Positions 1 through 34,924 of a stretch of 34,924 bases of DNA are shown one piece after another. The position numbers and the translations under genes were made by a program. How positions within the stretch are numbered: the first letter of the stretch is position 1; the number at the start of each line of letters is the position of its first letter. Source of the stretch: an uncultured Ruminococcus sp. (GTDB lineage Bacteria > Bacillota > Clostridia > Oscillospirales > Acutalibacteraceae); contig CACWRT010000015.1 in assembly GCA_902763365.1 (NCBI GenBank), positions 1 to 34,924 on the forward strand, in the 5' to 3' direction. The notes below the pieces were generated by a model. That model was not told the origin of the DNA. It made no database searches and saw nothing but the letters and a program-made list of their open reading frames with translations.

Positions 1-100
1 TGCTCAGGCTTTACTGCCCGCGTATCAAGCTTTTTAAGCAGCTCAATGACAAATAAAACAAATGTTAGCTATGAAAAATGAGATGCCATGCTTTGAACTT
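1..100 (+). repeat. 100-bp direct repeat, first copy
   Basis: Bases 1-100 are repeated, identically by eye, at 260-359. The first 44 bases are the 3' part of the dispersed palindromic element; the rest is unique AT-rich sequence carried along with it. The window begins inside the repeat, so its true left end is unknown. Confidence 0.9.
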
Positions 101-118
101 GAACTGCGAAACTGATTT

Positions 119-157
119 GAGCTGAGAAGCCCGCGTATCAGGCTTTTTTGGCGGTTC
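119..157 (+). repeat. Dispersed palindromic element, 3' fragment (B)
   Basis: Only the right end is present: the CCCGCGT outer arm, a T-run and a GGCGGTTC tail similar to the AGCGGCTC tail of the copy at 3842-3948. The 5' hairpin and left outer arm are missing. Confidence 0.65.
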
Positions 158-163
158 TTTTTT

Positions 164-203
164 CGTTGATATTTTTCAATTATAATTTTAAACTAACCCG
201 GCG
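164..203 (+). repeat. 40-bp direct repeat, first copy
   Basis: Bases 164-203 recur at 360-399. The block is AT-rich and ends with the start of the GC-rich hairpin (CCGGCG) of the dispersed element, so both copies lead into element copies (197-303 and 393-460). Confidence 0.88.
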
Positions 204-303
204 AGCCGCCGGACCCTAAACGCGGGTATCGCTCCGCTTCGCATCCGCTCTGAACTCGCTGCTCAGGCTTTACTGCCCGCGTATCAAGCTTTTTAAGCAG
301 CTC
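197..303 (+). repeat. Dispersed palindromic element, full copy (C)
   Basis: A full-length copy. It starts with a perfect hairpin, CCGGCG-AGC-CGCCGG (198-212), followed by ACGCGGG (220-226), which is complementary to CCCGCGT (276-282), and then a T-run and a GCAGCTC tail. The distance from the first base of one outer arm to the last base of the other is 63 nt, exactly as in the copies at 3842-3948 and 32601-32703. Fragments lie at 1-44 and 119-157 (3' parts), and a decayed copy at 393-460. The family is not recognised; it behaves like a REP- or MITE-type element without coding capacity. Confidence 0.85.
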
Positions 304-359
304 AATGACAAATAAAACAAATGTTAGCTATGAAAAATGAGATGCCATGCTTTGAACTT
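260..359 (+). repeat. 100-bp direct repeat, second copy
   Basis: Identical by eye to 1-100. It is followed immediately by a second duplicated block (360-399, the same as 164-203), so 101-163 is missing between the two blocks in this copy. This fits a segmental duplication followed by an internal deletion, or the reverse. Confidence 0.9.
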
Positions 360-399
360 CGTTGATATTTTTCAATTATAATTTTAAACTAACCCGGCG
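360..399 (+). repeat. 40-bp direct repeat, second copy
   Basis: Second copy of 164-203. It directly abuts the second copy of the 100-bp repeat and leads into the divergent element copy at 393-460. Confidence 0.88.
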
Positions 400-460
400 T
401 GACGCCGGATCCTAAAACGCGGGGTTCGCTTCACTACGTTCCGCTCTGGGCTCATCGCTG
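393..460 (+). repeat. Dispersed palindromic element, decayed 5' copy (D)
   Basis: It has the 5' hairpin with loop TGA (CCGGCG-TGA-CGCCGG) and the left outer arm ACGCGGG, but the middle is diverged and the right arm CCCGCGT is missing. It is likely a truncated, mutated copy. Confidence 0.65.
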
Positions 461-549
461 CAACCTTTATTTGTCTCGGTTATAATTTTTTAATCGGCTG
501 ACACTTTTTTAATCCTCACCTCTGATTTTGTAATAATCGGTAGTTTACT

Positions 550-586
550 ATTTCATTATTCATTATTCACTATTCATTATTCATTG
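550..586. repeat. Heptamer array (TGAATAR)n
   Basis: On the minus strand the sequence is about five tandem seven-base units of TGAATAA or TGAATAG. It begins inside the last codons and stop of the decarboxylase-like gene. Similar short arrays occur at about 22294-22324 and 34801-34827, also beside gene ends. Confidence 0.75.
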
Positions 587-1917
587 ATTCCGTTGTTTAC
601 TACAAAAATGTTCTGAGAGCCGAGCTGTGAGATCTGAGCTTCATCTATCCTTTCTCCGGGCATAATAACAGGTACACCGGGTGGGCAAGGACATGATGTA
701 TCAGCCGAGATCATTCCAAGTGCATCCACAGCTTTTACCTTTTTACGTTTGGAAAGCATTGCACGCCTTACAGACATAACAGAAACGGGATGGTATATTT
801 CCTTTATAATATCTTTTTCTGAATCGTCTTTACCTGCCGGAAGATCATCTATTGCTTTTTTTACACGTTCAAGATCTGTATCAGTATTGAAGGGAGTAAT
901 GATCAATACTGCATTTTCACCGTCACAAAATTCACATTCTATTCCATGGGAATGAAAAAAAACCTGCTGTTCTTCTTCTCCGCAAAGACCTGCACGGGAT
1001 GTATTCAGTGTTAGTCTTAGCGGATCACATTCTCCTCTCGGTGAGATTATTCCCCTTTCAGAAGCATATTTTCTGAGTTTTTTGACTTTTATTTCACAAT
1101 CCCGATATTCGCTTATACCGTTTCCGTTTAATATGTAATCGGCACACAAAGCCATCGAGGACATTACGACATATGACGGACTGGTTGAAGCAAACAGGGA
1201 CATATATGATCTGCCGTTTTCCGCAAGTTCTTTTGTGCGAACATTAAGAAGTGCTCCGCCTGTCATTACAGGCAAAGTTTTATGCAAAGAACAGGCTGTC
1301 ATATCTGCGCCAAGAGTTATAGGATGTTTATTTTCCGACATAAAAGCAAGATGGGAACCATGAGCATTATCAACTAAAAGAATTGCATTATTCTCGTGAC
1401 AGATATCGGCTATTTGTTTTATATCGCTCATTTCTCCGTAATAGCTCGGAGAAGTAATATAGACAGAACGAATATCGGATTCTTTTTCAAATGCCGATCT
1501 TACATCATCGGGTTCTATCCTGCCGGTATATGACCTTTCGCCCTTCGGATATATCCAGACCGGGTCTATATCTAACAGTGCCATTGCGTTTACTGCGCTT
1601 CTGTGGGCATTTCTTGAACAGAGAAGCTTCCCCCCTCTTTCAAGGGCTGTTCTCATCATAGCCTGTATAGCAAGGGTACAGCCTCCTGCCGAAATAAATG
1701 TGTCGGCAGTGCCGTATATCTGCGAGAACATTTTTTCTGTCTCCCTGATTATCCCGTGAGCCTCAAACAATTCATCAGTGTCGGGAAGTTCCGTCAGGTC
1801 AAGCTTGATTAGATCCTGAGGAAGAAAACCGCTGCATTTATGCCCGGGCGTATGGAAAGAGGAATAACCCTTGCTTTCATATTCTTTAAGTCTTGTATAC
1901 AAATTATTATTTCTCAT
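577..1917 (-). CDS. PLP-dependent Orn/Lys/Arg decarboxylase-like protein
   Basis: Fold-type I PLP enzyme of the Orn/Lys/Arg decarboxylase family, probably acting on a basic amino acid to give a polyamine precursor; the substrate cannot be told from sequence. Visible motifs are TPGHK near the N-terminus, an SAGGCTLAIQ substrate/PLP-site stretch, DNAHGSHLAF (the PLP aspartate region) and SLHKTLP with the Schiff-base lysine. At 446 aa it is shorter than the large inducible decarboxylases and closer to the compact Gram-positive SpeA/YaaO type. The ATG at 1917 is preferred over a TTG two codons upstream. That ATG overlaps the last 11 bases of folC, so the two are probably translationally coupled. 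The stop lies inside a heptamer repeat. Confidence 0.85.
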   Translation of the reverse strand: MRNNNLYTRLKEYESKGYSSFHTPGHKCSGFLPQDLIKLDLTELPDTDELFEAHGIIRETEKMFSQIYGTADTFISAGGCTLAIQAMMRTALERGGKLLCSRNAHRSAVNAMALLDIDPVWIYPKGERSYTGRIEPDDVRSAFEKESDIRSVYITSPSYYGEMSDIKQIADICHENNAILLVDNAHGSHLAFMSENKHPITLGADMTACSLHKTLPVMTGGALLNVRTKELAENGRSYMSLFASTSPSYVVMSSMALCADYILNGNGISEYRDCEIKVKKLRKYASERGIISPRGECDPLRLTLNTSRAGLCGEEEQQVFFHSHGIECEFCDGENAVLIITPFNTDTDLERVKKAIDDLPAGKDDSEKDIIKEIYHPVSVMSVRRAMLSKRKKVKAVDALGMISADTSCPCPPGVPVIMPGERIDEAQISQLGSQNIFVVNNGINE

Positions 1918-3193
1918 CTTCAAGCACTATCCTTCTCATATCTGACGCAAGATAAAGCGAACCGAAGATCACAAGTGCGTCTGCGTTTTCCTCAAGATCA
2001 TTTTTTGCTTTTTTGTAGGCTTCATCCATGCTTTCACAGGCTGTTATATTTTTACAGTAAGGCAAGATAGTTTCGGCAAGTTCCTTTGAAGTCATTTTTC
2101 TCGGGTTATCAGGTTCTGTTGTATATATTCTGTCAAAAAGCGGCACAAGGCAGGACAAAGCATTTTTTACATCCTTATCCTTCAACATTCCCACAATTCC
2201 GATCATCTTTTTTCCGTCAAGATATTTTTTCAGGGCTATGGAAAGTGCCTTTGCCCCATCAGGATTGTGTGCTCCGTCGATGATCACAAGTGGGTTCTTT
2301 TTAAGCACTTCCATTCTTGCAGGAAAAGTAACTGCCGAAAAGCTTTGCTTTATAATATTATCGGTAATATCAAATCCTTTTTCTCTCAGTACAAAAAGAG
2401 TTTCGAGGGCGGTAACGGCATTTTTCACCATATGCTCACCCGAAAGCTTAATTTTCAGGTCAAGACTGTTATATCTGAATCTTGTGCCGAAAATATTGCT
2501 TTCAATGATTTCGGCTTTACGGCTGTCGGCAATTATAAGTCTGTTATTTTTTTCTGCGGAAGTCTTTTTTATAACATCTATCACTCCGTCATACTGGTCG
2601 GAATAAGCAACGCACACTCCATCTTTTTTTATTATACCGCATTTTTCATAGGCAATTTTTTCTAAAGTATCTCCAAGGATATTAGTGTGATCGAGAGAAA
2701 TTGAAGTTATTACTGAGCAAAGCGGTGTATCTATAATGTTTGTAGCGTCAAATCGTCCGCCGAGACCTGTTTCAAGCACAACTACATCACACTTTTCCAT
2801 AGCATACCACATAAGTGCAGCTGCGAAAATAAATTCAAATTCTGTAATTATCTTTCCTTCGCTTCGCATATCTTCTGCATAGGGCAATATTTTTTCTGTA
2901 ATATCCGCAAGGGTCTGTTTAGGTATCATTTTTCCGTCTATCGTAAATCTTTCACGAAATTCAAGTATGTACGGGGAGATGAATCTTCCTGTTTTATAGC
3001 CTGCCTCTGACAAGGTTTCGGCTATGAATGTACAGGTACTGCCCTTACCGTTTGTACCTGCTGCGTGAACGAATTTCAATCCCCTGTCGGGTGAACCGAG
3101 TCTGTCGCAAAGCTCTCTTATTCTTTCAAGACCCGGTTTTACACCGAATGTCAGCAGAGAATTTATTCTGCGGACTGCTTCATTATATTCCAT
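1907..3193 (-). CDS. folC: Folylpolyglutamate synthase / dihydrofolate synthase
   Basis: Adds glutamate to folates (and possibly to dihydropteroate) in the cytoplasm, using ATP. The 428-aa length is normal for FolC. The Mur-ligase-type ATP-binding loop reads AAGTNGKGST near residue 46, followed by the folate-binding SPYILEFRER stretch, ETGLGGRFDATN in the middle domain and DGAHNPDGAKAL at the start of the C-terminal domain. The start at 3193 has a good AAGGAAGG ribosome binding site. It lies upstream of, and overlaps, the decarboxylase-like gene in one operon, and is divergent from the YbjN-like gene. All expected FolC motifs are intact. Confidence 0.95.
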   Translation of the reverse strand: MEYNEAVRRINSLLTFGVKPGLERIRELCDRLGSPDRGLKFVHAAGTNGKGSTCTFIAETLSEAGYKTGRFISPYILEFRERFTIDGKMIPKQTLADITEKILPYAEDMRSEGKIITEFEFIFAAALMWYAMEKCDVVVLETGLGGRFDATNIIDTPLCSVITSISLDHTNILGDTLEKIAYEKCGIIKKDGVCVAYSDQYDGVIDVIKKTSAEKNNRLIIADSRKAEIIESNIFGTRFRYNSLDLKIKLSGEHMVKNAVTALETLFVLREKGFDITDNIIKQSFSAVTFPARMEVLKKNPLVIIDGAHNPDGAKALSIALKKYLDGKKMIGIVGMLKDKDVKNALSCLVPLFDRIYTTEPDNPRKMTSKELAETILPYCKNITACESMDEAYKKAKNDLEENADALVIFGSLYLASDMRRIVLEDEK

Positions 3194-3382
3194 TATTATT
3201 TTCCTTCCTTAAAAAATTCGGTTCAGAAAGTTATCACCACAAACCTATTTCTTTCTTTTTTTCATAAGCTATATTGTAAAATAGTATTAGCACAAGATGA
3301 CCGGATATGCAGCTTATTACTCATTGTACGATCATTGAAAAAGCAGATTTTCTGCTGACAATTTATAAGTGAGGTCCTGTTT

Positions 3383-3829
3383 ATGACAATTACTTCAACC
3401 AAATCGTGGAAACATTATATGCTTATATGTCATATTCTGTCTTCCAATGATATTCCTTTCATCCGTAACGATACTGCGCTGAGTATACGATGCAGTATCA
3501 GCAGCAGGGACGGAGATATGCTTTTCTTTTTCTCAGTTGACCCTTCAAAGATGCTGATAAACCTGTATTCTCCCTTGAATTTCAGAATAAAGGAAGAAGA
3601 CCGGGGGGAAATTGCCTTAGGGCTTTGTATGATTAACAACAAGCTCAGCCACGGCTGTTTTTATCTTGATACGGAAGACAACATTATATATTTCCGCATG
3701 ACAACAAGCTTTTACGAAACAAACCTTAATGAAATGCTTTTTGAATATATGCTGTCATCTGCTGCTGATTCGGTTGAAGAGTTTTCTGACGTCATTAAAA
3801 AGCTTACCGGCGAGACGCCGTCCCCCTAA
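3383..3829 (+). CDS. YbjN-like small protein
   Basis: 148 aa with no membrane segment. The pattern of a short beta-rich half followed by an ALGLCMINNKLSHGCFYLD-type helix and strand, then a C-terminal helical LSSAADSVEEFSDVI region, resembles the YbjN fold (a chaperone-like small-protein family). The molecular function is unknown. A ribosome binding site (GTGAGG) lies upstream of the ATG. The last codons (about KLTGETPSP) and the stop are supplied by the dispersed palindromic element that begins at 3806, so the native C-terminus was probably slightly different. The family call is by pattern only. Confidence 0.7.
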   Translation: MTITSTKSWKHYMLICHILSSNDIPFIRNDTALSIRCSISSRDGDMLFFFSVDPSKMLINLYSPLNFRIKEEDRGEIALGLCMINNKLSHGCFYLDTEDNIIYFRMTTSFYETNLNEMLFEYMLSSAADSVEEFSDVIKKLTGETPSP

Positions 3830-3841
3830 CGCGCCGGCGAG
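3806..3841 (+). repeat. Dispersed palindromic element, partial 5' copies (E1)
   Basis: A partial copy of the 5' hairpin (CCGGCG-AGA-CGCCG) followed by TCCCCCTAACGCG, and then an extra CCGGCGAG unit joined to the full copy at 3842. It looks like a stutter or tandem expansion of the 5' end of the element. It overlaps the 3' end of the YbjN-like gene. Confidence 0.75.
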
Positions 3842-3948
3842 CCGGCGAGCCGCCGGTCCCTTAACGCGGGTATCGCTCCGCTGCGCATCCGCTCTGAACT
3901 CGCCGCTCAGGCTATACTGCCCGCGTATCAGGGTTTTTTGAGCGGCTC
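3842..3948 (+). repeat. Dispersed palindromic element, full copy (E2)
   Basis: Full copy: hairpin CCGGCG-AGC-CGCCGG (3842-3856), outer arm ACGCGGG (3864-3870), right arm CCCGCGT (3920-3926), T-run, then AGCGGCTC. It lies in the transcribed sense direction just after the YbjN-like gene. The hairpins and T-run could act as a 3' end or terminator for that transcript. Confidence 0.85.
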
Positions 3949-4130
3949 ATTATTTAACTAAATAGTTAAAAAACTTTTAAAAGACAACTGCTCTGAACTC
4001 TTAGCTTTCCAATCTATGTATGTTTTGAATTAATCTAAAGAATTTTACTTCATCAGAATAAAACAGGAATAGTTATCAAACCTGCCGAATATTATTGAAC
4101 AGTTAAAAATGTTACAGGGCGGTGCTTTTT

Positions 4131-4928
4131 ATGTATGTGATTTTCGGAAAAAAATCTGTCACGGCAATTCTATGCGCGGTGGTTCTGATGACCGCCCTTA
4201 TAATTTCGGGTACGGGTATCAAGGACAATCTGATTTCCCCTGCTTCTGCCGATGTAAACTGGGGATTATCATACAACGAAGAAGGCAAGCCACCTACAGG
4301 AAATGCCTCGTCCGAAGAACTTCTCAAATACAACTCGTTCTACGTAGGCGACAGCACAAAAAAGAAGATATACCTCACTTTCGACGCAGGGTACGAAAAC
4401 GGGTATACCGAACATATTCTTGATGTACTCAAAAGCCACAATGTAAAGGCTGCTTTTTTCCTTGTAGGCAATTATCTCGAAACCTCTCCCGAGCTTGTCA
4501 AAAGGATGGTCACCGAAGGGCATACTGTCGGAAACCATACCATGACGCATCCCGATATGTCAAAAATAGCAGATGAGAAAAGCTTTTCAGCTGAGATATC
4601 GGGTGTTGAAGAGCTTTACAAGAAAATTACCGGACAGAATATGAAAAAATTCTATCGTCCGCCGCAGGGAAAATTCAGCACTGATAATCTTATGATGGCA
4701 AAATCACTCGGTTACAAAACGATTTTCTGGAGTCTTGCTTATGTTGACTGGTACAACGATGACCAGCCTACTGCCGATGAGGCTTTCTCCAAACTCATTC
4801 CGCGTATACACAACGGCGCGGTAGTTCTTCTGCACAGTACTTCCGAAACAAACAGCAAGATACTTGATGAGCTGCTTACAAAATGGGAAGAAATGGGTTT
4901 TTCTTTTGGTTCAATAGATGAACTGTGA
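4131..4928 (+). CDS. PdaA-like polysaccharide deacetylase
   Basis: A 265-aa NodB-fold deacetylase. An N-terminal hydrophobic segment (about residues 9-28) anchors or exports it. LTFDAGYENGYTEHILD (about 82-98) is the hallmark of the PdaA branch, which removes acetyl groups from N-acetylmuramic acid on the way to muramic delta-lactam in spore cortex. The metal-site GNHTMTH (His136, His140) and the RPPQGKFS motif are present. I prefer the ATG at 4131, with AGGGCGG at a normal distance, over the in-frame GTG at 4122 that lies inside that site. It stands alone between the repeat element and a convergent HAD gene. The sporulation role is inferred from the family. Confidence 0.88.
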   Translation: MYVIFGKKSVTAILCAVVLMTALIISGTGIKDNLISPASADVNWGLSYNEEGKPPTGNASSEELLKYNSFYVGDSTKKKIYLTFDAGYENGYTEHILDVLKSHNVKAAFFLVGNYLETSPELVKRMVTEGHTVGNHTMTHPDMSKIADEKSFSAEISGVEELYKKITGQNMKKFYRPPQGKFSTDNLMMAKSLGYKTIFWSLAYVDWYNDDQPTADEAFSKLIPRIHNGAVVLLHSTSETNSKILDELLTKWEEMGFSFGSIDEL

Positions 4929-4950
4929 TCGGACTTTCTTTTTAATAAAA

Positions 4951-5042
4951 CAATCCTGTCATTCTAAGAGAAAGCAATAACTTCTTTCACAAAACAGCTA
5001 AGAAAGATTCATCGTCGCTTTCATTCTCAGAATGACTGATTG
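4951..5042. repeat. Long imperfect inverted repeat between convergent genes
   Basis: The left arm (about 4951-4975) and right arm (about 5017-5042) are imperfect reverse complements; both carry CAATC and GTCATTCT. The arms surround about 40 bp. It sits between the convergent pdaA-like and HAD genes and may end both transcripts. The GTCATTCT core suggests a decayed palindromic dispersed element. Confidence 0.65.
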
Positions 5043-5094
5043 TTTAGCATTTTATCCCGAAAATGAGTTACGTGCATTAACCACCATAAAGTCC

Positions 5095-5823
5095 TCAGTT
5101 TTTGAACAAAGCATCCCTTGCATCAAAAAGGCTGCCGCTCATAATTTTATACTTAGCCAGCAGTTCGCCCTTTATTTCGGGGGAAATATCGGTATCAAGA
5201 TACAGAGAATCTATTCCTGCTTCATAAGAACCTCTTATATCTGTGATATAGTCATTTCCTATCATTATGGTCTCTTCGGGCTTCATACTAAACTTTTTCA
5301 TCATGCGTTCATAGAACATCCTGTCGGGCTTGGCACAGCCTTCGTCTGATGAGATCATTACATATTCGAATTCATCATAGATGCCAAGCATTCTGATCTC
5401 GGGTTCGGTAAAAATACGCTGAGCATTTGACAGAAGATATATCTTTCCTCCGTGACTGCGGATAGCTTCAAAAAGCTCATGTACTCCGTCATACAGTTTG
5501 ATAAACTTTATTGACAAAGCACGGAACACCCTGCCCGTATATGCTGCCATTTCATGAGAACATTCTACACCCTTGAGTCCGTAAAGTCTTATAAAAACAT
5601 TTTCAATAAGCGGTTCCGGGGTCGTGGAATACTTTTCTTTGGGAACTCTTTTCTTTTCATCTTCAACAAATTCGTCATACTTTTTATGAAGTTCCTTCGC
5701 CGTATAAGCTGCACCGCTGAGAGAATAAATAAGCGCCATTCTCTCCCATATCTCGTCACACCACTCATCTGTATTGATATCTATCAATGTACCGTACAGA
5801 TCAAACAAATAATTTTTATACAT
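5095..5823 (-). CDS. HAD-superfamily hydrolase
   Basis: A 242-aa HAD phosphatase of the subfamily with a helical cap. Motif I is FDLYGTLID, with Tyr in place of the second Asp, as seen in haloacid dehalogenase-like members; motif II is YLLSNA; the motif III lysine is in GCAKPDRMFYE; motif IV is MIGNDYITDIRG. It could act on a nucleotide or sugar phosphate (YjjG-like); the substrate is unknown. The start at MYKNYLFDLYG is chosen because GGAG lies nine bases upstream; the longer forms begin inside that site. It is monocistronic and convergent with the deacetylase gene. Confidence 0.85.
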   Translation of the reverse strand: MYKNYLFDLYGTLIDINTDEWCDEIWERMALIYSLSGAAYTAKELHKKYDEFVEDEKKRVPKEKYSTTPEPLIENVFIRLYGLKGVECSHEMAAYTGRVFRALSIKFIKLYDGVHELFEAIRSHGGKIYLLSNAQRIFTEPEIRMLGIYDEFEYVMISSDEGCAKPDRMFYERMMKKFSMKPEETIMIGNDYITDIRGSYEAGIDSLYLDTDISPEIKGELLAKYKIMSGSLFDARDALFKN

Positions 5824-5975
5824 ACTGATCATCTCCAATTCTTTTAATCGGTGTAAATAATACTATTAACATCCGAAGTCAAATAGTTTTTCTTTTCAGC
5901 AACGTTTTTCTTTTCAGCAACTATAATAAAAGTATAATATACCTATGTTAACTTTGCAATACTTTTAAGAAAAAA

Positions 5976-6003
5976 ATCCTGCCGATCAATGGACCGACAG
6001 GAT
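5976..6003 (-). terminator. Intrinsic terminator of the 156-aa membrane protein gene
   Basis: On the minus strand AUCCUGUCG pairs with CGGCAGGAU (one G-U pair) and a run of seven U follows. It lies a few bases after the stop at 6010. Confidence 0.88.
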
Positions 6004-6009
6004 AAATGT

Positions 6010-6480
6010 TTAGCCGCCAATATATGAACGATAGTCAAGCATTGTAAACGGATCTCTTGGTCTGCCAAAAGCATAAACTATATAGAAACCCTTAGGTGCC
6101 GAATCATGATGACTGAATCTGAGATCCTCAGGGAAATCATCACCAAATGTTGCCTTTGCCTGTTCCTGACTTACTACCTTTATATCCAGATCATCATCGG
6201 ACTTATCCCTGTAGTAACCAACAAGAGCACCGTAATCAATATCAGTCTCAAGAAGAATAGCGCCATAGAATTCCAGAGGACCGTTAGGATCGGAAAGCTT
6301 TCCTGTTCTTGAGATAGAACCGACTATTGCCGCTGTCTTTGTTCCGCTGGTAGGAGTTTCAATAGCTTTAAGCTTGCCCTCGATGTCAGCCGAAGTGATA
6401 TTATCAACCACAATACCTGCAACAAGTGCACCGACAATTGCAAGGATCAGAATACCGACAAGTACTTTTACAAATTTCAT
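6010..6480 (-). CDS. Membrane-anchored protein of unknown function
   Basis: 156 aa, not recognised. One hydrophobic segment at residues 5-27 is followed by a soluble outward-facing domain rich in Asp and Gly. No lipobox and no known catalytic motif is seen. It has its own promoter (TTGAAA-17-TATAAT at 6531-6559), a GGGG-type ribosome binding site and a strong terminator, so it is a single-gene transcript. It is divergent from the small 82-aa gene. Conservation cannot be judged here, but the isolated, well-formed expression signals support a real gene. Confidence 0.75.
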   Translation of the reverse strand: MKFVKVLVGILILAIVGALVAGIVVDNITSADIEGKLKAIETPTSGTKTAAIVGSISRTGKLSDPNGPLEFYGAILLETDIDYGALVGYYRDKSDDDLDIKVVSQEQAKATFGDDFPEDLRFSHHDSAPKGFYIVYAFGRPRDPFTMLDYRSYIGG

Positions 6481-6530
6481 ATATATTCCCCTTTTTTATT
6501 TTTTCCGTACAGTTATACGGCTTTTTATTA

Positions 6531-6559
6531 ATTATACAACCATGTTACAATTTTTTCAA
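6531..6559 (-). promoter_or_regulatory. Sigma-A-type promoter for the 156-aa protein gene
   Basis: On the minus strand: -35 TTGAAA (6554-6559), a 17-bp spacer, -10 TATAAT (6531-6536). It is back to back with the promoter of the plus-strand gene at 6595-6623. Confidence 0.8.
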
Positions 6560-6594
6560 GTATAAGTTTATCTTGTAATACAATTTCACTATTA

Positions 6595-6623
6595 TTGACA
6601 AACTCTCTTTCCTGCACTATAAT
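6595..6623 (+). promoter_or_regulatory. Perfect-consensus sigma-A promoter
   Basis: TTGACA (6595-6600), a 17-bp spacer and TATAAT (6618-6623) match the consensus exactly, about 40 bases upstream of the 82-aa gene. Strong expression is expected. Confidence 0.88.
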
Positions 6624-6662
6624 TAAATATAACAGTTCATCAAAAGAAAGGAGATTATAATT

Positions 6663-6911
6663 ATGGGACTTCTCGATCAGGTAAAATCCGTTGCAGGAAA
6701 CGAAAATGTCAAAAATCAGGTAATGAACGCTGTTGGTTCTGCCGCAAAGGATGAAAACATTGTAAATCAGGTCAAATCCGCTGCTGCGGGTGCTGCCGCT
6801 AAGGTTGCAGGCGACAAAGTTGACAAAAAGACTGTTACCGATACGGTAAACAACCTTGTAGATCAGGCTGCGGGCTTTGTAAACAGCAAGCAGGATGAAA
6901 AAAAGCAGTAA
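6663..6911 (+). CDS. Small Ala/Val/Lys-rich helical protein
   Basis: 82 aa, not recognised by name. It is soluble, rich in Ala, Val, Asn and Lys, and predicted to be mostly amphipathic helix. It has a weak internal repeat: NENVKNQVMNAV and DENIVNQVKSAA. It resembles small stress- or LEA-like bacterial helical proteins only in composition. It has a perfect-consensus promoter, an AAAGGAGA ribosome binding site and a strong terminator, so it is probably an abundant protein. It is convergent with the membrane protein gene at 6951. Confidence 0.8.
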   Translation: MGLLDQVKSVAGNENVKNQVMNAVGSAAKDENIVNQVKSAAAGAAAKVAGDKVDKKTVTDTVNNLVDQAAGFVNSKQDEKKQ

Positions 6912-6915
6912 AAAA

Positions 6916-6946
6916 AGAGAACTCCGGGAGCATTTCGGGGTTCTCT
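6916..6946. terminator. Bidirectional intrinsic terminator
   Basis: AGAGAACTCCG pairs with CGGGGTTCTCT (one wobble). On the plus strand a CTTTTTATTTT tail follows, and on the minus strand a run of T follows, so it can end both the 82-aa gene and the convergent gene that stops at 6951. Confidence 0.9.
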
Positions 6947-6950
6947 CTTT

Positions 6951-7391
6951 TTATTTTGTTTCGTAAAAGCCTTTTTCATTCAGGCTTAAAAAGCCAAGGT
7001 CCGCTAAATGCCTGAACAATTTTTCAGAATTATTCAAATCGCTGCTTACCAAATAAAAGTCACCATCTGCGAATGAGACAGTAAATTCATGAGCAAACCT
7101 TGTATTAATACGGTATTCACTTACATTTGTTATTTCAGAAAAAGTATGCTCCTTTTTTCCCGCAATGATCTTTTCACCGTCCACGATCAATAAAACACCA
7201 TCGTCTGCAAAAGACCATATAATACCCGCCGCTGCTGCGGCAAACATAACCGACAAGCAGACAATAAGAAATACATCTGTTTTATCTGAAATCAAAATGA
7301 TAAAACAAGTCAGAACTAACATAGTTATCAAAACAAGAACACGGTAAAAAATAAGATCTTTCTTTGAAAACCCTACAGTGTACTTTTCCAT
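6951..7391 (-). CDS. Two-TM membrane protein of unknown function
   Basis: 146 aa, not recognised. Two hydrophobic segments lie at about residues 14-34 and 40-60 with a very short turn between them. A soluble domain with alternating strands follows (LLIVDGEKIIAGKKEHTFSE and so on), reminiscent of a PH-like or YcxB-like fold; this resemblance is inference. It starts 15 bases after the pyrB stop and has no clear ribosome binding site, so it may be co-transcribed with pyrB. A bidirectional terminator follows it. Confidence 0.7.
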   Translation of the reverse strand: MEKYTVGFSKKDLIFYRVLVLITMLVLTCFIILISDKTDVFLIVCLSVMFAAAAAGIIWSFADDGVLLIVDGEKIIAGKKEHTFSEITNVSEYRINTRFAHEFTVSFADGDFYLVSSDLNNSEKLFRHLADLGFLSLNEKGFYETK

Positions 7392-7406
7392 TACGATAAT
7401 ACCAAT

Positions 7407-8480
7407 TTATATAAGTCTGCGTCCGTCGCAATACTTACAGATAAGCATATCGCCGCCTGCTTCTCTGAATACATTCGGAAGATATTTTTCTGTGCTTGTA
7501 ATACATCTGGGATTATTGCATCTGAACGGATGTGTGGACATTACTCTCGAAGGAAATTCCTTTTGGGATGTTTCAAGCAGTTTTATTATAAGCGCCATTC
7601 TTCCGTACATTCCGTACACCGTCTGTTCAAAATACTTCGCGCGTTCATCATAGTCTACTTCCACATCTATTTCATCTACTCTCGGAAGTGGGTGAAGTAT
7701 CCTCATTGATTTCTTGGCAGCTTTAAGCTTAGCCTTGTCAAGTATGAAAACACCGTGCTGCTTCCGGTACTCCTCCTCGCTTGCGAATCTTTCACGCTGT
7801 ATCCTTGTCATATAAAGCACATCCAGTTCAGGCATAGCCTTTGCAAGAGATGGAATCTCCTCATAAGAACATTCGGAAGCATTTATGATATCTTTTATGT
7901 ACTGAGGTATAGTAAGCTCGGGAGTTGATATCAGAATAAATTTATTGCCCTTGAATGTTGAAAGTGTTTTTATAAGAGAGTGAACAGTTCTTCCGTTTTT
8001 CAGATCGCCGCAAAGACCAATAGTAAGACCCTCAAGTCTTCCCATCTCATTATGCAGTGTCACAACATCTGTAAGTGTCTGGGTCGGGTGAAGATGTCCC
8101 CCATCCCCTGCGTTAACTATCGGCACAGGAGAATACATTGCCGCCGCTGCGGCAGTTCCTTCCATAGGATTGCGTATTGCTATGATGTCGGTATAGCCGC
8201 CAACTACTGTTATAGTATCTTTCAGGCTTTCGCCTTTCGCTACGCTTGAATTCTGGGGGTTATCAAAGCCTATTATTGTTCCGCCAAGACGGAGCATTGC
8301 TGTCTGAAAGGACATCTGTGTTCTTGTAGAAGGTTCATAAAACAGTGTTGCAAGTATTTTGCCTTTACACGCACCCGCATAATCGGAAGGACATCTGCGG
8401 ATATCATCAGCAAGCTTTATCACCTCCATAAGTTCTTTGTGCGTAAGATCAGTCAGATCAAGAACATTTTTTGTTTTCAT
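7407..8480 (-). CDS. pyrB: Aspartate carbamoyltransferase with PyrI-like zinc tail
   Basis: Joins carbamoyl phosphate and aspartate in pyrimidine synthesis. At 357 aa it is about 50 aa longer than a usual PyrB. Recognisable sites are the carbamoyl-phosphate loop EPSTRTQ (51-55; most homologues have STRTR), SSVAKGESLKDT with the catalytic lysine, HPTQTLTD, GDLKNGRTVHSL, MTRIQRERF and HPLPRVDEI. After the catalytic chain comes a tail with Cys321-X4-Cys326-X21-Cys348-X2-Cys351, the spacing of the zinc site of the regulatory subunit PyrI. No full PyrI nucleotide-binding domain is present. The ribosome binding site AGGTGG lies upstream of the ATG. An intrinsic terminator lies between ftsZ and this gene. 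Confidence 0.93.
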   Translation of the reverse strand: MKTKNVLDLTDLTHKELMEVIKLADDIRRCPSDYAGACKGKILATLFYEPSTRTQMSFQTAMLRLGGTIIGFDNPQNSSVAKGESLKDTITVVGGYTDIIAIRNPMEGTAAAAAMYSPVPIVNAGDGGHLHPTQTLTDVVTLHNEMGRLEGLTIGLCGDLKNGRTVHSLIKTLSTFKGNKFILISTPELTIPQYIKDIINASECSYEEIPSLAKAMPELDVLYMTRIQRERFASEEEYRKQHGVFILDKAKLKAAKKSMRILHPLPRVDEIDVEVDYDERAKYFEQTVYGMYGRMALIIKLLETSQKEFPSRVMSTHPFRCNNPRCITSTEKYLPNVFREAGGDMLICKYCDGRRLI

Positions 8481-8510
8481 AATCGGCCACCTTTACTGTT
8501 TTCTTTAAAA

Positions 8511-8535
8511 ATGCCCGCCGGATACCGACGGGCAT
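8511..8535 (-). terminator. Intrinsic terminator between ftsZ and pyrB
   Basis: On the minus strand AUGCCCGUCGG pairs with CCGGCGGGCAU around a UAU loop, followed by UUUUUAAA. It lies six bases after the ftsZ stop and about 30 bases before the pyrB start, so it ends the dcw transcript or attenuates pyrB. Confidence 0.88.
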
Positions 8536-8541
8536 GATTAA

Positions 8542-9849
8542 TTACTTATTATTGAAAAGTGAAATAATATCCATATAAGATTCATCCGAATCTCCGCTGC
8601 TTGAAGACTGAGGCTTAGGCTGCGGTGCGGGACGGCTCTGGGGAACTGTCGTATTCGCATTCGGGAATATAGGTGCTTCCTCCTGATGCTGGATCTGGGG
8701 CTGCGGCTGCGGCGCAGGTGTAGGAGCAAAAGGATTATAGCTGGGCTGAGGCTGAGGTCTCTGTACCGGCTGCTGAGGCTGAGGTCTGGAAACCCCTCCG
8801 AAACGGTTAGGATCCTGTCTTACGGGTGTACCGTACTGGAAAGGCGACTGAGACTTCTTTTCCTCTTTTTTGCCTACAGGAGCATAGGTATCGGTAGTCG
8901 GGAAGCCTGTAGCGATAACAATAACGCTGATAGCGTCTTCCATCTCCTCATCAAGGGCAGCACCCCAGATGATGATAGCATTTTCATCAGCCTGCTCGGA
9001 GATCATAGTAGAAGCTTCCTGGATCTCGTCAAGTCCGATATCGGGTGACGCCTTGATATTTACGATAAGACCCTTAGCACCCTGGATAGATGTACCGAGG
9101 AGAGGACTGGAGATAGCATTCTGAGCTGCGATCTTAGCCTTATCCTTACCCGAAGCAACGCCTACGCCCATAAGCGCATAGCCTGCGTCCTTCATAACGG
9201 ATGTAACGTCTGCAAAGTCAAGATTTACAAGACCCGGGATAACTATAAGATCAGTTATACTCTGTACACCCTGACGGAGAACATCATCAGCTGCAAAGAA
9301 AGCATTCTGAAGAGTAATCCTTTCCTCGCTGATATGTTTGAGTCTTTCGTTGGGTATAACAATAAGTGAATCCACGTGCTGTTTAAGGTTAGCGATACCG
9401 TTTTCAGCCTGTTCCATTCTCCTCTTTCCTTCAAAAAGGAAGGGGGTAGTAACAATACCGACTGTAAGTATACCCATTTCCTTAGCTATCTGTGCAACAA
9501 CAGGAGCAGCGCCTGTACCTGTACCGCCGCCCATGCCTGCGGTAATGAATACCATATCGGCATCCTTTATAACTTCAGCTATCTGTTCCTTGCTTTCATC
9601 AGCAGCTTTTTCGCCTATTTCAGGTTTAGAGCCTGCGCCCTTACCGTGAGTGATCTTTTCACCGATCTGCATTTTCAGCGTTGCCTTGCTGCGGTTAAGA
9701 GCCTGCTGGTCTGTATTGATAGAAATAAATTCAACACCTGTTACATAATCAACCATGCGGTCGATAGCGTTTCCGCCGCCGCCGCCGACTCCCACAACCT
9801 TAATACGTACTACGCTGTCAATATCAGCATTTTCAAATTCGTAAGGCAT
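8542..9849 (-). CDS. ftsZ: Cell division GTPase FtsZ
   Basis: Tubulin-like GTPase that polymerises into the Z ring at midcell. Seen: the [14 protein letters not shown]-terminal loop, the tubulin signature [10 protein letters not shown] (about residues 108-117), NTDQQAL and the T7-loop region ([11 protein letters not shown]). After the GTPase core comes a long Pro/Gln-rich linker (about residues 330-415) and a C-terminal tail ending [12 protein letters not shown]. That tail keeps D-I and F but lacks the usual DIPxFLR pattern, so its partners may recognise a variant peptide. The ribosome binding site is AAGGGAG. It is the last gene of the dcw cluster, 277 bases after ftsQ, with a probable own promoter. 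Confidence 0.97.
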
Positions 9850-9925
9850 TTATAATACTCCCTTCATATAAACATCTTGTCGGATCTTGACAGATAATTT
9901 TTCATAGTAAAAAATAACTATTATT

Positions 9926-9954
9926 AATTTACCACTTTTTACTCATAATTTCAA
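9926..9954 (-). promoter_or_regulatory. Candidate ftsZ promoter
   Basis: On the minus strand: -35 TTGAAA (9949-9954), 17-bp spacer, -10 TAAATT (9926-9931), about 75 bases upstream of ftsZ in the 277-base gap after ftsQ. The -10 matches consensus at four of six bases, so the call is moderate. The rest of the gap is AT-rich and contains a hairpin with arms TGCACAA/TTGTGCA. Confidence 0.5.
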
Positions 9955-10126
9955 TACATTAGACGAAATTTTCGCCAAAAATAAAATTCTTACGTCAAAT
10001 GCACAAATTCATTGGTTTGTTTTTGTGCATTATGTCAATTAAATTTTACATTTAATTCTTCACTAATCATAATCCAATAGTATACGAATTCACATACATT
10101 ATATTATCACCGATCCTGGCAGGGTT

Positions 10127-11575
10127 TTATTCATAGACTGTTTCCTCTGTATTATCATCTTCGGTATAGTCTTCCTGATAAATTCCGTCATCACCCTGTG
10201 TTTCATCAGGAGTATAACCGGTATTGTCGTCAGGTATGTAATCATCGCCGCCTTCATCACCGCCATCTCCTGTTTCATCGCCGCCGTCCGGTTCTTCTCC
10301 TTCGTCGGTTCCGGATTCGGATACCTGCTGTGCTTCGTTGGAAGAAGTCTGAGGTTCTGATGAAGACTCTTCTTTGCTGCTTTGCTGCTGCGGCACACTG
10401 CTTTCCGATTCTTCGCCCAGATGCAGATAGGATTTTCCGCTTTCGGCAGAAGCGAGAGAAACATCGAGAGTACCCTTTGCGTCCTCGTTAACATTATTGG
10501 TCAGGATATAAGCGGCTGTTTTTATCTTGTAGTCAACATTTTCAAAATTCCCGATAATGATCTTGAAGCCGTTCTTTTTTGTAAGAACTATAGCGGAAGT
10601 ATTGTTGATATCCACGGTGGATATTTTATCCTTCAGTTCATTATCACTGATAGCTTCAAGCACCCTGTCAAGGTATTTCTTCAGATTCTTATCGTTATAA
10701 CGAATTTTTGACGAAAGTTTGACATCTGTCAGCTTCGCGCCTAAAACTGTAGGAACATCATAGGTTTTTTTATCGGTTATTTCAATGATCTTTCCGCTTT
10801 TGCTGAGAACAATATATTTTCCTCCGCTTTCTACTATAGAAGTAGGTTTAGCTTCAGTCACTTTTATATTTATGGAATTGAAAAGCCTCTTCTGTATATC
10901 AACTGTTTCTATATACGGAAAATCATTTAAAATATTATCCGCCGCAGGAGATGTATTATAAAGAAGCAGATTATCACCAAGGCTTATCTGAGATGACTTT
11001 ATTATTTCATCATTTTTATATCTTGTCTTTCCTTCCACGGTTATAGCATCTATCTTGAAAAATACAGTGAATGCCAGTATCATACATATTCCCAGCAGAA
11101 TTATTATTGTGACGAAAGCAAGAAGGACTTTTCTGAGTTTTCTTGCATAGGGGCTGAGAGGTTTCTTAGGAGGCTCAAGAGTCCTTGCGTCAAGATAATC
11201 TGTTTCATCCTTTTCGCCTTCAAGAAAGCGTTTTTGTTCCTCATATGCTTCCTGCTGCATCATAGGACGTTTTCTTGCAGGACGTTTGTTTTTTGACCTG
11301 AGCCGTGCCGATGTGGATTCAGTAGGTGAATGTACGGGTTCTTTAGCTGTTTTACGTTTTGTTTTTGCTGTTTTCTTAGAAGTTGTATCAGGTCCGCTGT
11401 TCCGGCTCTTCCCCGAGGATGAGGTCTGCGGAGCAGTTTTTTTCCTGACTGTACGCTGTTTACCTTTTTCGTCCGGCAAATTATTACCATTCACAGGTGC
11501 GGTTTTCTTACCCTTTGCGGGAGCATTTTTACTGCCTTCACGTTTTTTTCCTTTTTCGGAAGAGCGTTTTTCCAT
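10127..11575 (-). CDS. ftsQ: Cell division protein FtsQ/DivIB
   Basis: Bitopic divisome protein that links FtsL/FtsB (DivIC) and the septal synthase. Order of parts: a basic, low-complexity cytoplasmic region (residues 1-148), one transmembrane helix (about 150-172), a POTRA domain beginning FFKIDAITVEGKTRYKNDEI (about 173-245), the FtsQ beta domain, and an acidic tail rich in Asp, Gly, Glu and Ser (about 390-482). At 482 aa it is much longer than typical FtsQ (about 250-300 aa); the excess is the two disordered ends. The ribosome binding site is AAGGAGTG. It follows murG by 19 bases. Confidence 0.9.
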   Translation of the reverse strand: MEKRSSEKGKKREGSKNAPAKGKKTAPVNGNNLPDEKGKQRTVRKKTAPQTSSSGKSRNSGPDTTSKKTAKTKRKTAKEPVHSPTESTSARLRSKNKRPARKRPMMQQEAYEEQKRFLEGEKDETDYLDARTLEPPKKPLSPYARKLRKVLLAFVTIIILLGICMILAFTVFFKIDAITVEGKTRYKNDEIIKSSQISLGDNLLLYNTSPAADNILNDFPYIETVDIQKRLFNSINIKVTEAKPTSIVESGGKYIVLSKSGKIIEITDKKTYDVPTVLGAKLTDVKLSSKIRYNDKNLKKYLDRVLEAISDNELKDKISTVDINNTSAIVLTKKNGFKIIIGNFENVDYKIKTAAYILTNNVNEDAKGTLDVSLASAESGKSYLHLGEESESSVPQQQSSKEESSSEPQTSSNEAQQVSESGTDEGEEPDGGDETGDGGDEGGDDYIPDDNTGYTPDETQGDDGIYQEDYTEDDNTEETVYE

Positions 11576-11594
11576 GCTTTCACTCCTTACATAA

Positions 11595-12719
11595 TCACTG
11601 TTTCTGTGAAAGTACCTCTATGATAACGGAGTATATTCTTTTTGCCGCATCATCCACAGCCATTTTCTTAGCATTTTCCGAATACTCCTTCAGTCTTTCG
11701 GGATCAGACGCCAGCTTGTCTATTTCTTCCGTAAGTTTTTCGGGTGTAAGATCCTTTTCCTCGATCATTACAGCAGCATTTTTTTCAACAAGTGCCATAG
11801 CGTTGTGGTACTGATGATTTTCTGCTACATTAGGTGACGGTATAAGCACCGAAGGCTTGCCCTTTACCTGTATCTCACTCAAAGTGATTGCGCCTGCTCT
11901 CGCCACCACTACATCGGCGGCTGCCAGACATATCGGCATATCATTTATATACTCTCTTATATCAAGATTATCAGCCTTATCAAGGTCTGCGCCTTTTTCC
12001 TTCAGCAGATCCGGAAACCATTTTCCGTACTGACCGTAAGCATGGATATGCTGATACTTTCCGTCCTTTGCGCTTCTTGATATAATATCGGCAAGTGATT
12101 CGTTAATGATCTGTGCGCCGAGACTTCCTCCGAAAGAAAGGATAACGGGTCTTTCGTCAAGACCGAGAGTTTTCCTTGCACTTTCCCTTTCAGCCGTAAG
12201 TATCTCACCTCTTACAGGGTTGCCTGTTTCGACAAAGCGGCATTTGCCCTTAAAATGCTTTTTAGCGGCAGGCATGGCAAGCATTACTCTGTCTGCGCTT
12301 TTTGCAAGCATTTTATTTGTGATACCGGGATAAGCGTTTTGTTCGTGGATAAGAGTAGGCACACCCAGCTTTGCGGCAGCTTTAAGAACGGGACCGCTCA
12401 CATATCCGCCTGTACCGACACAAATGTCAGGCTTGAATTCTTTTATAATTGCTTTAGCGTCAATTTCCGCGCCAATAGCCTTTTTCACTGTAACAATGTT
12501 TTCGGCAATTCCCTTGGGAGTCAGTTTTCTTCTGAAGCCCTGAACTATTACTCCCTTGAAATCATATCCTGCCTGAGGTACAAGCCTTTCCTCCATACCG
12601 CCCTTGCAGCCGATATACAGAATTTCAGCATCAGGCTGCTGCTGTCTTACATATCCGGCTATGGCAAGAGCAGGATTTATATGACCTGCCGTCCCGCCGC
12701 CCGCAAAAATAATTCTCAT
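11595..12719 (-). CDS. murG: UDP-GlcNAc:lipid I GlcNAc transferase MurG
   Basis: Transfers GlcNAc from UDP-GlcNAc to lipid I on the inner face of the membrane, giving lipid II. 374 aa, normal for MurG. It has the N-terminal AGGGTAGHINPALAIA loop, GTGGYVSGPVLKAA, HEQNAYPGITN, SFGGSLGAQIINE and the C-terminal ARAGAITLSEI-PNVAENHQ region that binds the nucleotide sugar. The start at MRIIFAGGG is chosen because AAGGAGG is eight bases upstream; the ATG two codons earlier is too close to that site. Confidence 0.97.
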   Translation of the reverse strand: MRIIFAGGGTAGHINPALAIAGYVRQQQPDAEILYIGCKGGMEERLVPQAGYDFKGVIVQGFRRKLTPKGIAENIVTVKKAIGAEIDAKAIIKEFKPDICVGTGGYVSGPVLKAAAKLGVPTLIHEQNAYPGITNKMLAKSADRVMLAMPAAKKHFKGKCRFVETGNPVRGEILTAERESARKTLGLDERPVILSFGGSLGAQIINESLADIISRSAKDGKYQHIHAYGQYGKWFPDLLKEKGADLDKADNLDIREYINDMPICLAAADVVVARAGAITLSEIQVKGKPSVLIPSPNVAENHQYHNAMALVEKNAAVMIEEKDLTPEKLTEEIDKLASDPERLKEYSENAKKMAVDDAAKRIYSVIIEVLSQKQ

Positions 12720-12813
12720 CTGCATTTCCTCCTTGATATAAAGCGTAAAGTTGAAAGCGGAAATTACACCTCTCTCAACTTCACACAACCGTTATTCATT
12801 GTTTTCAGTGATA

Positions 12814-14058
12814 TCAGACCTTCTCCAGATTTGAAGTTCGTGATATTGAAAGTATAATGCCCATCTGTGCCATAAGCATAATAAGAGATGTACCGCCGTA
12901 ACTGAAAAACGGCAGACTTATTCCCGTATTAGGCAGCCAGTCGGTTATAACCAGAATGTTGAGTATAGCCTGTATACCAATCTGCGCCGAAAGACCTGTA
13001 CCCAGCATTGAACCGAAGGGGTCCTTAGCTCTCTTTGAAATGGTTATTCCTCTCCAGACAAGAAGTATGAATATGCTCAGTATTATCAAAGCTCCGACAA
13101 GACCAAGCTCTTCACAGACTACTGCAAATACAAAGTCATTCTGCGCTTCCGGTATATACATAAACTTCTGTCTTGACTGACCCAGACCCAACCCCCAGAT
13201 GCCGCCCGAACCAATGGCATACAGTGAATTTCTTGTCTGGTAGGTATGCTGCCAGAGATCGTCGTTAACATAAGTCAGAGCCTGTCCCCAACCGTCAAGT
13301 CGCTGCATCGCATAACCCAGCTTGTCTGTCACGATCAGCAGCAGCAATACTACTCCGATTGCTGCGGCAGCAATAACAAAATATCTCTTTCTTACTCCGC
13401 CTATATACATCATTACGGCAGCAAGAAGCGTTATTATAACTATTCCCGAATAGTGCGGTTCACAGGCAAGAAGGAACGCATATGCCACATACATCAATAC
13501 AGGAGGCAGAACACCCGTTTTAAATGTATGCATATCACGGAAATGCTTTGAGGACCAGTCTGCCATCTCAAGTATCAGAGCAAATTTTGCAAGCTCCGAA
13601 GCCTGAAACGAAAAATCTCCTATTGAGATCCATCTTTTAGGGTTTCCGGGCATAACAAGAACCACACACAGCAGCACAAATCCTCCGAAATACAGAAGCG
13701 GGGCAACAATATGAAGATGATGATAATCAAAGTATGACATGAATATCATTACCGCAACGCCTGCTAATGCAAATATTCCTTGTTTATACAGATAATACGT
13801 GCTCTTGTTCTCATATCTCAAAGCTGCTGGATAACTGGCGGAGTACATCATGATAACACCAATTATTACTAATACAATTACAAGAAAAAGAAAGGTCATA
13901 TCCACTCCGAGACGAATTGAAAACAGCTTCAGTTTGTTTTTAACTTTTCCCTTTCGTCCTCCCTGTATTTCCTTTAGTGTATTCTGCTTTTTATGTTGTG
14001 AAGGCTCAGGTCTTCTCGGCGGCAGCTTTCTCGCCGGAGCATTGCTGCTGTATGGCAT
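12814..14058 (-). CDS. ftsW: Lipid II polymerase FtsW (SEDS family)
   Basis: SEDS glycosyltransferase that polymerises lipid II at the septum with its cognate class B PBP. 414 aa with about ten transmembrane helices after a basic 45-residue cytoplasmic N-terminus. Typical motifs are GNPKRWISIGDFSFQASELAKFALI, the QSRQKFMYIPEAQNDFVFAVVCEELG loop and TGISLPFFSYGGTSL. A SpoVE-type sporulation role is possible, but the dcw location favours FtsW. The start at MPYSSNAPARK has GGGAG seven bases upstream; longer starts lie inside a hairpin with no site. The hairpin (14091-14122) lies in the gap after mraY and has no T-tail. Confidence 0.93.
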   Translation of the reverse strand: MPYSSNAPARKLPPRRPEPSQHKKQNTLKEIQGGRKGKVKNKLKLFSIRLGVDMTFLFLVIVLVIIGVIMMYSASYPAALRYENKSTYYLYKQGIFALAGVAVMIFMSYFDYHHLHIVAPLLYFGGFVLLCVVLVMPGNPKRWISIGDFSFQASELAKFALILEMADWSSKHFRDMHTFKTGVLPPVLMYVAYAFLLACEPHYSGIVIITLLAAVMMYIGGVRKRYFVIAAAAIGVVLLLLIVTDKLGYAMQRLDGWGQALTYVNDDLWQHTYQTRNSLYAIGSGGIWGLGLGQSRQKFMYIPEAQNDFVFAVVCEELGLVGALIILSIFILLVWRGITISKRAKDPFGSMLGTGLSAQIGIQAILNILVITDWLPNTGISLPFFSYGGTSLIMLMAQMGIILSISRTSNLEKV

Positions 14059-14276
14059 TCCTGCACTCCCTTTCATACATAAGCTCATAATGAAGCCGCT
14101 AGATCCCATCCCGACGGCTTCATCTTTTCATATCTTATATATAATAACACAATTTATTTTTTATTTCAACATATGCAGCTGAGCATCATCCCATATATTT
14201 TAATATTTATAAAACATTGATAATTCTTTCAACCATAAAGCATTTTTCATGAGCATTTTGCAATTTAATAATTCAA

Positions 14277-15299
14277 TTATTTTTTGCCCGTAAGAACCAG
14301 CAGCAATGACAAAGCTCCGAAAAAAGCCTCAACAAGGCTGAACACAACAACGATCTTTACCTCAGACCAACCGCACATCTCAAAGTGATGATGTATAGGA
14401 CTCATTTTAAAAAGCCTTTTACCCTTTGTGATCTTGAAATATGTGACCTGAATAATCACGGAGAACATTTCTGCTATATACACAAAGCCTATAGGGATCA
14501 GAAATATTTCCATATCCAGTCCGAACAGCAATGCACACAGATAACCGCCAAGATACAGCGAACCCGTATCCCCCATGAAAGTCTTTGCCGGGTTGAAATT
14601 CCATATAAGGAAACCGAGACAACCGCCTGCGATCGAAGCAGCCATTACCGAAAGACCGGTTCTTCCGCAGTAGCCGGCTATCATCATAAGGAAAATACCT
14701 GCAAAAAAAGTCACAGATCCGTCAAGTCCGTCAATACCGTCTGTCAGGTTTACTGCATTTACAATTCCCACGATGAGTATGGCAGCAATGGGATAGTAAA
14801 GCACGCCTATATCGAGCATACCGTAAAACGGAATAAATGTTTCCGTTTTATCGCCGAAAAGGTACATTGTAAACAGATAAGCGGCAGCAACAGCAAACTG
14901 TAAAACGAGCTTCTGTTTAGGTGTAAGACCCAGATTGCGTTTTTTTGCAACCTTTACATAGTCGTCAAGAAAGCCTATAGCGCCGTAGCAAACTGCCATA
15001 AACAAGCCTGCATATATTTTTGCACTTTGTAAAGTGGTTTCGGGGGCGATGCCTCTTGAATCCGTTCCCGTTATATGGAAAAGTATCACGCATATCAGTG
15101 TCACAACTATACTTGCGGCAATAAACATAAAACCGCCCATTGTAGGTGTTCCCTGTTTACCCTGATGCCATTTAGGTCCTTCCTCAAGTATAGTCTGACC
15201 GAAATGCTTTTTCCTCAGATACGGCACAAGCCATATACCCAATACTCCTGACATTGCAAAGGACAGCGCCGCTGCAACTATTGTCCATATTCCCGACAT
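14277..15299 (-). CDS. mraY: Phospho-MurNAc-pentapeptide transferase MraY
   Basis: Makes lipid I from UDP-MurNAc-pentapeptide and undecaprenyl phosphate in the membrane. 340 aa, about ten transmembrane helices. Signature stretches are GPKWHQGKQGTPTMGG near the N-terminus, GFLDDYVKVAKKRNLGLTPKQKL (the DD motif), the NAVNLTDGIDGLDG active-site loop, NPAKTFMGDTGSLYLGG and PIHHHFEMCGWSE. The start at MSGIW has AGGGTGG upstream. The gap to ftsW is where murD usually lies; no murD is present. Confidence 0.97.
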   Translation of the reverse strand: MSGIWTIVAAALSFAMSGVLGIWLVPYLRKKHFGQTILEEGPKWHQGKQGTPTMGGFMFIAASIVVTLICVILFHITGTDSRGIAPETTLQSAKIYAGLFMAVCYGAIGFLDDYVKVAKKRNLGLTPKQKLVLQFAVAAAYLFTMYLFGDKTETFIPFYGMLDIGVLYYPIAAILIVGIVNAVNLTDGIDGLDGSVTFFAGIFLMMIAGYCGRTGLSVMAASIAGGCLGFLIWNFNPAKTFMGDTGSLYLGGYLCALLFGLDMEIFLIPIGFVYIAEMFSVIIQVTYFKITKGKRLFKMSPIHHHFEMCGWSEVKIVVVFSLVEAFFGALSLLLVLTGKK

Positions 15300-15348
15300 T
15301 TTTTCCACCCTTTTCTTATTTATAAGCACACTGTGCATTTTTCATTAC

Positions 15349-15888
15349 TCAGTTTTCAAAGTAATTGATTATTGAAGCAAGCGGCAGACCTGCTGCTAAA
15401 AGCACTCCTGTACAGGCAAGAACTTCATCCACCGTATATTTTCCTTCGCTTATATTCACTCTGCTGAGTATGCCGTTGCCGATAATATCAAATGCTGCAA
15501 TACCGTTTTTCTCGGATATATTGCGGCAGGCAACATCAGCGCCGTAATGCTCGCTCGAATAGGTGAGTACATCCTGAGGATCTTCACCGTAAAGTTGTAT
15601 CGCATTTTCATACGAAGTAACTCTGCTGCGGAATTTCTTTACACATTCGCCGCTGTATTTACTGTCGTCATCAAACAGGATAGTATCGGCTATCACATTT
15701 TCCGGACAGCCGCCCTTATATTCGGGGTTTTCTATAACAAAATCGGTATTCTGGGAAAAATCATTTATGCACGTATTATACATACAGAAATTCAGCACAT
15801 CAGAAACAATATCTCCGACTCTTTTGCCGTTATCGCAGGCTATTACAATGAGTCTGGGGTTCTGAACGGTTTTAATACGGTTTGTCAC
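15349..15888 (-). CDS. Degenerate Mur-ligase-like protein
   Basis: 179 aa in the slot between the transpeptidase and mraY, where murE/murF normally lie. RLIVIACDNGKRVGDIVSDVL (from residue 12) lines up with the ATP-loop and helix of MurF/MurE (VIxITGSNGKTTTKDMVAxVL), but the GT/SNGKT glycine and Thr are replaced by CDNGKR. Residues about 85-179 line up with the end of the Mur central domain: FDDDSKY ~ NADDP, DVLTYSSEHYGADVACRNISEKNG ~ VITFG..ADVRA.NI, and GKYTVDEVLACTGVLLAAGLPLASI ~ GKHNVYNALAAIAVALALGI. The middle of the ATPase domain and the whole C-terminal domain are missing, so ligase activity is not expected. GTG start with AAAGGGTGC site. The alignment is by eye. Confidence 0.65.
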   Translation of the reverse strand: MTNRIKTVQNPRLIVIACDNGKRVGDIVSDVLNFCMYNTCINDFSQNTDFVIENPEYKGGCPENVIADTILFDDDSKYSGECVKKFRSRVTSYENAIQLYGEDPQDVLTYSSEHYGADVACRNISEKNGIAAFDIIGNGILSRVNISEGKYTVDEVLACTGVLLAAGLPLASIINYFEN

Positions 15889-15960
15889 AACTAAGCACCC
15901 TTTCTTTGATACATCCGAAGTGCATCATTATTTATCATCCTGTTTTTTACGAAGCGTCTT

Positions 15961-18219
15961 TTACATTATACTGTTATCCTGGTTAAATATTACCGTAACT
16001 ACAGAGTACGGTTCAACCTCCCTGCCGGCGGGAATATCCTGTGATTTTGCATAGGACTGAGTTTCACCCACAGACGAGCCGACGATCACAAGATTCAGCT
16101 GACTTCCTGCCGCTATATAATTCACATCATTAATACTGCAACCCTTGAAATCAGGTACAGTCACCTTATCAAGTCTCTCGTTGTCCGTATAAAGCACTAC
16201 CGTACCTTCTGCGGGAACGCTTGAATATGGCTGGGGATTCTGCGCAACGATCTTATCGCCCGAACCCACTATTTCATAATTCAGACCTGATTTTTCAACA
16301 CTTGCCTTAGCCTCATCAAGACTCATTTCAGCATAGTTCTTTATAGATATTTCCACCTGCACCTTTTCATCATCGGCAAAGACTTTTTCCACGCCGAGAT
16401 AGGGCAGCACTTCGTTGAAAATATTTCTAAGACACGGACCGGCAACTGCCGAACCGTAATAGTTTATATTCGGGTCAGGCGTATCAAAATAGCAAAGCAG
16501 CGCTATTTCGGGATCATCACAAGGTGCTATACCGCAGAATGAAGCGATATAATCTTCTGTTTTGTTACCCTGTTCATCAACGATCTTCTGGGATGTACCT
16601 GTCTTTCCGCCTATACGATAGCCTGCGATATAACCGTTCTTTGCGCCGCCGTATTTAGCGTTTCTCTCAAGCATTTCGCACATTTCTCTAGCAACGCTTT
16701 CGCTTATGACCTGACGTTTCACCACAGGCTCGGTATTCCTGATAACATTGCCGTTGGAGTCAACGACCTGCTGTACTACATACGGCTGCATAAGCTTACC
16801 CTTGTTTGCAATAGCAGCGGTAGCAGTCAGCATCTGTATCGGAGTTACCTTAAAGTTCTGACCGAAGGATGCAACGGACAAGTCCATCATATCCATTCCG
16901 CAGATCCCGTCTGTTTTATTGAAGAACACATCGTCACTTTCGCCCGGAAGGTCGATGCCTGTTTTTTCCGAAAAACCGAAGGCAACATAGTATTCATAGA
17001 ATTTTTCACGTCCCAGCTGATCCACGCCGATCTGCATGAAAGCAGGGTTGCATGAATTGCAGAGTGCCTGTTCAAGTGTCTGTATGCCGTGACCAGCAGG
17101 ATCCCAGCAGGTTATAGGCTTTGCTCCCTCATACGGACTATATGCCCCTTCGCAGTGATATGTTGTATTCTCGTCCACAAGACCTTCGCTGAGTACCGCA
17201 GAGGCAGGTATGATCTTGAATACCGAACCGGGTACATAGGTATCGCTGACGCCCTTGTTTCTCCACTGGGCATTCAGCGCATTTGCCTCGGCTTCTTCCT
17301 TTTCCTTGCCTTTAAGCTGTTCTATCTTTGCGCGCGCAGCGCCGTCGGCTATCTCAAAAGGATCGTTAGGGTCAAACGCGCCCTCACAGGCAAAGCCCAG
17401 TATTGCGCCCGTTTTAACATTCATCATAATTGCGCATCCGCGGTTTGCAACATTGAATTCACGTATGGACTCTCTTACGTATTTTTCCATAATGCTCTGT
17501 ATATTTTCGTCTATCGTCAGAACTATATCAGAGCCGTTGGAAGCCTCCACCTTCTGCTCATACTGATACGGAAGAGGCTGATTATGTGCATCCTGGGCAA
17601 TTACTATTCTGCCCGAATTGCCGTTAAGCTCAGCGTCATACTGATATTCAATGCCGGACAGACCCTGGCTGTCGGCTCCTACGAAGCCCAGTATCGGACC
17701 GGCAAAATTGTCATGGGTATAATATCTTTTATAGTCCTCTATCATATTAATGACATTGCTTATGCGGTTTTCTTTATATATTTTTTCTTCAAACTCAAGG
17801 ATCTGATTCCTGATCTTAGTTTCAACCTTATTTTTCAGGACCACATAATATGAATCCTCATGTGTTTTTTTCAGTATCTCATCCTTATCAAGGTCAAGTA
17901 TCTTCGCAAGACCGTCAGCAACGATCTTGCGTCCTGCCTCGTCGTCCTTTTTGAAATTTGCAGGCGCAAGCACCACATTCCAGACAGTTATACTCTGAGC
18001 AAGAATATTTCCGTTTGCATCATAAATGCTTCCCCTTTTGGCGGACACTGTTGTATCATGCAGCTGCTGTTCAACTGCTCTTTTCTGAAGCTCTTCAGCC
18101 TGAAATACCTGGAGATAAAAAAGCCTTGCAAAAACCGTTCCGAATCCAAGAACGATAATTATGACCATAAGTATCGTAGATCTGTTCCAGAGTTTTGCAG
18201 CCGCTCCTTTTTTCGCCAT
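15961..18219 (-). CDS. Class B penicillin-binding protein with PASTA domains (FtsI/SpoVD type)
   Basis: Septal DD-transpeptidase that cross-links peptidoglycan. 752 aa: short cytoplasmic N-terminus, one transmembrane helix (about residues 15-35), a PBP dimerisation domain starting at SAKRGSIYDANGN, the transpeptidase domain with SVFK (SxxK), SCN (SxN) and KTGTSQK (KTG), then two C-terminal PASTA domains (about 625-690 and 690-750). Two PASTA domains resemble PBP2x; SpoVD is the other candidate. The start at MAKKGAAAKLWNR has AAGGTGAT upstream. It follows ftsL and precedes the Mur-like remnant and mraY; its SEDS partner is probably the ftsW gene downstream. Confidence 0.92.
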   Translation of the reverse strand: MAKKGAAAKLWNRSTILMVIIIVLGFGTVFARLFYLQVFQAEELQKRAVEQQLHDTTVSAKRGSIYDANGNILAQSITVWNVVLAPANFKKDDEAGRKIVADGLAKILDLDKDEILKKTHEDSYYVVLKNKVETKIRNQILEFEEKIYKENRISNVINMIEDYKRYYTHDNFAGPILGFVGADSQGLSGIEYQYDAELNGNSGRIVIAQDAHNQPLPYQYEQKVEASNGSDIVLTIDENIQSIMEKYVRESIREFNVANRGCAIMMNVKTGAILGFACEGAFDPNDPFEIADGAARAKIEQLKGKEKEEAEANALNAQWRNKGVSDTYVPGSVFKIIPASAVLSEGLVDENTTYHCEGAYSPYEGAKPITCWDPAGHGIQTLEQALCNSCNPAFMQIGVDQLGREKFYEYYVAFGFSEKTGIDLPGESDDVFFNKTDGICGMDMMDLSVASFGQNFKVTPIQMLTATAAIANKGKLMQPYVVQQVVDSNGNVIRNTEPVVKRQVISESVAREMCEMLERNAKYGGAKNGYIAGYRIGGKTGTSQKIVDEQGNKTEDYIASFCGIAPCDDPEIALLCYFDTPDPNINYYGSAVAGPCLRNIFNEVLPYLGVEKVFADDEKVQVEISIKNYAEMSLDEAKASVEKSGLNYEIVGSGDKIVAQNPQPYSSVPAEGTVVLYTDNERLDKVTVPDFKGCSINDVNYIAAGSQLNLVIVGSSVGETQSYAKSQDIPAGREVEPYSVVTVIFNQDNSIM

Positions 18220-18367
18220 CAGATCACCTTCCCAAACATTATACGATATTCCGGGCTTCAAGCCCTTACGCTGCGCCATCGGCAGACGTTAAAAACTACA
18301 GCCCGATCTGATAATCAATATAATTCATCCCATGAAAACTAATATGACTTTTATATGTGATTTATAA

Positions 18368-18880
18368 CTATAATCCGAAAGCTTTTCTGAAACGATTGAA
18401 TATGTTATCTTCATCGTTATCCTCGACTACTTCTCCCTTATCTCCCTGAGAAAGGGAAATGAATTGTTTCTGCGCCGATTTTACAGGTGTCATGTTAAGA
18501 CTGTTCTCGGCATATTTCTTTACAAAATCATCGGTAAATTTGCTGTCTATAGTAAGCTGATACTGAGCCTCCTTGTTTTTCATATCAGTCAGCACAGCTT
18601 CTTGTGCGTTTATTTTTTCATTAAGTTCATTAAGCTTGGCATTAAGATGTACAAGTGATATCAGTATCGCCGCAATAAGCAGTGTAAGAAAACTTATACC
18701 AAATATAGTTGCGGGATTATGCTTTCTTCTTTGTGCCTTTGCAGACGAGCCGTTGCTGATACTGATAATCTGTCCGCTCTTCTTTTTCTTTTTTGATTTT
18801 TTATCGGAGCCCGACATCTCCACCTCATAGGATTCCAGAAACGAAAGATCATACGCTTCTGTTCTCTTTTCACCCGCCAT
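18368..18880 (-). CDS. ftsL: Cell division protein FtsL-like
   Basis: 170 aa. A basic cytoplasmic N-terminus (KKSKKKKK around residue 27) is followed by one transmembrane helix (about 58-79), then a coiled-coil segment (LNAKLNELNEKINAQEAVLTDMKNKEA) and an extracellular tail. FtsL is poorly conserved, so the name rests on this layout and on the position between rsmH and the transpeptidase. The start at MAGEKRTEAYD has GAGGTGA at the right distance; the longer reading frame begins within untranslated sequence. Confidence 0.85.
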   Translation of the reverse strand: MAGEKRTEAYDLSFLESYEVEMSGSDKKSKKKKKSGQIISISNGSSAKAQRRKHNPATIFGISFLTLLIAAILISLVHLNAKLNELNEKINAQEAVLTDMKNKEAQYQLTIDSKFTDDFVKKYAENSLNMTPVKSAQKQFISLSQGDKGEVVEDNDEDNIFNRFRKAFGL

Positions 18881-18957
18881 TAACACTTTCACCTCTATGA
18901 TCAAAGCATACATAATATACACTGCATGTTCTGACCGTGAATATCACTTTATATGCT

Positions 18958-19887
18958 TCAAAATATTTTTTTAACTCCCCTGAGCTTCGCGCTCCTGCTT
19001 CTCGGATTTTCCTCAAGCTCCCGCTCTCCTGCGGTAACAGGCTTTTTATTCAAAAGCTCTCCCCCGGGCTTTCTGCCGCATACACAAACAGGAAAATCCT
19101 TCGGGCATATACAGCCCTGACAGAAACTGTTCATCCTTTGTTTTACCATTCTGTCCTCAAGGGAATGGAATGTTATCACTGCAAGCACTCCGCCGGCTTT
19201 AAGCGAATCAAATGCGCCGTCAAGTCCTGTACTGAGCCTGTCAAGCTCACCGTTGACCGCTATGCGCAGAGCCTGAAATGTCTTTCTTGCAGGATGTTTG
19301 TCATGCCTCTTGGCAGCGGGATAAGCAGATTTCACTATTTCCGCAAGCTGAAGGGTTGTTTCTATCGGAGAGATCTGTCTTTCCCTTTCAATTGCCCTGG
19401 CAATATTTTTAGCGAATTTTTCCTCGCCGTATGTACCTATTATTCTGACCAGTTCACCGAACGGCAGTCCGTTTACAAGGTCAGCCGCTGTAGCGCCGCT
19501 CTGACTCATTCTCATATCAAGGGGCGCATCCTGATGATAGGAAAAACCCCTCTGCGCACTGTCAAGCTGATGAGAGGATACTCCTATATCCATCAGCACG
19601 CCGTCAAGCGCCTCTATTTCAAGCTCTTCAATAACAGAAGGTATTTCAGAAAAATTGGATCTTACTATCGTTACTCTGCCGTCATTACCAAAACGCCCAG
19701 TCAGCGCTTCTATAGCGTCAGGGTCCTGATCCACACAGATAAGCCTGCCCTTATCCCCGAGCCGTGAAAGTATGCCCGAAGAATGACCGCCTCCTCCTGC
19801 TGTTCCATCAAGATATACACCATCCTCTTTTATATCAAGAAGCTTCATTGTTTCTTCATACAAAACAGGTTTATGGGAAAATTCCAT
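18958..19887 (-). CDS. rsmH: 16S rRNA (cytosine1402-N4)-methyltransferase RsmH
   Basis: Methylates C1402 of 16S rRNA using S-adenosylmethionine. 309 aa, full length. Motifs: the N-terminal HKPVLYEETM, the SAM-binding YLDGTAGGGGHSSGIL, DQDPDAIEAL, MDIGVSSHQLDSAQRGFSY, and ALRIAVNGELDRL plus VITFHSLEDRMVKQRM near the C-terminus. The start follows mraZ by 12 bases; its site (GAGGTGAT) overlaps the mraZ stop region, so they are in one operon. This gene pair is the canonical head of dcw clusters. Confidence 0.97.
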   Translation of the reverse strand: MEFSHKPVLYEETMKLLDIKEDGVYLDGTAGGGGHSSGILSRLGDKGRLICVDQDPDAIEALTGRFGNDGRVTIVRSNFSEIPSVIEELEIEALDGVLMDIGVSSHQLDSAQRGFSYHQDAPLDMRMSQSGATAADLVNGLPFGELVRIIGTYGEEKFAKNIARAIERERQISPIETTLQLAEIVKSAYPAAKRHDKHPARKTFQALRIAVNGELDRLSTGLDGAFDSLKAGGVLAVITFHSLEDRMVKQRMNSFCQGCICPKDFPVCVCGRKPGGELLNKKPVTAGERELEENPRSRSAKLRGVKKIF

Positions 19888-19899
19888 CAGATCACCTCA

Positions 19900-20319
19900 T
19901 TACAGTTCAAGCTCATTCATAAGATCATACACATCGTCTCCCGAAAGAAGCTCATTATAGCGATCCCATGAAGCCTTATCCCATATTTCGACCTTAGAGC
20001 CTGTTCCGTTTATCACAACATCCTTATCAAGTCCTGCATATTCACGCAAAGGCTGCGGTATAAGGACTCTGCCCTGCTTATCGGGTACAAGCTCCGCAGC
20101 GCTTGAAAAAAGGAATCTTGTAATCTGAACGGTTTTTGCGGAAGGCATAGCAGCAATTTTCTGCCCCAGCTCATCCCATGATGCTTTTGAAAGGACTGTG
20201 ATAGTATTATCCTTACCCTTTGTTGCATAGAAAATATCGCCAAGCTCCTCACGGAACTTAGCAGGCATTATCACACGACCCTTAGGGTCTATATTATGCT
20301 GATAATTACCGATAAGCAT
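19900..20319 (-). CDS. mraZ: Transcriptional regulator MraZ
   Basis: DNA-binding regulator of the dcw cluster, forming a ring oligomer of AbrB-like domains. 139 aa with the two typical SpoVT/AbrB halves: NIDPKGRVIMPAKFREELGD near the N-terminus and DKQGRVLIPQPLREYAGLDKDVVINGTGSKVEIWDKASWDRY in the second half. It is the first gene of the cluster and lies about 35 bases downstream of four MraZ-box-like repeats in its own leader, so autoregulation is likely. Confidence 0.97.
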   Translation of the reverse strand: MLIGNYQHNIDPKGRVIMPAKFREELGDIFYATKGKDNTITVLSKASWDELGQKIAAMPSAKTVQITRFLFSSAAELVPDKQGRVLIPQPLREYAGLDKDVVINGTGSKVEIWDKASWDRYNELLSGDDVYDLMNELEL

Positions 20320-20353
20320 TTCCTACACCTCAAAACCATTTAGTGGGAAAGTT

Positions 20354-20393
20354 CATCCATTTTGACCCACTTTGTTGCACCTTTCACCACTTT
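20354..20393 (-). promoter_or_regulatory. MraZ-box-like repeats upstream of mraZ
   Basis: Read on the minus strand the 40 bases divide into four 10-nt units: AAAGTGGTGA, AAGGTGCAAC, AAAGTGGGTC, AAAATGGATG. Three of the four carry a TGG core at the same place in the unit; the second has GGTG. A 10-nt period of TGG-type cores is the known MraZ target pattern. The array lies between the promoter and the mraZ start, suitable for autorepression. Confidence 0.82.
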
Positions 20394-20400
20394 CTTTATA

Positions 20401-20429
20401 ATTATAGCCTAACGGGAAAGAAATTGCAA
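20401..20429 (-). promoter_or_regulatory. Promoter of the dcw cluster (PmraZ)
   Basis: On the minus strand: -35 TTGCAA (20424-20429), 17-bp spacer, perfect -10 TATAAT (20401-20406). The expected start of transcription (about 20394) is at the edge of the MraZ boxes. Confidence 0.85.
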
Positions 20430-20757
20430 GGTATTAGCAATACTTTTTTTATTTTATTTCATTTACTTCTTACAAAGCATTAATGATTTTATTATGCAAA
20501 TCGTCAAACCAATCAGAAAAGTTATGATTAAAGCAAAAACAACTCAGCCGAATATAAAAAGCGGCGGAAAGTGGTACATAAAACATCCGCGCCGTAGAAG
20601 ATATCCTGCAAAATTATTACCGGTTTTATTTCAGCTCAGTCTTATATATTTTGATGCGGTTTATAGTTATGAAAGGGAACTATTTTATTTGATTACATAA
20701 AATGCGGTCACTAATTACAGCAAATTAACTAAAAATCAACAAATAGAATCAAAACTA

Positions 20758-20786
20758 TTGAAAACTATATAAAAATGTAGTATGAT
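20758..20786 (+). promoter_or_regulatory. Promoter of the HD-GYP gene
   Basis: -35 TTGAAA (20758-20763), 17-bp spacer, -10 TATGAT (20781-20786). It implies a leader of about 100 nt before the GTG start at 20895. Confidence 0.75.
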
Positions 20787-20832
20787 TATATAAATTATGG
20801 TATTTTTGTAAAAATATCGTTTATAGTTGCTG

Positions 20833-20894
20833 GGGAGATGCAGAAAAGATGTTATCTGCAAACTCCCGAATAAATTCGGAAAGGCGGTATCGCC
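20833..20894 (+). promoter_or_regulatory. Structured leader RNA of the HD-GYP gene
   Basis: Three hairpins in a row. First, GGGAG-A-TGCAGA, a 10-nt loop, TCTGCA-AA-CTCCC (20833-20867). Second, CCGAAT-AA-ATTCGG (20866-20879), which shares two C with the first, so the two cannot both form fully. Third, GGCG-GTAT-CGCC (20883-20894), which covers the AAGGCGG ribosome binding site and ends directly at the GTG start. I do not recognise a known riboswitch class; no cyclic-di-GMP aptamer motif is seen. Confidence 0.6.
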
Positions 20895-22199
20895 GTGAGT
20901 AAAACAAAAACAAAACAGCCCAAAAAGGAAAAGAAGAAGGGCAGTATTATTGACTTCTTCACAGGAACACCAACCTATAATGATGACAAGGATTATTCTG
21001 ATTATTCATATTTCAGCGCGCCGCTGAATATGTTTTTCCTTGCCTGCATACTTCTGCACAGTGCTTATATGGGAGTTTTTTCTTATATAAACTTCCCATT
21101 GATGATGATAATGGATGCTGTCTGCGTAGTCCTGTATGCGGTGTTTGTTATTATACTCGGACGTGTAAAGGGATCTTGGATACTCCTGACCCTTGGTTCG
21201 GCGCTTGAGATTTATCTGCATCAGATATGTACGGTACGGTTCTTCGGACTTGCTCCCGGATTCCATTATCTGCTGATACCGCTGGCATTCATTTCTATAT
21301 TCATCAAGAAAAAAGGAAAGCTGTATTCATTCCTCAGAAAATTTCTGCTGGTGCTTGCGTTTGTAACCTTCATGTATCTTGCCGTATTTTTCAGCGAATA
21401 TGAGCCGCAGTATCATCTGGACTACTGGCTCAACACCCTTCTTGTCGTACTCAACTGTACATTCAGCTTCCTTGTTACGGCAATATTCATAAGCCGCCTT
21501 GTATTTTCACTTGATGACAAAAGAAGCGAGCTTGATACAAGTGTAAACGAAAAGGTCAACGAGATCGAAAAGATACAGAATCAGATCATTATAAGCTTTG
21601 CAAACATCATAGAGGCACGTGACGGCAGTACCGGAAAGCACGTAAAACGCACAAGCGAATATGTCGAAGCCCTTATCAAAGAATTATGGCGCAACGGTGA
21701 TTACAAAGATATACTTGACGAAAGCTATATGCACGACACCATGATGTCGGCGCCTTTGCATGATATAGGAAAGATAACTATTCCCGATGCGATTCTGACA
21801 AAAGCCGGTCGCCTTACCCAGTCGGAGTTTGCCACAATAAAGCAGCACACCGTAAACGGCAAAAAGCTTATAGAAGAATCCATGAGTGATATAGAGAACG
21901 AAAACTTCCTGAAGGTTGCAAAATCGGTTGCCCTGTACCATCACGAATGTTGGGACGGCTCGGGGTATCCCTACGGTATATCCGGTGATGAGATCCCTCT
22001 TTGCGCAAGGATCATGACAATAGCCGATTATTTTGATGCGCTCGTAGCAAAAAGAAGCTATAAAGCCGCTCTCCCCACCTCGGTTGTTTTTGACAATATC
22101 AAAGAACAGCGGGGAAAGAAATTCGATCCCGTTGTAACCGACGCATTCCTGAGGATAAGAGATCAGATAGACGAAATAGCCAAAGCTAATGCGGATTGA
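20895..22199 (+). CDS. Membrane HD-GYP domain phosphohydrolase
   Basis: 434 aa. The N-terminal half has about six transmembrane helices (residues about 40-215), followed by a short coiled coil (VNEKVNEIEKIQNQIIIS) and an HD-GYP-type domain. Metal and active-site motifs are intact: GSTGKHVKRTSEY, LHDIGKITIPDAIL, HHECWDGSGYPYG and IADYFDALVAKRSYK. HD-GYP proteins mostly hydrolyse cyclic di-GMP; the substrate here is inference. The membrane half is probably a sensor or scaffold and is not a recognised module. The start is GTG, placed immediately after a hairpin that covers its ribosome binding site. A rho-independent terminator follows at 22332. Confidence 0.87.
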   Translation: MSKTKTKQPKKEKKKGSIIDFFTGTPTYNDDKDYSDYSYFSAPLNMFFLACILLHSAYMGVFSYINFPLMMIMDAVCVVLYAVFVIILGRVKGSWILLTLGSALEIYLHQICTVRFFGLAPGFHYLLIPLAFISIFIKKKGKLYSFLRKFLLVLAFVTFMYLAVFFSEYEPQYHLDYWLNTLLVVLNCTFSFLVTAIFISRLVFSLDDKRSELDTSVNEKVNEIEKIQNQIIISFANIIEARDGSTGKHVKRTSEYVEALIKELWRNGDYKDILDESYMHDTMMSAPLHDIGKITIPDAILTKAGRLTQSEFATIKQHTVNGKKLIEESMSDIENENFLKVAKSVALYHHECWDGSGYPYGISGDEIPLCARIMTIADYFDALVAKRSYKAALPTSVVFDNIKEQRGKKFDPVVTDAFLRIRDQIDEIAKANAD

Positions 22200-22331
22200 T
22201 TTTTATAGTGTATAGTTTTTTGTTAATGGTTTTCAGATTGATTGCACTAATAGTTTCATAAAACTATTAAGTTAATATAAGCAAGACGTCCCACGTCAAT
22301 CACTATCCACTATTCATTATTTACCGTTTCC

Positions 22332-22361
22332 CCTCCTGTGGTCTTGTAAGATCATGGGAGG
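22332..22361 (+). terminator. Intrinsic terminator of the HD-GYP gene
   Basis: CCTCC pairs with GGAGG, with a continuing stem through TCTT/AAGA (wobbles in between), followed by TTTTTG. Confidence 0.82.
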
Positions 22362-22398
22362 TTTTTGTATGGACAGGACGATTGTATTTATAGAAAAA

Positions 22399-22435
22399 CA
22401 GTGTTCACATACCGCTGAGGGATATGTAAACACTG
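22399..22435 (-). terminator. Intrinsic terminator of the DUF6465-like gene
   Basis: On the minus strand CAGTGTTTACATA pairs with TATGTGAACACTG (one wobble) and TTTTTC follows. It argues against a plus-strand gene here. Confidence 0.85.
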
Positions 22436-22479
22436 CACTGAGTTTTCTGATGATTCTATTTGGCTGCACAAACCTACTA

Positions 22480-22854
22480 TCAGAAGTTTACGCTCTTGCC
22501 TTCCCCAACACCGTTGATAACATAGTATGCAACGTTGTTCTCGGGCTGTACATATACATCAAGTGTCTTGATAGCGTCTGTCTTGCCCTCAGCCTTATAA
22601 GCTTCTTTAATTGAATCAACAATAGATTCAACTGTGGTATTCTTGCCGCCGAACTGGAACTCAACCTTAATTGTTTCCTTAACAGCTTTTGTTGTTGTCT
22701 TAGTTGTCTTTGTTTCTGCCTTTGCAGCCTTAGTTGCAGCAGTCTTTGTAGCCGCAGCCTTTGTTTCTTTTACTTCTGCCTGAGAATCAGCCTTTACAGC
22801 AGCCTTCTCAGCAACGGTTGTCTTAGTTTCTTTAGCAGTTGCTTTCTTGGCCAT
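22480..22854 (-). CDS. DUF6465-like protein with Lys/Ala-rich N-terminus
   Basis: 124 aa. Residues 1-65 are low-complexity Ala/Lys/Thr, resembling histone-like tails; residues about 66-124 form a compact domain (IKVEFQFGGKNTTVESIVDSIKEAYKAEG ... DVYVQPENNVAYYVINGVGEGKSVNF) like DUF6465 of Clostridia. The function is unknown; the basic tail could bind nucleic acid or cell surface, which is speculation. The start at MAKKATAKE has GAGGGA eight bases upstream. A perfect-consensus promoter and a strong terminator flank it, so it is probably a well-expressed single gene. Confidence 0.82.
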   Translation of the reverse strand: MAKKATAKETKTTVAEKAAVKADSQAEVKETKAAATKTAATKAAKAETKTTKTTTKAVKETIKVEFQFGGKNTTVESIVDSIKEAYKAEGKTDAIKTLDVYVQPENNVAYYVINGVGEGKSVNF

Positions 22855-22923
22855 GGTAAATTTCCCTCTTTCAAATGATTTAGATATTATGATCTTCAGT
22901 ACATGACTTTGTACTACACTTGC

Positions 22924-22952
22924 ATTATAACGATATTTTAAAGTTTTGTCAA
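22924..22952 (-). promoter_or_regulatory. Perfect-consensus promoter of the DUF6465-like gene
   Basis: On the minus strand: TTGACA (22947-22952), 17-bp spacer, TATAAT (22924-22929). The leader of about 65 nt contains a small AGTAC/GTACT hairpin. Confidence 0.88.
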
Positions 22953-23178
22953 ACAAATTAAAGAAAAAAAAATTGCGAATTAAAAAAAATAGTTACTTAT
23001 CCAAAACAAAGCAGTTTTTTCCAGTTTATATTAGTAAGTGTGACTATACTTTAATTTACTGTAAACCGCATAAACACAATAAATCGGGGCATAATTAAAT
23101 TGTCACAGCAGACACTTTACCGAAAGGACGTTACCTATGACAACAAACAAATTGTTAATACTCTGGAGGTTATATACT

Positions 23179-23358
23179 ATGACAAGAAAAGCCGAAAACA
23201 TTATGAAGGGTATGGGTGCAGGTCTTGCAGCAGGAATTATTTTCGGAGCAGCAGGTTCAATGCTTATGTCAGACAAAAACAAAAATAAAAAGCTTTTCCG
23301 CAAGGCTGTAACAAAGGTCGAAGACGTTCTTGACAACGTTCAGGAAATGTTCGCATGA
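23179..23358 (+). CDS. YtxH-like small membrane protein
   Basis: 59 aa. A short basic N-terminus, one glycine-rich hydrophobic segment (GMGAGLAAGIIFGAAGSMLM, about residues 12-31) and a basic amphipathic C-terminal helix (LFRKAVTKVEDVLDNVQEMF). This layout matches the YtxH family, which is of unknown function and often linked to stress. The start at 23179 has GGAGG nine bases upstream. An in-frame ATG at 23137 also has an AAAGGACG site, so a 73-aa form or a short upstream peptide is possible. Confidence 0.75.
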   Translation: MTRKAENIMKGMGAGLAAGIIFGAAGSMLMSDKNKNKKLFRKAVTKVEDVLDNVQEMFA

Positions 23359-23475
23359 ATCTTCAGACCTACACTGATACAGATATAGTATTTACAGATA
23401 GGAATGCCCAATACAGGTATGCATATTTTTTCTGAATAAATACGATGATAAGCAAGAAAATAATGAAGCAAAAAT

Positions 23476-23514
23476 AGCACCCTGCAAGAGCTTTTATAAC
23501 TCTTACAGGGTGCT
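23476..23514 (-). terminator. Intrinsic terminator of the tRNA-Ser operon
   Basis: On the minus strand AGCACCCTG pairs with CAGGGTGCT (inner AAGAG/CTCTT), followed by ATTTTTG. It lies about 75 bases after the tRNA-Ser(GCT) 3' end. Confidence 0.85.
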
Positions 23515-23588
23515 CTGTTATCTAACCACGATGCCAAAGGCCGCTCTGAAAGTACAATAACCACAGAGTTCGTATTAGATTGATCGTA

Positions 23589-23675
23589 CGGAGGACAAGG
23601 GATTCGAACCCTCGCGCCGGTTTCCCGACCTAATCCCTTAGCAGGGGATCCCCTTCACCACTTGGGTAATCCTCC
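23589..23675 (-). tRNA. tRNA-Ser(GCT)
   Basis: The minus-strand sequence folds as a class II tRNA with a long variable arm. The acceptor GGAGGAT pairs with GTCCTCC, the discriminator is G, the T loop is GGTTCGAATCC and the anticodon loop CTGCTAA gives anticodon GCT (codons AGC/AGU). CCA is not encoded. Confidence 0.96.
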
Positions 23676-23726
23676 ATCGGTGAATTATGTCCCCGACGCT
23701 GCTAAGCATCGGGGGATAATTATTGG

Positions 23727-23812
23727 CGGAGAGGATGGGATTCGAACCCATGTGTCCTTTCGGACAAACGGTTTTCAAGACCGCCTCGTTATGACCGCTT
23801 CGATACCTCTCC
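23727..23812 (-). tRNA. tRNA-Ser(TGA)
   Basis: Class II tRNA on the minus strand: acceptor GGAGAGG/CCTCTCC, T loop GGTTCGAATCC, anticodon stem GCGGT/ACCGT with loop CTTGAAA giving anticodon TGA (codon UCA and wobble partners). The variable arm is long. It is upstream of, and co-transcribed with, tRNA-Ser(GCT). CCA is not encoded. Confidence 0.96.
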
Positions 23813-23837
23813 GTATTGCTGTCCTGACGACTTCATT

Positions 23838-23866
23838 ATAATATCATATCTTCACGCTTTTGTCAA
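23838..23866 (-). promoter_or_regulatory. Promoter of the tRNA-Ser pair
   Basis: On the minus strand: TTGACA (23861-23866), 17-bp spacer, TATTAT (23838-23843), about 25 bases upstream of tRNA-Ser(TGA). Confidence 0.85.
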
Positions 23867-23894
23867 TACTTTTTTTGAAATATTTTTAATTTTT

Positions 23895-23932
23895 CAGACT
23901 GCCGCATGATTAAAAAATTATACGGCAGTCTG
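23895..23932 (-). terminator. 3' hairpin after gltD
   Basis: CAGACTGCCG pairs with CGGCAGTCTG in a perfect 10-bp stem with inner AAT/ATT pairing, about ten bases after the gltD stop. The minus-strand tail is A-rich and not T-rich, so it may be a stabilising 3' hairpin and not a canonical terminator. Confidence 0.6.
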
Positions 23933-23941
23933 TTATTGTTA

Positions 23942-25426
23942 TTAAAGATTTGTATAACCCATAAGGCTCATATCTACTTCTCTTGCGCAATCTCTTCCGT
24001 CACGAATTGCTCTGACCACAAGGGACTGACCGCTGTGCATATCTCCGGCAGTAAAAACATTTTCTGTACTTGTCTGATGAGTGCCCTTTTCTGAGGCAAC
24101 ATTTGAACGAGCGTCAGTTTCTGTTCCGAAAGCGTCCGTAACATACTTTTCGCTTCCTAAAAAGCCTGCCGCGATCAGAACAAGCTCTGCATCAACTGTA
24201 CGCTCACTGCCCTCAACAGGCTTCATCAACATTCTGCCTGTTTTTTCATCCTTTTCAGGACGCAGATCAATAAGTACAGCTGCTTTCAGATCACCGTTTT
24301 CATCCTTGCAGAACTCTTTGACGGTAACCTGATAGATTCTCGGGTCATTTCCGTACACCTCTGCCGCTTCTTCCTGTCCGTAATCAGTTTTGCGGATCCT
24401 TGGCCACTGAGGCCATGGATTGTTTGCGCTTCTCTTCTCGGGCAGCTCGGGCATCATTTCAAGCTGTAAAATGCTCTTTGCGCCATGACGTACACAAGTT
24501 CCTACACAGTCGTTTCCTGTATCGCCGCCGCCGATAACTATAACATTCTTGTCCTTGGCAGAAATACAGCCTTCGGGCGATGTACCGTTATCAAGCAGTG
24601 CTTTTGTGGTTGAACTGAGAAAGTCCACTGCAAAGTATATCCCCTTTGCATCCCTTCCCTCTGCATTTATATTCCTGGGATTTGATGCGCCGCAGGCAAG
24701 AACAACTCTGTCAAAGCTTTCCATTATTTCCTCTGCTGTAATATCAACGCCTATATTAACACCTGTACGGAAAACTACGCCTTCCTCTTCCATTATGCGT
24801 ATTCTGCGTTCAATGATACTTTTTTCAAGCTTCATATTCGGTATGCCGTACATCAGAAGTCCTCCCGGACGGTCACTGCGTTCAAATACAGTAACGCTGT
24901 GACCTCGTCTGTTAAGCTGATCTGCTGCCGCAAGTCCGGCAGGGCCTGAACCAACAACGGCAACAGTCTTGCCTGTTCTGACCTTTGGTGGCTGCGCTTT
25001 TGCATAGCCCAGGGCATAGGCTTTTTCTACTATTGCGTATTCATTGTTTCTTACAGTTACCGGATCGCCCTCTGCACCGCAGGTACAGGCTTTTTCGCAT
25101 AATGCCGGACATACCCTTGAGGTGAACTCCGGAAAGTTATTCGTCATTCTCAGACGATCGTAAGCAAGCTTCCATGCTCCTCTGTACAGCAGATCGTTCC
25201 ACTCGGGAATAAGATTGTTCAGCGGACAGCCTGAGATCATTCCGCCTATCATCATTCCCGACTGACAAAACGGTACTCCGCACTCCATACATCTTCCTGC
25301 CTGACATTTCTGATCCGTTTCGCTCAGCGGCTTATGAAATTCATTATAGTTGCTTATACGTTCTCTTATCGGGAAGGCAGCCGCTTCTTCTCTTTCATAC
25401 TCTAAAAATCCTGTTGGTTTTCCCAT
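23942..25426 (-). CDS. gltD: Glutamate synthase (NADPH) small subunit
   Basis: Supplies electrons from NADPH through FAD and Fe-S clusters to the large subunit. 494 aa. The N-terminal cysteine-rich region (CQAGRCMECGVPFCQSG ... CPLNNLIPEW ... CPALCEKACTCG) binds [4Fe-4S] clusters; GSGPAGLAAADQLNRRGH (about residue 157) binds FAD and VIGGGDTGNDCVGT binds NADPH; the C-terminal TAGDMHSGQSLVVRAI motif is typical. The ribosome binding site AAGGAGG overlaps the gltB stop region, so the two subunits are translated from one message in the order gltB-gltD. Confidence 0.96.
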   Translation of the reverse strand: MGKPTGFLEYEREEAAAFPIRERISNYNEFHKPLSETDQKCQAGRCMECGVPFCQSGMMIGGMISGCPLNNLIPEWNDLLYRGAWKLAYDRLRMTNNFPEFTSRVCPALCEKACTCGAEGDPVTVRNNEYAIVEKAYALGYAKAQPPKVRTGKTVAVVGSGPAGLAAADQLNRRGHSVTVFERSDRPGGLLMYGIPNMKLEKSIIERRIRIMEEEGVVFRTGVNIGVDITAEEIMESFDRVVLACGASNPRNINAEGRDAKGIYFAVDFLSSTTKALLDNGTSPEGCISAKDKNVIVIGGGDTGNDCVGTCVRHGAKSILQLEMMPELPEKRSANNPWPQWPRIRKTDYGQEEAAEVYGNDPRIYQVTVKEFCKDENGDLKAAVLIDLRPEKDEKTGRMLMKPVEGSERTVDAELVLIAAGFLGSEKYVTDAFGTETDARSNVASEKGTHQTSTENVFTAGDMHSGQSLVVRAIRDGRDCAREVDMSLMGYTNL

Positions 25427-25437
25427 GATGATCCTCC

Positions 25438-28400
25438 TTATCCGTTCCCGGTAAGGTCATAGAAAGCTTCTATGCGTGCTTCCTCTTCGGAAAGTCCCTT
25501 ACCCTCGTATTCTGCTATTTTTTCGGTAATTTTCTTATAATCATGCGGGATTATCTTCTTGAACTTCGGCAGATAATTCTGAAAATCATCAAGTATTCTC
25601 CTGCCTTTTTCCGAACCTGTCTCCTTTATATGCTCTTCTATCATAGATTTCAGTTTTTCGATATCGGCTTTTTCACTCAGTTCGGATACTTCCACAAGCT
25701 CCTTATTAAGCTTTCTGTACAAGTCCCTGTCCTCATCAAGAACGTAGGCTATACCGCCTGACATACCTGCGGCAAAGTTTTTGCCTGTTTTGCCAAGTAC
25801 AACGGCATATCCGCCCGTCATATATTCACAGCCGTGATCTCCTACACCCTCAACTACAGCGGACGCACCTGAATTGCGCACGCAGAATCTTTCACCTGCA
25901 ACACCGTTTATAAACGCCTTTCCGCTTGTGGCACCGTAAAGCGCTACATTTCCGATAATGATATTATCCTCGGCTTTGAAACGGCTTTCTTTTGGCGGAT
26001 AAACAACAAGCTTTCCTCCGGACAGACCCTTACCGAAATAGTCATTGCTTTCACCCTCAAGCTCAAGCGTAACTCCCGAAGGAATAAATGCGCCGAAGCT
26101 CTGACCTCCTGCGCCCTTGCAGCAGATCTTATATGTATCTTCCTTGAGAGACTTGCCGAACTTCCTTGTAACTTCCGAACCGAAGGCTGTTCCAAGAGAA
26201 CGGTCGGTATTTTTAATATCAAGCGTCATACTCTTTGCATTGCCCTTTTTGAATGAGGCTCCCAGCTTCTTTTCTATCTCTTTTTCGTCAAGGGTTTCAG
26301 ACAGGCAGAAATCATAGACATTCTTATCGTTATAAACTATCTTTTCCTTTAGATCGCAGTCCAGTATTGCGGAAAGGTCTATCTTCTTTTCCCTGTCACT
26401 CAGACCATCCCTCACTTTCAGCAGATCCGTTCTGCCCACAAGCTCATCAACCGTGCGGACACCAAGTCTTGCCATATATTCACGCAGCTCCTGCGCAATA
26501 AATCTCATAAAGTTCACTACATATTCAGGCTTTCCGCTGAAACGTTTTCTGAGTTCGGGATTCTGTGTGGCAACACCAAAGGGACAGGTATCAAGATTGC
26601 ACACTCTCATCATTGCACAGCCTAAGGTTACAAGCGGTGCAGTTGCAAAACCGAATTCCTCCGCGCCGAGAATAGCTGCTACAGCAACGTCACGGCCTGT
26701 CATAAGCTTACCGTCGGTTTCTATAACTACCCTGTTTCTCAGTCCGTTCATGATAAGCGTCTGGTGCGCTTCCGCAAGACCAAGCTCCCATGGCAGACCC
26801 GCATTATGTATTGAGCTTCCCGGCGCTGCGCCTGTACCTCCGTCATAGCCGGAGATCAGTATTACCTGCGCTCCTGCCTTGGCAACACCTGCGGCTACCG
26901 TTCCGACCCCACATTCCGAAACGAGTTTTACGGATATGCGTGACTTTTTGTTAGCATTTTTCAGGTCATATATAAGCTGTGCAAGGTCTTCTATTGAATA
27001 AATATCATGATGCGGCGGCGGGGATATCAGTGATACACCGGGGGTAGAATGTCTTGTTGCGGCGATCCACGGATATACCTTTTTGCCGGGAAGATGTCCG
27101 CCCTCGCCGGGCTTCGCGCCCTGAGCCATCTTTATCTGTATCTCATCAGCCGAATTCAGATATTCGGATGTTACTCCGAAACGTCCCGAAGCCACCTGTT
27201 TTATTGCAGAACATCTGTTCTTTGCAGTTCCTTTTGTCAGCAGACGCTCACTGCTTTCGCCGCCTTCGCCTGAATTTGACTTTCCGTGAAGCAGGTTCAT
27301 AGCAAGGGCTAAGGCCTCGTGCGCTTCCTGTGAGATCGAACCATATGACATTGCACCCGTCTTGAATCTCTTTACAATAGAATCAACGCTTTCCACCTCA
27401 TCAAGAGGAACGCTTTCGGTGGGATAGTTGAAATCAAACAGTCCTCTTATATGTACAGGTCTTATCTCCTCATTTATTCTGCGGGTATAATCCTTGAAAA
27501 GCTCATAGCTGCCTGTACGTGCGGCATACTGTAAAGTATGTATCGTAACCGGATCATACAGATGCTCTTCCCTGCCGCTGCGCAGCTTATGCTCACCTCT
27601 TGATACTATCTCGGAATTTGTTTCAAGGCTCAGCGGGTCAAATGCCGCTGTATGAAGCCGATCGGCATTTTCTTCTATATCTTCAAGAGTTATACCGCCT
27701 ATGCGGCTTACTGTACCTGTGAAGTACTCATCAATAACTTCTTTGCCGATACCCACAGCTTCAAATATCTGTGAGCCCTGATATGACTGTATTGTAGAAA
27801 TACCCATCTTTGACGCTATCTTTACAATGCCGTGGAGAACTGCTCTGTTATAGTCGTCAACAGCAGCATAATAGTCCTTATCAAGCAAGTCGTCATGTAT
27901 AAGCTCATGTATTGTTTCCTGCGCAAGGTAGGGGTTTACTGCGCTTGCTCCGTATCCTAAAAGCGCCGCAAAATGATGTACCTCTCTTGGCTCACCGCTT
28001 TCAAGTATCACTGCAAGGGATGTCCTTCTCTTAGTTGCAACAAGATGCCTGTGCAAAGCTGATACAGCAAGCAGCGAGGGTATTGCAACATGGTTCTCGT
28101 CAACCCCTCTGTCGGACAGGATAAGTATATTTGCTCCGTCATTATATGCCTTATCCGCCTCAAGGTAAAGACGCTTTATAGCTTTTGAAAGCCTTGTGTT
28201 CTTGTAGTACAATATGGGAATAACAGCTACCTTGAATCCGCTTACCTTCATATTCTTGAGCTTCAGTATATCTGTGGAGGTAAGTATGGGATTGTTAACT
28301 TTTATTACCTTACAATTTTCGGGACGTTCTTCAAGAATGTTTCCGTCCTCACCGATATATACTGTGGTAGATGTAACTACCTCTTCCCTTATTGCGTCTA

Positions 28401-29964
28401 TAGGCGGATTCGTTACCTGCGCAAAAAGCTGCTTGAAATAATTGAACAGCGGCTGAGGCTGATCAGACAGCACTGCAAGCGGCGTATCGACTCCCATTGC
28501 TGTAATAGGTTCACTGCCGTTTTCCGCCATTGGCAGTATCTCTTTCATTATCTCTTCATATGTATAGCCAAATGCTTTCTGAAGCTTCTTGCGTTCTTCA
28601 CGGTGATGCTCTTCAACCTTGGAGTTGGGGATCCTGAGTTCACTGAGCTTGACCAGATTACTGTCAAGCCACTCACCGTAGGGCTGACGGGATGCGTAAT
28701 ACTCTTTCAGTTCGTCATCATCTATAACTCTTCCCTTAACAGTATCCACAAGAAGCATTTTGCCCGGACGGAGTCTTTCTTTTGTTACTATTCTCTCGGC
28801 AGGAACAGGAAGCGCTCCTACCTCTGAAGAAAGGATAAGATAACCGTCGTCAGTTATATAATATCTTGAGGGACGCAGACCGTTTCTGTCCAGAACAGCG
28901 CCCATGATATCGCCGTCTGAAAACAGTATGGACGCAGGTCCGTCCCAAGGCTCCATCATTGTGGCATAGTACTGATAAAAGTCCTTTTTTGTGCGGCTCA
29001 TGGTATGATTTCTGTCCCAGGGTTCGGGTATGGTTATCATTACTGCCAGCGGCAGATCCATTCCGCTCATAACCAAGAACTCAAGCGTATTGTCAAGCAT
29101 CGCGGAGTCAGAACCTTCGGTATTAACTACGGGTATCACCTTATCAAGATCGCCCTTGAGATGCTCGGAACGCATTATTTCTTCTCTTGCAAGCATTTTA
29201 TCGGCATTGCCTTTTATAGTATTTATTTCGCCGTTATGAACTATCATCCTGTTGGGATGAGCTCTCTGCCAGCTGGGATTTGTGTTTGTTGAAAAACGCG
29301 AATGTACCATCGCTATCGCCGATTCAAAATCCTCGTCACGAAGATCTGTAAAGAACCTTCTCAGATCACCGACAAGGAACATTCCTTTATATACTATGGT
29401 TCTGCATGACAGAGAAACAACATAGGTATCCTCGTTGCTCTGTTCAAATTCACGCCTTGCAACATATAATCTTCGGTCAAAGTCTATGCCCTTTTTAACT
29501 CCATCAGGTCTTTTGATAAAGCACTGCTGTATGTCAGGCATACAGTCATAGGCTCTCTGACCTATCACAGATGTATCGGAAGGCACTTTTCTCCAGCCCA
29601 GTATCTCAAGTCCCTCTTTGCGGGCTATTATTTCAAACATTTTCTTTGCCTGATTCCTCAGAAGCTCTTTCTGCGGAAAGAAAAACATTCCGACCGCATA
29701 ATCCCTCTCTTCACCTAATATGATGCCTTCCCGGGCTGCTGCCTTTTTAAAGAACTTATGGGATATCTGTACAAGAATACCTACGCCGTCGCCTGTTTTG
29801 CCGTCAGCGTCCTTGCCTGCACGATGCTCAAGTGTTTCTACAATAGTAAGTGCGTCATTTACGGTTTTATGTGATCTGATACCTTTGATATTGACTACTG
29901 CTCCTATTCCGCAGTTGTCATGCTCAAAGGATGGGTCGTAAAGACTGTGTCCGGGGTTAATCAT
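25438..29964 (-). CDS. gltB: Glutamate synthase large subunit
   Basis: Makes two glutamates from glutamine and 2-oxoglutarate. 1508 aa, full length. A 17-residue propeptide ends before Cys18 (DN-CGIGAVVNIKG), the glutaminase nucleophile of the N-terminal GATase II domain. A central domain, the FMN-binding synthase domain (PGEGGHLPGKKVYPWIA ... SGYDGGTGAAPGSSI) and a Cys cluster (CAMMRVCNLDTCPFG) for the 3Fe-4S centre follow. The C-terminal GXGXG beta-helix repeats are present. The start at MINPGHSLYD has AAAGGACG upstream; the 14-residue longer form begins before it. A 5' leader of about 280 nt precedes the gene. Confidence 0.96.
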   Translation of the reverse strand: MINPGHSLYDPSFEHDNCGIGAVVNIKGIRSHKTVNDALTIVETLEHRAGKDADGKTGDGVGILVQISHKFFKKAAAREGIILGEERDYAVGMFFFPQKELLRNQAKKMFEIIARKEGLEILGWRKVPSDTSVIGQRAYDCMPDIQQCFIKRPDGVKKGIDFDRRLYVARREFEQSNEDTYVVSLSCRTIVYKGMFLVGDLRRFFTDLRDEDFESAIAMVHSRFSTNTNPSWQRAHPNRMIVHNGEINTIKGNADKMLAREEIMRSEHLKGDLDKVIPVVNTEGSDSAMLDNTLEFLVMSGMDLPLAVMITIPEPWDRNHTMSRTKKDFYQYYATMMEPWDGPASILFSDGDIMGAVLDRNGLRPSRYYITDDGYLILSSEVGALPVPAERIVTKERLRPGKMLLVDTVKGRVIDDDELKEYYASRQPYGEWLDSNLVKLSELRIPNSKVEEHHREERKKLQKAFGYTYEEIMKEILPMAENGSEPITAMGVDTPLAVLSDQPQPLFNYFKQLFAQVTNPPIDAIREEVVTSTTVYIGEDGNILEERPENCKVIKVNNPILTSTDILKLKNMKVSGFKVAVIPILYYKNTRLSKAIKRLYLEADKAYNDGANILILSDRGVDENHVAIPSLLAVSALHRHLVATKRRTSLAVILESGEPREVHHFAALLGYGASAVNPYLAQETIHELIHDDLLDKDYYAAVDDYNRAVLHGIVKIASKMGISTIQSYQGSQIFEAVGIGKEVIDEYFTGTVSRIGGITLEDIEENADRLHTAAFDPLSLETNSEIVSRGEHKLRSGREEHLYDPVTIHTLQYAARTGSYELFKDYTRRINEEIRPVHIRGLFDFNYPTESVPLDEVESVDSIVKRFKTGAMSYGSISQEAHEALALAMNLLHGKSNSGEGGESSERLLTKGTAKNRCSAIKQVASGRFGVTSEYLNSADEIQIKMAQGAKPGEGGHLPGKKVYPWIAATRHSTPGVSLISPPPHHDIYSIEDLAQLIYDLKNANKKSRISVKLVSECGVGTVAAGVAKAGAQVILISGYDGGTGAAPGSSIHNAGLPWELGLAEAHQTLIMNGLRNRVVIETDGKLMTGRDVAVAAILGAEEFGFATAPLVTLGCAMMRVCNLDTCPFGVATQNPELRKRFSGKPEYVVNFMRFIAQELREYMARLGVRTVDELVGRTDLLKVRDGLSDREKKIDLSAILDCDLKEKIVYNDKNVYDFCLSETLDEKEIEKKLGASFKKGNAKSMTLDIKNTDRSLGTAFGSEVTRKFGKSLKEDTYKICCKGAGGQSFGAFIPSGVTLELEGESNDYFGKGLSGGKLVVYPPKESRFKAEDNIIIGNVALYGATSGKAFINGVAGERFCVRNSGASAVVEGVGDHGCEYMTGGYAVVLGKTGKNFAAGMSGGIAYVLDEDRDLYRKLNKELVEVSELSEKADIEKLKSMIEEHIKETGSEKGRRILDDFQNYLPKFKKIIPHDYKKITEKIAEYEGKGLSEEEARIEAFYDLTGNG

Positions 29965-30089
29965 ATAGATCGTCCTTTCTTTTGTCTGATTGTTTCTGCT
30001 TTTCATCTTTACCTTTTGAGTAATTTCAGTTTTCTGTGTCTCCGACTAAAGTATGTTTAGCTGCATTTCAAAGCCAAAAAACTTAAAAT

Positions 30090-30133
30090 CCGCATAAAAG
30101 TCATAAAAAGCAAATAATAAGATAATTATGCGG
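30090..30133 (-). promoter_or_regulatory. Terminator-like hairpin in the gltB leader
   Basis: On the minus strand CCGCATAA (30133-30126) is complementary to TTATGCGG (30097-30090), followed by ATTTTAAGTTTTTT. It lies between the promoter and the gltB ribosome binding site, so it could attenuate transcription. The loop is 28 nt and AT-rich. Confidence 0.5.
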
Positions 30134-30139
30134 GTCAAG

Positions 30140-30241
30140 GGGCTCGAGCTCCTTGCAGGGTGCAGGGACAGCGCCCCTGCCCGCCGGAGGCATTTAAAAC
30201 AGAACTGACCAATGCGAGCGCTGTTACCAAAAGCCCGCCGG
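30140..30241. repeat. GC-rich element in the gltB leader
   Basis: A GC-rich island in an AT-rich region. On the plus strand GCCCGCCGG occurs twice (30179-30187 and 30233-30241), and GCAGGG/CCCTGC can pair near 30161-30180. An open frame on the minus strand through it has no ribosome binding site. It may be the remnant of another dispersed repeat; the family is not identified. Confidence 0.5.
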
Positions 30242-30254
30242 TGCTATAGTGGTT

Positions 30255-30283
30255 ATTATAAAACGTTGACAAGGATTTGTCAA
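30255..30283 (-). promoter_or_regulatory. Perfect-consensus promoter of gltBD
   Basis: On the minus strand: TTGACA (30278-30283), 17-bp spacer, TATAAT (30255-30260). Transcription would start near 30248, giving a leader of about 280 nt before the gltB ATG. Confidence 0.88.
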
Positions 30284-30395
30284 TAGAAAAATGCAACTTT
30301 TTTATATTATCATTCATTTTTAAGCCTTTTTTAGCAAATAACCAAGGTTTTTGAATCTATTTTGCAAGAAGAATAAAAAAAAATGCAAAAAGGTA

Positions 30396-30424
30396 TTGAC
30401 AAATCGTTTCAGAAGGAGTATACT
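30396..30424 (+). promoter_or_regulatory. Promoter of glnN
   Basis: TTGACA (30396-30401), 17-bp spacer, TATACT (30419-30424), giving a leader of about 77 nt. Confidence 0.85.
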
Positions 30425-30432
30425 TCAACTAT

Positions 30433-30466
30433 CGCAGCAAGGGCGCTGTAAGCAATGGGGCTTACA
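30433..30466 (+). promoter_or_regulatory. glnN leader hairpin with AATGGG loop
   Basis: AGGGCGCTGTAAGC pairs with GCTTACAGCGTCCT (14 bp, one G-U) around a six-base loop AATGGG, followed by TATCTGTTTTC. The loop has A at position 1 and G at position 4, the signature of RNA hairpins bound by ANTAR-domain antiterminators, which control nitrogen genes in many bacteria. Only one such hairpin is seen, while the classic target has two. Confidence 0.55.
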
Positions 30467-30507
30467 GCGTCCTTATCTGTTTTCAAATTATTACAGGAGT
30501 GATAAAT

Positions 30508-32601
30508 ATGGCAAAAGTTACAGAGATCTTCGGAAGTATGGTATTCAACGACCGAAAAATGCAGGAGCGTCTGCCCCACAGTACTTACAAGGCTCTTAAA
30601 AAAACTATTAAAAACGGCGAGCCCCTTGACATCAGCGTTGCAAATGCAGTTGCAAATGCAATGAAGGACTGGGCAGTCGAAATGGGATGCACTCACTACA
30701 CACACTGGTTCCAGCCTATGACAGGGGTAACCGCAGAAAAGCACGACAGCTTTATCTGCCCCACCTCAGAAGGCGAGATCATTATGGAATTTTCGGGCAA
30801 AGAGCTTATCAAAGGTGAGCCGGACGCATCAAGCTTCCCCTCGGGCGGTATTCGCGCAACATTTGAAGCCAGAGGCTATACAACATGGGATCCGACTTCA
30901 CCCGCATTTATCCGCGATAAAACATTATATATTCCAACAGCATTCTGCTCATATACAGGAGAGGTGCTGGATAAGAAAACCCCCCTGCTGCGTTCTATGG
31001 AAAGACTGAGTAATGTTGCAGTAAAGCTTCTGCATCTTCTCGGAAAGAAAGATGTTACAAGAGTTACCACTACAGTAGGTCCCGAGCAGGAATACTTCCT
31101 TATTGATAAGACAATGTATGACAAACGCCCCGACCTTATCTACACAGGCCGCACATTATTCGGTGCGCCAGCTCCAAAGGGTCAGGAGCTTGAGGATCAT
31201 TATTTCGGCTCAATAAAAACAAGGGTTTCCGATTTCATGAATGACCTTGACGAGCAGCTCTGGAAGCTTGGTATACTTGCAAAAACAAAGCATAATGAAG
31301 TAGCTCCTTCACAGCATGAGCTTGCGCCTGTATTTACTACTTCAAACATAGCTACCGACCACAATGAACTTACAATGGAAGTCATGAAGAAAACTGCCGA
31401 AAAACATGGTCTTGTATGTCTTCTCCACGAAAAGCCCTTTGCAGGTGTAAACGGTTCGGGCAAGCATAATAACTGGTCTATCTCAACAAATACAGGCGAA
31501 AATCTTCTTGACCCCGGCAAGCATCCCGAAGATAATCTGCAATTCCAGCTTTTCCTTGCAGCTGTAGTAAAAGCAGTGCATGAATATCAGGATCTTCTCA
31601 GACTTACCGTTGCATCAGCAGGAAATGACCACAGACTTGGCGCTAATGAAGCTCCGCCTGCTATCATATCCATGTATTTGGGCGACGACCTGGGTGCGCT
31701 TGTAGATTCCGTTATAAACGGTACAAAGTTCACAAGCAGCGGAAAACCCGATATGCTGACAGGTGTTGACGTTCTCCCCGACTTCAAAAAAGACACCTCG
31801 GACAGAAACCGTACTTCTCCGTTTGCATTTACGGGCAACAAGTTTGAATTCAGGGCGCTGGGCTCTTCCCTGAACATTGCCTGCCCCAACTATATGCTCA
31901 ATACAATGGTAGCAGAAGAACTTTCACAGTTCTATGACGAGCTGAAGGATTCACAAGACCTTGAAACAGCACTGAAAGAGCTTATTAAACGTACATTTAC
32001 GGAACATCAGAATATCATCTTCAACGGCGACAACTATTCCGATGAATGGGTTGCAGAAGCCGAAAGAAGAGGTCTTTGCAATTACCGTTCCCTGCCCGAG
32101 GCAATGGCGCACTACGTTGACAGGAAAAATATCGACCTCTTTGTTAAAAACGGCATTGTATCCGAAGCCGAGATACGCGCAAGATATGAGATCGAGCTGG
32201 AACACTATTACAAGCAGCTCAGGATCGAAGCGCTTACCATGGTCGATATGGCGGAAAAGAATATTACTCCCGCAGTTATCGCCTTTATAAACAAGCTCAG
32301 CGACGCTGCGTCAGCGAAAAAGTCTCTTAACAGCAGCTACTCAATTTATGCAGAAACAAAGCTTATAGAAAAGCTTTCAGATGAACTTGAAGCTTTCGTA
32401 AAGAAAACAGACGAACTAAAAGTTTCCATTGATAAGGCAGCAGATCTCGAAAACGATAATCTTACCCGCGCAAAATATTATCGTGAAACCGTATTCGGTC
32501 TTATGAACGAACTTCGTTCGATCGGCGACTCAATGGAGAGCAGTACTTCCGCAAAATACTGGCCCTACCCATCCTACGGCGAGATCCTCTTCAGCGTTTA
32601 A
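30508..32601 (+). CDS. glnN: Type III glutamine synthetase
   Basis: ATP-dependent ammonia assimilation into glutamine. 697 aa, the size of the GlnN (GSIII) class and far larger than GSI. Seen: AVEMGCTHYTHWFQPMTG near the N-terminus, the FEARGYTTWDPTSP stretch, VGPEQEYFLID with metal-binding glutamates, HNEVAPSQHELAP, and the class signature LHEKPFAGVNGSGKHNNWS followed by DHRLGANEAPPAI. The start at MAKVTEIFGS has AGGAG eight bases upstream. It is divergent from gltBD and upstream of the Amt-PII gene. The dispersed palindromic element begins on the last base of its stop codon. Confidence 0.96.
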   Translation: MAKVTEIFGSMVFNDRKMQERLPHSTYKALKKTIKNGEPLDISVANAVANAMKDWAVEMGCTHYTHWFQPMTGVTAEKHDSFICPTSEGEIIMEFSGKELIKGEPDASSFPSGGIRATFEARGYTTWDPTSPAFIRDKTLYIPTAFCSYTGEVLDKKTPLLRSMERLSNVAVKLLHLLGKKDVTRVTTTVGPEQEYFLIDKTMYDKRPDLIYTGRTLFGAPAPKGQELEDHYFGSIKTRVSDFMNDLDEQLWKLGILAKTKHNEVAPSQHELAPVFTTSNIATDHNELTMEVMKKTAEKHGLVCLLHEKPFAGVNGSGKHNNWSISTNTGENLLDPGKHPEDNLQFQLFLAAVVKAVHEYQDLLRLTVASAGNDHRLGANEAPPAIISMYLGDDLGALVDSVINGTKFTSSGKPDMLTGVDVLPDFKKDTSDRNRTSPFAFTGNKFEFRALGSSLNIACPNYMLNTMVAEELSQFYDELKDSQDLETALKELIKRTFTEHQNIIFNGDNYSDEWVAEAERRGLCNYRSLPEAMAHYVDRKNIDLFVKNGIVSEAEIRARYEIELEHYYKQLRIEALTMVDMAEKNITPAVIAFINKLSDAASAKKSLNSSYSIYAETKLIEKLSDELEAFVKKTDELKVSIDKAADLENDNLTRAKYYRETVFGLMNELRSIGDSMESSTSAKYWPYPSYGEILFSV

Positions 32602-32703
32602 CCGGCGAGCCGCCGGTCGCTTAACGCGGGTATCGCTCCGCTTCGCATCCGCTCTTAACTCGTTGTTCAGGGTTCACTGCCCGCGTATCAAGCTTTATAT
32701 GCG
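32601..32703 (+). repeat. Dispersed palindromic element, full copy (F)
   Basis: Begins on the last base of the glnN stop codon. 5' hairpin CCGGCG-AGC-CGCCGG (32602-32616), outer arms ACGCGGG (32624-32630) and CCCGCGT (32680-32686), then AAGCTTTATATGCGGC. Same orientation as glnN. The 63-nt arm-to-arm length matches the other full copies; base changes lie mainly inside. Confidence 0.85.
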
Positions 32704-32915
32704 GCAGGCGAAAGCAACAATTCAATTTAAGAAGTTTGGAAAGCAAATAAAAGCAGAATAAAGATAAGCGTAAAAGTTTCGCAGTGTCAAGCAGAAGCAG
32801 CGGACAAAAGAATAATAATAAAGCTAAAGCACAAAGGCGTGCATACACAAACCCGAAGGATTATTCCAGAGGCGAAAGTGTATGCGCGCTGTTTATTTTA
32901 ATCGGAGGGATAAAT
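32602..32915 (+). other. Gap between glnN and the Amt-PII gene
   Basis: Element copy F occupies the first 100 bases. The next 130 bases are A-rich with no convincing promoter (a weak TTGGAA-17-TAAAGA at 32736). The last 80 hold a long stem before the ribosome binding site. The upstream in-frame codons from 32784 are not considered coding because the good site is at 32916. Confidence 0.7.
32837..32889 (+). promoter_or_regulatory. Terminator-like hairpin in the Amt-PII leader
   Basis: GCGTGCATACAC (32837-32848) pairs with GTGTATGCGCGC (32878-32889), 12 bp with one G-U, followed by TGTTTATTTTAATC and then the GGAGGG ribosome binding site. It is placed to attenuate transcription or translation of the transporter. 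Confidence 0.55.
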
Positions 32916-34655
32916 ATGGATTCAAATATGCAGTCTGTTGTTGAACAGGCAGTCAGTCAATCAAACAGTTTTACTATAGGAATATGGTACCTTATAGGCG
33001 CAGCTCTTGTATTTTTCATGCAATGCGGTTTTGCAATGGTGGAAACAGGATTTACACGAGCTAAAAATGCAGGTAACATTATCATGAAAAACCTTATGGA
33101 TTTCTGTATCGGTACAGTAATGTTCATCTTCTTAGGCTTCGGTCTTATGATGTCTGAAAACTACCTTTTCGGTCTTATCGGTGTACCAAATTTACAGATA
33201 TTCACAGATTTCAATAATTTCCCCTGGTCGTCCTTCGTATTCAACCTCGTATTCTGCGCAACAGCAGCAACCATAGTATCAGGCGCAATGGCAGAACGTA
33301 CCAAGTTCATCTCCTACTGCATCTACAGCGGAATTATAAGCCTTGTAGTATATCCGATAGAAGCAGGCTGGGTATGGAACAGTCAGGGATGGCTTGCACA
33401 GTTAGGCTTTGTAGATTTCGCAGGTTCTGCCTGCATACATACTGTCGGCGGTATAACTGCGCTCATCGGTGCCGCTATGGTAGGTCCCCGTATCGGTAAG
33501 TACACCAAAGACGGCAAGCCGAGAGCTATTCCCGGTCACAGTCTGACTCTGGGCGCATTGGGTGTGTTCATCCTCTGGTTCGGATGGTACGGCTTTAACG
33601 GCGCAGCTGCTACAGATGTTACTCAGCTTGCTCAGATCTTCGCTACAACAACAGTTGCCCCGGCGGTTGCAACCTGCGCAACAATGATCTACACTTGGAT
33701 CAAAAACGGCAAACCTGATGTTTCAATGTCACTTAACGGCTCGCTTGCAGGTCTTGTAGCTATTACAGCAGGCTGTCACACTGTAGATATTCTTGGTTCT
33801 ATCATAATAGGCATAGTTGCCGGCATTATCGTTGTTATCGCAGTAGAAGTAGTTGACAGCAAGCTCAAAGTAGATGATCCTGTCGGTGCGGTAGCTGTAC
33901 ATATGTGCAACGGTATCTGGGGTACTCTCGCAGTAGGTATCTTCTCCAAAGACGAAGGCACTCTGGGTCTGCTTTACGGCGGCGGATTTACTCAGCTTGG
34001 AAAACAGGCTCTCGGTATACTTTGTATCGGCGTTTATACGGCAGTCATCATGTCCCTCGTTTTCCTTGTACTCAAGAAAACTATAGGTCTGCGTGCCTCC
34101 AAAGAAGAAGAAGTAAGAGGTCTTGACCTTACAGAACATGGTCTTTCCAGCTCCTATGCAGACTTTATGCCTGTTCCCCAGGTTCTTACAGGCGATACAA
34201 CAGAAGAATTCAAAGATGGTGATGTTCCCCCTGAAAAGGCTGTTGAAGTCACTCTGGAGAAAAAATCCGATACTCCTTCTACCTCTGACGGCGTAAAGTT
34301 CACAAAGGTTACCATCATAACAAAGCAAAGCAAATTCACTGACCTCAACACAGCTCTTACCGAAATAGGAATTACGGGTATGACAGTAACCCACGTTTTA
34401 GGCTGCGGTGTTCAGAAGGGCAAAGCTGCTTATTATCGAGGCGTTGAGGTTGAAATGAACCTTCTTCCGAAAATCAGAGTAGATATCGTTGTATGCAAAG
34501 TTCCCGTCAAAAAGGTCGTTGACACGGCAGTTAAAGCTATTTATACAGGTCATATCGGTGACGGTAAGATATTTATAAGTGATGTTGAAGATATCGTCCG
34601 TGTAAGAACAGGCGAAACAGGCGTTGCAGCGCTCCAGGACTCTAAAACCAGGTAA
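32916..34655 (+). CDS. Ammonium transporter fused to a PII domain
   Basis: 579 aa. Residues about 15-425 are an Amt/AmtB channel with about eleven transmembrane helices: FAMVETGFTRAKNAG, DFAGSACIHTVGG (first pore His), and VHMCNGIWGTLAVG (second pore His). A 35-residue acidic linker follows, then a complete PII (GlnB/GlnK) domain from residue 460: EIGITGMTVTHVLGCGVQKGK with the 2-oxoglutarate/Mg Gln, YYRGVEVEMNLLPK in the T-loop, TGHIGDGKIF (B-loop) and VRVRTGETG. The uridylylated Tyr51 of E. coli PII is replaced by Val. A free PII plugs Amt pores; here the blocker is covalently attached. The start at MDSNMQSVVEQ has GGAGGG upstream. Confidence 0.95.
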   Translation: MDSNMQSVVEQAVSQSNSFTIGIWYLIGAALVFFMQCGFAMVETGFTRAKNAGNIIMKNLMDFCIGTVMFIFLGFGLMMSENYLFGLIGVPNLQIFTDFNNFPWSSFVFNLVFCATAATIVSGAMAERTKFISYCIYSGIISLVVYPIEAGWVWNSQGWLAQLGFVDFAGSACIHTVGGITALIGAAMVGPRIGKYTKDGKPRAIPGHSLTLGALGVFILWFGWYGFNGAAATDVTQLAQIFATTTVAPAVATCATMIYTWIKNGKPDVSMSLNGSLAGLVAITAGCHTVDILGSIIIGIVAGIIVVIAVEVVDSKLKVDDPVGAVAVHMCNGIWGTLAVGIFSKDEGTLGLLYGGGFTQLGKQALGILCIGVYTAVIMSLVFLVLKKTIGLRASKEEEVRGLDLTEHGLSSSYADFMPVPQVLTGDTTEEFKDGDVPPEKAVEVTLEKKSDTPSTSDGVKFTKVTIITKQSKFTDLNTALTEIGITGMTVTHVLGCGVQKGKAAYYRGVEVEMNLLPKIRVDIVVCKVPVKKVVDTAVKAIYTGHIGDGKIFISDVEDIVRVRTGETGVAALQDSKTR

Positions 34656-34715
34656 TGGCTCAGCACTTATCTTATTTTGTGATTATTACCATATTAATAG
34701 TTAGAAAATGATCAG

Positions 34716-34759
34716 ACAGCTCGGAATATGAAGCATAAATTGCTTCTGCTCCGGGCTGT
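34716..34759 (+). terminator. Intrinsic terminator of the Amt-PII gene
   Basis: ACAGCTCGGA pairs with TCCGGGCTGT (one wobble), with an inner GAAGCA/TGCTTC stem, then ACCATTTTTTT. Confidence 0.88.
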
Positions 34760-34800
34760 ACCATTTTTTTCAGAATTTTTTCTATAACTGCAACAGGTTC

Positions 34801-34827
34801 ATAATGAATAGTGAATAGTGAATAGTT
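34801..34827. repeat. Heptamer array (TGAATAR)n, third site
   Basis: About three to four units of TGAATAG. It is the opposite strand version of the array at 550-586 and lies after the terminator of the Amt-PII gene. Confidence 0.7.
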
Positions 34828-34924
34828 AAACTTAGTCACAAATGCTGCTTCACTTGGGGGGTAGGGGAAATAGGGAGTTTCAAAATAAAAAAGTTTTTTG
34901 TGCTGTATTCTCTATAATATATAC

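What the first reader, a model, noticed from the sequence alone, without database searches (positions are those of the whole stretch)
197..32703. A dispersed ~105-bp palindromic element with a fixed 63-nt core
Three full copies (197-303, 3842-3948, 32601-32703) plus fragments or decayed copies (1-44, 119-157, 393-460, 3806-3841) share a 5' hairpin CCGGCG-AGC-CGCCGG, an outer pair of arms ACGCGGG/CCCGCGT spanning exactly 63 nt, and a T-rich 3' tail. All are in the same orientation in the window and two follow genes in the sense direction. This is a REP-, MITE- or structured-RNA-like family that I do not recognise.
Basis: seen in the sequence. Interest (0 to 1): 0.7.

Follow-up and report, generated by a model that had tools for sequence, protein, structure and literature searches.

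The report
Hairpin repeats parked beside bacterial promoters
A short DNA repeat with a hairpin at one end is scattered in well over a hundred copies through this bacterium and occurs in most sampled species of its genus, and in this species it usually sits hairpin-first just upstream of a gene's promoter, unlike the pneumococcal repeats it most resembles.

Summary
In detail: three copies (198-303, 3842-3948, 32602-32705) share a 15-nt hairpin and arms spanning exactly 63 nt. A covariance model finds at least 150 copies in the 3.3-Mb genome (limit reached) and matches at E <= 0.001 in 50 of 64 genus genomes (38 at E <= 1e-5), but none at E <= 1e-5 in 244 other genomes of the order, where fewer candidates were scored. 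Copies lie between genes, non-coding, in mosaic head-to-tail arrays that break the assembly. Covariation strongly supports the hairpin, less so the 63-nt arms. No Rfam match; Y1 transposases and reverse transcriptases do not track it. The surprise is placement. In this genome the hairpin end faces a gene start in about 70 of 75 arrays; where a good promoter is found (53 of 78) the -35 box is 0-35 nt away, median 11. Best reading: a genus-specific, non-autonomous BOX/REP-like repeat family with an orientation-specific promoter-edge distribution, helper and function unknown. The rule weakens in relatives and looks reversed in one (G019).

The parts
1..44 (+). 3' part of an element cut by the contig start
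   Evidence: 95.5% identical to positions 63-106 of the 106-nt query; 1-100 is identical to 260-359
119..157 (+). isolated tail module (CCCGCGTATCAGGCTTTTTTGGCGGTTC)
   Evidence: 129-157 is a member of repeat family D3
158..197 (+). spacer (S1 type, ending ATTATAATTTTAAACTAAC) that links units head-to-tail
   Evidence: repeated at 358-392 (D5); the same type links units in many arrays of the genome
198..303 (+). full element: hairpin 198-212, left arm 220-226, right arm 276-282, T-rich tail
304..392 (+). spacer between units (S2-type sequence followed by S1-type sequence)
   Evidence: 304-359 identical to 45-100; 358-392 repeats 162-196
393..507 (+). terminal unit variant (head CCGGCGTGACGCCGG, then GGGGTTCGCTTCACTACG...CTCTGGGCTC...ATCGGCTGACAC); right end approximate, set by eye
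   Evidence: a similar terminal module closes arrays elsewhere
3806..3841 (+). partial head units abutting the next element; they contain the stop codon (3827-3829) of the upstream YbjN-like ORF
   Evidence: sequence; ORF 3383-3829; Pfam PF10722
3842..3948 (+). full element
32602..32705 (+). full element directly after the stop codon of glutamine synthetase III
   Evidence: no element at the site in the 29 relative loci fetched

Best explanation
It is a genus-restricted family of small, non-coding, non-autonomous interspersed repeats, of the same broad kind as pneumococcal BOX and enteric REP/BIME elements. The unit is a 15-nt hairpin head, a 12-nt linker ending in ACGCG (or ATTCGCG in relatives), a core TCGCTNCGCT...CGCTCTG, a right arm CCCGCGT, a T-rich tail and a linker often ending TTTTACACTAAC. 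Units join head-to-tail, and the head side often collects extra copies of its own first few nt, mostly 6 or 27. Shown: high copy number, restriction to the genus within what was sampled, mosaic arrays, intergenic position, hairpin kept by compensatory change, absence from one tested site in 29 relatives, and in this genome a strong preference for lying hairpin-first, within 35 nt upstream of the -35 box wherever a good promoter was found. Inferred: the repeats spread by transposition or a similar copying process in which the folded hairpin (as single-stranded DNA or RNA) is recognised by an enzyme supplied in trans; local growth occurs by duplication at short GCG-type homologies; the promoter-edge position reflects either targeting to promoter DNA or survival and use of copies placed there. 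No mobilising enzyme is identified.
For: At least 150 matches in the own genome: all 150 scored of 1,271 first-look candidates passed E <= 0.001. 50 of 64 genus genomes match at E <= 0.001, 38 of them at E <= 1e-5 by my count of the list; 0 of 244 other order genomes at E <= 1e-5, 18 of those listed being in the same family. Hairpin: all 6 pairs have changes on both sides, 99.3% of cells paired; for the whole 13-pair structure 161 doubly changed cells against 55.7 +- 7.8 in shuffles (117 distinct rows). Own arrays: head-side gene points away in 71 of 75 by a crude gene caller, 70 of 75 after correcting one known miss in the window; tail-side genes 26 versus 27; tandem contexts 19 versus 3 (4 after correction); convergent 0 of 42 classified on both sides. 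Near-consensus -35/-10 on the opposite strand beside the head in 53 of 78, against 6 of 78 on the same strand and 5.9% of mononucleotide shuffles; head edge to -35 median 11, range 0-35 nt in those 53. Promoters without elements have a median of 162 nt between -35 and the upstream gene (49 promoters). Partial head units in 37 of 78 arrays; 52 pieces, of which 21 are 27 nt and 16 are 6 nt. Head-side genes are functionally mixed: 20 scanned, 17 with Pfam hits at E <= 1e-6. Glutamine synthetase site: no element in 29 relative loci.
Against: The orientation rule is weaker in relatives: head faces gene start 41, gene end 16, among 66 single-orientation clusters; 12 clusters over all loci were of mixed orientation and left out. 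In G019 it looks reversed: 2 start, 7 end, leaving out two mixed clusters, one hit overlapping a called gene and one without a head-side gene. In 400 kb of the own genome not chosen for elements the ratio is 10 to 2; with the window added 11 to 3, or 10 to 4 after correcting the missed gene. 25 of 78 arrays have no promoter match at the threshold, both window copies among them. Most loci were picked from the best-scoring matches. The order search scored only 16 candidates per genome against 61 in the genus search, so its negatives are weaker than they look, and divergent copies could be missed. No empty site, target-site duplication or helper enzyme was found. Genes were called with a simple codon-usage script that found 302 genes in 435 kb, so some were missed. 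A few of the 5- and 6-nt partial heads may be chance.
Confidence: 0.62

Rival explanations
1. Co-opted cis-regulatory module: the hairpin end lies where the RNA polymerase alpha subunits and class I activators bind (established knowledge, recalled), and acts as an insulator, supercoil buffer or protein binding site for the adjacent promoter, so position is kept by selection rather than made by targeting.
For: Tight 0-35 nt spacing to the -35 box in 53 of 78 arrays and the 70 of 75 orientation in the own genome. Two orthologous genes carry a hairpin head beside a -35 box in two species each: L134/L183 (90% identity) and L028/L064 (87%).
Against: Adjacent genes share no evident function. Of 15 own head-side genes (68 queried) with a tblastn hit in 400 kb of G019, one (L119/L235, 60% identity) has a head-facing element upstream there. 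Hairpin sequence differs widely between species. The rule looks reversed in G019.
Confidence: 0.2
2. REP/BIME elements moved by a RAYT (REP-associated tyrosine transposase).
For: Short hairpin units in mosaic clusters at high copy number, compensatory changes in the stem, two Y1_Tnp genes in the genome; some other high-copy genomes (G019, G027, G077) also have Y1.
Against: Both own Y1 genes sit next to tnpB-like ORFs, as in ordinary IS605 elements (family read from the ORFs by eye). 17 of 64 genus genomes have Y1; G066, G067, G012, G024, G078 and G085 (91-100% complete) have 24 to 61 matches and no Y1, while G002 and G017 have Y1 and no match. No GTAG-type head motif, by eye.
Confidence: 0.06
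3. MITE: a deletion derivative of a DDE-type or other insertion sequence that supplies transposase in trans.
For: Size, copy number, intergenic position; in G019 hairpin units stand at both ends in inverted orientation (by eye).
Against: No terminal inverted repeats seen in this species, no target-site duplication seen, no parent insertion sequence identified (DDE families were not searched); mosaic truncated heads would be unusual for MITEs (recalled).
Confidence: 0.15
4. A structured RNA gene, riboswitch or 3'-UTR/terminator element.
For: Covarying hairpin, T-rich tail, two window copies directly downstream of genes.
Against: Most arrays lie upstream of a gene start and antisense to it, so they are not in its mRNA leader. 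Folding z-scores of the three copies are only -1.2 to -1.9. The alignment fold of the 37 copies keeps the head hairpin but not the 63-nt arms. No Rfam match in the window or in 8 element loci. The alternative terminator-like stem CCGCTCA/TGAGCGG shows no covariation: 334 of 399 cells paired, shuffled mean 335 (57 own copies). No clear promoter excess reading into the element (7.7% against 5.9%).
Confidence: 0.07

Closest known systems
BOX elements of Streptococcus pneumoniae (boxA-boxB-boxC)
   Same: Modular, high-copy, intergenic, predicted to fold as stem-loops, internal modules vary in number (passages of PMC3049150).
   Different: BOX is over-represented between convergent genes and only slightly between divergent ones (PMC3049150); here 0 of 42 own arrays classified on both sides are convergent and heads face gene starts. 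No BOX sequence was compared directly; host order different.
REP/BIME elements with RAYT transposases
   Same: Short palindromic units, over 100 copies, mosaic clusters, palindrome kept through complementary mutations (passages of PMC2817692).
   Different: No RAYT found, no GTAG-type head, no alternating orientation in the own arrays read; Y1 transposases do not track the element.
Correia elements (CREE/NEMIS) of Neisseria
   Same: About 100-150 nt (recalled) and mapped mostly immediately upstream of genes (passages of PMC10969869).
   Different: Correia elements carry their own promoters and terminal inverted repeats (recalled); here -35 and -10 lie in variable flanking DNA at variable distance, and one promoter (L117/L220) is recognisable, by eye, in G019 without the element.
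ERIC / MIRU-type repeats
   Same: About 100-nt intergenic imperfect palindromes (recalled).
   Different: Compared from memory only; no sequence search against them was made apart from Rfam.

Membership tests
Small interspersed intergenic repeats (general class) | Many near-identical non-coding copies at unrelated intergenic sites | tested here: met
   At least 150 copies; 0 of 86 own arrays overlap a called gene (the caller missed some genes, and one partial head does reach into the YbjN-like ORF); flanks differ
Small interspersed intergenic repeats (general class) | Stem-loop under structural constraint | tested here: met
   Helix 1: 99.3% of cells paired, 6 of 6 pairs with changes on both sides
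REP/RAYT | Cognate RAYT gene, flanked by inverted REPs, whose presence tracks REP abundance | tested here: not met
REP/RAYT | Conserved GT(A/G)G-type tetranucleotide at the head | tested here: not met
   Sequence left of the head is variable, read by eye
BOX | Composite of 5' module, variable number of internal modules, 3' module | tested here: met
   Arrays: repeated units, several closed by a distinct terminal module (architecture only, not homology)
BOX | Sequence homology to boxA/B/C | not tested
   No BOX sequence was compared
MITE | Terminal inverted repeats | tested here: not met
   Own-genome units read by eye have different ends; inverted hairpin units at both ends were seen only in relatives such as G019
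MITE | Target-site duplication and a parent insertion sequence | tested here: inconclusive
   No empty site could be aligned; flanks of relatives too diverged in the 10 cases looked at
Structured RNA family in Rfam 15 | Match to a curated covariance model | tested here: not met
   window: two tRNAs only; 8 element loci, E <= 0.1: none
Promoter-targeted mobile element | Insertions clustered at a fixed place and orientation relative to promoters | tested here: met
   Own genome; weaker in relatives and reversed in G019
Promoter-targeted mobile element | Insertion machinery that recognises promoter-bound protein or DNA | not testable with these tools
   No helper known

The most novel reading that the evidence does not exclude
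The family is mobilised by an unidentified enzyme that folds or recognises the hairpin and inserts it, in one orientation, at the upstream edge of promoters occupied by RNA polymerase: a bacterial counterpart of the promoter-targeted Ty1/Ty3 retrotransposons of yeast (recalled). It would leave a genome in which a large share of promoters (53 seen among the 78 arrays read) carry a GC-rich hairpin array at about -45.
Probability: 0.22. Interest if true: 0.82.

Novelty: new variant of a known kind. Interest (0 to 1): 0.56.

Why it matters
Interspersed repeats such as pneumococcal BOX are found preferentially where they should do least harm, between convergent genes (PMC3049150, passages). This family does the reverse in one species: it crowds the upstream edge of promoters in a fixed orientation. 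Either it is targeted there, which to my knowledge would be a new insertion rule for bacteria, or it is kept there, which would mean a repeat has become a common promoter-upstream module. Both are testable. Practically, it may also explain part of why this genome assembles into hundreds of pieces: many of its contigs end inside the arrays.

Tried and rejected
RAYT/IS200-type helper: rejected on distribution and gene neighbourhood. Reverse transcriptase helper, suggested by heads with a constant start and variable end: the single RVT_1 gene of the own genome looks like a group II intron maturase (my reading of the ORF), and G066 (98% complete, 52 matches) has neither RVT_1 nor Y1. Partial heads are explained more simply by duplication at GCG/CG junctions. 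Other transposase families were not searched. Rfam: none. Terminator-like alternative stem: no covariation. S1 spacer as an inward promoter: TATAAT is present but no -35 at a normal distance (by eye), and same-strand promoters are not in clear excess. Phages (one blastn search with window 3806-3948) and viral contigs (one exact pattern): no hit. Plasmids and E. coli genomes were not searched. Orthologous conservation of positions: mostly absent. In one search the downstream sequences printed for minus-strand loci are wrong; only the nhmmer hit lists, and the printed sequences of plus-strand loci, were used. In one search one genome of another family (G055) gave a 23-nt match at E 6.6e-4, which I take as chance. 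The genus name and 'Ruminococcus' were not verified.
Full report
WHAT IS THERE. The second and third copies are 88% and 89% identical to the first over 104 nt, so chance is not in question. The window is a whole contig (C15) of a 3.31-Mb genome in 211 contigs.

HOW COMMON. A BLASTN search scored 40 of 281 candidates in the own genome and listed 58 matches. A covariance model (R1) built from 37 copies of this genome and relatives returned 150 matches, its limit, so the true number is probably higher. By my count of that list, 41 of the 150 begin within 200 nt of a contig start: arrays break the assembly. In the genus, 50 of 64 genomes match at E <= 0.001, 38 of them at E <= 1e-5 (at most 61 candidates scored per genome, E-values rough). 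In a sample of 245 genomes of the order only the own genome matches at E <= 1e-5 (at most 16 candidates scored per genome, strict filters), so the restriction to the genus is well supported for close copies and less so for distant ones. There is no Rfam match (window; 8 element loci), no phage match (one query) and no exact-pattern match in viral contigs.

ANATOMY. Full units run from the hairpin to a linker ending TTTTACACTAAC (about 153 nt by eye; S2 and S3 linkers ending GCGAAGC also occur). Units are joined head-to-tail, and an array can be closed by a longer terminal unit that shares the head but has a different 3' part. On the head side, 37 of 78 own arrays carry further pieces that begin like the head and stop short: 52 pieces, 21 of them 27 nt, 16 of 6 nt, 5 of 11 nt. 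The junctions mostly read CG or GC followed by CC, which fits duplication between short GCG repeats. In relatives the head unit is often again 27 nt, with other stems (GCGGAG-TGC-CTCCGC, CCGGCA-AGC-TGCCGG, GCAGCG-TGA-CGCTGC).

STRUCTURE. Over 117 distinct relative copies every one of the six hairpin pairs has changes on both sides and 99.3% of cells pair; the outer arms pair in 83%. The alignment was fitted to the model, which favours pairing. Related sequences can also exceed shuffles without structure, but sliding the partner by 1-3 columns drops pairing from 91% to 30-53%. In the 37-sequence alignment the covariation was slight (4 doubly changed cells), and RNAalifold kept the head hairpin but replaced the 63-nt arms by an inner stem; single folds differ between copies. 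So the hairpin is kept as a structure while its sequence is free to change, and the 63-nt pairing is not established. A hairpin kept by shape is expected if it acts folded, as single-stranded DNA or RNA, and less expected of an ordinary repressor or activator site. An alternative terminator-like stem has no support.

PLACEMENT. In the own genome 86 distinct arrays were read. The gene on the head side points away from the array in 71 of 75 assignable cases. One of these is wrong: the script missed the YbjN-like ORF at 3383-3829, so 70 of 75 is the better figure (binomial p about 1e-15). Eight of the 71, that one included, lie more than 400 nt away; without them it is 63 against 5. On the tail side there is no preference (26 and 27). 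Of 42 arrays with both neighbours called, 20 are divergent (19 after the correction), 19 tandem with the head at a gene start, 3 tandem with the head at a gene end (4 after the correction), none convergent. Because tails facing a gene start are tolerated in divergent pairs, the bias looks like an attraction of heads to gene starts rather than an avoidance by tails. The opposite strand beside the head matches -35/-10 at 10 or more of 12.5 points in 53 of 78 arrays, against 6 of 78 read on the other strand and 5.9% of mononucleotide shuffles. After removing partial heads, the -35 box is 0-35 nt from the edge in those 53, median 11. In 435 kb of the same genome (20 stretches of 20 kb plus the window), 49 promoters without elements have a median of 162 nt between -35 and the upstream gene, and a uniformly placed edge would fall within 35 nt about 26% of the time, or 10% if weighted by length. 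The promoters look like host sequence: flanks differ from copy to copy, and one promoter (L117) is recognisable by eye in its G019 counterpart that has no element (1 clear case among 10 looked at, automatic alignment score low).

LIMITS OF THAT RULE. Relatives: head towards gene start 41, towards gene end 16. G081 and G066 follow it (9 to 2, 6 to 1); G019 does not (2 to 7). Among relative arrays whose head faces a gene start, 21 of 54 have a good promoter beside the head against 6 of 54 on the other strand; among the 25 facing a gene end, 2 against 0. In 400 kb of own genome not chosen for elements, which hold older and weaker copies, 10 of 12 heads face a gene start (window left out; with it 11 of 14, or 10 of 14 corrected). 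Most other loci were taken from the best-scoring matches.

CONSERVED OR MOVING. At the glutamine synthetase-ammonium transporter site the element is in this genome and in none of the 29 relative loci fetched, out of 63 other genomes (one sub-threshold hit, E 0.56, lies inside a gene). Of 68 own head-side genes, 15 had a tblastn hit in 400 kb of G019 and one of these (60% identity) has a head-facing element there (6 of the 15 are below 60% identity and may be paralogues). Two orthologue pairs do share the arrangement with other species (L134/L183 at 90%, L028/L064 at 87%), roughly what chance would give for these sample sizes by my estimate. So positions turn over, as in a mobile family, and species carry different consensus sequences.

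HELPER. Two Y1 transposase genes lie beside tnpB-like ORFs, i.e. ordinary IS605-like elements. Across the genus neither Y1 (17 of 64) nor RVT_1 (33 of 64) tracks the element; G066 has 52 matches and neither. No other candidate family was tested.

COMPARISON. Architecturally the nearest relative is pneumococcal BOX (passages of PMC3049150): composite, variable in module number. But BOX is over-represented between convergent genes, the opposite of what is seen here. REP/BIME elements come with a cognate RAYT (passages of PMC2817692), which is not met. Correia elements also lie upstream of genes but bring their own promoters (passages of PMC10969869). Paper searches gave no title or abstract describing this family (listings; open-access PMC only; I read no paper in full).

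VERDICT. A real repeat family, genus-specific within what was sampled and absent from Rfam; ordinary as a class, unusual in its promoter-edge, one-way placement in this species. Mechanism of spread unknown.

Noticed in passing
window 3806-3829: A partial head unit supplies the last codons and the stop codon of a YbjN-like ORF (3383-3829), so element debris appears to have become coding sequence.
   Followed up: partly
window 551-591, 22300-22331, 34796-34830: A second dispersed repeat: T-rich runs of TTCATTATTCACTATTCATTATTCATT in both orientations; a similar run lies right of the array in L012.
   Followed up: no
L154, L053 (G019): In G019 hairpin-plus-TTCGCG units stand at both ends of a longer element in inverted orientation, like terminal inverted repeats, and the promoter-edge rule seems lost.
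   Followed up: partly
L039, L040, L140 (own genome): Long spacers between elements contain near-repeats of GAGCTCTTAGCTCTGAGCT type, often ending GCGAAGC.
   Followed up: no
L204, L213 (downstream of glutamine synthetase) and window about 32836-32895: The glutamine synthetase-ammonium transporter gap of some relatives holds an inverted repeat of GGCGTGTAT...ATACACGCC type; the window has a similar one downstream of the element. Possibly a regulatory hairpin of the ammonium transporter gene.
   Followed up: no
L071 and L072 (own genome contigs C168, C85): Two IS605-like tnpA-tnpB loci; the one on C85 has a decayed element copy about 0.2 kb downstream of tnpB.
   Followed up: partly
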